The notes beneath the pieces were generated by a model, which searched no databases, was not told the origin of the DNA, and worked only from the letters and a program-made list of their open reading frames with translations. 64,000 nucleotides of DNA, from NCBI GenBank assembly GCA_964017235.1, contig OZ024930.1, forward strand, positions 27,966,614 through 28,030,613, written 5' to 3'. Shown here piece by piece: positions 1 through 64,000 of this stretch (the stretch's first letter is position 1; each line of letters starts with the position of its first letter). Source of the DNA: Sabellastarte sp. h YS-2021 (taxonomy: Eukaryota; Annelida; Polychaeta; Sabellida; Sabellidae). A program made the translations under genes and the position numbers.

Positions 1-29
1 ATTTGCCTTAAGCTCAAGTATATAAAATG

Positions 30-715
30 TAAAATAAAAATTGAAAACCCCTACAAATCAGTGACACACGTCTCTCAGTAGCCAAACAGTCAGTAACAAT
101 GACAAAGTGTGCGCGGTCGCTTATATAGTCCCAGACCTGCTCATTGCCTCGTTTTAATTTCCAACGCGCGGGAAAACAGTCGGTTCTTAATCGGTTGTTA
201 GTCCCAGGCCGCCTGGGGCGTCCTCAGGACGCCGCAGACTGAAAATGCGTGGTCCCAGGCGTCCTGGGGAGGCCGGTTTGGATCGGTTAGGGTCGGTTAC
301 CCTTAGTCGGTTCTTAGTCCCAGACCTTGATTTTTGGGTCGCAGGACACCGCAGACGGTCTGAGGCTTCCGGGGACTAATGAAACCGACTCACTTTCAGA
401 CGCATGAAATTCATACGCATCATATTTGAGTCTGGGATTAAGAACCGGCCGCCTGGGACTAAGCTACGGAGGTCTGGGACTAAGGGTCGCAGGACGCCTG
501 GGACAACAACCGACTCTGTAAATTTGGGTCTGAGGAGGCCTGAGGACGCCTGGAACTGGACATTTTGTTGACGGCGGGAAATAGGAATCGGTTGTAGTCG
601 TGTGAAATATCAAACATGTTTGATTTTTCACACGGCCTCAACCGACCACAACCGATCCTTACAGGAAGCCTGGGACTAAGCAAATATTTCAAACCGACCC
701 CCCAAAACCCTTAAT
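30..715. repeat. GC-rich palindromic repeat element (CCTGGGACTAAG type)
   Basis: This block is much richer in G+C than its surroundings and is built from scattered copies of CCTGGGACTAAG, GGTCGCAGGAC and AACCGAC words in both orientations. A near-perfect 34-bp dyad lies at 600-633 (17-base arms, one mismatch, centre ACATGT). The phrase TTTTTCACACGGCCT also occurs in the similar block at 8790-9060, so the two are probably related. No coding potential is recognised. Confidence 0.55.
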
Positions 716-749
716 CGGGAGCCTTAGTCATGTGGTGGAACACCCACAT

Positions 750-1005
750 TACACTTCTACACTGAACATATCCACATATAAGGTTGAAAATCCGTCATAA
801 TGCACACTTTTCCTGTTGAAAACACGTCTGCACAGTACACTCGCCAAACGAAAAAGATGCTATGACGTCAGGTTGTCTAGACAGGAAGGAAGTACGAGGT
901 GCCATCTGGGGAGTGCACAGTACTACGGACCGTCTTTTTCTGACGTTTGGCGGGCCGGTCTGCGCCGACCAGTTTAGCAAATTGTCCATTGGATAGGATG
1001 TATTA
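750..1005. mobile_element. Solo terminal repeat of a DIRS-type element (fossil)
   Basis: It matches the right terminal repeat of the DIRS element at 43945-48503, from 'acacttctacactga' through 'ccattggataggatgtatta'. No internal domains are attached, so it is a solitary end fragment. Confidence 0.75.
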
Positions 1006-1089
1006 GGCGGTCGTTTTTTGATAAGTTGGATTTCAAATCCGCCGATAGGCTTGTTTTGCTCCTGACAGAAGAAAAAAACAGTCACAGGT

Positions 1090-2370
1090 AATTTATTTAT
1101 ATTTGTACCAACCGACTAGAGAAACGAAGTGGCCAATCCATATTTAACTCTGGCTGGCTGTTTGTGTGTGTGAATGCATGTGTCTGTATGTCCTTTCAGT
1201 GGGGAGAAGTATGGGTCCTGGGTGTGTGTGTGTTTGTGTTAGCAATGCATGCATCTCCATTTGGCCATGTGAAATTCTGATGGACAGATTGAGGTCTATA
1301 TAGTTAAACTGGAGATTCCGGTTTTTTACAGCAAAGGCCAGTATTGATTTTCTTTTTGTGTGGCTGTGTGTTTGGCAAGATGAATATCAAATGTTTTGTA
1401 AGTGTTTACAAAATCATCTGTGAGTTTATGTCTGTTACTTATAACTTACATATACTGTATACATTCACTTAAGACAAAAGTTTATTCTCCCTTGAAATTT
1501 TTAGACCCCTTTATTGTAATTTGCCCTAACAACTGCAAAATAGAATGCACCAGTCTATTTATACTAACTACAAGGCTTGTCTCTTAATATTTACAATGTA
1601 TTTAGACTGGTTTAAAAGCATAAACAGATAGGAAATTTAATGATTTTCCCCACATTTAATCACTACTTTTTCAAAATTTGTAGCAACATAGACCCTGTCA
1701 TTGGAGGGAGGAGGGCTAGATAAACAACCTGTCTTGTAAACCTTGATGTCAGTGTTCTCGCACTTGAAAGGAAAATACAGCCTTATGTTGGCTGTAAATA
1801 AGTGTAATTATTTTTTAGAAAGGAGAAGGCCTTTTCATTTCACAGATAAAAAACTTACAGTATTGATAGATCTTAGTATCTTGTTTCAGAGCTCACCATT
1901 ATGTACTCATACAAGACAGTACTGATTATTTTATTGATTGGGCCATTTGCTTGGGCCTGTATTCACAAACACATATCAAGCTGAGCGAAAATCAGCTCAA
2001 GATCATTAGAGTCAAGAAAAATGGCTCAGCTGATCTTTGGCTCAAGTCTATATCCACAAAGATCCGATGAGTTAAAAAATGAAAAACATCTCATTTAGCA
2101 ATGCATAAGTTAATTAATTTTGATACATTTTAAACAGTCTTTTTATGTCTGAATTTCCACAAAATATGTATTAATATTAAATTTGTTCATTATTTTCTTG
2201 TCATGGAATATGTTAAATATTTCCTATTTAATCAGGAGATTTAGGCTCCACCTACTTTTAGTCCAGAATAATAAATCTATTTGGTTAAAATCAATTTTTT
2301 TTTGTGTGCATCTTAAAAATATACAAATTTGAGTCTTAAGCTAGACTGCTTTTAACTGTAACAAAAAGGA
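1090..2370. other. Intronic or intergenic AT-rich sequence, mostly featureless
   Basis: GT-rich simple sequence lies near 1160-1250. A segment at about 1945-2060 beginning GGCCTGTATTCACAAACA, with repeated GCTCAAG words, looks like a dispersed repeat, but I cannot define its ends. Nothing coding is seen. Confidence 0.4.
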
Positions 2371-2379
2371 TAAAATTCT

Positions 2380-4848
2380 TTACACCTCCTCCCGGCTCCC
2401 CCCCTCATACTTTGTGAGATACTGGATGTTGATGTGCTTACTTCGTTCAGAGGGGAGCCATTCCCCACCTGTTTTTAAACCTGAGGATTTGTTAAAAGCG
2501 CCCCACCCCAGGCTAGAGGAGTCTGTGGCAATAAACATTGAGGGGTCATCATGAGTTAGTGTGGAGTATGAAGTATTAACATTTCTTTCCCACCAATTCA
2601 ACTCCTCACATGCCGCTGAGGATAAACACATTGTCTTATCAAAGTCACCCCTGCTATGTTTCAGTGCATCTATTTTATCTCTTTCTAGGGACCTGTAGTA
2701 CAGTGGCCCATACATGACCCCTGGAAAGGCAGCTACAAGTAGTCCAATAACATGACACACATATCTAATGGATGGGTTTTTTATACATAGGGCAGATAAA
2801 CACTCTTTTTGTATCACCAGTTGTTTTTCTGGAGTAAGTGAAACAGTCATTTCTTCAGAATTCAATTGAAATCCTAAAAACTCCAGAGCTTTTGTAGGAG
2901 TTAGAATAGACTTTTCTGGGTGTATAACAAAACCTAATTTGTTTAATAACTGGACACAAGCTGTAACACTTTCACAACAGGACTGATAAGTGTCTGCTTT
3001 CAAATAAATATCATCAATGTAACAAAGCACCTCATGGCCTTCACACCTGAGTTTAGATAACACTGGCTTGAGTAATTTTGTAAATTTCCTGGGGCATGGA
3101 GACAAACCATTTGCAAAGCAGGTGTATTTATAAAAAGTATTTTTCCATGCAAACTTTAGGAATTTTTGATGTTCAGAATCAATTGGCACTGAATAGTATG
3201 CATGTTTAAGATCTATAGAAGCCATATAACACTGAGGTCTCATCAAAGCTAATGCACTCTTCAAAGTATCCATTTTGAAGTGGTGATATTCCAGAGATGT
3301 GTTAAATGTTTTCAAATTTAGAATCATCCGGACAGAACCATCCTTTTTTGGTCTAAGAAAGATGTTTGATAAAAAATCTCCCTTGTTCACGTTCACATTC
3401 GATCAGAACACCTAACTGAAGTAAGTCCTGTATTTCATTTTCTATCAATACAATTTCTGTATCATCAAAGGTGAAGGAGGATGGTGGTTGGTTTTGCACT
3501 GGATTGTCAATAAATTCTAACTTGTAACCATTTACCATTTGTAAAATTTCACGATCAGAAGTTATTTGTACCCATTGATCTTTACAATGTTGTATTTGAC
3601 CAGCAGTGAAAAGAGAACTGTCACGATATGCTTGGCTATATGTATCAATGACAAATGATTCAAAAGAGGTGCTTACCACATTTGCCACAGATGAAGAAGG
3701 AGCACTTAGGTCCTTTTCTTTGCTTTGTCCACTCCATATGGAGATTGCTTGCCTTTGCCCTCCCAGGTCTTTTTGTTGGGCCAGTAGTTTTTCCGTGGCA
3801 CAAAGCCACGGCGCTTGTCGTTTTTTGGCTGCCACTGATTTTTGTTAGAGTCTTTAATGATAGAGGCTTCCTGTTTCATGTCTTTCACAGTTTTGACAAT
3901 GTCATCACCAAACAATTGGGCAGTGACAGGGACACTTTTGTTCAGTATACCTGCATATTCCCTCTTTATAGCAGGGCGCAGTGTATCTCTCCTGTGGTAT
4001 GACAGCTCTTGACTTGCATGCCCAAAGAGAGCCAGGGCATCACACCCTTTGCTGACCAGCTGTGGGATCTGTAACGACTGAGGTGATTTGGTATTGGCTA
4101 GAAGTAGGTCAAGGATTTGTATGATGGCTGCAGCACCAGCACTTATACTTCTCTGTACATGGGACACCTTAAGGTCAGCGGTACGCTGAAACTTGGACAG
4201 ATTTCGCCAGACTTCCGTGTTACATTTTGGCACAACCAGGTTGGGGCAGTTATCAGGCCGTATGTATGTTTTAATTTTTTGAGTCACTACTTCGTTATTA
4301 AGATTTGTCAGAAATCTGTCAGACACCTTCGCAGCCAGTTTGGCATGAATTGGTGGTCCTGTTTCCTCAGGAGTGGAGAAAGGGTCATCCAACTCATCAA
4401 ATATGTCCACATCCCCACTGGCATCACCAGATTGTGACTCAAACAAATCCCCCAAATCATCAAGGCTAGAAGCAGGTGGCACAGCTGTCATTTTCTTTGC
4501 CTTTGAAGGCATGTCATCATCTGTATCTGAGTCACTATAATGACGCTTGGATGGTTGGCCTGCAAGTGATGTCCAAGCTTCACCCATCTGTTGCATGACT
4601 TTAGTCATAGCAGTGATGTTCTGCTGTATTTCACTGAGGGTAGTAACATTAATAACTTCCATTTTGTGGGTAGTCATACCCTGAACATTGGCTGTGTGGG
4701 TAGTCATACCCGGATCATGAGCATCTTGGGTAGTCATACCCTCACAATCAGCTCCATGGGTAGATATACCCTGATCCTCAGCCCTTTGGGTAGATATACC
4801 CTGTTCATTTGATGCAGCACTTGGAATGGAACAGAGACCTGGATCCAT
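2380..4848 (-). mobile_element. DIRS-superfamily retroelement fossil: gag-like plus RT-RNase H
   Basis: Two domain blocks lie on the minus strand. About 3706-4848 is a gag-like protein with an N-terminal run of 11-residue repeats (G-M/I-T/S-T-H/Q-x-A pattern, 33-bp DNA units at about 4660-4830) and a C-terminal basic segment. About 2380-3396 is a reverse transcriptase with YIDD active site (ORF residues 126-129) followed by an RNase H start (IATDSSSLGWGAF). The RT resembles the PAT/Ngaro-like branch of tyrosine-recombinase retroelements. No tyrosine recombinase or terminal repeat is recognised next to it. It is broken, with a few disruptions, and the reading frames are fairly well preserved, suggesting moderate to young age. 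Confidence 0.75.
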
Positions 4849-4859
4849 GTTTAAAGTGT

Positions 4860-5670
4860 TACTGGTGAAAGAGCTCTACACAATTATATTAAGTATGTAG
4901 TTAGGTGTGTCAATCTGTCTTAATGGTACACAAAAAATTAGTAGTTACTCCAATACAGAAATGAAAAGTTACAAAATAAGTATCCACAAATGTAAACTAT
5001 AAAACTATGAAAAGCAAAAACACACAGTAGAACTAAACACAAGGTTCACACAGAGTTCACACAGAGGCCAGAGAAAACATGTCTATACTGAGTGATAGCA
5101 ATCCTTATACTGAGGGATATGCAAGCCTGCATCTCAGGTAATTCTGGAGTTGCTGTGTGTGTAGTGAGATGGAACCCAGTCATAAAACACTGTACCTGCA
5201 GTCAAACACAAAATTTTAAACAGCACTGTTTTAGAGCAGTAGATAGCCTTTCTTTCTTGAAGTTCATCATATTATTATAATCAGAAGTAACTTTATACAG
5301 TGAACTACAGCATTCCTTTTTTCAAAATCTTGTTGAAGAATACATCTGAAAGGCTTGTTATGTATCCACATATCTGCTATTTTTAGTACAATCCAGGGAA
5401 CATCATTAAAATGAAATATGTCTGTTCTTAAAAGTGAGCATTTTTTTTTTCAACCAACCTCCCGACCTTGGTAGTGATGTACTTTTTTTTTTTTTCCTTC
5501 CGTCCGACCGACTCCCTTTGCTAGGTTCCAAAAACTTTTGAAATCCAATTAATCAAAAAACTCTCGCCTTAACGCAATAAAATATCTTATTCAAAAGATA
5601 TCATTTCTGGGACACAGCTTGAACAACTACTGAGGTGTATGTGATTTTCTATGAAACATATCCTTTGTAA
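4860..5670. other. AT-rich spacer, no gene seen
   Basis: The only notable content is T-rich runs near 5440-5500 around a pyrimidine-rich 'tccgtccgaccgactccc' segment. No repeat family or exon is recognised. Confidence 0.4.
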
Positions 5671-5673
5671 AAT

Positions 5674-6728
5674 AGCACCAGAGATGCCCATACCCCACTG
5701 CCTGGGAAAATAGTTTTCAACACCATGAGATATAGAAGTAGTGAAACAGTAAAAAGATCAGGATACTTTCAGAGCAGTTATATACAGGTCCAAATAATGT
5801 TCAAGCACAGAAAATAATGTCTAGGAGAAAGAAAATGTATGTAAAGATGAAGTATTAAAACAAGACAATTCAACAGCAAGATGACAGGATTAATCAGTCG
5901 ACTAAAAATTATGATGCTGTAAAATTTGTTAACAGGAGAATAGGTGTCAATGGAAATAGCACAATGGTGTAAAAGTATATTATGATAATCAGTTGCAGCA
6001 ATCCATATATCTTTGTCATCAGAGACAGCCATAAGCAATGTCCCTACCAAGTATCAACACTTTATAGGTCAACAAAAATTTATAGGTCAACGTCCTCGGG
6101 CAAGGTGACGTTGCACACCTACAACTGAAAACCATTGTCCCTACCAAGTATCAACTTCCTACACCTTACAGTTTCCGAGATTATAGCCCGTACAAGATTT
6201 TTGAGGTCAAGGTCACTATGCCAAGGTCAAAGGTTAAATCAAGGTCACACCATGATGTTGCACACCTACACCCCTTAACCAATGTCCCTACCAAATATCA
6301 CCTTCCTACACCTTACGATTGCAGAGATATATTCCAGACAAGATTTTATAGGTCAAGGTTACTACGGCAAGGTCAAAGGTCAAATCAAGAGTACTCTATG
6401 ATGCTGCACAGCTAAAATCCCCAACCAATGTCCCTACCAAGTATCAACTTTCTACACCTCATGGTTTTCAAGATATAGCCCTGACAAGATTTTATAGGTC
6501 AAGGTAACTACGCCAAGGTCAAAGGTCGAATCAAGGTTACAGCATGACACTGCACACCTACACCCCTCAACTAATGTCCCTACTAAGTATAAACTTCCTA
6601 CACCTTACAGTTTCTGAGATACAGTCGGGACAAACTTTTTCCCGCTGCCCTGCCCGCCCCATCTCCCGCCCATGTGGACACCATGGGGAAAACAATACCA
6701 CAACAGCTCTTAAGGGTTGTGGGGATTA
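5674..6728 (+). mobile_element. Family A element copy 1 (HINE/pearl-like, tandem core)
   Basis: The 5' head begins AGCACCAGAGATGCCCATACCCCAC and continues for about 330 bases. About four divergent core monomers follow (AAGGTCAAAGGTCA ... CCAATGTCCCTACC ... GAGATATAGCC). The 3' tail has a Cys-codon-like CCCGCC run, CACCATGG and a TTAA-centred hairpin. The head word TACCCCAC and the tail word GTGGGG are inverted relatives. This copy also preserves the uninterrupted head sequence around 5999-6010 that is split by an insertion in copy 3. Confidence 0.75.
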
Positions 6729-6733
6729 AAAGG

Positions 6734-7960
6734 AATAACATTAATATTTACACAATGATTACTATGTTATTTCTGCATGTATTTTAATGCAACAACAGGA
6801 AACCAGTGAGGCTGACTAAGTAATTAAATAGAATAAAATCACCTGTATGAAGCTTTGATCTTTAGATGTGATAAATTAAAAGACTTTCCCACTAATAACA
6901 AGCAGCAAAGATGAAGGTGACTGTACCTTGTGTTTGAAGTGCTGATTATGATGGACACTATTCAGTGAGTTTAACCAAGTAAAATATGCAAAAATACATA
7001 GTTTGTATGCTGTAGACAATGTCTTGCATACTATGAAGCCATGACACTGTAATAATATTATATATTTTTAAAAGTGCAAATAAATTTTAAATCTTGAAGT
7101 GGAGGTGCATGCCAAGACGGGATAGTCCAACAGAACTGACTGCACTTTTATTGTATTGACCATACTGAATCCACACAACATGATGGTAGCCCAGAGAGCT
7201 ACTGAAAAGTGCATTTGCAACAATTATGAAAGTGCATCTATTATGTAGAAGAAACTCAAGAGTGAATTAATCTTTTTAAGATTGCAAATGGAAAACCAAC
7301 TCAACTGTTACCAGAATAAAACAAACTGCCAACCTAAAACAAGACAAATAGACACTAACTTACATAAACATTACAGAAACATTGCATAATTTAAAAACAT
7401 AAAAACTTTTCACCAACTTCTAACTCACTTCATACACTGCCCTACTTCCGATCCCCTGTGATTGGCTGGCTTCAATAATCATCTTGAGGAGAAAATCGCA
7501 ACATATCTTCTGACAAGTGCTTACTTTATTACTTGCATTTCAATGGCCTTATTTTGCTTTAACTGTTGCAAGTATGAAATTATAACTGACAAAACTACGA
7601 TTTTGGTTAGTGGTGGTCAGGTACCAATTCAGGCCCACCCCCAATTTTCTTGAAGATTTATAACTTTTCATAGAGAAGATGTTTATCATATCATAGATAA
7701 TCATCGAATTGATTGTATACATTTGTAATATATTGTTTAACTGTGATTGTTTTGGATAAAATTAGGGGTGGGCGTGAATAGGTACATGGGCGTGAATTGG
7801 TCCACCACCACTAGTCTTCTTTGTGACAAACATGTTTCTGATAGGTAATTTAGGTTATCATAATTATGCAGGACACAACCGGAAAATTCTGGTTTTCTTT
7901 TTGTTCACTTGTAGAAACTCACGGACATTAAGTTGTTATAAATTGATTCACACCACCCCC
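6734..7960. other. AT-rich intron-type sequence, no gene seen
   Basis: No exon matching the next part of the synthetase and no clear repeat family is seen. Two related words about 'gggtgggcgtgaat' and 'caattcaggcccaccc' at 7620-7800 are in inverted arrangement and may mark a small unnamed element. Confidence 0.35.
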
Positions 7961-7971
7961 ACTCTTTTTAC

Positions 7972-8116
7972 CTGTATGCAGCCAACCATTTGCATCAATG
8001 GCCTCTTCGGTGGCCTCAGGATTCCCAAGGTAGGCAGTCATGAAAAACTCACACTTCAAGCACATTTCTCCCATCTCATGGGGTCCTAGACTGGAGCCAT
8101 CACTGATTGCAACAAT
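7972..8116 (-). CDS. ANL synthetase exon 8, last exon in window
   Basis: This 145-base exon starts after TTAATGCAG and encodes IVAISDGSSLGPHEMGEMCL, then KCEFFMTAYLGNPEATEEAI and DANGWLHTG, ending ATACAG|GTAAAA in phase 1. The split last codon should be the aspartate of the WLHTGD (A7) motif. The usual G-P in 'KGPxVMxGY' is C-E here. I found no convincing next exon between 1 and 7971, so the rest is expected off the left edge. Confidence 0.9.
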
Positions 8117-11100
8117 CTGCATTAATCAAAACAAAAGGTTACTGTCAGGCTTATCTATTTATGTTTATTTCTTGAGTTACATTTGATGAAAATATGAAGA
8201 CCAGCATCCTTAGCTATTTTCAAAAAAAATTTCAACATATGGACTTGTAATCACTATGACATAAACAATGTTGTAATATCTCTGAAATGGAAACACAATG
8301 TTTCAAAGCTAATTTTCAACCAAGGAGGCTACAAAATTATGGAATTTTTTCATTGAGCTCATTATTCAAACTTTGTCGATGAAAAAGCCAGTGATGCAAC
8401 TGATAATCCTGCTTATTACTTTGGGCATATCTTTGAAAACTACTGTTGACCGATCAATCTCAAAATAGCCTGTCTCAGCAGGCAAGAACCCCAGCCCACT
8501 GGTTCTACTAAATGTTCAACAGCATTGAGACTTGGGGAAATCTAAAGAACAATTTCAATTTTAAGAAGTAAACAGAACCCACAAGACACTATCAGATGTA
8601 CAAAATTTCACAAAATTGAAGAAGGGGCATAAAGTTACGCAATAACCATTTTATTCATTCATAATATGATTTCATTTAAAGACAGTAAGGCGTCTGTCAA
8701 TTTAGATGGAAGTCTGTTATGAAGTAACAGTTTCTCTAGCACATATGTACATATAAATATGCAACTGTAATAACATGAGTTTAATAGTCCCCTTTTTCAT
8801 GCACTGTTTCCACTGGAACCGACCCTGTAACCGACTCTACGACCCTAGGGTTGGTTGCAAAAGTCGTAGAGTCGGGAGAAAAAGTGCTGGAAAATGGTGG
8901 GTCGGTTATGAAATCCCTGACAGGACGGTAAAGTTACAGACAGGTCGTAATGGCCATACCGACAGCTGTAGGGTCGGGGACGTTTTTCACACGGCCTGTC
9001 GTAGAACTTCTACGACAAGCCCTAAACCCCTAACAGACAAGCCGGATCACAAACAGAAAAGCCGTAAAGACACACAGACAGGCCTATTTCTTTATTCAAG
9101 CAGCTTCAAACCAAAAAGTATTGTTAGCATTGCCATAGAAACAGCTGTTGTCAGATACGACTGAAACCTAATCAGCTCTTGATCCTGAAAAATTGATGTA
9201 AATCGATGCATTGGTTCAGGCTGTGAAACACCCCAAAATTTTAAAGTGATGCCATATGGAAAAAGCTACTGCCAATACCCAAAAAAGTTTTTAACCCCCA
9301 AATCTTAAAAGCGTTGAAACGGCGGTAGGTGTTGCCAGATACCCTGCCAAAAATCGTAATCATCAGAAGATCCTGTTGGGGCAATATATCCTGGAAATTT
9401 AATGAAAATCCATACATGGGGTTAGGCTGTGGCACACCCCAAAATCTTAACAGTGTTGCCATGCCACCAGTTGTTGCCAGATACCCTACAAAACCGAATC
9501 ATATCTAGATGTTTGCGGTAAACATATCCTGAAAATTTAGTGAAAATCCATGCATGGGTTTAGGCTGTGGAACACCCACAAACTTTAAAGACCCCAAACT
9601 CTTAAAAGTGTTGGCAGGACACCATTTGTTGCCAGATACCCTGCAAAACCTCATCATATCTAGATCTGTTCAGTGTAAACATATCCTGAAAATTTGTTGA
9701 AAATCCATGCATTGGATTAGGCTGTGGAATATCCTCAAACCTTTTTTGTCCCCAGCCGCCCAGATGGCGCAGGGGACAACTATACTCACAGCTTTTATGG
9801 GCAAGGGTTAAAAAGGACTAAGCAGAAACATTTCAAATCAGTCTTTAATTTAAGAATTTTCTAGGACTCAAGCTTAGTGGAAATCTGTATCCACACTTTC
9901 TATTTTTGGTAGATTGTATCTTGCATTCAATATCAAATTTGTCCACTTTTGACTCTTTTTGGTGGCAATCTTCGATTATTTTGCAAACAGATGACTTTTC
10001 TGAGTGATGGATATATTTTGAGTTCCAAGTGAAAATTATTGAATATAAAATAATTTACATTCAAGTATGGACAATTTTTATGCAATAACAAAGTTTATTA
10101 CACACTGTCCAACATGATTTTATTGGATATGGAGGTAATGTAGCAAATGCAATAGACATACCCTGGATGGGTTAATAAGCAGATGTTTTCTCCAAGCTCA
10201 CACAATCATTATAGTTGCGGTGAATATTTTTTTCTATCAGTGAGCCTTTTGGGGATTTACTGTGAAGCATGCTAAACATAAAGGAAAGTAATCATACGTA
10301 GCAGTCAGCCTTTTTGTTTAAATCTTCATGCAGCTATGCTTTTTTTTATTTTCTTTTTTGTATTAAACCAGTTTGGAAGAAAAGGTTTAAGAACTGAAAG
10401 AATTGAAATTGCCCGGTAGAATTGAAAATAGATGAAAAAATTATATTATGCACTAAAATACCTCGTATTATTGATTCTGTTGTCCATGATTGTAAACTGT
10501 CACACCCACAGGAAGTAAGAGAACTAATTATAAGATTTTCAGATGTTTTTTTTTATTTTATCAACAATCTTATAACTGCCTTTTTAAAGAAAACTCCCTT
10601 CTGACAATGCATCTCCCCTCTGGTGTTATGACAGAACTCATTGGGCATTAGTGTCAAATTAAAGAAAAATCTTTTAATTTAAAGTACAGGAGGACATCTA
10701 CTATCAGAATTTGCCCTGAGAATTTAATGAGATTTTGTCTTTATAATACAATGCTTCAAATTTTGTTCTCAAAAGAATTTCCTGACTTTTTGTTACTTTT
10801 TATACTTTTTTTTTGTTATTTTCTATAATAATTATTTGAAATCTAATGCACTTAAACAGCAAATCTGTTTTATCAAACAAGCATGCTGCATTAATAAGTT
10901 CTGTAAATTTTCTCATCATTTGGTATGTGAAGGGCCTCCATGTAATTTTATATATCAGAAAAATAAAACATCCTTCAGTCTTCAGCAGCAGAAACATCAG
11001 GTTTCATTGGCATTTACAAGTCTCCTGACTTTTTCAATTTTGAAATAACTCCAGTCAAAATATAGTATATATCCTGACTCCATCCTGACTAGGACTTTTC

Positions 11101-14100
11101 TAGCTTTCCCCTTACTGTTCAGTACTTTTTAGGTGGTTCATAAACTGGGTTTTTAGTTTACAACAGTAGTCAGAGCATAAGTTTAACAAAAGTGTGATGA
11201 CAAAATTGAAATTTCTGATGATGGATGGAATAATGAATATTAGAAGATTTACTGTACAATGCCAGCAATTTTGGAGCTGTATTTCTACATTTCAAATAGA
11301 TAACTTATTCAAATTGAGACCTTCTTTAATGGTAACTTAATATAACTAATTTACTTGTATGCTCCAATGTTTTTTAAACAAGCAATCAGTGCCCATGAAC
11401 AGATTCTTTGTCAGCTGACTTTGTGGTTTGAGCTTCAGTGTACAAGTATAAAATAGTATCAGAGATGCCCATACCCCACAGCCTGGGAAAATAATTTTCA
11501 ACACCATGAAATATAGAAGTAGTCATGGACTACACCATGTCGATGCACACCTACAACCCCCAACCAATAGTTTCTGAGATACAGCCCGGATGAGATTTTA
11601 TAGGTCAAGGTCACTACAGCAAGGTCAAAGTTCAAATCAAGGTCACACACCTACAATCCCCAACCAAATATCAACTTCCTATACCTTACAGCTTAGCCCA
11701 CACAAGATTTTGTAGGTTAAGGTCCTTACAGCAAGGTTAAAGGTCAAATCAAGGTCACACCATGACGTTTCAGACACCTACAACCCCCAACCAATGTCCC
11801 TACCAAATTTTAACTTCTTACACCGTATGGTTTCCGAGATATAGTCCGGACAAGATTGTAAAGGTGAAGGTCACTATGGCACAGTCAAAGGTCAAATCAA
11901 GGTCAGACCATGACATGGCACATCTACACCTACTAACAAATGCCCCTACCAAGTGTCAACTTCTAAAACCTTACGGTTTCAAAGATATAGCCTGGACAAG
12001 ATTTTATAGGCCAAGGTCACTACGGCACATTCAAAGGACAAATCAAGGTCACATCATGACCCTACACACCTACACCCCCTAACTAATGTCCCTACCAAGT
12101 TTCAACTTCCTACACCTTACAGCTTCCGAGATGTAGCCCAGACAAGATTTTATAGGTCAAGGTCACTACGGCAAGGTCAAAGGTCAAATCAAGGTCAGAC
12201 CATGACGTACACCTACACATCCTAACCAATGTATCTACCAAGTATCAACTTTAAGTATCAACGGTTTCTGAGATACAGCCCGGACAAGATTTTCAAACTC
12301 AAGGTCACTACGACAACATTTTATAGGTCAAGGTCACTACGGCAAGGCCAAATAAAGGTCAGACCGAGACGTTGCACACCTACACATCCTAACCAATGTA
12401 TCTATTAAGTATCAACTTCAAGTATCAACGGTTTCCAAGATATAGCCCGGACAAGACTTTCAAACTCAAGGTCACTACGACAAGATTTTATAGGTCAAGG
12501 TCACTACGGCAAGGTCAAATCAAGGTCAGACCGAAAAGCTGCACACCTACACCTCCTAACCAATGTCCCTACCATGTATCAACTTCCTACACCCTATCAT
12601 TTCCAAGATATAGCCTGGACCAGATTTTATAGACAAGGTCACTACGGCAAGGTCAAAGGTCAAATCAAGGTCTCACTATGATGTTGCACACCTACACCCC
12701 CTAACCAATGTCCCTACCAAGTATCAACTTCCTACACCTTTCAGTTTCTGAGATATAGCCCGGACAAGATCGTATAGGTCAAGGTCACCACAGCAAGGTC
12801 AAAGGTCAAATCAAGGTCACACCATAATGTTGCACATCTACACCCCCTAACCAATGTCCCTACCAAGTATCAACTTCCTACACCTTATGGTTTCCAAGAT
12901 ATAGCCCAGACAAGATTTTATAGGTCAAGGTAACTATGGCAAGGTCAAATCAATGTCAGACCATGACGCTGCACACCTACACCCCCTAACCAATGTCCCT
13001 ACCAAGTATCAACTTCCTACACTTTACCGTTTTCGAGATATAGCCCGGACAAGATTTTATAGCTCAAAGTCACTACGGCAAGGTCAAATCAAGGTCACAC
13101 CATGACATTGCACACCTACACCCCCTGACCAATGTCCCTACCAAGTATCAACTTCCTACACCTTACAGCTTCCGAGATATAGCCCGGGCAAGATTTTGTA
13201 GGTCAAGGTCACTACGGCAAGGTCAAAGGTCAAATCAAGGTCACACCATGACGTTGCACACCTACACATCCTAACCAATGTCCCTACCAGTATCAACTTC
13301 CTACACATTACGGTTTCTGAGATACAGCCCGGACAAACGTTTTCCCGCAGCCCGAACGGCTGCCCGACTGCCCGCCTATCCGGACACCATGGTGAAAACA
13401 ATACCCCGACTCCCCTTAAGGGCTGTGGGGTAAAAAGTAGATACACAGTGACTGCCACACTTTAATACTGATATATGGATTTTGTAAACTTTGAAGTCAA
13501 AAGAAGGGAATTAAAGGAACACGAGTTTTGGGAAGATATATTACTGTTCTAGAATATGTACATGGATGGAGTACTCGCCGCAGGTACACAAAGAAGGTGT
13601 ATTTTATAACTTGATGAATGCATAATATGGATTATAGTGTTGTGAATACACATGCAAACAAGACCACTGCTGAGAATGTTTATCTCCTGCTGGGTATTAA
13701 GCTAAAATGGTGGTAGTGTCACCACAAAACTGGGTTCAAAGCCCAAGAAGCAATAATATGGGAAATAAAAGACTTTTTCAGTATAATAAATTAACTTTGA
13801 AGCAACCTTACTAACCAAACCAGCAGATGTAAAATTTGCCAAAATCATGTTTCACGGTTCTCGAGATGAAATTATTTTCCATTTCCACAAAAATTCAAGA
13901 CCGGTGTCAGAATTCAATTTTTTTTCTAGAAGAAATAGTCTTTACTACCCAGGGTATCCAAAATTTGTTTGAGTTTTACATGCTCCCAACTCTTCAGCAA
14001 TCTTTAGAGGATTTCCCACTTGATCTAAAATTTATCAAATTTAGATGCCTAACTGAAATGGGCAAAAGTGAAAAAATACATACATTTGAAAGAAACCGCA

Positions 14101-17100
14101 TACACACCTAGGCATGATAAAGATCAGTGAAAGTGAACCTTCCCATTTATTTTAATTTTCTTGTATTTGTTACCCAACACATATACAAGACATATGATAC
14201 ACACATGCAATACAAATGCAAGATAAGAGAGAAATCCCTTCAATAGTCAATGAGAAAATTGTGATAAAGTTTTGAAATTTTTACACTTTGGGTGAGGGTA
14301 CCTCTCTTCTAATGGATCTGGGGAACAGACGAACAGGCAAATCTGCATGCCTTGAACACTTTGTCATCCTCGATAAATAAGTTATCTTTTAAAAGTAACA
14401 CCATGTCTCTGGGCCTTGTACTTTTGGAGGAGAAGTTGTTCACGCTAACGCCACAGAGTGATGCCATAATGTCAGCTGACTGATAAGTCAGCTGACATAA
14501 AAATATGGTATTCTCAGAAGTAAGAAAATCTTTTTATGCTTAAAAAAAAACTTGTCGGTTGCAAAATATAACAGAAAATTTTTTTCAAATTAGATCTGAC
14601 AAAGGTAAACCCTTGTGAGTCATCAAATGTGCCCCTAAAATGCCTTTAAATACTACTAACTGGAATAGAGTGAGTGATGTAAATTCGCCAGTTTTTTTTC
14701 ACTTTTGGTTCTGCTACATCAAATCACAATTTTTTTTTCAATTTTTTGTTTTAATAAATATGGCCCATCCCTGCATTATCCAAACCTGGAAAAAAATTAA
14801 CTCATCTGGACATAGGTTCACCAAGAGAGCTGTTATTATTTCATACAAAAATATCTATTATTTATGAAAATGGATCTAAATTCGCTGTTGTTTGAAAAAA
14901 CTGTTTTTCAAGCATAATACCTACGATACTGTGAAAAATTTAAGCTAACTAATTATTTTACATCTTTTCTAGCCAAAAATTATTATTAACATAGATGTAA
15001 ATTTTCAAAAGTTTGTCCCAGAGAAGTTTAAAATGTTGGTTGGTCTTTGTTAAAAATTGCATAATTTACACTCTTTAAAATGATTTGTAAAAATGTATCA
15101 TTCAAAATGTACTTAATAATGTGAAAATATAAAAAGTTGGACTATGAAATCTTGTAGTGCAATAGATAAGTATTTTTTCTATGTTTATGCAACAAAATTA
15201 AGACATGTTTTCCATATTTGTGCTGTTAAGTTGACAAAAACCAAAAAGTGGCGAATTTACATCCACTGGCGAATTTACATCACTTGCTCTAAATGATATT
15301 TCCACTATTTCAACAAAAACAACCAGAATTTGTGACCTTTCTAAAGAGCATACAAGTGTATGATTGTGACTCCACTTTTTTATCACAAAAAAGGGGTGTC
15401 CTGGTTTGAAGACACAGTGAATGATTTGCAAGTGGATAAGTGAGTAGACCTTCTTATTGTTGTCTGTGCTAGACAAAGGTGCAAGTTTCCAATACATGGC
15501 CTTGTAATAAAATGTCAGGAAGATTCTGTTGGTTTAACACATTACAAACAAATGACATCTCTGCAGCCCCCACTGCTGGAAATTTCATACACATTTTGTT
15601 GTTTAAAGACACAGTGATCACCTGTTTATGGAAAGTCAGCACAAAAGAGTGATGTAATCTTTCTACATTCAGTTTTGTACTGAATGTAAAGAAGTTTACT
15701 TCTTGGCAAAGTATTAGTTGTCATCATTAGTAAAATTTGTATATTCATGAAAAGGGCATAGATGATGGAGAAAATGGCAGCCAAAGTGATGATGCAAATT
15801 AAGGATGGGTCAGTTCCAAAAAAGTGTACATTCTGGGACTCAGCGTTTCAGTATACCCCAAACAAACATCAGAGTTTGTGTTAATGCTGTATTTGCGCAT
15901 TATTTCAATTAAAATCCACCAACAAACACAAAGATTTTTTACTGAACGTGTAGATATGCAAGCAATATATATAACACTGAAGATAAGGTTTATATTTTTT
16001 AATTAAACGGTTGAGCGATTTCCTAGCAAATTTTTTTACGTCCGCCATTGTTATGCGAGATTTCAATGGAGACTAGAACTAGACGTGATGAGATCCTTTA
16101 GAAACGGTAAGTTAGTGTTGGTATTGTGCACTAGCAAATCTACTCAAAACGTTTTACATCAAAAGAAAGTGTAACCTCTGCACGTAAACAATCAAACCAG
16201 AACAATGAATTTTTATATACTAAATCTCCGAAACTCTTGATATTAGATCCCGGAAAATATAAGCTGTAACATTCGAAAATATTTGTAGGGGATGTAATAA
16301 AAAACATATATCTCTGGAACTACTCAAAGAATTTTTGTAAAATAAAAAGCAACACAAACTACAAATATTTGACTTTCAAACAGTATAAGCATAATATTTG
16401 TAGCTTAAATAAAATAATCATACACAACAAATTTCACTTAAATTCCACTAAAAAGAAGTTTGTTTACTGGGGTTCAGCCTTTTCAAATATTTTAAAAACT
16501 ACTTTATTGAAGGATATATATATATATATATCAGTAGAAATAAAATTGAAGAGTGCTTCTGTTCGTATTTTTTTTTGCATTTAAATTCATCCAAAAATAA
16601 GGGAGAAAAAATAGCATCAGAGATGCTCATACCCCACAGCCTGGGGAAATAGTTTTTAACATCATGACATATAGAAGTAGTGAAACAGTACAAAGACTGG
16701 CATACTTTCAGTGCAGTGTCACTTATATAAATGTCCAAATGATGTTTAAGTAGAGAAAATAACATCTAAGAGAAAGAAAATGTATGTACATATAAAGTAC
16801 TAAAACAAGACAATTAAATAGCAAGATGACAGCATTAATGAGTAAACTAAAAATGTGAAGCTGTAAAAGTTATTAACTGAAGAATAGCTGTCAATGGAAA
16901 TAGCATAATTATGTAAAAGTGCACATAATAATCAGTTGCAGCAATCCATATACAGTGTAACCCACTTATCCCGATCTCGGAAATATCGACTTCCTGTTTA
17001 TCTCAAGGTTACACCCTCAGTCCCAACTCATTTAAACTAAAATATATAAGAAAATTAAAGGTTATTTCGATGTGAAATGCTAGTATTTGCGTTTATATCG

Positions 17101-20100
17101 AGGCTATTTGCCATTTTACACACCATGTTTTCTTTATATTTAGTCCGGTGGAAAGTGTTGATTGTAAGAAAAACAAACAAACAAACGCATCTGGCGTGTG
17201 TTACAAAAGGCAATTTACCCAGTAAAGCTGAAAGTCAAACAATAATGTGACCATCTCTGAAGATTACATCTACTAGCAATACTTTGAATGAGAAGCCAAT
17301 TTGTTTTTTTTCCTCCCCATTTCTCTCCGTACTGTAAACTTATTTACATAGAGATTATAGGAGCGATTATGGTGTAGGTTTCACTTGTGATGCATGTTTT
17401 CTTGGATATTCATGAAGGAATGCATTAAATTATTATTTACTAGTTCATTTACTATATACCCCACCGACATTGCTTAAAACAACATCTTCCAGCTATTTGG
17501 TTAATACCATTCATTATCGCCCATACACTCGGTAGTTGCTTTGAAAAGTTTAGTCTCTCAAAGGCTTGAATGGTTATTTCGACTTTTGGATAAGTCGAGG
17601 TTATTGGAATGGTCCCATAAAATTGGAGATAATCAGGTTAGACTGTATCTTATTCATAAGAGAAAGATGTCTCAAATATGGCAGATCAACACACTCTGTC
17701 AGAGCAAAAAGGTCACACCATGATGCACACATACATTTACATACACCCCCTAACCAATATCCCTACTCAGTGTCAACCTTCTACACCTTATGGAATCCAA
17801 GAAATAGTCCAGTCAAGATTTTAAAACTCATGTTTACTATGACAAGGTCAGAGGTCAAATCAAGGTCACAGAATGATGTTTCACACCTACAAGCCATAAC
17901 CAATATCCCTACCAAGTATCAGCTTCCTGCACCTTACAGTTTCTGAGATATGATCTGGACAAGATTGTATAGGTCAAGGTCACAACAGCAAGGTCAAAAG
18001 TCAAATCAAGGTCACTCTATGATGTTGCACACCTACACCCCCTAACCAATGTCCCTATCAAGTTTCAACTTCCTACACCTTACAGTTTCCGAGATATAGC
18101 CCGGACAAGATTTTATAGGTCAAGGTCACTACAGCAAGGTCAAAGGTCAAATCAAGGTCACACCATAACGTTGCACATCTACACCCTCTAACCAATGTCC
18201 ATACCAAGTATCAACTTCCTGCACCTTACGGTTTCTGAGATATAGCCCATACAAGATTTTATAGGTCAAGGTCACTACGACAAGGTCAAAGATCAAATCA
18301 AGGTCACACTATGATGCTGCACACCTACACCCCCTAACCAATGTCCCTACCGGGTATCAACTTCCAGTACCCTACAGTTTCTGAGACATAGGCCAGACAA
18401 GAGTTTAAAAATCAAGGTCACTGCAGCATGGTCACCAAATTTTAACTTCTTACACCTTATGGTTTCCGAGATATAGCCCGGACAAGATTTTATAGGTCAA
18501 GGCAACTATGGCAAGGTCAAAGGTCAAATCAATGTCACACAACGATGCTGCACATTTACACCCCCTAATCAATGTCCCTACCAAGTATCAACTTCCTACA
18601 CCTTACAGTTTCTGAGATATAGCCCGGACAAAATTTTCAAACTCAAGGTCACTACAGCAAGGTCAAAGGTCAAATCAAGGTCAGACCATGACGTTGCACA
18701 CCTGCACCCCATAACCAATGTCCCTACCACATATCAACTTCCTAAACCTTACGGTTTCTGAGATACAGCCCGGGCAAACTTTTTCCTGCCGCCTGCCCGC
18801 TTGCCCATCCGGACACCATGGGTGAAAACAATACCCTGACAGCCTTTAAGGGCTGTGGGGCAAAAAATTGTTGAAAGTCAAGCTTATTTTTTGATTATTT
18901 CTTCACTCTGATGTATATAATATTTATTCAGATAACACTTCCCCCAATAAAACTAGACCTAGCGCACCAGAGAACCGATGCAAGTTGTATCCACCAGAAA
19001 GAAAACTCACCAAAGACAATCAACCATCACTTAACCTTGAAGGAGGAGCCCAAGGTGAAATCTAACCATTTCAAAAGATTCTTAGCCCATGATTTCCTAC
19101 AGGTTGGTGTGACACTGCAAACCTTTAGGAACAAGAATAAGTGAGTTATAAGCACTTTCAATTTTGGCTATCCTCATTGGACCTTGAAGAAGGGGCCAAA
19201 GATCAAATCTGATCACATCAAAAGATTCCTAGCCCATGATTTCCTATAGGATGGTTTCACATTACAAACCTCTAGGACCAAGAAAAAGCGATTTATAAGC
19301 AATTTTAGATTTTCCTATCCTCGTTTGACCTTGAAGGAGGGGCCCAAGGGCAAATCTGACAACATCAAAAGATCCCAGCCCAAGATAGGTTGATTTCACA
19401 TTGCAAACCTCTAGGACCAACAATAAGTGAGTTAGAAGCACTTTTAAGTTTGGATATCCTCATTTGACCTTCTAAGAGGGGTCCAAGGTAAAATCCGACA
19501 TCAAAAGATTCCTAGCCCATGATTTTTATAGGTTAGTTTCACATTGCAAACCTCTAGGACCAAGAATAAGCGAGTTATAAGCACTTTTAAATTTGGCTAT
19601 CCTCGTTTGACCTTGAGGGGGGGGGGGGGGGGGGGGGCAAGGTCAAATCTCACCACATCAGAAGATTCCAAGTCCATGATTTCCTATAGGTTGGTTTCAC
19701 ATTGCAAACCTCTAGGATCAATAATAAGCGAGATATAGGCACTTTTAAAGTCCGCTAAATGGGGTACTTTGGCACTCTTTGGTGGATGACCTTGAATTAA
19801 GAGCTTCAAGATCAAATGTCTGCAAGGTTGTAAAGGACATGCATATCTGTTGTACATAACACCTAAGAAGAGATTCAACCTTCTACCAGCCAGTAGAAAA
19901 ATCTGACCACATTAAAAGATTCTCAGCCCATGATTTCCTATAGGTTGGCTTCACATACTAAACCTGTAGCACCAAGAATAATCAAGTTATAAGCACTTTT
20001 AGGTTTGGCTATCCTCATCTGACCTTGAAAGAGGAGCCCAAGGTCAAATCCAACCACACCAAAAGATTCCCAGCCCATGATTTGCTATAGGTTGGTTTAC

Positions 20101-23100
20101 CATCCCAAACCTCTAGGTCCAATAATAAGCGAGTTATAAGCACTTTAAGTTTGGCTATGCTCGTTTAACCTTGAAGGAGGGGTCCAAGGTCAAATCTGAC
20201 CACACCAAAAGATTCCCAGCCCATGATTTCTTATACTATAAGTTGGTTTACAATCCCAAACCTCTAGGACCAATAATAAGCGATTTATAAGCACTTTTAA
20301 GTTTGGCTATCCTCATTTTACCTTGAAGGAGGGGCCCAAGGTCAAATATGACCACACCAAAAGATTCCCAGCCCATGATTTCCTATAGGTTGGTTTACCA
20401 TCCCAAACCTCTAGGACCAATAATAAGTGAGTTATAAGCACTTTTAAGTTTTGCTATCCTCATTTTACCTTGAAGGACGGGCCCAAGGTCAAATCTGACC
20501 ACATAAAAGATTCCCAGCCCATGATTTCCTATAAGTTGGTTTAACATTGCCAACCTCTAGGACCAATAATAACGAGTTATTAGAACATTTAAGTTTGGGT
20601 ATCCTCGTTGGACCTTGAAGGAGGGGTCTAAGGTCAAATCTGACCACATCAAAGATTCCCAGCCCATGATTTCTTATAAGTTGGTTTAACATTGCAAACC
20701 TCTAGGACCAATAATAAGCGAGCTATAAGCACTTTTAAGTTTGGGTATCCTCGTTTGACCTTGAAGGAGGGGTCCAGGGTAAAATCTGACCACATCAAAG
20801 ACTCCCAGCCCATGATTTCCTACAAGTTGGTTTCACACTGCAAACCTCTAGGACCAATAATAAGGGAGATATAAGCACTTTTCATCCATCGGCCATCTTG
20901 TTTTTCAAAATGAGGCCAAAAATATTCCCAGTCAAGATTTTGTAATGAGGAACATATCCTGCGAATTTGAAATCTCTACCTATAATTCCCTTTGCACTAG
21001 AGGGTCAACAAACATCTTGTTTTTCAAAATGAGGCCAAAAATATTCACAGGCAAGATTTTATGTTTATGAATATATCCTGCAAATTTGAGAAGGCTAGCT
21101 ATAATATTTTTTCTTTCGTTAATGCGGTAATGGTGAAATCTCTCTACACACTGCGGCACCGGCATGACAAAGCGAAATCCATACTATCCGGTGGATACAA
21201 TAATCATAAATACTCTAATTTGCTTTCAAAGTGATATATAGATCATGTTTACTGTGACAGTCAACGAAATAAACCAGAGTGCAGTGGCTGGCTTTCGGCC
21301 AACCTCAGAGTCAAACCTTTTGACAGCACTGCGTGTTGTATTTGTAAAGTCTTCTATTATTGCCCAATCTGTGTAGCGAGATGTGTTGGGTATTTGTACT
21401 GACCAGAAACATGATGTCAAAGGTTTATAAATATAGGGGTATCTCTGTAACTGCACAGTTTGAATATTGATTTTGAAGGGAGACGATGTATTTTATGTTT
21501 GAAGGGTACATATAAAATGAGATTAGTGAACTGGTTTATCAAGTTCTATCACTGTGATTCTTTGTATGTATGAGAAATAAACAAACAAACCAACAAATAA
21601 ATAGATAGACTGGTCAAGACATTATACCTAGTTATATCTAGCTTCAATTTAAAACTGCTGATTTTTTTTTGGTCATTCATTTCAAAGACAGATTTTGTGT
21701 ATTTTTTTTTTTTATACTCATACTCAGCGCGATATCTCCATATATTACAGGACTCAAAGCACTTTTTGACCCATCCGACTGCACAGGTACAGCCCCAACT
21801 CACAAGTAACCGACATTCCCCTAACTGAAAGACAGAGGCTCAAGGATGACCATTTATCAACATCCTTGAGATTCCTTAGAATGCCACTGGGAATAGGAGC
21901 CAATGACGTAACACCCAGTGTTGCATCATCATGGCTGATGACAAACATCTGGTATGTTGAAGACACATGCTATACCAATTCAGTTTAATGTCAGAACATT
22001 TTCTAAATATTGTTGACAAGAACTTGAAGTAAGTGACCATTTCAAATACACAAACCTTGGCTTTGACATTTGGGAATGGCCAACCAATAGACCCTGTTGG
22101 ACATTTTTTGGACTTTGTTGAGTAGGGTATACCTAAGCAACCACCAGTGCCCTCCGTGAGACCAAACACTGAAACAGATTATAACAATGATTGTAGGGCA
22201 GCATTACAATCAAAAGAAAATTGAGAAACTGGGTCCCAAACACAAAAATTCGACAAAAACCGTATTTGTTTGAATTCATCTATGTATTTTTCTGTAAAAT
22301 CATGAAATATATCCACAGCTAAAATGCAATTCATTGGTGACTTAAAATGGAAGTTTTGGATATTAATTTAGTTAATATATTGACAAAATATGATACATGT
22401 ACACATTATTAAGCGTTTCTAATATTTTTATTCTGTTGTAAAATATGGGATTTTTTTGGGAACCAGTTCTTGATACCTGCAACCGTTTTTTGTTTCACAT
22501 TTATATGAATCTAACAGAAATCAATTATCCGGTTTGCCGTGTTTTACACTACCATGGGAAATAAACTAAAGCAGATGAAACTTGCTCAAGAGTTTTTGTA
22601 CTTTAAATAGATTTATACAATCAACAGGTAGATGGTTTTTAATGTTTTCAGATGTGCGTAGTTTTAGTAGATGAAGTATGTCAAAAACTTTGGAAACAAC
22701 TAAAACTCTCATTGGCAATTTATCAACCTAAACTTGAAATTAATTCCCAACCATGATGCAACCAGTAGTCAAACATAACTTTTTGTACTTATTCCACCAC
22801 TAGTATTTACTATTTAGCCTGAAGGGCAAATGACAGACAATTGTTATTTATATACATCAAATTTCATTTGATTATAGCACCACAAGTGAACAGTATTTGA
22901 CAAGTATTCAGTAAACGTAATTAACCCGTAAAATCAAACAAAATCTAGATGTTTTTCTGCACACTTTCACATGGAAATGCAATCTTAGTCTTCATCAGAA
23001 TTTCTGTTCTGTTCTGTTGAAGGTAAAAGTGAAGCTGGGCCCTTATTTATATTAAAAAGATAAAGTTTTATTTTTTTTATCATGGTCAATTTTCTAATTT

Positions 23101-26100
23101 ACATGAGTGGAAGAAAACAATGTCATATGGATAAGAAACCAGCTAAGTTACATAAACTTTTACCAAACCCCAAATATACAAATACTTGGCAAATATCACC
23201 ATCAAGTATTTGAATAATTATTACTTTACAAGCCTGAACTAGTAATCTAGTACTGTCAACAAATATACTACACTGAAAAGAAAAGATATGTCACATACAC
23301 TGCCTGATGACAACATTTGGTGAGAACACCTGTTGCAGCTGTACACACAAATCCTCTCCCAGTGGGGCAGCTCCTGAGGAGATACTTTTTACAAATGTCA
23401 GATCGTGATTTCGCAACATCTCATTCTTACACAGCAACACAGCGATTGGCGGCACCAGGTAAAGCTGGTCGGGCTAAAACAGAGATCAACAAGAACAACT
23501 TTTTTACAAATACATGTAAAAAGAAAGTGTTATTATACTGCATTGTTGCTGTATGGAAATATAATGTCCATGCAATATCTCCTTTGCTGCAGGACTTACA
23601 CAATTATGTGTCCAATTTCGGATTAAACAAGTATATTTGTGTTCTCACACCAACACTTAGGATATCTCAGAACCACAGACTATCATATACCACTGAAAAT
23701 GATAAACTGCAAGTATGAGACATTCCCATGAGCTCAAAAAAAGAATGAGTTTGTAGTAATATGTTCAGATTTTTTATCCATATTCAAATTTCCCTTTACC
23801 CCTTGGTACATGATCAGGGTCTTTCATATCGGAAAAATTGCCTAAAACCATATAAAATCGATATGTTACCTGGAAGCTTTGAACGTTTTAGATACAGGGT
23901 AATTCCAGGCACTTGACAACGAAGTCTGAGCTCCACTTAAACTACATATTTAAGGACAAACTTTGCAATGTATGAAAACTTATGAGTAAAGTTTGAGTAA
24001 AGTTCTAAATTACAACCCTATATACTAGATAACATCACATTATGAGATATTCTAAAATGGTAGGCTGCGCAGTGAACGTGGACACGTCTTTTGCGCAATG
24101 CTTGAACCGCGAATATAGAACGGTAAATAAAGCACGCTGTTGAAATCTCGTACATCGTCCCTTCGCATACAAACGTAAACAAACAACTCGCGGTGAAATA
24201 AAACTTAAATTATATGCAGCAAATACTAAGTCAAATAATTCTGTAGGGGATTTTATCAATATTTCATTTAAAGATCGACTGCTCATAAATATTTATGAGA
24301 TCACAGAATTCTGTGGGTATTTCCTAACAATGTTTAAACCAAAAGGCTGTTTACACATCCATCACTATGCATGTTTAGTTAATGGAACAGCCAACATGGC
24401 GCTGGATTTGTTTTGAATTTTGCGTAAGATTTACTTATTACTTATTTGACCAAAAATTAGTGTAACCATTTTAGAATAAGAATAAAAGACAAATTCTCGT
24501 GCTTTATGATGGTTTTAAACTATCGATCTGCTGTATTAAAGCACTCAGCCCTTCGGGCTTCGTGGCTTTAATACAGCCGCTCGATAGTTTAAAACCATCA
24601 TAAAGCACTCGAATATGTCTTTTATTCCTATAATGGAAACAATCAGTGTTCACTGAGTAGCAAAATATGTTGTAGGACTGCAGGGCCTTGGGCAAGAAAA
24701 AGTTGAAGGCCCGGCCAAAAACTCCAAAGATATGCCAATTGCAGATGCAATTTATATATTTTAGCCTACTAAGTTCTCAAAGCTAACATCCACGCTAAAT
24801 AAACTACATATTCACACTGCAACACATGTTTACAAATATAGTTATAAATTTACTCAATAGGGGGACCTAGTGCGCTTACAGGACATCTCGCCCAAAGTGC
24901 CAACTCGCCCCAGAAATTTCGGGTCAACTTGCCCCATATTCTATGTCCCTTCTGATCACAACTTGCCCCAAAGTGTGCATTAAAAAGACAAAAACCATAA
25001 GGCACTTTGTTCACTTTTTAACACTGAATTTTTCATAAACTTCCAGTGCTTATAACAATTATTAATTAGATATATTTGTCCCACAAGTTCTGTGTTTCCA
25101 GCCATGACAACTGTAATATTTGACAATACCATGTCATTTCTTCAGAATATTTTACTAGAAGATTCATTGTTCGCTCTTGTAACAAGTCTCGTCAAAACTC
25201 AAAGCAAGACAGACGGTCTCCCTTCACTTGAAAAGGCAAGACAATTGTGAAAAAATGTGAGACATGCTTTATTTTGGAATATTTAATTTCAGTTTGGAAT
25301 TACATAAAATCTTCTTTATTTAAATAATTAAATTATCTTTATTTTGTTTAGTTCAAATAAATTAATTTATGCTGTTTTTATTTGTCAATTTTCTTTTTTA
25401 AATTTCACTTCAAAAGAACATCTAAGCCTTAATGGCTGGGTGCTACTGTTTTTGTTACTGTTATCTGGATTCATCAAATAAAAAAACTGCATTTCTTCTC
25501 TTTTCTTTGACGATATATATATTTTTTCTCTTCCAATAATAGACAAATTTCTTTGGTCAGTAGTTGTTTCGACTGTTTCGCCTGTGGTACTCTGTGCAGA
25601 AAATCGAGTTAAAAATCAACAAAAAGCACTGAAATCTCGCGAGAATATCCGAACTCTCACATGAATTACTGTTAACTGGATGTATCAAATAAAACTAGAC
25701 CATCAGAGAACCGATGCAAACTGTATCCACCAGAAAGAAAACTCACCAAAGCTGATCAACCATCGCTTAACCTTGAAGGCGGATTCAAGGTGAAATCTGA
25801 CCACATCAAAAGATTCCCAGCCCATGATTTCCTATAAGTTGGTTTAACATTGCAAACCTCTAAGACCAACTAGACCTACTTATCGGAGAGCTGATGCAAA
25901 TTTGTATCCACCGGAAAGACAACTCACCAAAGCCAGTGAACCATCATTTCACCTTGAAGGAAGGGCCAAAGGTCAAATCTAACATCAGAAGATTCCTAAC
26001 CCAAGATTTCATATGAGTTGGTTTTGCATTGTAAACCTCTAGGATCAATAATAAGCGAGTTATAAGAACTTTTAACTTTGGCTATCCTCATTTGACCTTG

Positions 26101-29100
26101 AAGGAGGGACCCAAGGTCAAATCCAACCACACCAAAGATTTCCAGCCCATGAGGTTTGGGATGGTAAACCAACCTATAGGAAATCATGGGCTGGGAAGAT
26201 TTTGTGTCGTCAGATTTGACCTTGGACCCCTCCTTCAAGGTTAAACGAGGATAGCCAAACTTAAAAGTGCTTATAACTAGCTTATTATTAGTCGTAGAAG
26301 TTTGGCATGGTAAACTAACTTATAGGAAATCATTGGCTAAGAATCTTGGCTAAGAATAACTTTTAACTTTGTAGGACCGATAATAAGCGAGTTGTAAGCA
26401 CTTTTAATTTTGGATATCCTCGTTTGACCTTGAAGGAGGGGTCCAAGGTCAAATCTGACATCAGAGAATGCACAGCACATGATTTCCTATAGGCTGGTTT
26501 CACATTGCAAACCCCTAGGACCAATAATAAGGGAGATATAGGCACTTTTAAAGTCCGCTATTTGGGTTACTTCGGCACTCGTGGATGACCTTGAATTAAG
26601 AGCTCCAATGTCAAATGTATGCAAGGTTCTAGAGGACATGTATATCTGTTATACATATCACCTATGAAGAGATTCAACCTTCTACCTATGAGAAAGAGCC
26701 AGTAGAAAAATGTAGAGTATTTTCAAAGAAATGCCCATGGCGGCCATCTTGTTTTTCAGAATGAGGCTATTTTCAGTCCCAGAGAAGCTTACCCCCAATG
26801 AAAATATCCTGCAAATTTGGTTAACCTAGCTGGTGTAGTTTTCCTCTTAGAGCGTTATCGCCGAAAATCTCTCCGGTGGCGGCGGTGTAGGGAACGCTAA
26901 AGTAAAGTATCCACCGGAGGCATCCGGTGGATAAAATAGTAAGTGAGTTATAAGCACGTTTAATTTTGGCTATCCTGATTTGACCTTGAAGGAGGGGTCA
27001 AAGGTCAAACTGATCACATCAAAAGATTCCTAGCCCATGATTTCCTATAGGATGGTTTCACATTACAAACCTCTAGGACCAAGAAAAAGTGATTTATAAG
27101 CACTTTTAGATTTTGCTATTCGCGTTTGACCTTGAAGGAGTGCCCCAAGGTCAAATCTGACCACACAAAAAATTCCCAGCCCATGATTTCCTATAGGTTG
27201 GTTTACCATCCCAAACCTCTAGGACCAATAATAAGAGATTTATAAGCACTTTTAGGTTTGGATATCCTCGCTTGACCTTGAAGGAGGAGCCCAAGGTCAA
27301 ATCTGACCACATCAAAAGATTTCCAGCCCATGATTTTCTATAGATTGGCTTCACATACCAAGCCTCTAGGACCAATAATAAGGGAGATATAAGCACTTTT
27401 CATGACTGACAAAGAAACGCCCGTGGTAGCCATCTTGTTTTTTGCAAAATGAGGCCAAAAATATTCCCAGACAAGAATTTGTAATGAGGAACATATCCTG
27501 TGAATTTGAGATTTCTACCTATAATCCCGTTGCTCTAGAAGGCCAACAAAAGTCCTTGCTGAAAGTAAAAAAAATGCCAGTGGCGGCCATCTTGTTTGTC
27601 AAAATGAGGCCAAAAATATTCCCAGGCAAGATTTTATGGTTATGAATATATTCTGCAAATTTGAGAAGGCTAGCTATAATATTTTTTTTCATTAGAGAGG
27701 TAACGGTGAAATCTCTCTACACACTGCGGTGGCGGTGTAACGAAGCAAAATCCACAGTATCCACCGAATGATATCCGGTGGATACAATAAACTCACTTCC
27801 ATCTCACCCATTTCTATGAGGAAATATGTACGTTGTCGCTTCCGATAATAAACAAATTTCTTTGGTCAGTAGTTGTTTTGACTGTTTTGCCTGTACATCA
27901 TGTGCAGAAGACGAGTTAAAAATTCGACAAAAAGCACTGCAGCAGTGCTACATTTTGAAAGCTATGGTCTGATTGGTTGATGGTAGAGGACGTTGACCAA
28001 TCAGACGAGAGATAAGAAATATGATGACAATATTTCTTTACAATAATGGCTACCACTTTAAAACCCCCCAATATGTTGAAAAACGTAGCAATATATGTGG
28101 ATATATCTTGTGTTAAAAGTTTCTGGACATCGGGACTGATGTAGTGCACAACGTTTTTGGTCCCGAGATAAAATTTGCGGACTCTGACCGCCAGGTAACC
28201 ACCAATGTCGAACACTGGAAACAATATTCCAATTGATAACTTAACAATACTGAAGCTAAGGTGGCTACCATTATTTTTACTGAAGACATTTTACAACCAG
28301 ATCCCTCACCAGGAGATTATGATTGCCCCCATTAATTTTACAAGCAATGATAAAATGGAGTAAAAGCTGAAATTACCTTACTGCATCAGATGACATCATC
28401 CAATCATCATAAAAGTGATATATACTGACCAGAGAGCAAGTGAACTAGCTGAGAAATGTGACATTGTGACTAATGTGTCCCATAAAATATTTGAACATGA
28501 AACACAATCACCACAAAAAGGGATCTTTTTACTGTTCTGTACTCTTGTCAAGATGAAGGCCTAATTACTCTACAGATAAATTTGCCTATGTGGAGAAACA
28601 AGTCTCATTTGAAGTCGACAGAAAGATACATTGGGCTATCACAGGGCAGTTTCACACTCTTTTGAATGTTGATTAGTCCAGACTGTAGACGTGACATGTT
28701 TCCTGTCTGTAGACATTTTTCTTGGCCTCAGCACTAAGAATTCCGAATAAAGAACTACCTCAAACAAAATACCTAATTATTATGTATCTTGCTTTAGTGC
28801 ATGCTGGCACGGTTAGACCTTTCTCACAAAAAGTGTTGCCAGTTTTGAATATTTTTAAGCATGATATTTTGGATTAAGTATGGTATTAAAGACATATATC
28901 CCAAATATTAAATTCAAGTAATCAAAACAGTTCTAAAAAGCAGATAAATGATCACTTAAATGTGCTGAGAATCTTTCATTTTCCAGCTACATTTCACCTG
29001 GTGAGATGCTATCACTTGAAAAAATTATCTCACTCAACAGCTACAAATCACTAAGTTAACATAAGAAGTATTACGCAAAGTAAGTAACTTCAGAGAAAAA

Positions 29101-32100
29101 CTCTCTTTGATTATTTTTGTCTCTCCTTTATTTGTGACTAAAATTTAATGAAAATAAAAACAGCGAGCTTTGTCCACAGCAAACCCAGCTTGTAGATATA
29201 ACTAGAGTAACATGAAATGGAAATTACAAAATTTCAGACTTACAAAGTTGACATTGGAAAACATACAAAAATACTGTCATGGCAACAGTTGTTGCAAAAG
29301 ATGATGGCTGAAACATGAATAACACCAAGTGGTCAATCAGGAAATTAACCACCATTTTAAATGTATGAGGTGATACAAAACCTGTGACCTTGATGGGATT
29401 AACTGTTGAACACTGACAATGTACAAGTAAAAAAAATGGAAAAAAAATAAAATATTCCCCAAACCTAATCAGCTAGTATAAATTTATGCATAGATTGGGA
29501 CTGTATGGAACCCATAACATTTCAAGTCCAAATCAAGAAAAATAGCATCAGAGATGCCCGTACCTCACAGCCTAGGGAAATATATTTAATAACATGAGAT
29601 AAAGAAGTACTGTATCAGTACAAAGTTCAGGATACTTTCAGTCTCAGAGCACTGTCAGTTATATAAAGGCCCAAACAATGTTTAAACAGAGAAAATAATG
29701 TCTAAGAGAAAGATAATGCATGTAAAGATGAAGTATTAAAACAACACAATAACAAGATGACAGCATTAATCAGTAAACTAAACATTACGACACTCTTTAT
29801 CTACATTTGGCATGGCCGAATTATGGTTTGGATGTTTTGAATATTACCATGCATACAGAAGTGGTAATACATTCAATGAATGCTTATGTGTGGTGTTGGA
29901 GCAAAATCTGTGTCTCACTTGATGAAATTCCATCTGTTTCAATGGGAAGTTGTAAAAGTAAAATTCTTAATGAATTCTAATATGACCTTAACAGTGCTTA
30001 ATCTGCATCAAAAGACAGACCGAAGGTGCAACAAGATTTTAAAGGTCAAGGTCACTACGACAAGGTCAAAGGTCAAATCAAGGTCACACTATGATGCTGT
30101 ACACCTACAACCCCTAACCAATGTCCCTACCAAGTATCAACTTCCTACACCTTACGGTTTCCGAGATATAGCTCAGACAAGATTTTATAAGTAAAGGTCA
30201 CTACAGCAAGGTCAAAGGTCAAATCAAGGTCAGACCATGACATTGGACACTTACACCCCCTAACCAATGTCCCTACCAAGTATTAACTTCCTACACCTTA
30301 CAGTTTCTGAGATATAGCCGACAAGATTTTATAGGTCAAGGTCACTACAGCAAGGTCAAAGGTCACATCAAAGTCAGACCATGACGTTGCACACCTACAC
30401 CCCCTAACCAATGTCCCTAGTAAGTATCAACTTCCTACACCTTACGGTTTCCGAGATATAACCCGGACAAGATTTTATAGGTCAAGGTTAAATCAAGGTC
30501 ACACCATGACATTGCACACCTACACCCCCTAACCAATGTCCCTACCAAGTATCAACTTCCTACACCTTACGGTTTCTGAGATATAGCCCGGACAAGATTT
30601 TCAAACTCAAGGTCACTACAGCAAGGTCAAATCAAGGTCAGACCATGACGTTGCACAATTACACATCCTAACCAATGTCCCTACCAAGTATCAACTTCCT
30701 GCACCTTACGGTTTCTCACATACAGCCCGGACCAACTTTTTCCCGCCGCCCGCCCATCCGGACACCATGGGTGAAAACAATACCCCGACAGCCCTTAAGG
30801 GCTGTGGGGTAAACAGTGTTATCATGGCAACAGTTGTTACCAGATAATTGCAGATATTGACTAAAATTTAATCATTTCTAGTTCTTCTTGGGTTAACATA
30901 TCCTAAAAATTTGTTAAAAATTAATGTACTGATTTGAACTCTCAGGCCCCCACAAGTTCTATGCCCATTACCGTCATCACCTGGCAGTGTTCCTATGAAA
31001 ACCCCTGGGACTAATAATAAAGGACTTAAAGGGACTTCCTATGTGACATGAAATTAGGAAACAAAGCTCAAATCGGACACAGAAGAGAGTTTTAGAGCCC
31101 ATAGTTTTCTTTTAGTAGTTTTAAATTAAAAACCCACAGGGAAATAATTTAAAAGTAGACACAAGGAGTTTTTGAAAGTTGACCCCATTTAATTATGAAG
31201 TACGAGTCGAATATAACCAAACATAAAGATTTACAGCCCATGATTTTCTATTATTTCTTTTTGATATTCTAAAGCCGCAGGTCATCCAGCTAATGAGGGA
31301 GAAATGATGCATTCTTATTCAATCCTGATTGACCTTGAGACAGAGGTCAAAGGTCTGATGAACAAAGGTTCTAAAGATTAAGGATCTCTGTATCAATACT
31401 TCTTAAGCTCCAATGTAGCTTAGAATGACTTGTATTTAATTACAGGCAAAAATATGCTAAAACATTGTCTGGGTCTTGGCACCAACTGGGTAACCTGAAG
31501 CAAGAAGAATCAAGGTAAAATTTATCCATATGAAAAGAGGAGATATATATCCATTTTACATATAAACCAAAGCTTGACCCAAGCTACACAGAATGGGACG
31601 GCGGTCACTGATTTTAAATGGAAGGTCTTGGTCAGTTATTTTGTCTATTTGTCACATGGTAGATTTTCAGGATTTAACTGGCTTACTATAAAATATACAG
31701 ACTTTTTGATGAAAGAGATTGACAATGTGCTATTTTTCTATATTTATATAGTTAACTCCGTAAAACTAAAATCTCCAATAATGATAAAGTTTACATCTAG
31801 TTATGGCTGACTTCTATTTATTCCTGCAAAGATATACCATTTTCTGGTACTGGGGTACATTTACAACCAACATCAACTTACACTGGTACTTCTTATTAAG
31901 AGTCTATTGTATATTAGAGATTCTAGTTATACAGAGTCGCCTTAAATATGAACCCCTTACCTTGTACTCTAACATATGGTCAATAAACGTCTTCAGAGCA
32001 AATGTTTCCATTAACACAACTGGAACACCCATTGTCAGCTTAATGATCATTAGTGTGAAACCATAGGAGTGAGACAGAGGCTGGTAAAGAATTGACACAC

Positions 32101-35100
32101 CGCGAGGTAAATTGCCAAGCTCTGGTGAACTGAAAACAGACTTCATAGGGTCACAAGCAAAGAAGCACCCACAGCAGCACAGTCAACTGAAAATCTTATA
32201 CTGATACAACCTTAACAAATAAATTTGCAGGCTTCTGGGGACTGTGTATTATGAATCTGTGTATTATATTTGTCAAAAATAGCATCAGAGATGCCCGTAC
32301 CCCACAGCCTAGGGAAATATTTTCAACACCATGAGATACAGAAGTACTGTATCAGTACAAACTTCAGGATACTTTCAGAGCACTGTCAGTTATATAAAGG
32401 TCCAAACAATGTTTAAATGGAGAAATAATGTTTAAAAGAAAGATCATGCATATAAAGATGAAGTATTAAAACAAGATAATTCAATAACAAGATGACAGCA
32501 TTAATCAGCAAACTAAAATTCAACCCTCTTTATCTACATCTGCAAGGCCCGAATTATGGTTTAGATGGTTTGAATATTACCATGCATACAGAAGTGGTAA
32601 TACATTTAATGAATGCTTATGTGTGGTGTTGGAGCAAAATCTGTGGCTCACTTGATGAAATTCTATCTCTTACAATGGGAAGTTATGAAAGTAAAATTCT
32701 TAATAAATTCTAATATGACTTTAATAGTGCTTAATCTGCATCAAAAGAGAGACCCAAAGGTGCAACAAGATTTTATAGGTCAAGGTCACTACAGCAAGGT
32801 CAAAGGTCAAATTAAGGTGACACCATGATAATACACACCTATAGCCCCTAACCAATGTCCCTAGCAAGTATCAACTTCCTCAACCTTACGGTTTCCAAGA
32901 TATAGCCAGGACAAGATTTTATAGGTCAAGGTCACTACGCCAAGGTCAAAGGTCAAATCAAGGTCAGATCATGACGTTGCACAACTACATCCACTAACCA
33001 ATGTCCCTACCAAGTATCAACTTCCTACACCTTACGGTTTCCGAGATATAGTCCGGACAACATTTTATAGGTCAAGGTCACTACGGCAAGGTCAAAGGTC
33101 AAATCAAGGTCAGACCATGACATTGCACACCTACACACCCTAACCAATATCCCTACCAAGTATCAACTTTCTACACCTTACGGTTTCCGAGATATAGCCC
33201 GGACAAGATTTTATAGGTTAAGGCCACTACGACAAGGTCAAAGGTCAAATCAAGGTCAGACCATAACACTGCACACCTACACCCCCTAGCAAATGTCCCC
33301 ACCAAATATCAACTTCCTACACCATATGGTTTCCGAGATATAGCCCGGACAAGATTTTATAGGTCAAGGTCACTACGGCAAGGTCAAATCAAGGTCACAC
33401 CATGACGTTGCACACCTACACCCCCTAACCAATGTCCCTACCAAATATCAACTTCCTACACATTACAGTTTCCGATATATAGCCTGGACAAGATTTTATA
33501 GGTCAAGGTCACTACGGCAAGGTCAAAGGTCAAATCAAGGTCAGACCATGACGTTGCACACCTACACCCCCTAACCCATATCCCTACCAAGTATCAACTT
33601 CCTATACCTTACGGTTTCCGAGATATAGCCCGGACAAGATTTTATAGGTCAAGGTCACTACAGCAAGGTCAAAGGTCAAATCAAGGTCAGACCATGACGT
33701 TGCACAACTACACCCCCTAACCAATGTCCCTACCAAGTATCAACTTCCTACACCTTACGGTTTCTGAGATATAGCCCGGACAAGATTTTCAAACTCAAGG
33801 TCACTACGGCAAGGTCAAAGGTCAAATCAAGGTCAGACCATGACGTTGCACACCTACACCCCCTAACCAATGTCCCTACCAAGTATCAACTTCCTACACC
33901 TTACGGTTTCTGAGATACAGCCCGGACAAACTATTTCCCGCCGCCCGCCCACCCGCCCGCCCGGACGTCCGCCCGCCTGCCCGCCCGCTCGCCCATCCGG
34001 ACACCATGGGTGAAAACAATACCCCGACAGCCCTTAAGGGCTGTGGGGTAAAAAGGGTACCAATGCGTAGTTCAAACATGGATGGTCTAACAGTAACAAA
34101 GCTATAAGTAAAAACATAATAAGTGTCAATCTGCTTGTACTAAAACCCAATAAAATTTTTGGTTTGATACACTATATGCAAAAATGTGAAAGAAAGTGTC
34201 AATGCATAGTTCACAGATGGTCTAAAAGTGACAAAGCTACAACTACATAAAAGACACAATAACACTTCAAACTGGTTTTACTAAAAACAAACAATATTTT
34301 GGTTTGATGCACTACACAGTGTTTTAATATTCTCAATATATTGATATTTACTTGATATTCAATTTTAAATTAAAAGTGACTTCTTCTGATTCTAGTTTTA
34401 ATTGGACGACCACTCCTATTTAAATTTGTAATCAAAGAAACGTCCGGCCACATTATAAGACAATATCACTTTAAATTCATCTTAACTCTATGCTCACTAT
34501 GTACTCATTCATGTCTGCTATAATAGAAGAGACACTGAGCCACTGTACCTCTCAAATATTTTGATAAAATACTACTTGAAATATTCTCAAATACTATAGA
34601 ATTAAATTGAAAATTTTAATTACTTAAATGTAGCTCTTATAAGCTACAAGTTTACCATGTGGGACTGAATGCCGTTCTCGGATGGCCACCAGGCCCGGCC
34701 AACGTCAAAGAAAAAAAGACATTTATAGTTGGCCGTTGCCTCAGGTTGTCGTCACGTGACCTTCCCCATTTGTCTTCTCCTTTCTTGTTGAAATTTTAAC
34801 CCATACCCCCTCAGCAGTACTACAGCGGGGAGGTCGGGTGGGACTCTTCTAAGTCCCACATGGCAAGCTTGTAGCTTATAAAAGCTACATTTAAGTAATT
34901 ATACTTTTCAAATTTATTACACTACAATAGCCTACCATGTGGGACTGAATGCTGAATGCAACTGCCCGGTGGCGGGATTACAGCTGAGACTGGAAGATAT
35001 GTCTGTTTTTCTTAGATTTTGATAGAATAAGTAGATAAGTAGTTGAACTGTACTTGTACAGTTGAATGGGTCCTGTAGTACATGGAGATATTACGCTGAG

Positions 35101-38100
35101 TATAAATACAAATACAATGAGGATAGAAAATACCAGTCTGAGTCCCATTTACAGTGCCCCAAACCTGGGTTGGGCATGTAAGAAGCCAAAAACCCTAAAA
35201 ATAATTGACAGTGCTAATAGACTGTCTGGGTGTTTTGACAGGAGGAGGTGTAACTGAAGTACACTTAGGTGGGGTAAAGCCAAGGGCCATCACGGAAGGA
35301 GTCTGAACCCAAGGCTCAGAGGTACCAAAAATATTGCCACCTAAAGGAGATTAATGACATTAAGGTCCGAAATACATTATACAATTACAGCTAAAGCTAA
35401 AAGAAAATGAAGAACATAAAGACCTTACCAGAAACACCCTGATGAGGTAAACTGATAACGAGACCCTGGGATTAGACTCCTGAAGACTTAGATGTAGTGG
35501 ATGTGCCCCCCCCCCCCCCTTCTTTTCTTTCCGAGGATGACAGTTCTGAGGGGAAGGGTCTAGGACCTCTGTGCCGCTACTACTGGCCCCAGATACATAT
35601 TGTTGTCGTTGTCTGACCAAGTAAGGTCTTTTAGATAGAAATTTGTAAATGTGTTGTGAGCCTTCCAGTGACAGGCTTGCTAGTGTCATGCGCTACTCAT
35701 GTTAAATTTATGACTGACTTGATTTGTACACAACTTCAGTTAAGTGGCCTCATTACTGTGATACCTACACTAATGTCTTATTCTTAGTATAGATTAGATT
35801 GTGAAAAAGTTCAGTATTATTTACCTCCACATTAGGGTCTGTCCCACTAAAGCCCTGTGTGAAATCTCCACTGCTTTACATTTGCCAGTTGTGCCACTGG
35901 ATAGGAGAATTACAGCCATGTCTGAGGGTACAGGCTTTCTCTGGGGTTTTACAAAATCCAGTGCAGAATTTGATGGGTCAGCAAATGATAGGTGAGAGGC
36001 TACACATGTCCTGCTGACTACAATCTGAAACACACATATCAGAGTAAATTTGTGAAACGAGTTATAACACTTCATGCATTAAATTAATGCAGATTTTTGC
36101 AGCAGTGGGAGACGGGCGTTTAATTGATTGTAATAAATCAAATAAAGCACTAATACCTTAATTTTGGTGTACCTAGGATTTAACAGGTCGTTTTCCTTGG
36201 GTTTTTATTGCATTTCAGCCTTCATTGCATTTAACAATGAAGGCTGGTTTTAATAGCATGATTTATATCTGGTTTTGGATCATTTTTTCTTATTATCTTT
36301 GTTCATTTGATGAGAGTTGGGGAGGGGCAACTATGGGCAAAACAACGAGCGGTACCGGTATATGTACAAAAGCTTGATCAGAGATTATTGTGTGAGCAGA
36401 AACTTTTGCCAGATTTACAGATTTTTGCGGTATTTCACTACAGGGTTCACCTACAGTACTAAGGCATCAAGCCATCATTATTTTGTCCATTTTTCTTGGA
36501 CGTTGGCTAGTGGTCCTACGATTAGACGGAAAATCGATTCATCGTCTATTCAAAACTTTCGATGTAGAAAATCGATTCTCATTTTAAGAATCGATTGTGA
36601 ATCGAAAGTAAGACTTATAAACCACCTAATTTTCCCTTTTTCTACAGATGTTTAACATTTTATTTTCGTAACATTTGTTTACATTATCTGCCATGTTTCT
36701 TTCACTGGTATCTACTTCCTGTTGGTTACAACTAAAACTCAAAATTTCTGTAGGTATTTAGATCTTTTAATATAATAAACTAAGTTCAACCTAAATTAAA
36801 TTTAACTTTCACTGCTTCACACACAACATGTATACTCCCTATAAATGGGGAATAACAACCTTGGCCATAAATCAAGTGGAGAGAGATCACACTACTGTAA
36901 TACTTCAGCAGTCTGCCATGAATATTTTTGACAAATTTTGTTGAACAAGAAAACTAAAATGTTTACTACATTGCCATACTTAGAATTTTACAGTATCTAA
37001 GAAATTATAATTATATGAAATGAATAGGTCATGAAGATCTGCTTAAAAAAGGAAATTCATGGAATATTGTTTTCAGGATGAGAGAAATTTAACAGAATAA
37101 TAGACAAATGCTTTACAGTAACATAAACAGGCAGAGAGAGAGTGAGGGGGATCTGACTTTGTTGAAGCTGGTGGGAGATACTTAGCCTTGCCACAGGCAT
37201 TTATATGTATAAAGAAGGCACAACTGTTTGACTGCATTATAAGTATTTTTCATAATGTTCTCATACACTTACTTAGACTAGCTTGCTGAGGAGACTTCCA
37301 GACTAGAAAGGCCTTTGATACAGTGTGCATTATGGCAAAAATATTTCACGTTTGCATTATGGTTCAGACAGCCTGGAAGGCCAGGCTAGGAGATACTTTC
37401 AGTTTGAACTACACCTGTGTTGCTAACTGGGGAAGGTTTTAACTCAGGACACCCATGCACTGAAACACATACAAGTGCTAAATACACTTGATAAAATAAC
37501 TGCACCATCCATTTATCAATGATACACAACTATTTATGTCATATATATGCTGTTTTGAGAAATTTTCATCATATTATTCCTGAGATAAAAGTCAGATTTT
37601 CCAGACCCCATCCAATACACATAAACTTGAGTGACAATGCTGAAATACATGTTCACTTGTGCCAAACTGTTTCATATAACCTAGTATATATTACAAAACA
37701 TCAATATTGACCAGAAACAATAAAAGTCACTCTTCCATTTGATTAATGAAAATAGCATGTCTTGGAAAAGTGTCCTGAGTTAAAAATGGAAGGAAAATTC
37801 CATGAACACATGTCTATGTATTGTTTAGTTCCCAAAGAAGCATTTTATTCAGGATAATTTTCAGAAGCTGCTTGGCAGTCACTGTTCTTGACATATGATA
37901 ATGATAAGCAGATATTCTATTCTTCTTTGTTGCATATATACAAAGTGTCCTGAGTTCACAACACGGGTGTACCACATGGTGATGTTGAACAAAAGGGGTT
38001 GAAATAGACTTGCACCAAGTCTTTGTATTTCTCATCCCACTAAAAAAACGATTATAATCGATAATCGATTGCTCAGAGTTACCGATTAATCGATTCTGAT

Positions 38101-41100
38101 TTTTTAGACCGATTCCTAACACTAACGTTGGCAAATTGCCTGCGGCCAGCCGAGTAAGCATTCAGTTCCACATGGTAAGCTATTGTAGCGCAATAAAATC
38201 TTCATTTTAAAGAAATTTACCAGAATTTATTTTTCAGCATTGGCTAGCTTTTTCTTAAGATATTAATACAGATTTAAAATTTCACTAAGAGTTAATTTTT
38301 CACAATCCAATTTTATTAGCTTAAACAGGTTAAGATTAATGTCAAGTGGAATTTACTACTTATACAGTTTTCTTATGATGTACTGGCTGCATTAGTGAAA
38401 AGACAACTTAGTAATAACTAGTGTTAGGAATCGGTCTAAAAAATCAGAATCGATTAATCGGTAACTCTGAGCAATCGATTATAAATTATCGTTTTTCTGC
38501 TTGCTTTGTAAGAAAGACAGAATATTCTTTTTTACCAAATATAATAACAGTAGTCTTCCGATAGGTCAGTGGTGAAAAAAATCTAGGTTATTTGTTTACA
38601 TTTTGGGGTAGGGAAGGGGGTATGTTAGGAAACCAGTAGATTGAACAGTCAACAAGTATGTGTATCAGCAATAATATAATAATCTATTAAGGTGGCCTTA
38701 ACAGTTACAAAATAATATTTATTTTCATTCTCCCTTTTCATCAGCTAAATCATTTACAGTGTTTGAATGTAACATCAGCAGATTAGCAACCAATCATGCT
38801 TAAAATAAACAATATTTCAACCCTAGACTTTCTTCAAGTCCTTTTTTCTAAGGTATTATATGAGGACTGTATGACTTTATACTAGAATGTGGGGCTGACA
38901 AAAGTACTGTTTCAGCATAGAGAAGGATTTTTCCCTCCTTAAGTGGATGTATAATGTTTTCATCTATGTCAGATTTAGTGGGATGAGAAATACAAAGACT
39001 TGGTGCAAGTCTATTTCAACCCCTTTTGTTCAACATCACCATGTGGTACACCCGTGTTGTGAACTCAGGACACTTTGTATATATGCAACAAAGAAGAATA
39101 GAATATCTGCTTATCATTATCATATGTCAAGAACAGTGACTGCCAAGCAGCTTCTGAAAATTATCCTGAATAAAATGCTTCTTTGGGAACTAAACAATAC
39201 ATAGACATGTGTTCATGGAATTTTCCTTCCATTTTTAACTCAGGACACTTTTCCAAGACATGCTATTTTCATTAATCAAATGGAAGAGTGACTTTTATTG
39301 TTTCTGGTCAATATTGATGTTTTGTAATATATACTAGGTTATATGAAACAGTTTGGCACAAGTGAACATGTATTTCAGCATTGTCACTCAAGTTTATGTG
39401 TATTGGATGGGGTCTGGAAAATCTGACTTTTATCTCAGGAATAATATGATGAAAATTTCTCAAAACAGCATATATATGACATAAATAGTTGTGTATCATT
39501 GATAAATGGATGGTGCAGTTATTTTATCAAGTGTATTTAGCACTTGTATGTGTTTCAGTGCATGGGTGTCCTGAGTTAAAACCTTCCCCAGTTAGCAACA
39601 CAGGTGTAGTTCAAACTGAAAGTATCTCCTAGCCTGGCCTTCCAGGCTGTCTGAACCATAATGCAAACGTGAAATATTTTTGCCATAATGCACACTGTAT
39701 CAAAGGCCTTTCTAGTCTGGAAGTCTCCTCAGCAAGCTAGTCTAAGTAAGTGTATGAGAACATTATGAAAAATACTTATAATGCAGTCAAACAGTTGTGC
39801 CTTCTTTATACATATAAATGCCTGTGGCAAGGCTAAGTATCTCCCACCAGCTTCAACAAAGTCAGATCCCCCTCACTCTCTCTCTGCCTGTTTATGTTAC
39901 TGTAAAGCATTTGTCTATTATTCTGTTAAATTTCTCTCATCCTGAAAACAATATTCCATGAATTTCCTTTTTTAAGCAGATCTTCATGACCTATTCATTT
40001 CATATAATTATAATTTCTTAGATACTGTAAAATTCTAAGTATGGCAATGTAGTAAACATTTTAGTTTTCTTGTTCAACAAAATTTGTCAAAAATATTCAT
40101 GGCAGACTGCTGAAGTATTACAGTAGTGTGATCTCTCTCCACTTGATTTATGGCCAAGGTTGTTATTCCCCATTTATAGGGAGTATACATGTTGTGTGTG
40201 AAGCAGTGAAAGTTAAATTTAATTTAGGTTGAACTTAGTTTATTGTATTAAAAGATCTAAATACCTACAGAAATTTTGAGTTTTAGTTGTAACCAACAGG
40301 AAGTAGATACCAGTGAAAGAAACATGGCAGATAATGTAAACAAATGTTACGAAAATAAAATGTTAAACATCTGTAGAAAAAGGGAAAATTAGGTTTTTTA
40401 TAAGTCTTACTTTCGATTCACAATCGATTCTTAAAATGAGAATCGATTTTCTACATCGAAAGTTTTAAATAGACGATGAATCGATTTTCCGTCTAATCGT
40501 AGGACCACTAGTAATAACCATACAGAATATTGCGTCACCTTTTGAAGGCCGAGTCCTGTCAGTGCATCTTGTACAACTTTAGCATTGCCATCATCACAGA
40601 CTATCAGATCACAGGAAACCAGCTTTAGTACTGAGATCATTTCCCCTGAAACAAGTTGACACAGCTTGTCTTTCACAATCAGACAATCAGATAACTGTAA
40701 TCACAATGACATAACTGTAATCGTTACACCAATGTTCATCATCAGCGAGGAAACATTTCCTGACAGAATATTTTTAAATGCGGGATAATTAACCGAATTC
40801 ACATCCTTTTTTCATGGTTGGATGAAGCAACAAATTTAAAATAGACTAAATGCAAAATGTCAACTGGTTTGCTTGTCTCTCCTATCACCAATGAAAAGCT
40901 CAATACCTGTATTCCATTGACAACAGTTATCCAGTATAACCCACAAGTATGTGTTAAATCACTAGAATACAGCCCTAATTGTAATACATGAGGCCTTCTT
41001 ACCTGGCCTGTTCCGTTACTTAACTTAAATATCTTGACAAATAGATAATGTAATGCTACTGTGGATTTTATTTTACAAATTTTGTGTAACAAACAATTTT

Positions 41101-44100
41101 GCAAAAGTATTTTCATTCTAGCTTATTTAGTGACTGACATTTCCCTAACTGATATACAGAATATCTGGGATAACTATTTACCAACGACCTGGAGGCCTGC
41201 CACAGGGAGTAAGGTGCCATGACAGAGATTTGCCATTTTAAATGGTTATTTGCGACACCATATATCAGTCCATATCTGGGATCGAAACAATGTCCTCTGT
41301 GTTCCTAGGTGAGACCCTGGACCAGTGGCAGATGGTTTCATATGCCTTAATCTGAAACCAACTTTACAGGCCTAATACCTCCAATATGTCTTATGAGAGA
41401 GGGATCATAAGCTAAAAATTGAAGCTTTTATTTTCACTGGTCACCCTTACAAAGTGTAAGCTCGTGGATGATTTTTCTTACACAACTGCTGATTTTTAAA
41501 AATATTTTATTAATTATGAAACCATCACATATGTATCACTTTAAAAGACCACAACTCAGTCAGTAAATAAAATATCAAGTTGTGAAAATATACTGTTGTG
41601 TATAACTGGTGTTATTTTACTTATTATTGAAGAAAAATGGTGGTTCATAAAATAAATCCCAAATCCATCAATCTATCCATTTATTGTAGAAATAAAGTCC
41701 GAGGTTTTGTGATTTATAACCCCATATAATTCACAAATTTCAGGCGAATAACGGACGAGCCGGAAATTTGACAACTGAGGACTTTATTTCTATTATAAAG
41801 ACCGGTTTAATTTATTAATCCATAAATATTATTGTAAATATGTTTCTAAACACACCTAGTTGTCGCACTATATTTTGTCTGTATCATTTGACTCTCTATT
41901 ATCGGCGATCATCCAGTTATTGCCTCAGATAATTGTACGCAAAAATATGCGCACTGCATTGTTTTGTGTGGTCTGCACACTACTGGTCTTTATAATTATT
42001 CATATATACAACATTTGGTATTATAGTATATTACAATTACATGACAAAAAACACCAATAAAATAGATTTTTAAATTTTTAAATCAGATTTTTTGATTCAT
42101 CATCTTGTTACAATGTATTTTTTTATGTGATTCACTCGTGTTTCTTTGCTACCATATAGCTGCAACAGTGCTAACGTATCTTGTTGCTAATATTAGAAGT
42201 CCTGTAACCTGCCTTAAAACTATATATTAACACATGGTACAGTGTTATATTTTCAGGGTTTTAGCTTATAAAACCAGCTGCATAATATTCAAAAGTGTTA
42301 CATTATGTTTCATAGCTGTTTTATGATGCAACATTTATAACATAACATGTATCTAACAAATGTATGTTAGCCTTTTCTGTGTTTCAGTCTCTGAATAATT
42401 CTGAGATTAATTTATTTTTGTAGTCAATACCATGTTTATTGTTGTACTTCCATGATGCTGGAACTGCATCTGTTGGGGAAAATCAGACATAATTTCTTAT
42501 TTGCACTCTGATTCATCCAGTCTTTCCTACCAGAATGTACTTAATCAACCATAACACCCAAATAGTTAACTACTTTAGGTTTACTTATTCTGAATCTGTA
42601 AGATCTTACAGTAAACCTCAGTCATACAAAGCTTATCTTTACTGAAATTGCATAAACTTTGTGGTAATTTTAAATCAAACATTGCTCCTCCCAAGTAGTA
42701 ACATAACCTCATAATGGAAGCTTAACATGTGCTCTGACATCATATATTTCTGCGGTACATGTTGTACATACCGATAACCAGACCACTGCCATGGCATTTA
42801 TCTCCCACAGGGTATTAAGCAGAAATGGAAGTAGTTTGATCACAAAAAGGGGTTCAAAGGCCAAAGAGCCAATGATAAGGATGATAAAAGGCCTTATCAA
42901 TACAAGTATCCAACTAAACATTGAAGAAGGGGTCAAAGATCAAATTTGACACTTGCAAAACATTTGCAGGACATAATTTCCTACAGTTTGTTTTTACATT
43001 TGAAGTTTCAAAACTAACCAGAACTGCATAAATTGATGCAGTGCATTCCCTGACAGGACAGTGTATGATCTGTCAAATGAAAAATTCAGCTATTCATAAC
43101 TGAGATATTTTTTATTTCGGTCAAAATACAACATGGCAGACAGAAGTGGAAAAAGTAAAACATTTCTCAGAGGCACTATATCCAGGGTCTCTGGTAGAGA
43201 TGTCACTACTCCAAATATTTCACGTCGGCTAATCGCTAAGTCCTTTTCGTGTCAGCACAGAATAACCGTCAAATTTATAAAACTACAAAAAATCTTAAGC
43301 CTGGTATTCTAAAGGACAACAAAAATGATAAATATGTGTGAAAATGTATGTCCAAAATCTGTAAAAATTATTAAATTTGCCATTTTTCTGTGACTTCTGG
43401 TGCATTTTTCTTATACAGAAAGTGGGCGATATAAGAGGTAAATGGTACCCTTTTGGTTTAACGTAGATGCATAAACAGAACAGAAAACGTGGCTGTTGTT
43501 GGATTTTAACTTATTTTATTCAACAATATTTGAAGGATTCAAACCTTCTACCATCTTTTACTGCATTGAACAAAATTAAATATTTATAACATAATACCCT
43601 ATTCAATGGACAACTGCTTTACACGTTTGAACAGTAGTGTTTTGATTTTCTAGATCCCTCGACTTTTTGCTTGATATATTTCCCACATCGCTTTGTGAAC
43701 TACACATTCTCATATAATTTTGTGCCTGCAGACTCCAAGAAAATGAGTGTCCTAGAAGCAACACTGAGCCCAGACAAGATTTTATTGGTCAAGGTTAGTA
43801 CGGCATGGTCAGAGGTCAAATCTAGGTTACACCATGACATTGCATACTGACACCCCTAACCAATGTCCCTACCAAGTATCAACTTCCTACACCTTATAGT
43901 TTCTGAGATTTGCAAATTTAATAAGTAAATTAAATTTTTATAAGTTAATACCCTATCCAATGGACAATTGCTAATCCAGTCGGCGCAGACCGGCCCGCCA
44001 AACGCCAGAAAAAGACGTCCTGTGTCTCCACCGGCTGGCGGTCCGTAGTACTGTGCACTCCCCAGATGGCGCCTCGTACTTCCTTCCTGTCTAGACAACC

Positions 44101-47100
44101 TGACGTCATAGCATCTTTTTCGTTGTCTAAACCTCTTAGGCCCCTAGTAAGCTGATAGCGGGGTCGGTGGGAGGGTCTTGTGTGTCCATTGTGTGTATCT
44201 CACTTCTACACTTGCCCGACCCCAGGGCCAAGAGGAAAACTGTCTTGAAGGTCCAATGCTTCAAGGAGGCCTCTTTAATTGGTTCAAAATGAACCTTGCC
44301 AGCTGGTGCTGGAGGGGATTCCCTTCTGGCCTTTGGGTATGTCTCAGTGCAAATTATCCCGGAGACGAGTGAGATTTTCATCCTTACTGATATTGATGGG
44401 CGAATTTCCCAGTCTATCAGCAATGGCTGACCTGTAACCATCAATGGTGCTGGGCTGCAACTTCCTGTCCTGAAACAGGTCCATAAGGAAGTCAGCAACT
44501 GACTTTATGGGGGGGGGGGGGGGAGGCCCGAAGTCCACCTAAGGAGGGGCCCGAAGTCCACCTGAGGAGTGATACATCACTTTGTAAAAAGGACCACTTG
44601 CCTCATAGACTGATCTGACTGATTTCCTTTGAGGTCAAATTGAGGAGCCTCAATTCTTGCTGCCACTGCCTCAGACAAGCCCTGCTCCTCGATTGCTGAG
44701 GCTCTGGGAGCCATGCACGAAGATAAAGATTTGTCAGATTTCTGTGAGGGATCTGATTGAGTGGCTGACAACAGGTTGGGCAGATGGGCAGGCTCAGTGG
44801 GATTTGGCTGCACATGGCCACTAGATCCCAAAACCAAGGCATGTTGGGTCACCCCGGAGCAATCAGAATGATTCTCTTGCATGGGGAGTCCTGCAACTCC
44901 TCCACCACTTTGCCCAATATGGCTGATGGTGGGAAGGTGTATGCTTCCAGATCCTACCATGGCCGACTGAGCGCATCCACTGCTGTGGCCGGGGGATCCG
45001 GTACCGGTGACACAAACAGAGGCAACTTGTTGTTGAACCTCATGGCAATTAAGTCTATTTTGGGCCGGTGCCACCTGTTGCATATTGAGTGGAAGACCTC
45101 TGGAAGAAGAAACCACTCTGTTTGGATGGTCTGGCCTAGCCTGGATAGCTTGTCCGCTACCACGTTCAGCCGGCCTGGAATGTGTCGGGCTTAGAGTCAC
45201 TTGTTTCCTGGTACACCAGGTCAAGATTCTCCATAGCAGGGCACAAGTGGGCCCGACCTCGGTTGCTGTCGGTTGCTACAAGTACTATCTTGTTTGAGGA
45301 AAGGTCTTGGAACTCTTAAAGCCCGAAAGACTGCTTAAGCTCTAGATAGTTTAAATGCAGCTTGCTTCCCGGAAGGGACCCGGTTCCTTCTGCAGTGTGC
45401 TCGTTTACGTGAGCACCCCACCCTTCTATTGATGCATCTGTAAATATTTGCAGAGCATGCTTAATTGAGTGTAATGGTTGGCCTGTAAGAACATTGTCTT
45501 CCTTCAGCCACCATTGTAAATGGGGGGACCGGGTGCAGGGACCTGGGGACTTGGATCACCTTTTCCAGTGATTCTGGTACCCTCCAGTTGTTTTGAGATG
45601 CCACTGTATGGGTCTCATATGAAGTCGACCTAGATTAACTTGCTTTTCTGTAGCCGTCAGTAACCTATCAAGGACATGAATTCCCGGACCGGGCAAGCCG
45701 GTAGGGATAGCAGTTTTAACATAGTCTCTTGAAGGTTCTGTCACCGGTCCAGAGTCGGTCGGAACCGATCAGACCTGAAGTCAAACTGGTAGCCTACAAA
45801 ATCAAAGTCTTGTTTGGGCTCCCACTCTGATTTCTGTAAGTTCATCAGCCAACCCAGTTGCTGACACATTATTTACTAGTTCCTGTGGATGTTGGAGACA
45901 AGCCTGGGATCTGGCTCTCACCAACCAGTCGTCTAGGTACTGGTGGCTTCTTAAGTCCTTGTGTATGGTCACAAATTTCACCTCCTTTGGTATCACAGTG
46001 AACGCCAAAGGTGCTGTGGACAAACCAAATAGCTGGCATTACCTGGATTGTTCTTGTATAGGTATAGGGAGTAGGTATCCCTCCTTGAACATTTGTAATA
46101 CCTAGGGTCCAGCCCCCAAGGCTTCCTAAGTTCCCGAAAAAGGGCTTAGTCTGGACCCTACAGGCAGATTGTGTGCCACATTTGGGACATTTGGTATTTT
46201 GATAAACATTTTCTGTCCCTCCGGACACTGGTCCGGTCTGGTGACAATGATCCAGGTTAACGGTCTCTCTGTTCTTATTGTGGTCTGGTGGGGCTGACAC
46301 AACTTTTCATATTAATAGACTCTTCGCCCCGGGCCAGCAGCCTGCAAGGTGCAGCATTTACAGAGCAATTGTCATTTGTGAGATGTCTGACCCCTGGCCG
46401 GACATGATGACAAAATTTATTTTTTTTTTTTTTTTAATATATGTAACCAGTTGGGTCGAAGCACTTTTCAGTAAGGACTGTGTAGCCAGCACCCTGTTAG
46501 GAGACTTGTAACCCGTAGGTTGAAGCAAGTGTACTAGGCTGTGTAGCCAGTACCAGCCGGCATACTTTGTAACCAGTTGTTGAAGCAAGTGTACAAGGCT
46601 GTGTAGCCAGTACCAGCCGGTACACTCTGTAACCTGTAAGCAGTTGTTGAGGCAAGTGTACCAGGCTGTGTAGCCACTACCACCCGGTACACTCTGTAAC
46701 CAGTTTGTTGAGGCAAGTGTACAAGGCTGTGTAGCCACTACCAGCCGGTACACTCTGTAACCAGTTGTAGTCAGTAATAAAAAGCAGTTGCTAAATCAAT
46801 TTTACAACTATCTTGTGTGTTGAATTCAGCTTGCTGTAGGTCTCCTCCATTAATTAAAGTATTTCTTTAATCGCACGTCTTATTTGTAGATTTGACAGTT
46901 GCTGGGAAAGCCCTTGTGAACTATTTTTAGAAACACTTGGTGTTTGGTGTGTCACGTGACCAGCTTGCTGGTCGGAAAGACACGCGATTGGCTGATTGGA
47001 GCTTGTCAGTTGAAGCGTTCTTTTGTGATACTTAAACATGCAAATGCGTAGTATTCTGCTCATCCACAAACCCCACTACCGGCAACGAAGCGGGGTCTGC

Positions 47101-50100
47101 AAGGCAGGGACTGGAATCACAGTAGACGTGAGTTCTGAAGAACGCACTTCCGACCTTCCTGGTCGGTGAAAACACGTGACCTGCTTCGTGATTATTTGGA
47201 AGGACACACGATTGGCTAACTGGAGATGACGTCAGTATTCACGTTCTTTGTGTGATGCCTTACCGGCAACTTTACAGTCCACAAAACCCCACTACCGACA
47301 ATAAGGTCGGGTCTGCAAAGCAGGGACTGGAATCACAGTAGACGTGAGTTCTGAAAGAACGCACTTCCGATCTTCCTGGTCGGTGAAAACACGTGACCTG
47401 CTTCGTGATTAGTCGGAAGGACACGCGATTGACTGACTGGATATGACGTCAGAGGTTGCGTTCTTTTGAGCTGGCCAGTCGGCTGATACTTAAAAGCAGA
47501 GAAGCCTGGACCAGTGCCCTCTGAAGATGAAAGTCCTGGTCGATGGCGGTCTGAAGTCGGTTGCTCAGCCGGCTGTGCACTCAAACCAGTGTCCTGGCCA
47601 TCCACTGCCCTTACTACCGACACAAGTGCCGGGTCCACAAGGGTGGGACTGAGAGTGATCAAGATGACATTCCTTCTATGTAAATACTAGTTGAGGTCGG
47701 CTGAATACGAGCTTGCCGGTCGACTAATGCATTAAAGCAAAGATGTCTGGACCAGTGCGCTCTGAAGAAATCTGAAGAATTCATCTCTTGCTTCTGATGA
47801 AAAAACACTAAATACTCGAGCTAGGCTGGTGTGACTGATGCTATACAGCAGAGAAGTCTGTACCAGTGTGCTCTGAAGATGAAGAATGCATCTTGCTGGG
47901 AATTCCTTCTTAACAGTGTTCAAAACTACGTAGACTGAAGTTTCCCGTGATTTCTATTGTAGCACTAGAAAAGATGTTTCTATGGTGATATTAGCTGGAA
48001 GGTTACAGCAGGTACATTCAAACAAAAACACGGATAAAAATACCTTGTAAGTATATCCATTATATTTCTAAAAATTGTCGATCTGCCCCTAACAACACAA
48101 TTGTTGAATGGGAGGAAACTAGAAAATGGCTGCCTTCATATTTCTCGTAGATTACTGCCCTATCGTCAACACTAAATTGAGTCAGCTAGGGAGCATTTCC
48201 AGCAGACTTATAAATGTATATCCGTGCTTGATTAGTAGATAACACTTCTACACTGAAAATATCCACATATAAGGTTGAAAATCCGTCATAATGCACACTT
48301 TTCCTTAAATAAATCTGGAGATGTTGAAAACACGTCTGCACAGTACACGCGCCAAACGAAAAAGATGCTATGACGTCAGGGGAGTGCACAGTACTACGGA
48401 CCGGCCAGCCGGTGGAGACACAGGAAGTCTTTTTCCGGCGTTTGGCGGGCCGGTCTGTGCCGACCGGATTAGCAATTGTCCATTGGATAGGATGTATTAA
48501 CGCAATAAAAATAGCCCTGACAAGATTTTAAGCTCAAGGTCACTGCAGCAAGGTCAAATCAGGTCACACCATGACGTTGCACACTTACAACCCCTAACCA
48601 ATGTCTCTACCAAGTATCACCTACCTACACCTTATGGTTTCTGAGATACAGCCGGACAAGAATTTAGAGGTCAAGGTCACTACGGCAAGGTCAAAGGTGA
48701 AATCAAGGTCACACCATGACGTTGCACACCTACACCCCCTAACCAATATCCCTACCAAATATCAACTTCTTACACCTTACGGTTTCCGAGATATAGCAAA
48801 GACAAGATTTCAAACTCAAGGTCATTACGGCAAGGTCAAAGGTCAAATCAAGGTCACACCATGACGTTGCACACCTCCTAACCAATGTCCCTACCAAGTA
48901 TCAACTTCCTACACTTTACAGTTTCTGAGATACAGCCCGGACAAACTGTTTCTAACCGCCCGCCAGCCCGCCCACCCACCCCTCCAGACACCATGGGTGA
49001 AAACAATACCCCAACAGCCCTTAAGGGCTGTGGGGTAAAAACAGCATCAGATATGCAAGATCAAAGGTCAAATCAAGGTCACAACATGACGTTTTACATC
49101 TATACACCCCAGCCAATATCCCTACCAGGTATCAACTTCCTACACCTTACGGTTTCTGAGATATAGCTCGGACAAGATTTTATAGGTCAGGGTCACTACG
49201 GCAAGGTCAAAGGTCAAATTAAGGCCACACCATGACGTTGCACCCCTACACCCCCTAACTAATGTCCCTACAAAGTATCAACTTCCAACACTTTACGGTT
49301 TCTGAGATATGGCCTGGATTTTCAAATTCAAGATCACTACGGCAAAGTCAAAGGTCAAATCAAGGTCAGACCATGATGTTGCACACCTACACCCCCTAAC
49401 TAATGTCCCTACCAAGTATAACTTCCTACACCTTACGGTTTTTGAGATACTGGCCGGACAAACTTTTTCCCACCGCCTGCCCATCTGGAGACCAAGGGTG
49501 AAAACAATACCCCGACAGCCCATAAGGGCTGTGGGGTAAAAAGTGCTGCCAGAATGACCTATCTGAGCCTTTATAGGCCGGGACTGATAATTTCAGGCAA
49601 CAAATGGTTCTCCATAATATGTGCAAGTTCAACACTGAAAAAAACAATGATAGGTTTTACCTGAAGTTAACAGTGGGTTCACACAAACAAGATGGCCACC
49701 AAGCCTCCAGACTGCCAAACATGTGAGAATGAACTCCAAGGATGTCCGCATGAATAGCATCACTGGATGATTTGTGTGCAAACCTCGGGACTGAAAGGAT
49801 GTTGCTACATGGTGTGAGGCATTAAGAAGCTGTGTACATGTGATGTGATCACAAGACTCAGAACGTAACTGAAAAAGAAGAAAGTAGTCGAACAAGATCA
49901 AGATAGTGTATATAGAAGTGACATGCACATGTATTTCAAAACATGACCCAGCATCAAACCTTTAACAAGCAGATTGCAATATAATGGATTAAGTTACAAA
50001 CTTTAATGAGTAAGGAAATTACCAAGTATTTAGCATACGTGGTACCTTTTAAATTATTACAGGTGAAATGCAATTACTGGAAACAATTTGAAACTAGAGG

Positions 50101-53100
50101 ATCGCTCGCAAAAAAAAAAGATAATGTTTTTGCATAGCAAAAACAAAGCGTCCCGAAAAGGATAAAAAGGTGAGTGCTAAAGTATTAAGAAAATGCTTCG
50201 TTTCTAGCCTTATACTGTTGTGGCAACCAAAGTCAGCGCAGTCTGCACTATCTAGCACGGTTTTCAAGATATAAGCATTTTTGTGTTTTGCAAAAAATTA
50301 AAAATGTCCGCTATATTTGGCGAGACAAAAATATTTTGAAAATTGGCATGGCTACTCTGCAGAGATACCCAGCAGGTCAAAAATTTTGTTGAGTTGGCTC
50401 CATATAGCACAGTTTTCGAGATATAAGCATTTTTGTGTTTTGCAAAAACTTTGAAAATTCAAAATGGCCACCATTTCTGGGGAGACAAAAATGTTTGTCA
50501 AGACCACTGCCGCGGTGTGTATCTCCCGCCGAGCATTAAAGGAGAAGAAATAGCTTTTCCGAGAAATTCACAATTTTTCATTTTCGTGAAGGAAATCTCT
50601 TCCAAATGTAGGTGAATGAGTTATTTGAGAAAAATTGGCTATCTGCAATACTTTTACAGATAATTAGCATTTACTCATTTTGAGTAGGTGAATAAATAGC
50701 TATGGGTCTGAAACTTCACAGAGTGAAAGCTCTCCCAAAAGTAGGTGAATGAGTTATTTGAGAAAAATTAACTATCTGCAATACTTTTAGAAATAATTCA
50801 CACTCATTTTGAGTAGGTAAATAATTAGCTATGGGTGTGAAACTTCACCAAGTGAAAGCTCTCCCAAAAGTAGGTGAATGAGTTCTTTGAGAAAAATTGG
50901 CTATCTGCAATACTTTTAGAGATAATTCGCATTTACTCATTTTGAGTAGGCGAGTAATTAGCTATGGGTCTGAAACTTCACCATGTGAAAGCTCTCCCAC
51001 AAGTAGATGAATGAGTATTTGATAAAAATTGGGTATCCACAATACTTTTACAGATAATTCGCATTTACTCATTTTGAGTAGGTGAATAAATAGCTATGGG
51101 TCTGAAACTTCACAGAGTGAAACCTCTCCCAAAAGTAGGTGAATGAGTTATTTGAGAAAAATTGGCTATCTGCAATACTTTTAGAGATAATTCGCATTTA
51201 CTCATTTTGAGTAGGTGAGTAATTAGCTATGGGTCTGAAACTTCACCATGTGAAAGCTCTCCCACAAGTAGATGAATGAGTTATTTGATAAAAATTGGGT
51301 ATCCTCAATACTTTTACAGATAATTAGCATTTACTCATTTTGAGTAGGTAAATAATTAGCTATGGGACTGAAACTTCACGGAGTGAAAGCTCTTCCAAAA
51401 GTAGGTGAATGAGTTATTTGAGAAAGACTGGCTATCTGCAATACTTTTAGAGATAATTCGCATTTACTCATTTTGAGTAGGTGAGTAATTAGCTATGGGT
51501 CTGAAACTTCACCATGTGAAAGCTCTTCCAAAAGTAGATGAATGAGTTATTTGAGAAAAATTGGCTATCTGCAATACTTTTAAGAGATAAGTCGCATTTA
51601 CTCATTTTGAGTAGGTGAGTAATTATCTACGGGTCTGAAACTTCACCATGTGAAAGCTCTCCCAAAAGTAGGTGAATGAGTTATTTGAGAAAAATTGGGT
51701 ATCCGCAATAGTTTTTGAGATAATTAGCATTTACTCATTTTGAGTAGGTGAGTAATTAGCTACGGGTCTGAAACTTCACCAAGTGAAAGCTCTTCCAAAA
51801 GTAGGTGAATGAATTATTTGAGAAAAATTGGCTATCTGCAATACTTTTAGAGGTAATTCGCATTTACTCATTTTGAGTAGGTGAGCAATTAGCTATGGGT
51901 CTGAAACTTCACCAAGTGAAAGCTCTATCTAGCATGGTTTTCGAGATATAAGCATTTTTATGTTTTGCAATTTTGCGAAAAATTTGAAAATTCAAAATGG
52001 CCGCCATTTTTTGCGAGAAATTTTTTTTTTGAAAATTGGCATGGCTACTCTGCAGAGATACCCTGTGGGTCAAAAATTTCGTCGAAATCGCTCTATCTAG
52101 CAGGGTTTTCGAGATATAAGCATTTTTATGTTTTGCAATTTTTGCGAAACATTCAAAAATTCAAACTGGCCGCCATTTTTGGCGAGACAAAATTTTTTTG
52201 AAAATAGGCATGGCTACTCTGCAGAGATACCCTGTGGGTCAAAAATTTCGTTGAAATCGCTCTATCTAGCACGGTTTTCAAGATATAGATCTAAGCATTT
52301 TTGTGTTTTGCAATTTTGTGAAAAATTCGAAAATTCAAAATGGCCGCCATTTTTTGCGAGAAATTTTTTTTTTGAAAATTGGCATGGCTACTCTGCAGAG
52401 ATACCCTATGGGTCAAAAATTTCGTCGAAATCGCTCTATCTAGCAGGGTTTTCGAGATATAAGCATTTTTATGTTTTGCAATTTTTGCGAAAAATTCAAA
52501 ATGGCCGCCATTTTTGGCGAGACAAAATTTTTTTGAAAATAGGCATGGCTACTCTGCAGAGATACCCTGTGGGTCAAAAATTTCGTTGAAATCACTCTAT
52601 CTAGCACGGTTTTCAAGATATAAGCATTTTTATGTTTTGCAATTTTGCGAAAAATTCGAAAATTCAAAATGGCCACCATTTTTTGCGAGAAATTTTTTTT
52701 TGAAAATTGGCATGGCTACTCTGCAGAGATACCCTGCGGGTCAAAAATTTCGTCGAAATCGCTCTATCTAGCAGGGTTTTCGAGATATAAGCATTTTTAT
52801 GTTTTGCAATTTTTGCGAAAAATTCAAAAATTCAAAATGGCCGCCATTTTTGGTGAGACAAAATTTTTTTGAAAATAGGCATGGCTACTCTGCAGGGGTA
52901 CCCTGTGGGTCAAAAATTTCGTCGAAATCGCTCTATCTACTACGGTTTTCGAGATATAAGCATTTTTATGTTTTGCAATTTTTGCGAAAAATTTCGAAAA
53001 TTCAAAATGGCCGCCATTTTTGGTGAGACAAAATTTTTTTGAAAATAGGCATGGCTACTCTGCAGAGATACCCTGTGGGTCAAAAATTTCGTCGAAATCG

Positions 53101-56100
53101 CTCTATCTAGCACGGTTTTCGAGATATAAGCATTTTTGTGTTTTGGAATTTTTGCGAAAAATTCGAAAATTCAAAATGGCCGCCATTTTTGGCGAGACAA
53201 AAATTTTTTGAAAATTGGGAAAACTACTACGCGGAGATACCCTGTGGGTCAAAACTTTTGTCGAAATCGCTCTATCTAGCACGGTTTTCGAGATATAAGC
53301 ATTTTTGTGTTTTCCTTATTTGGAAAATTCGTAATGATTAATTAATCATTAATTACTCGGCCATTTCTTAACCAATCAATGCCAAAATCTAATGATTTCC
53401 AGATTTTAATAGAATGAATGTATTTGCCAAGTTTCAGGTGAATTGATAAAATTCCTTTCAAGTTATCATCCGGACAAGCTTCCCCATCGAAAAAAAAGAC
53501 ATTTTTGGTCATGTGACCTCTCTGATTGGTTGAAATGTCACTGCAGCATAGTGTGGGGATTGAAATGCAATATCAATATCGATATCAAACTCTAATTTGG
53601 CTTTGCATATCGATCGATATTGAAATATCGTTTCATGCCGTAAAATCCGTTATTTTGCATCTACTGATTCTTCAGTTATCAAAAATCATTTTGCTAACAT
53701 ATAAGATATACAAAACTGATCACGAATTTAATTAAAGCAGCCCATAAAAGCAATTAAATTTCATGAAAAATCTCACAATAAGTCTTTTGATGCATAAATA
53801 TTGATGATCAAACTACAGGAAGCTGAAAAACTGAAAAACTACTTTAAAAATTCTTCCCGGTGGGTGCTAGAAACGATATTGAAATTCCATCTTTCAGTAT
53901 CGATATTGAAATTCAGAAAGACATATCGATCGATATTGAAATATCGATATATGATCCCAACACTACTGCAGCATATTCAAAAAAATTCCCCAAGGCTACT
54001 GCCTAAACCTGCCAAATTTGAAAAGAATCCGCCTAACGGTTACAGAGTTATAAGGAAAACAAAATGCGGAGCCGGCAGAGCCGCCGGAGCCGGCGGAGCT
54101 GCCGGAGCCTGAAGGTCTCCCATACACAAACAAGCGTCCCGCAAGGGACGCTTAACAAGCAAGAAAATTGTCCCTCTGGAACTATGGGATAAATTTGAAC
54201 AAGAAACAGGGGTTATACACCCAAAAAATCGGGTTGCGCAAACAGTGGATGGCAACACATACCAATACTTTCCATGACTTCAGGATGGATGTATGTCAGA
54301 AGTATGTAACATGATAGCTGTGATACTGGTCCTGTACATATCAAAATAGTGGTGGGTTCTGTCCTTCCACTTTGTCAAATTTGAAATCAATTAGCAGAAG
54401 CATCTTCAAGTTACAGTGTACAAACAGAATTTCAAGATGGCAGCCATCTTGTTTTCCAAATGGGACCAATTTCAAAAACAAACTAGCCTGGGTGCTGTCC
54501 TACCACCCTGTGATACCACTCTGTGTAGACCAGACATCAGCCTGTTTTCACAGCAAAAGGAACTGGTATCAGCCAAAACGATCTTGACATACAGAAGTAC
54601 ACTTCTGCCACCTCATTGTTATTGGTCAATGGAAAAAATCAAATTGTTTTCTGTGGGTGGAGGATACTCTTGTGGGAATGGAAATTAGGGTAAAAAGTCA
54701 CACTGAGCCCTGGACATCTGCATGCCACTTCTATATACACTTCATTGCCCCAAAAAGAGGAAACGGAAACCAGACAACCACTCCATGAGGTTTGAAATCA
54801 ATAGGAGGAAGCATCTTTGAGTTAGAGACATCATGGCCATGGCCGCAATCTTGTTTTCTAAAGTGGCACCATTTTTGAAAAAAAAAACCCAGCCTAGGTG
54901 GTGTCCTACCACCCTCTTAAGTTTCAAATTGATCGGCAGTAGCATCTTAGAGTTAAAGTCTGGAATGAAATTTCAAGATTGCGGCTATGGCAGCCATCTT
55001 TTTTTTTAAGTGGCACCAATTTCAAAAGCAACCTAGCCTAGGTGATGTCTTACCACCCTGTTAAGTTTCATAGCTTCTGGCAAAAGAGCCTTGGAGTTGG
55101 AGTTTGGAAATGGAATTTCAAGATTGCGGCTATGGCAGCCATCTTGTTTTCTCAAGTGGCACCAACTTCAAAAGGAACTTAGCCCAGGTGGTGTCCTACC
55201 ATCCTGTTAAGTTTCAAATTGATCAGCAGAAGCATCTTAGAGTTAGAGCCTAGAAACGGAATTTCAAGAAAGTGCCATGGTGGCCATCTTGTTTTCGAAA
55301 TTTGGTGCAATTCCCAAAGCAACCTAGCCTAGGTTGTAGCAGAAGTGACTTTGAGCTAAAACATTTCCAGATGGCAGCTATGGTGGCCATCTTGTTCTTA
55401 AAAGTGGCGCCATTTTTGAAAGGGACTCATCCTAGGTGGTGCCCTATCACCCTGTTAAGTTTAAAATCAATCAGCATAAGCATCTTTCAGTTAGAGTCCG
55501 GAAACCAAAATGTTGACAGACGTACGGATGTCAGACAGATCAATCTAATTTGCAGGTTGATTTCACGTAACCCGCCCAACAACAAAAATAACTAATTCTA
55601 GATCCAGAATTTTCACAAGGATTTGTTGGGCCTTGGTGGAGATCTGTACTCTCCGAGTATTCTTATTTGCCTGGGGATGTTTTTAATCATTTTTTCAATC
55701 TTCTTTTCAACATAAAAATATTTCAATATTAACCTGATATTGGGGGGTTGTCACATTGTCTACAAAATAATCCGAATTTGGAATACTGAAAACGTTTTGT
55801 TCTAGAATATCATCAACCACAGGAAGCAAATTTTTTTTAACATTGCAGTTTTTATCAAAATTGCATTGAAAACTTCAGAAAAGCAAAAGTGTACAATTTC
55901 TTCAGATTTAGGCTTTATTTCAAATATTTGAAGTGTAAGATTACAGTTTTACTAAAAATGGTGATATTGATATACGTATCCAGATCTAGATATCGGCAAA
56001 CCAATCAAAACAATAAATATCAGCAATATCGATAAACAATAGATACCTGCCCGTCACAACCAAGAAGTCTTAGATAATAGACAAGGAAGGAGCAAATTTT

Positions 56101-57021
56101 TTTCTGTTCTAAATTACTGAAGCCCATAATACAAAAAATTTTAATATGGAGGTCCAGGAAAGGAAACCTGACACATTAATGTTAAAGTTATACTTTTCAA
56201 TCTTCCAGGCATGCAACTAGAAATTATAAATAATTTTTGTTCATAAATATATTTTACAAACAAGAGCACTCAGGAGAGTGCCTAACTCTGTCACGGCATA
56301 TAATTATAATAAGTAAGTTGGATAATCCAGATTATCTTTTGTATCCAGACAGTGATCCAAATCACTCTCAATTTCCCCCGGGTGCTAAGGACTACTCCTC
56401 TGGGACCTCTCAAAAAATTTTTAATTTTCCAATTGTGAGCCGTCATCTTGAATTTTGATGGAAATGGAAAATGTTGTTTATCTCGAATACCGTAAGAGAT
56501 AGAGCAATTTCGGGCAAATTTGGAACCCAAAGGGTACTTAGGACTACTCCTCTGGGACCTTTGAAAATTTTTGGCTTTTCCAAGTTTTGGCTGCCATCTT
56601 CAATTTTTGTGGAAATGGAAAATGTTGTCTATTTTGTAAACCATAAGAGATAAAGTGATTTCGGGCAAATATTGGACCCCAAGGACTATTCCTCTTGGAC
56701 CTCTGAAATTTTGGGACTTTATCCAATTCATTTAATGTGATCTCAGGTCAAACAAGACCCATCTGCTAACAAACAAAAAGACAAATGGTAATGAAAATAA
56801 TATCTCTTTGGTGGAGGTAATTACAGATATCAAATCCTTTACAAAATTTTTTTATTCGAAAAACTCTGTTGCCCAACATATAAAAAAAGGACTTGGCTTA
56901 CTATGGCAGTGTGGTTTCCATGAGACTCTAATGCCTCTTTAATGAAGCTCCACATATCTATCTGTGGTACATCCACATCTCTGAATGGTGAATGGATAAC
57001 ATGTGAGTCTTGGTGCATCAT
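7972..57021 (-). CDS. Acyl-CoA synthetase (ANL superfamily, 4CL/luciferase-like), eight exons, C-terminus off window
   Basis: The joined exons 57021-56902, 49868-49661, 40645-40539, 36024-35825, 32129-31961, 23473-23299, 22168-22056 and 8116-7972 give 1237 coding bases, about 412 residues. Every junction has an AG acceptor and GT donor, and the phases agree. Family hallmarks appear in the expected order: an N-terminal SPFRDVDVP-type start, the A3 phosphate loop SSGTTGKCKAVEISHR, the PLSHSYGF segment, VPPIAVLL and SGAAPLGE, the A5 motif FGLTEG, and NPEATEEAID-ANGWLHTG leading into A7. Such enzymes activate a carboxylic acid with ATP to an acyl-adenylate and transfer it to CoA; the substrate cannot be told. 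About 120-130 C-terminal residues, including the catalytic lysine region, should lie left of base 1. Oddities: the usual TGxPKGV reads TGKCKAV, and the usual KGPxVMxGY reads KCEFFMTAY. No stop interrupts the exons, so I call it an intact but divergent gene. Confidence 0.9.
8120..8780. other. Intron sequence, nothing recognised
   Basis: This is AT-rich sequence immediately upstream of exon 8 (on the minus strand). No tandem structure, inverted repeat or coding block is apparent. Confidence 0.4.
8790..9060. repeat. GC-rich module with two strong hairpins
   Basis: Perfect 13-base arms CCGACTCTACGAC (8831-8843) and GTCGTAGAGTCGG (8863-8875) form one hairpin. A second has 14-base arms (8993-9006 and 9008-9021, one mismatch) around a single-base loop. 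It shares TTTTTCACACGGCCT with the 30-715 repeat. It may be a MITE or a structured transcript, and no function is recognised. Confidence 0.5.
9190..9790 (+). mobile_element. Family C tandem element with 3' hairpin
   Basis: There are about four units of roughly 140-160 bases, each containing a close variant of CCATGCATGGGTTAGGCTGT, then 'ttgccagataccctgc' and 'aacatatcctgaaaattt'. The array ends in a hairpin at 9746-9779 (TTGTCCCC ... GGGGACAA with an inner CGCC/GGCG pair). A decayed relative lies near 30820-30960. The build is like families A, B and D but the monomer differs. Confidence 0.6.
9800..11450. other. AT-rich intron sequence, no gene seen
   Basis: Short open frames here on both strands have no recognisable similarity and no codon structure. 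No inverted or tandem repeat stands out. Confidence 0.4.
11455..13432 (+). mobile_element. Family A element copy 2
   Basis: The 5' head AGTATCAGAGATGCCCAT-ACCCCACAGCC is cut short after about 80 bases and joins about thirteen core monomers. Some shortened monomers lack the second AGGTCA word. The tail carries CACCATGG, TACCCCGACTCCCC and GGGCTGTGGGG before a TAAAAA end. Confidence 0.8.
13436..14660. other. AT-rich intron sequence with a decayed repeat start
   Basis: At about 13670-13740 a 'gaccactgc...tatctcctgc.gggtattaa' phrase resembles one at 42780-42820 and one at 50500-50530, so it is an old dispersed-repeat segment. A self-complementary TCAGCTGAC...GTCAGCTGA pair lies at 14475-14500. 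No gene is seen. Confidence 0.4.
14667..15291. mobile_element. Nonautonomous DNA element with 25-bp terminal inverted repeats
   Basis: The left end (AGAGTGAGTGATGTAAATTC then GCCAG) and the reverse complement of the right end (AGAGCAAGTGATGTAAATTC then GCCAG) match at 23 of 25 bases. The motif GATGTAAATTCGCCA occurs twice at the right end. The 625-base interior is AT-rich with no transposase. The superfamily is unclear, and no target duplication is certain. Confidence 0.6.
15292..16600. other. AT-rich intron sequence, no gene seen
   Basis: A (TA)n run lies at 16515-16531. The remainder shows no family repeat, exon or long inverted repeat. Confidence 0.4.
16612..18862 (+). mobile_element. Family A element copy 3, split by a pogo-like insertion
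   Basis: A full head (16612-16952) is interrupted by a 693-bp element (16953-17645). It then resumes and leads into about eight core monomers and the standard tail with CACCATGG and the GGGCTGTGGGG hairpin half. The head matches copy 1 on either side of the insertion. Confidence 0.8.
16953..17645. mobile_element. Pogo/Tigger-like nonautonomous element with TA target site
   Basis: The ends are CAGTGTAACCCACTTATC and, reverse complemented, CAGTCTAACCTGATTATC, flanked by TA on both sides (16951-16952 and 17646-17647). The uninterrupted counterpart 'gcaatccatatatctt' is present in family A copy 1 at 5999, confirming the insertion boundaries. No transposase is seen in the 693-base interior. Confidence 0.8.
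18950..21202 (+). mobile_element. Family B element copy 1 (about 150-bp monomers)
   Basis: It starts AAAACTAGACC...CAGAGAACCGATGC, then TTGTATCCACC (18985-18995), followed by about twelve monomers. A typical monomer holds GACCTTGAAGGAGG, CCAAGGTCAAATCTGACC, CAGCCCATGATTTCCTATAG and CGAGTTATAAGCACTTTTAA, with a measured period of 148-152. The 3' part has GCCATCTTGTTTTTCAAAAT and ends GGTGGATACAA (21190-21200), the inverse of the 5' TTGTATCCACC. No protein is encoded. Confidence 0.75.
19617..19637 (+). repeat. Poly-G run inside family B monomer
   Basis: An uninterrupted run of about 20 guanines replaces the normal GAAGGAGGGG of the monomer. It is probably slippage growth, and its length may be unreliable in sequencing. 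Confidence 0.8.
21203..22050. other. Intron sequence, no gene seen
   Basis: An AAAC/AAAT-rich simple segment lies at 21575-21612. An open frame at about 21750-21966 on the minus strand shows no ANL similarity and does not continue exon 7. Confidence 0.4.
22056..22168 (-). CDS. ANL synthetase exon 7 (A5 motif)
   Basis: This 113-base exon begins after CTGTTTCAG. Its first two bases complete the codon from exon 6, then FGLTEGTGGCLGIPY follows. FGLTEG is the A5 motif (Y/F-G-x-T-E), which contacts the adenine and the acyl-adenylate. It ends GSIGWPFPNVKAK before a GTTTGT donor, in phase 0. Confidence 0.9.
22170..23298. other. Intron between exons 6 and 7, nothing recognised
   Basis: This is the shortest intron of the gene (1.1 kb) and the only one without a recognisable repeat family. 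It is AT-rich and featureless. Confidence 0.45.
23299..23473 (-). CDS. ANL synthetase exon 6
   Basis: The reverse strand reads PDQLYLVPPIAVLLCKNEML, then RNHDLTFVKSISSGAAPLGE and a tail ending NVVIRQ, an almost textbook 4CL-family block (VPP-I ... SGAAPLG ... IRQ). The acceptor is CTGTTTTAG and the donor is CAGT|GTATGTG. The exon is 175 bases, phase 0 in and phase 1 out. Open frames on the other strand here are shadows. Confidence 0.9.
23480..24460. other. Intron sequence with a possible TIR pair
   Basis: ATTCTAAAATGG near 24047-24060 is the exact inverse of CCATTTTAGAAT at 24466-24477. This may be a 430-bp element or chance. The segment between is richer in CG words than the surroundings. 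No gene is seen. Confidence 0.35.
24466..24636. mobile_element. Foldback MITE with about 75-bp arms
   Basis: The whole element is one palindrome. From CCATTTTAGAATAAG inward, the left arm (about 24466-24548) matches the reverse complement of the right arm (about 24553-24636) with few mismatches and one small insertion. The centre holds AGCCCTTCGGGCT. It is noncoding. Confidence 0.75.
24640..25530. other. AT-rich intron sequence with a CTCGCCCC repeat patch
   Basis: At about 24890-24985 variants of 'aactcgcccca' or 'aacttgccccaaa' occur four times in 100 bases, a short degenerate repeat. The remainder is AT-rich with no exon. Confidence 0.4.
25534..25640 (+). repeat. Direct repeat flanking family B array, left copy
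   Basis: The segment 'caaatttctttggtcag' onward to 'caaaaagcactg' is about 90% like 27834-27945 on the other side of the family B array, in the same orientation. Confidence 0.65.
25691..27790 (+). mobile_element. Family B composite array, copy 2
   Basis: Two 5' ends (25691 and about 25866, each with CTAGACC...TATCCACC) and two 3' ends occur (near 26905-26935, and the hairpin at 27758-27784, TATCCACC/GGTGGATA). At least two elements are therefore nested or fused. A block of monomers at about 26150-26360 runs in the opposite orientation. The GCCATCTTGTTTTTCA box precedes each 3' end. Confidence 0.7.
27834..27945 (+). repeat. Direct repeat flanking family B array, right copy
   Basis: This is the right-hand partner of 25534-25640. 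It may have arisen by duplication of the insertion site or by recombination between arrays. Confidence 0.65.
27950..29535. other. Intron sequence, no gene recognised
   Basis: A minus-strand open frame at about 27916-28224 has no family I recognise. An inverted pair CTGATTGGTTGATGG...GACCAATCAGA lies near 27969-28002. The remainder is AT-rich. Confidence 0.4.
29543..30811 (+). mobile_element. Family A element copy 4
   Basis: A long head (about 480 bases, including CCATGCATACAGAAGTGGTA) is shared with copy 5. About five monomers with AGGTCAAAGGTCA follow, and the tail holds CCGCCGCCCGCCC, CACCATGG and the TTAA-centred hairpin (CAGCCC/GGGCTG). It lies in the intron just left of exon 5. Confidence 0.85.
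30820..31955. other. Intron sequence with decayed family C- and B-like pieces
   Basis: 30820-30960 resembles family C (GCAACAGTTGTTACCAGATA, then AACATATCCTAAAAATTTGT). At 31000-31340 phrases such as GCCCATGATTTTCTATTA and GAGGTCAAAGGTC look like old family B monomers. No gene is seen. Confidence 0.5.
31961..32129 (-). CDS. ANL synthetase exon 5
   Basis: This 169-base exon runs from CTGTTTTCAG to GTACAAG|GTAAGG. It encodes SPELGNLPRGVSILYQPLSH then SYGFTLMIIKLTMGVPVVL, matching the P-x-x-H-x-Y-G segment that lines the substrate pocket. It lies between two family A elements in the same orientation (29543-30811 and 32280-34051). Confidence 0.9.
32280..34051 (+). mobile_element. Family A element copy 5, the best preserved
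   Basis: It has the head AGCATCAGAGATGCCCGTAC, eight core monomers with a measured period of 146 (139 where one AGGTCAA word is missing), and a tail with a long CCGCCC run. The terminal hairpin is at 34020-34050 (TACCCC, ACAGCCC, TTAA, GGGCTGT, GGGGTA). Head ACCCCACAGCC and tail GGCTGTGGGGT are inverse. This fits Helentron-associated (HINE) or pearl elements, which are nonautonomous. Confidence 0.85.
34054..34640. other. AT-rich intron sequence with a short duplication
   Basis: Two similar stretches, 'accaatgcgtagttca...acaaagctataa' at about 34060-34180 and 'caatgcatagttcaca...acaaagctacaa' at about 34200-34320, form an imperfect tandem pair of about 135 bases. No gene is seen. Confidence 0.45.
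34640..35690 (-). mobile_element. DIRS-type end fragment: terminal repeat and recombinase tail (fossil)
   Basis: The terminal region (about 34645-35260) is like that at 58995-59545, including the inner fold-back CCATGTGGGACT / AGTCCCACATGG. It is followed by a stretch (about 35430-35690) similar to the C-terminus and tail of the tyrosine recombinase at 61363-61962. It is an end fragment only. It lies in the intron next to exon 4. Confidence 0.7.
35825..36024 (-). CDS. ANL synthetase exon 4 (A3 phosphate loop)
   Basis: This 200-base exon starts after TTTCAG and ends TGGAG|GTAAAT. It carries the AMP-binding signature SSGTTGKCKAVEISHR after PSDMAVILL. The family norm is S-S/G-T-T-G-x-P-K-G-V, so proline and glycine are replaced by cysteine and alanine, while the lysine is kept. 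It ends in phase 2; the first base of exon 5 completes a serine codon. Confidence 0.92.
36026..36475. other. Intron sequence, nothing recognised
   Basis: This is AT-rich sequence between exon 4 and the DIRS end fragment. No repeat family or exon is apparent. Confidence 0.4.
36477..38200. mobile_element. DIRS terminal-repeat fragment split by hAT copy 1 (fossil)
   Basis: 36477-36507 and 38133-38200, read across the hAT insertion, match the reverse complement of the terminal repeat seen at 58995-59300 (CCATTTTTCTTGGACGTTGG, then CCACATGGTAAGCTATTGTA). The hAT insertion therefore postdates this fragment. Confidence 0.65.
36508..38124 (+). mobile_element. hAT-like nonautonomous element, copy 1 (1617 bp)
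   Basis: It begins TAGTGGTCCTACGATTAG and ends ...TTCCTAACACTA. An exact 8-bp target duplication ACGTTGGC lies at 36500-36507 and 38125-38132. Subterminal regions are full of ATCGATT words. No hAT transposase is seen; short open frames are identical in both copies but unrecognised. It is nearly identical to the reverse complement of 38419-40510 and lacks about 475 bases found there. Confidence 0.9.
38419..40510 (-). mobile_element. hAT-like nonautonomous element, copy 2 (2092 bp)
   Basis: The ends are TAGTGTTAGGAATCGGTC and CGTAGGACCACTA. The exact 8-bp target duplication GTAATAAC lies at 38411-38418 and 40511-40518. It is in the opposite orientation to copy 1 and almost base-identical over the shared 1.6 kb, so both moved recently. 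It ends beside the splice donor of exon 3. The interior codes for no recognisable transposase. Confidence 0.92.
40539..40645 (-). CDS. ANL synthetase exon 3
   Basis: This 107-base exon begins after TTGTTTCAG and encodes GEMISVLKLVSCDLIVCDD followed by GNAKVVQDALTGLGLQK. Its first two bases complete the glycine codon begun in exon 2, giving the family's NP-x-x-T-x-GE junction. The donor is AAAAG|GTGACG. A hAT-like element with its target duplication sits about 20 bases beyond that donor. Confidence 0.87.
40650..43765. other. Long intron stretch, mostly unique AT-rich sequence
   Basis: A 14-base inverted pair TAGAAATAAAGTCC (41687-41700) and its inverse (41779-41792) brackets about 80 bases and may be a small MITE. 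At 42770-42990 there are decayed family pieces ('gaccactgcc...gggtattaa' and a family B-like 'gaagaaggggtcaaagatcaaat'). No exon is seen. Confidence 0.45.
43770..43915 (+). repeat. Family A monomer, left flank of a DIRS insertion
   Basis: This single divergent monomer runs from CAGACAAGATTTTATTGGTC to TTATAGTTTCTGAGAT. Family A monomers resume at 48508 on the other side of the DIRS element. Confidence 0.75.
46450..46770. repeat. Minisatellite, 60-67 bp units, five copies
   Basis: The unit contains GGCTGTGTAGCCA, CCGGTACACTCTGTAACC and TTGTTGAGGCAAGTGTAC. Measured spacings of GGCTGTGTAGCC are 60, 67 and 61. It lies within the DIRS element. Confidence 0.8.
46930..47470. repeat. About 215-bp tandem repeat, 2.5 copies
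   Basis: Two clear copies carry CACGTGACCTGCTTCGTGAT, GGGACTGGAATCACAGTAGA and TGACGTCA words, plus a partial third at the left. Related 'ctgtaccagtgtgctctgaag' phrases recur at 47510, 47745 and 47860. Confidence 0.7.
48508..49039 (+). mobile_element. Family A element copy 6 (right part)
   Basis: Three monomers and the standard tail (CACCATGG, CAACAGCCC, GGGCTGTGGGGTA) follow the DIRS right end directly. The missing head side may be represented by the monomer at 43770. Confidence 0.8.
49040..49538 (+). mobile_element. Family A element copy 7 (short head)
   Basis: Only AGCATCAGATATGC of the head remains. Three monomers and a complete tail with hairpin follow. It starts exactly where copy 6 ends, so the two are in head-to-tail contact, about 120 bases from the exon 2 donor. 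Confidence 0.8.
49661..49868 (-). CDS. ANL synthetase exon 2
   Basis: It runs from a TTTTTCAG acceptor to a TCAG|GTAAAA donor, 208 bases, phase 0 in and phase 1 out. It encodes LRSESCDHITCTQLLNASHH onward to LVCVNPLLTS, which matches the 'Y-T-Y-x-Q-L ... G-D-V-V ... NP-x-x-T' segment of the N-terminal domain. A family A element ends only about 120 bases downstream of the donor. Confidence 0.88.
50608..51930 (+). repeat. Satellite E, 133-bp monomers, about ten copies
   Basis: Start-to-start spacings of GTAGGTGAATGAG are 133, 129, 133, 132, 133, 133, 133, 134 and 133. Each unit contains ATTGGCTATCTGCAATACTT, TTTACTCATTTTGAGTAGG and GGTCTGAAACTTCACCA. It is noncoding. Confidence 0.92.
51935..53335 (+). 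repeat. Satellite D, about 168-bp monomers, about nine copies
   Basis: Spacings of the ATATAAGCATTTTT word are 161-175, mostly 167-170. Each unit has GGTTTTCGAGATATAAGCAT, AAAATGGCCGCCATTTTT and GGCATGGCTACTCTGCAGAG. Two more units lie at 50250-50510. Long open frames through it are by-products of a period close to a multiple of three with few stops. Confidence 0.92.
53549..53965. mobile_element. hAT-type MITE, 417 bp
   Basis: The ends are TAGTGTGGGGATTG and ATCCCAACACTA, with an exact 8-bp target duplication CTGCAGCA at 53541-53548 and 53966-53973. The interior is rich in ATCGAT and GATATTGAAATATCG palindromes, like the larger hAT copies. It is nested in the D/E element. Confidence 0.9.
54330..55560 (+). 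repeat. Satellite F, about 145-bp monomers, about seven copies
   Basis: The unit holds AAGTTTCAAATTGATC, AGCATCTTAGAGTTAGAG, GGCAGCCATCTTGTTTTC and CCTAGGTGGTGTCCTACCA. Spacings of the last word are 143-147. The first units are diverged and include an insertion near 54540-54745. It is noncoding. Confidence 0.8.
55600..56235. other. Intron sequence, no gene seen
   Basis: This is AT-rich sequence with a few GATATCG palindromes near 55965-56040. No exon or tandem array is apparent. Confidence 0.4.
56240..56750 (+). repeat. Satellite G, forward array (about three units)
   Basis: The 5' part has a small hairpin GCACTC-AGGA-GAGTGC near 56265. Units of about 150 bases hold GGACTACTCCTCTGGGACCT, GGCTGCCATCTTCAATTTTT and AAGAGATAGAGCAATTTCGG. 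It lies just inside intron 1, about 150 bases from the exon 1 donor. Confidence 0.75.
56902..57021 (-). CDS. ANL synthetase exon 1 (start codon)
   Basis: It encodes 40 residues beginning MMHQDSHVIHSPFRDVDVP, the usual N-terminal signature of 4CL-like enzymes. The ATG at 57021 follows an in-frame TGA a few codons upstream. A good acceptor (tttttattctag) lies about 22 bases before the ATG, so an upstream 5' UTR exon is likely; I infer this and cannot locate it. The donor is A|GTAAGC, and the exon ends in phase 0. Confidence 0.85.
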
Positions 57022-57059
57022 TAGGTAGTTTCTTCAAAGTTCGCTAGAATAAAAATATT

Positions 57060-57825
57060 CACAATTGTAAATGACAAAAACAAATTTTTGTGAGATATTT
57101 GTCTCTCAATTTCTGCAGATATACTGCAACAGCATTATTCGGTCCAATTTTAACTTAAAACTCCTCAACCAGCAATAAAATACAATATTAACAATACACC
57201 ATAAACTGCTAAAAGTGCCAGAAATATACTAAACCTTGGAAGCAATAGTTCTAACACCATACAACAATGAAAGCCTACTGGTAGGTTACATGCTTTGCAC
57301 TGGCATACTAATATCATATAAATTGTAAAAACAGCAGCATAGGATATTGATTTGTGTTGCTTCTTCACAGTAAAATGGAGTGATAATAAGGGGACCTCGC
57401 ACTAGTACATGTAATGGATCACAAGTGTGTCCGTGTTTGCTTAAATTATATTTTAGGGGTGTAAATCCGGGTTAAAAAGAGGGAGCAGAAATTTTTTAAG
57501 CTATAACTGACCCAAATCATGATACCTGGCAGTGAGTGCGTTTTCCAAGGTCCGTAGGACTAAAGCTATGGAACCTTTCAATGTGAGTTGTTAAATGTAA
57601 GGGCCAGAGTCAATGAGAACTAGACTAAGGACGCACTTGTCACCAGATGAAAGATGTATCCACCAGAAGCTACAACTCTGAAAATTTGCCATGACATAGA
57701 ACATCAAAAAGTAGATGAACAAAAACATATTTCACCAAAACCCACTAAATTTAAATACTTTTGAAGCTACATGTCATTTCCTCATTAGGAAAATAGCAAA
57801 CTTTAAGTAGCTATTACTTGGTTAG
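57060..57825. other. Upstream of exon 1, probable 5' intron or promoter side
   Basis: This is AT-rich sequence with no TATA or CpG cluster that I can defend as a promoter and no clear 5' UTR exon. 'ttttaggggtgtaaatccgggttaaaa' near 57450 may start a G-type element. Confidence 0.35.
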
Positions 57826-57829
57826 CTGT

Positions 57830-58620
57830 GTTAGGTCCTAGAGTAGTCCTTAGTACCCTGGGGGTCTAAAATTTCCCAAAATCGCTGTATCTTACAGTTT
57901 TTGAGATAAAAGACATTTCCCATTTTGGTCAAAATTCAAGATGGCGGCCAAAAAACGGAAAAGTGACAAAATTTCAGAGGTCCAAGATGAATAAACCTTG
58001 GTACCATTGGGGTCCAACATTTGCCCAAAATCGCTTTATCTCTTATGGTTTACAAAATAGACAACATTTTCCATTTCCGCATAAATTGAAGATGGCAGCT
58101 GAAACTTGGAAAAGCCAAAAATTTTCAGAGGTCTCAGAGGAGTAGTCCTAAGTACCCTTCGGGTTCCAAATTTGCCTGAAATCACTCTATCTCTTATGGT
58201 TCGAGATAAACGACATTTTCCATTTCCATCAAAATTCAAGATGACAGCCGAAAATTGGAAAATTAAAAAATTTTGAGAGGTCCCAGAGGAGTAGGCCTTT
58301 GCACCCTGGGGGTTTGAAAATTTCTTACAGCTTTTGAAATAAACAACATTTTTCATTTCCGCAAAAAAATTTAGAGGTCCTAGAGCGGTAGTCCATAGCA
58401 CCCTAGCAGTCCAATATTTGAACAAAATTGCTCTATCTCTTATGGTTTTCAAGATAAACAATATTTTCCATTTCCACAAAAATTGGCGGCCGAAACTCAG
58501 GAAAAGTAAAATTTTGAGAGGTCCTTAGTACCCTTTGGTCCAAAATTTGTGAGTAATCGCTCTGTGACAGTTTTCAAGATAAACAATATTTTTATATTTT
58601 GCCATGAGACAGAACATCAA
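57830..58620 (-). repeat. Satellite G, inverted array
   Basis: About five units run in the orientation opposite to 56240-56750. They carry AGAGGTCCCAGAGGAGTAG, TCAAGATGGCGGCC (57942) and TCTATCTCTTATGGTTTTC. With the forward array it brackets exon 1. Confidence 0.75.
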
Positions 58621-61600
58621 AAAGTAGCTGAACAGCAAATTTCATTAAAAAAACTCTAAATTGAATACTTTTGAAGTTAAAAGTGACTTACTCATTGGCG
58701 ATATGTAAAACTAGATACTACTGAGTTAATATCATGGCTACAGCTCTGAAAATTTGACACGACACAGAACATCGAAAAGTACATGAACAACATATTTCAC
58801 CAAAAATAACACTAAACTAGAAATAGGACGCCCTGTTGATAGTAGCTGCGACATATGAATAGAAACAGGATAGCATAGAAGAACACACATTATCATGTGT
58901 AATGTCCACCCCATGAACCTTTTGCAAAAAATGTACAGTAGTCTTACAAGACCCTGTTTCTCTATCTTGCACGGTTAAGGAGATAAGCAAATTTATAAGC
59001 TACAAGCTTACCATGTGGGACTCATTGCTGTTCTCGGATGGCCACAGGGCATCATGGCCAACGTCTAAGAAAAATAGACATTTATAGTTGGCCGTAGCCT
59101 CCAGTTGTCGTCACATGATAACTTCTGACCAATCGCGCTACTTTCTCGCTGAAATGTTTTAAACCTACCCCTCAGCTGTAAACAGCGGGGAGGCAGGGTG
59201 GGACTCTTCTGAGTCCCACATGGTAAGCTTTTAACTTATAAAAGCTACATTTAAGTAATTAAAATTTTCAATTTTATTATGCTACAATAGCTTACCATGT
59301 GGGACTCATTGCTGAATCCAACCGCCCGGTGGCGGGATTACAGCTGAGACTGGAAGATATGTCAATTTTTCTGAGATTTGAAGTAATATATATTAGAAAG
59401 AGTGTTCGAAATACCAGTCTGGGTCCCGTTTACAGTGCCCCAATCCCGAAGACCGGGCCTGTAAAGAGCCAAAAACCTAAATAGAATGGAAGACAGTGCT
59501 AAAACTGTCTAGATATTTTGATTGTAGGACGGAAGTGCAGCAGTGTCTTCTTTGAATTGTCTATCTACAATGGTAGTCAAAGCAGGAATAGTCACCGGAG
59601 ACACACTTTGAGAACCTTCTCTTGCTAGTTGGTTTTTGGCTATGAAGTCAGAAGAAGGGAACAAGGCAACCTTTTCCCATTGGCCTAGATTACATATTAC
59701 TTTGTTTGCAACCCAGGCATGGATTTGCTGCGGCGCTTGCCAGAGGCCAAAGCTAGCAAGAAAGCAGTTTTGAGAGTAAGATGTTTGAGGTCTGTGTCTT
59801 TCATAGGCTCAAAGGGTGCTTTTGTGAGCTCATTAAGAACAACAGAAAGGTTCCACTTAGGAAGATTCCTGGAACTTTTGGGACGATCCCTGTGAAAGCT
59901 GGAGAGTAACCTATGAAGGTCTGAACTTTGTGCAATATGGTGGCCCGTTGGGCCCAAAGTGTCAACAATGGCCGTCCTGTAACCATCGATGGTCGGGGGG
60001 CACCTGTTGAGATCTTGGTACAGGTACATGAAAAAGTCTGAGACTTGTTTCACAGATGGGTTTTCAAGATAAACAATATTTTCCATTTCCACAAAAATTG
60101 GCGGCCGAAACTCAGGAAAAGTAAAATTTTGAGAGGTCCTTAGTACCCTTTGGTCCAAAATTTGTGAGTAATCGCTCTGTGACAGTTTTCAAGATAAACA
60201 ATATTTTTATATTTTGCCATGAGACAGAACATCAAAAAGTAGCTGAACAGCAAATTTCATTAAAAAAACTCTAAATTGAATACTTTTGAAGTTAAAAGTG
60301 ACTTACTCATTGGCGATATGTAAAACTAGATACTACTGAGTTAATATCATGGCTACAGCTCTGAAAATTTGACACGACACAGAACATCGAAAAGTACATG
60401 AACAACATATTTCACCAAAAATAACACTAAACTAGAAATAGGACGCCCTGTTGATAGTAGCTGCGACATATGAATAGAAACAGGATAGCATAGAAGAACA
60501 CACATTATCATGTGTAATGTCCACCCCATGAACCTTTTGCAAAAAATGTACAGTAGTCTTACAAGACCCTGTTTCTCTATCTTGCACGGTTAAGGAGATA
60601 AGCAAATTTATAAGCTACAAGCTTACCATGTGGGACTCATTGCTGTTCTCGGATGGCCACAGGGCATCATGGCCAACGTCTAAGAAAAATAGACATTTAT
60701 AGTTGGCCGTAGCCTCCAGTTGTCGTCACATGATAACTTCTGACCAATCGCGCTACTTTCTCGCTGAAATGTTTTAAACCTACCCCTCAGCTGTAAACAG
60801 CGGGGAGGCAGGGTGGGACTCTTCTGAGTCCCACATGGTAAGCTTTTAACTTATAAAAGCTACATTTAAGTAATTAAAATTTTCAATTTTATTATGCTAC
60901 AATAGCTTACCATGTGGGACTCATTGCTGAATCCAACCGCCCGGTGGCGGGATTACAGCTGAGACTGGAAGATATGTCAATTTTTCTGAGATTTGAAGTA
61001 ATATATATTAGAAAGAGTGTTCGAAATACCAGTCTGGGTCCCGTTTACAGTGCCCCAATCCCGAAGACCGGGCCTGTAAAGAGCCAAAAACCTAAATAGA
61101 ATGGAAGACAGTGCTAAAACTGTCTAGATATTTTGATTGTAGGACGGAAGTGCAGCAGTGCTCACTTAGAGGTCTAAGGGTCCTAAGGGGCCCTTCACGC
61201 GTGACAGACGTGGTTGGAATTCTCATAATTTTTTTGGGCCACCGAATATGAGATTAATGACAACTTTAATAAGTCCTTAACACATATTATTTTCATAAAC
61301 TAAAAAACAAAATGACCTTACCCGTAACATCTTGAAGGTAAAAGAATACCTAGATCCTGGGATTAGACTCCTGAAGACTCGGTTGTAGCGGATGTGCCCC
61401 CCCCCCCCTTTTCTTTCCGAGGACAACTGATCTGAGGGGAAGGATCTAGGACTTTTGGTGCCGCCACCACGGGTCCCAGATATATATTCTTGTCATTGTC
61501 TGACCAAGTAAGGTCTTTTAGGTAAAAATTTGTAAATGTGTTGTGAGCTTTCCAGTGACAGGCTTGCATGATTTGGTCCACCGATACCCCACCGTAAAAG

Positions 61601-62357
61601 GCCTTAGAGGCCGCGAAGGCCCGGATGTCATGCGCTTTAACTTGGACCAAGTCCAAGGATTGTAGGTCTGCTTGTTTATAACAAAGTAGAATGGTCTGTT
61701 CCAACGAGGAAGAGAGAGTAGTGGGTCTAATGTCTGAGGTATGTTCTTTCTTGAAGGAGATGAAAAGGAGGGATCGAGACCCTCTCAGGTCTTTGGTTCG
61801 ATCCAAATAGTACCTCAGGGCCCGTACCAGACACAGGGTCCTGTCTTCTTTGAATTGTCTATCTACAATGGTAGTCAAAGCAGGAATAGTCACCGGAGAC
61901 ACACTTTGAGAACCTTCTCTTGCTAGTTGGTTTTTGGCTATGAAGTCAGAAGAAGGGAACAAGGCAACCTTTTCCCATTGGCCTAGATTACATATTACTT
62001 TGTTTGCAACCCAGGCATGGATTTGCTGCGGCGCTTGCCAGAGGCCAAAGCTAGCAAGAAAGCAGTTTTGAGAGTAAGATGTTTGAGGTCTGTGTCTTTC
62101 ATAGGCTCAAAGGGTGCTTTTGTGAGCTCATTAAGAACAACAGAAAGGTTCCACTTAGGAAGATTCCTGGAACTTTTGGGACGATCCCTGTGAAAGCTGG
62201 AGAGTAACCTATGAAGGTCTGAACTTTGTGCAATATGGTGGCCCGTTGGGCCCAAAGTGTCAACAATGGCCGTCCTGTAACCATCGATGGTCGGGGGGCA
62301 CCTGTTGAGATCTTGGTACAGGTACATGAAAAAGTCTGAGACTTGTTTCACAGATGG
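58445..62357. repeat. Tandem segmental duplication (two copies)
   Basis: 58445-60059 and 60060-62357 are direct copies, offset 1615 over the first 1.1 kb, with no difference seen in the lines compared. The first is a shortened version. Each spans the end of the G array, a DIRS terminal repeat and recombinase sequence. The junction near 60056-60060 shares ATGG on both sides. It is either a very recent duplication or an assembly artefact. Confidence 0.85.
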
Positions 62358-63983
62358 AGTGGAGAAGTCCACCGAATTTTCTCTGCACCATTTCTCAAAT
62401 AAGGCCTACTTTGACTTGTAGATGGTTCTTGTTGATGACCTCTGAGGTGCAGCAATTCTCTCTGCCACCACCACAGAGAAGCCTTGTTCATGGCGCTGTC
62501 CACTCCTAGACACCAGGCGTGGAGGTTGAGATGCTGTGGATTGCTGTGGAACACATAATTGTGGGACTGTTTGAGAAGAGTCGTTGACACCAGAAGTTGC
62601 AGTGGGATCTCTGTTGAGAGCTGCACTAGGTCCCAAAACCAGTGCATCCCTGGCCACCCTGGGGCTACTACGATGATCAGGCAATAGCACTGCCTGATTG
62701 TTTGGATCACCCTGTGAAGTAGAGCCGTCGAAGGGTAAGCATAGGCAGTGGGACCCGTCCAGTTTATGTTCAGAGCATCTATGTCCCAAGCCTTTGGGTC
62801 TGGGACAGGAGATACGTACAATGGAAGTTTGTGGTTCAGATGAGTGGCAAATAAGTGTACATGAGGTGTGAACCACTTTTGGCAGATCTGTTTGAACACC
62901 TGCGGATGCAGTGACCATTCTGGTGACTGCACTTGGTTTGACCTGGACAGAAGGTCGGCCATCACATTCAGGCACCCTGGAATGTGTCTGGCTTTCAATG
63001 TTATGTGATAGTGATGGCACCAGGTCATGATCTTCCACAGGAGAGGACACATCTCTGCTGAGTGAGTTCCTCCTTTGTTTATGTAGGCTACCACTGTTGA
63101 GTTGTCTGTTGCAACTAGCACTGTTTGGTTCTGGCACTGATCCTTGAAGCTTCGAAGGTCCAGTGAGACCGCCTTCAATTCTAGGATGTTTATATGTAGC
63201 CTTTTTTCCCGATCTGACCACAGACCCTTTGTAGAATTTTGATCTAAGTGAGCGCCCCAACCTTCGTTTGAGGCGTCTGTAAAGAGATGAATACTGTGGT
63301 CTTTGGGATGAAGGTCTGCACCTTTCATCACGTTTGAGGGATTTTGCCACCAGTCTAAGTGGGCTGCAATGGCTTCTGTCCAAGGAAGGAGGCTGTCCAG
63401 CGACTGAGGATATATCCTGTGCTCCTTGAGATGAAACTGAAAGGGACTCATGTGAAGGCGTCCCTCCGGGACCATTTTCTCCATTGAGGCAAGCAACCCA
63501 ATTAGCGAAATCAAACATCTTGCAGTCAAAACATGTTTTGACTTGAGTCGTAGGATCAAATCCTGAAGTTTGAGCCATCTCTCTTTAGTGGGTTTTACAA
63601 GGGCTGAATCTAGATGGTATTCGTAGCCCACAAATGAAAACACCTGAGTAGGTTTCAGTTCTGATTTTTCTTGATTTATTATCCAACTCAAGGACTGGGT
63701 TAGGTCTACCACCGCCTGAGTGTTCACTTGGACTTCCTCCTGAGACTGGGACCTTGATCAGCCAGTCGTCCAGGTATTGCTGAAGTCTGAGTCCTCTGGA
63801 GAGGGCCATTAGCTTCACTTCCTTTACAATCATTGTAAAGACCTGGGGGCTGTGGCTAGTCCGAATGGGAGGGAGGTAAACTGGTACACCTGAGACTTGT
63901 AGCAAAACCTTAGGTATTTCCTTGAGTTTGGATGGATGGGGATGTGCAGGTAAGCGTTCGACAGATCTATCGACGATACCCAT
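58995..63983 (-). mobile_element. DIRS-type retroelement, runs off right edge (fossil, duplicated 3' end)
   Basis: On the minus strand, from right to left: RT (about 63585-63983, YLDDWL), RNase H and linker (about 62350-63730, with FTDASNEGWGAHLD, LVATDNSTVVAYIN and KARHIPGCLNVMADLLSR), and tyrosine recombinase (about 61363-62372). The recombinase has TIDGYRTAIVDTLG, LKTAFLLALASGKRRS, the AHDIRAF H-x-x-R motif and NFYLKDLTW with the tyrosine. Then comes the terminal repeat (about 60610-61160), duplicated at 58995-59545. Each terminal region has an inner fold-back CCATGTGGGACT/AGTCCCACATGG. It is broken by few disruptions, so it is young; gag and the other end lie beyond the window. Confidence 0.85.
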
Positions 63984-64000
63984 TCCCCTGGAATCAGGGA

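Follow-up and report, generated by a model that had tools for sequence, protein, structure and literature searches.

Why do satellite arrays beside an acyl-CoA-synthetase-like gene carry dense, exact copies of a nuclear-receptor consensus site? The question arises in the 64,000 nucleotides of Sabellastarte DNA analysed here (the window, meaning this whole stretch), located at G000:C4:27966614-28030613, for which a sequence-only reading had reported about twenty perfect DR1 copies over seven elements of a satellite family, here called family A. We counted 20 exact copies of the DR1 word AGGTCAAAGGTCA, all on the + strand and all within seven family A elements, E1 to E7 (Table 1), in agreement with that estimate. 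Only 3 such words appeared in total when the window was shuffled 200 times with a first-order Markov model, and genome-wide the word occurs 82,135 times, compared to 218 times for a reversed-word control. The chance that the motif is an artefact of low complexity or coincidence is practically nil on these counts, and we rejected that explanation. The extended half-site TCAAGGTCA, which had also been noticed, was indeed present 70 times in the window when both strands were counted, with 57 occurrences on the + strand inside E1 to E7 (2, 17, 10, 7, 14, 5 and 2, respectively).

The DR1 is embedded in a larger group of half-sites. The consensus monomer has five AGGTCA half-sites within about 45 bp, at spacings that run, in order, 0, 8, 1 and 5. 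Direct AGGTCA pairs numbered 19, 21, 23 and 25 in the window at spacings of 0, 1, 5 and 8, compared to 0, 0, 1, 0 and 0 at spacings of 2, 3, 4, 6 and 7. In 16 random stretches totalling 160 kb, the same four favoured spacings gave 14, 14, 13 and 16 pairs, and no pairs were present at the remaining spacings up to 8. Since spacings 0, 5 and 8 equal spacing 1 in frequency, a design specific to DR1 was rejected. DR1 is one reading of this sequence among several, and "half-site cluster" is the better name for the monomer.

Tandem Repeats Finder called 146-bp arrays at the sites that had been named from the letters. A monomer profile search returned 97 hits over the window and the fetched stretches, 47 of them in the window; E1 to E7 contain 46 of these 47, of which 38 are near full length. 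The seven elements have 20 exact words for 46 hits, and to say that every monomer contains a DR1 was too broad. The loss of one 7-bp unit from the short monomers was borne out: among 18 window monomers with flanking context, two units were present in 14 and one unit in four. The 139-bp monomers, which have one AAGGTCA unit instead of two, would most simply have arisen via contraction between the two units. Recombination or slippage between the two 7-bp words may have produced the one-unit form, which could then have spread within arrays without any need for selection. Alternatively, one unit is possibly the older state. Genome-wide, the one-unit context occurs 10,799 times, compared to 50,711 for a wider pattern covering one and two units. 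The three-unit context was found nine times, and one-unit monomers are roughly a thousand times commoner than three-unit monomers, as judged by search patterns that differ in length and in left context.

The arrays lie inside larger elements whose boundaries are sharp, with identity falling to chance level there. Mean pairwise identity among 13 left ends, one of which is the reverse reading of a two-element junction (L014), was 0.69-0.70 inside the element and 0.28 outside; among 12 right ends, one of which is a reverse-read left end (L009), it was 0.76 inside and 0.28 outside. The 12-bp subterminal inverted repeat (subTIR) TACCCCACAGCC is the same word at both element ends, inverted. Both copies were found within the allowed mismatches in E2 to E5, while the right end of E1 has decayed and E6 and E7 are without a left copy. 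The 5' end can form a hairpin built on the subTIR word itself (-13 kcal/mol; none of 200 shuffles folded as well), and the 3' end carries a small palindrome, GCATC-TCT-GATGC, that is separate from the subTIR and outside it (3 of 200 shuffles folded as well). The CCCG-rich segment that separates the array from the end of E5 is a microsatellite; it was called by program in E5 only, and C-rich stretches like it are visible by eye in other copies. The element ends border A/T runs, within which the exact insertion base is not fixable from these ends. In L014, at positions 1009-1060, two family A elements stand head to tail with nothing between them, an arrangement that looks like insertion of one element at its neighbour's terminus.

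Table 1. Positions of family A elements, a lone monomer and adenylate-forming-type reading frames in the window.
Feature	Position	Strand	Structure or match	Exact DR1 words
E1, HINE-like	5669..6727	-	hairpin at left end, subTIR at 5691 (one mismatch); 5 monomer hits; right end decayed, near 6721	1
E2	11450..13436	-	left subTIR at 11472; 14 monomer hits; right subTIR at 13421	4
E3	16608..18867	-	left subTIR at 16630; 8 monomer hits from 17705; right subTIR at 18851, one mismatch	3
E4	29539..30813	-	left subTIR at 29561, one mismatch; 5 monomers; right subTIR at 30800	3
E5	32276..34054	-	left subTIR at 32298; 8 monomers; CCCG-rich segment 33937-33994; right subTIR at 34039	7
E6	48519..49041	-	left subTIR not found at <=1 mismatch; 3 monomers; right subTIR at 49026	1
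E7, adjoins E6 directly	49042..49542	-	hairpin-like remnant at left end, subTIR absent there; 3 monomer hits; right subTIR at 49527	1
Single diverged family A monomer	43773..43909	+	monomer profile	0
Open frame, exon of host gene	49629-49961	-	AMP-binding (PF00501), E 2.8e-11	
Open frame, possibly later exon of same gene	21876-22178	-	weak AMP-binding (profile 317-356), E 4e-4, below Pfam cut-off	
Open frame, possible exon	31904-32182	-	weak likeness to adenylate-forming enzymes (ancestral luciferase chain), E 0.0026; without Pfam match	

This architecture matches the plan described for HINEs, the non-autonomous relatives of Helentrons. The available part of one account (PMC4067079) gives subTIRs, a 3' stem loop and, optionally, a microsatellite and central repeats for DINE-1 and other HINEs and Helentrons, all of which family A shares. 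Descriptions available in part also put HINE subTIRs at 11-15 bp and at both ends, set the microsatellite close to the 5' end, report an inverted repeat beside the 5' subTIR that is present in DINE-1 and Cg_HINE and absent in mite HINEs, and state that HINEs insert between two T residues and duplicate no target sequence. We used this plan to set the 5' to 3' direction of E1 to E7, which is the minus strand; the DR1 words read on the + strand. Cg_HINE of the Pacific oyster, as presented in the available portion of its description (Vojvoda Zeljko et al. 2020, PMC7492417), is likewise dispersed. It has inverted subTIRs and a 3' palindrome, an inverted repeat stands next to its 5' subTIR, and it contains a short microsatellite and a central array resembling satDNA; its T-rich insertion sites can be likened to those of the family A elements. 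Its consensus monomers measure 138-181 bp, and for one cluster the table lists 147 bp and the text 146 bp. The likeness is in architecture, and the same portion of that paper mentions no receptor motifs, which family A does have. The genome contains 24 matches to the Rep domain PF14214; three of these 24 loci, all belonging to one family, were searched over 8-10 kb each for an autonomous partner, and family A termini were not found in them, a point against the HINE-type explanation.

One rival explanation is that the arrays are enhancers of the acyl-CoA-synthetase-like gene, selected as fatty-acid-linked receptor targets. The arrays had been placed in introns of such a gene, and this holds for part of the set: E4 to E7 sit between two AMP-binding frames, one of which scores below the cut-off, and are therefore intronic if both frames belong to one gene, while E1 to E3 fall outside this interval, past the last exon that we found. 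A short-pattern search of the minus strand for more adenylation motifs returned only 21876-22178 again and one unconvincing short frame, and a longer-frame search returned one unconvincing frame. The position of the four elements would suit an enhancer, as would the DR1 density of 312 per Mb in the window (20 in 64 kb), compared to a genome mean of 46 per Mb. Against this, the same words occur throughout the genome without strand bias (41,011 and 41,124 on the two strands, which led us to reject a strand preference), and dense arrays are present in random stretches too: the random sample held 14 DR1 words in 160 kb (87.5 per Mb), 13 of them in two of the 16 stretches. Nearly all DR1 words from the window and the fetched stretches (42 of 43, in a small sample that includes six stretches fetched by DR1 match) fall in family A monomers. 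Because the words ride on a dispersed mobile element, on both strands and on many contigs, they are nothing special to the AMP-binding gene, and we regard selection as enhancers of that gene as very improbable.

Dispersal of the element was also apparent from its termini. A search with the 84-bp right end gave 863 candidates, of which the best 40, spread over nine contigs, were 99-100% identical, 26 of them without a mismatch in the aligned part. We infer that some element copies moved not long ago; the 40 are the best matches picked, and as such they are uninformative on mean age.

We were also curious whether the motif has been held more tightly than the rest of the monomer, a comparison that the sequence-only reading had proposed. 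The conservation set comprised 84 monomers, that is, the 97 hits minus eight from two overlapping loci and minus five retrieved through their own DR1. Mean identity was 0.953 in the DR1 columns and 0.927 in non-CpG columns. Of 146 thirteen-column windows, 15 lay above the DR1 by raw identity, 19 when CpG columns were left out, and 20 after correction for base class; 13 columns drawn at random reached the DR1 value in 9.7% of 20,000 draws (p about 0.10). These figures amount to a weak signal at most, and they come from an alignment in which the program can set the 7-base gap in the motif's favour. The suggestion that the DR1 outlasts divergence of its monomer was weakly borne out: among the 18 of 74 monomers that make up the most diverged quarter, identity was 0.906 inside the motif and 0.862 outside. 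An exact DR1 stood at its 13 columns in 36 of 76 monomers from the window and the fetched stretches, and 34 of 134 monomer words exceeded it in exact survival (median word, 0.354).

Genome word counts served as a second control. Three ordinary 13-mers of the monomer occurred 92,041, 75,242 and 72,802 times genome-wide (reversed controls: 60, 32 and 32), so that the DR1 count falls between the first and the second. After division by the survival that base make-up would predict, the counts became 212,000 for DR1 and 258,000, 225,000 and 181,000 for the controls. Two units are kept by 79% of context-matched monomers; scaling for this raised the DR1 count to about 104,000, above all three controls, and with both the unit scaling and the base correction it reached 270,000, which is 4% over the best control and well over the other two. 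Strong constraint is not supported by the column identities. We conclude that constraint on the DR1 is weak or absent.

The explanation that we favour, at a probability of roughly 0.8, is that the receptor sites are passenger motifs amplified by a HINE-type, non-autonomous rolling-circle element. The arrays would be the central tandem repeats of this Helentron-associated element, which was copied and dispersed together with its array, probably by means of a Helentron partner, and the arrays may also have expanded and contracted locally. A founder monomer would have carried the five AGGTCA half-sites by chance, and copying would then have multiplied them genome-wide. Host receptors could bind some copies in open chromatin. 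Since the motif decays only slightly more slowly than the remainder of the monomer, retention would be possible without any binding, and the half-sites may simply have hitch-hiked.

Proteins able to read such sites are likely to be available in the host, as the genome has 83 matches to the zf-C4 domain. COUP-TF, RXR, NR2C and HNF4 receptors bind DR1, and NR5A and ERR bind TCAAGGTCA. We fetched 12 zf-C4 exons and searched six of the domains against the PDB. The closest matches were COUP-TF1 (L028, E 3e-42), RXR (L032, E 3e-29), NR2C2 (L030, E 2e-27, and L033, E 7e-23) and NR5A2 (L031, E 1e-21), and a sixth domain (L029) had no clear class, with USP/RXR as its best match. Part of the receptor match named in the sequence-only reading was thus recovered: the consensus is exact and COUP-TF-, RXR-, NR2C- and NR5A-like domains are encoded, while none of the six domains searched was identified as HNF4 or ERR. 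Given an exact consensus and receptor domains of fitting classes, receptor binding at the family A words is plausible on sequence grounds. A seeming family A type element end lies beside the exon for the NR5A-like DNA-binding domain of L031 (G000:C11:59983935-59984314), as read by eye from the translation.

A second 146-bp satellite family, family B, was called by Tandem Repeats Finder at 19027-20882 and 26935-27400 of the window. It carries TGACCTTGAAGGAGGGGCCCAAGGTCA, in which everted AGGTCA half-sites stand 15 bp apart within a 27-bp inverted repeat. With up to two mismatches, TGACCTTGAAGGAGGGGCCCAAGGTCA occurs 56,354 + 57,395 = 113,749 times genome-wide (control, 0). Families A and B have in common an 11-base AAGGTCAAATC block with a local score of 24, compared to a maximum of 23 in 200 shuffles, and with the half-sites masked the two do not align beyond chance (39 of 200 shuffles were as good or better). 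The half-site blocks of family B are a little high in conservation, with 11 of 137 and 22 of 136 windows scoring above them across 30 monomers. This conservation and the shared block are the best reason to keep a functional reading alive.

One such reading is that the half-sites serve the element itself, in that a germline or embryonic host receptor of the NR5A, COUP-TF or RXR type binds the arrays and opens chromatin or drives transcription, thereby aiding transposition, so that the block was kept in two families. It would fit the mildly above-average half-site blocks of families A and B, the scaled DR1 count, the shared AAGGTCAAATC block and the receptor domains encoded in the genome. The excess of conservation in family A is small and not significant, however, and a shared block could equally come from ancient homology or exchange. 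Moreover, AGGTCA was present in only 4 of 16 tandem-family clusters sampled from the window and the 16 random stretches, which also led us to reject the idea that the half-site is general to tandem families. We consider this service to the element unlikely. A broader proposal would be that families A (DR0/DR1/DR5 clusters) and B (everted half-sites) kept their half-sites since receptor binding helps repeats to persist or spread, and that the resulting lattice of roughly 200,000 putative sites (82,135 DR1 and 113,749 family B) buffers or rewires receptor signalling; this we hold to be distinctly doubtful.

For the passenger explanation, the closest parallel is the dispersal of DR2 and HNF4alpha sites by Alu. 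Alu is a SINE and not a tandem-array element, whereas a single family A element in the window has up to seven DR1 words at monomer spacing. In the available parts of the two reports concerned, 108,582 consensus DR2 are counted in the human genome, 90% of them in Alu (PMC1785376), and Alu is described as also spreading HNF4alpha sites (PMC3252374). In both systems, a receptor consensus has reached about 10^5 copies through a mobile repeat; the difference is that binding was demonstrated by ChIP at some Alu copies, while the family A sites are sequence matches. In D. miranda, the male-specific lethal (dosage compensation) complex has binding sites that come from DINE-1-like copies, according to the available part of PMC4067079, whereas the putative binders in family A are nuclear receptors, suggested by sequence. 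A literature search, with most subscription papers outside its scope, found no publication that links Helentrons to nuclear receptors. Should even a small share of the copies be bound by receptors, family A would be a rolling-circle counterpart of Alu-driven expansion of receptor sites, and its natural series of one, two and rarely three units, in tens of thousands of copies, could be used to ask whether such sites act as enhancers, as decoys or have no role. If the copies are unbound, they would show clearly how misleading a strong motif match within a satellite can be.

Several further features of the window were observed. A block like ACGGTTTCCGAGATATA is common to several otherwise different satellites, at 50409, 51934-53281 and 57894 and in the family A arrays; the pattern has 30 matches in the window, which suggests a common module. 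A tRNA scan of the window returned none. Frames resembling reverse transcriptase (PF00078, E 8e-18) and, weakly, RNase H at 2380-4875 and 61363-63757 on the minus strand are retroelement remains, and the frame at 61363-62106 looks recombinase-like by eye, with no Pfam match. Finally, an identical protein stretch is encoded in opposite orientation at 37814-38161 (-) and 38899-39204 (+), an inverted duplication with copies roughly 1 kb apart.
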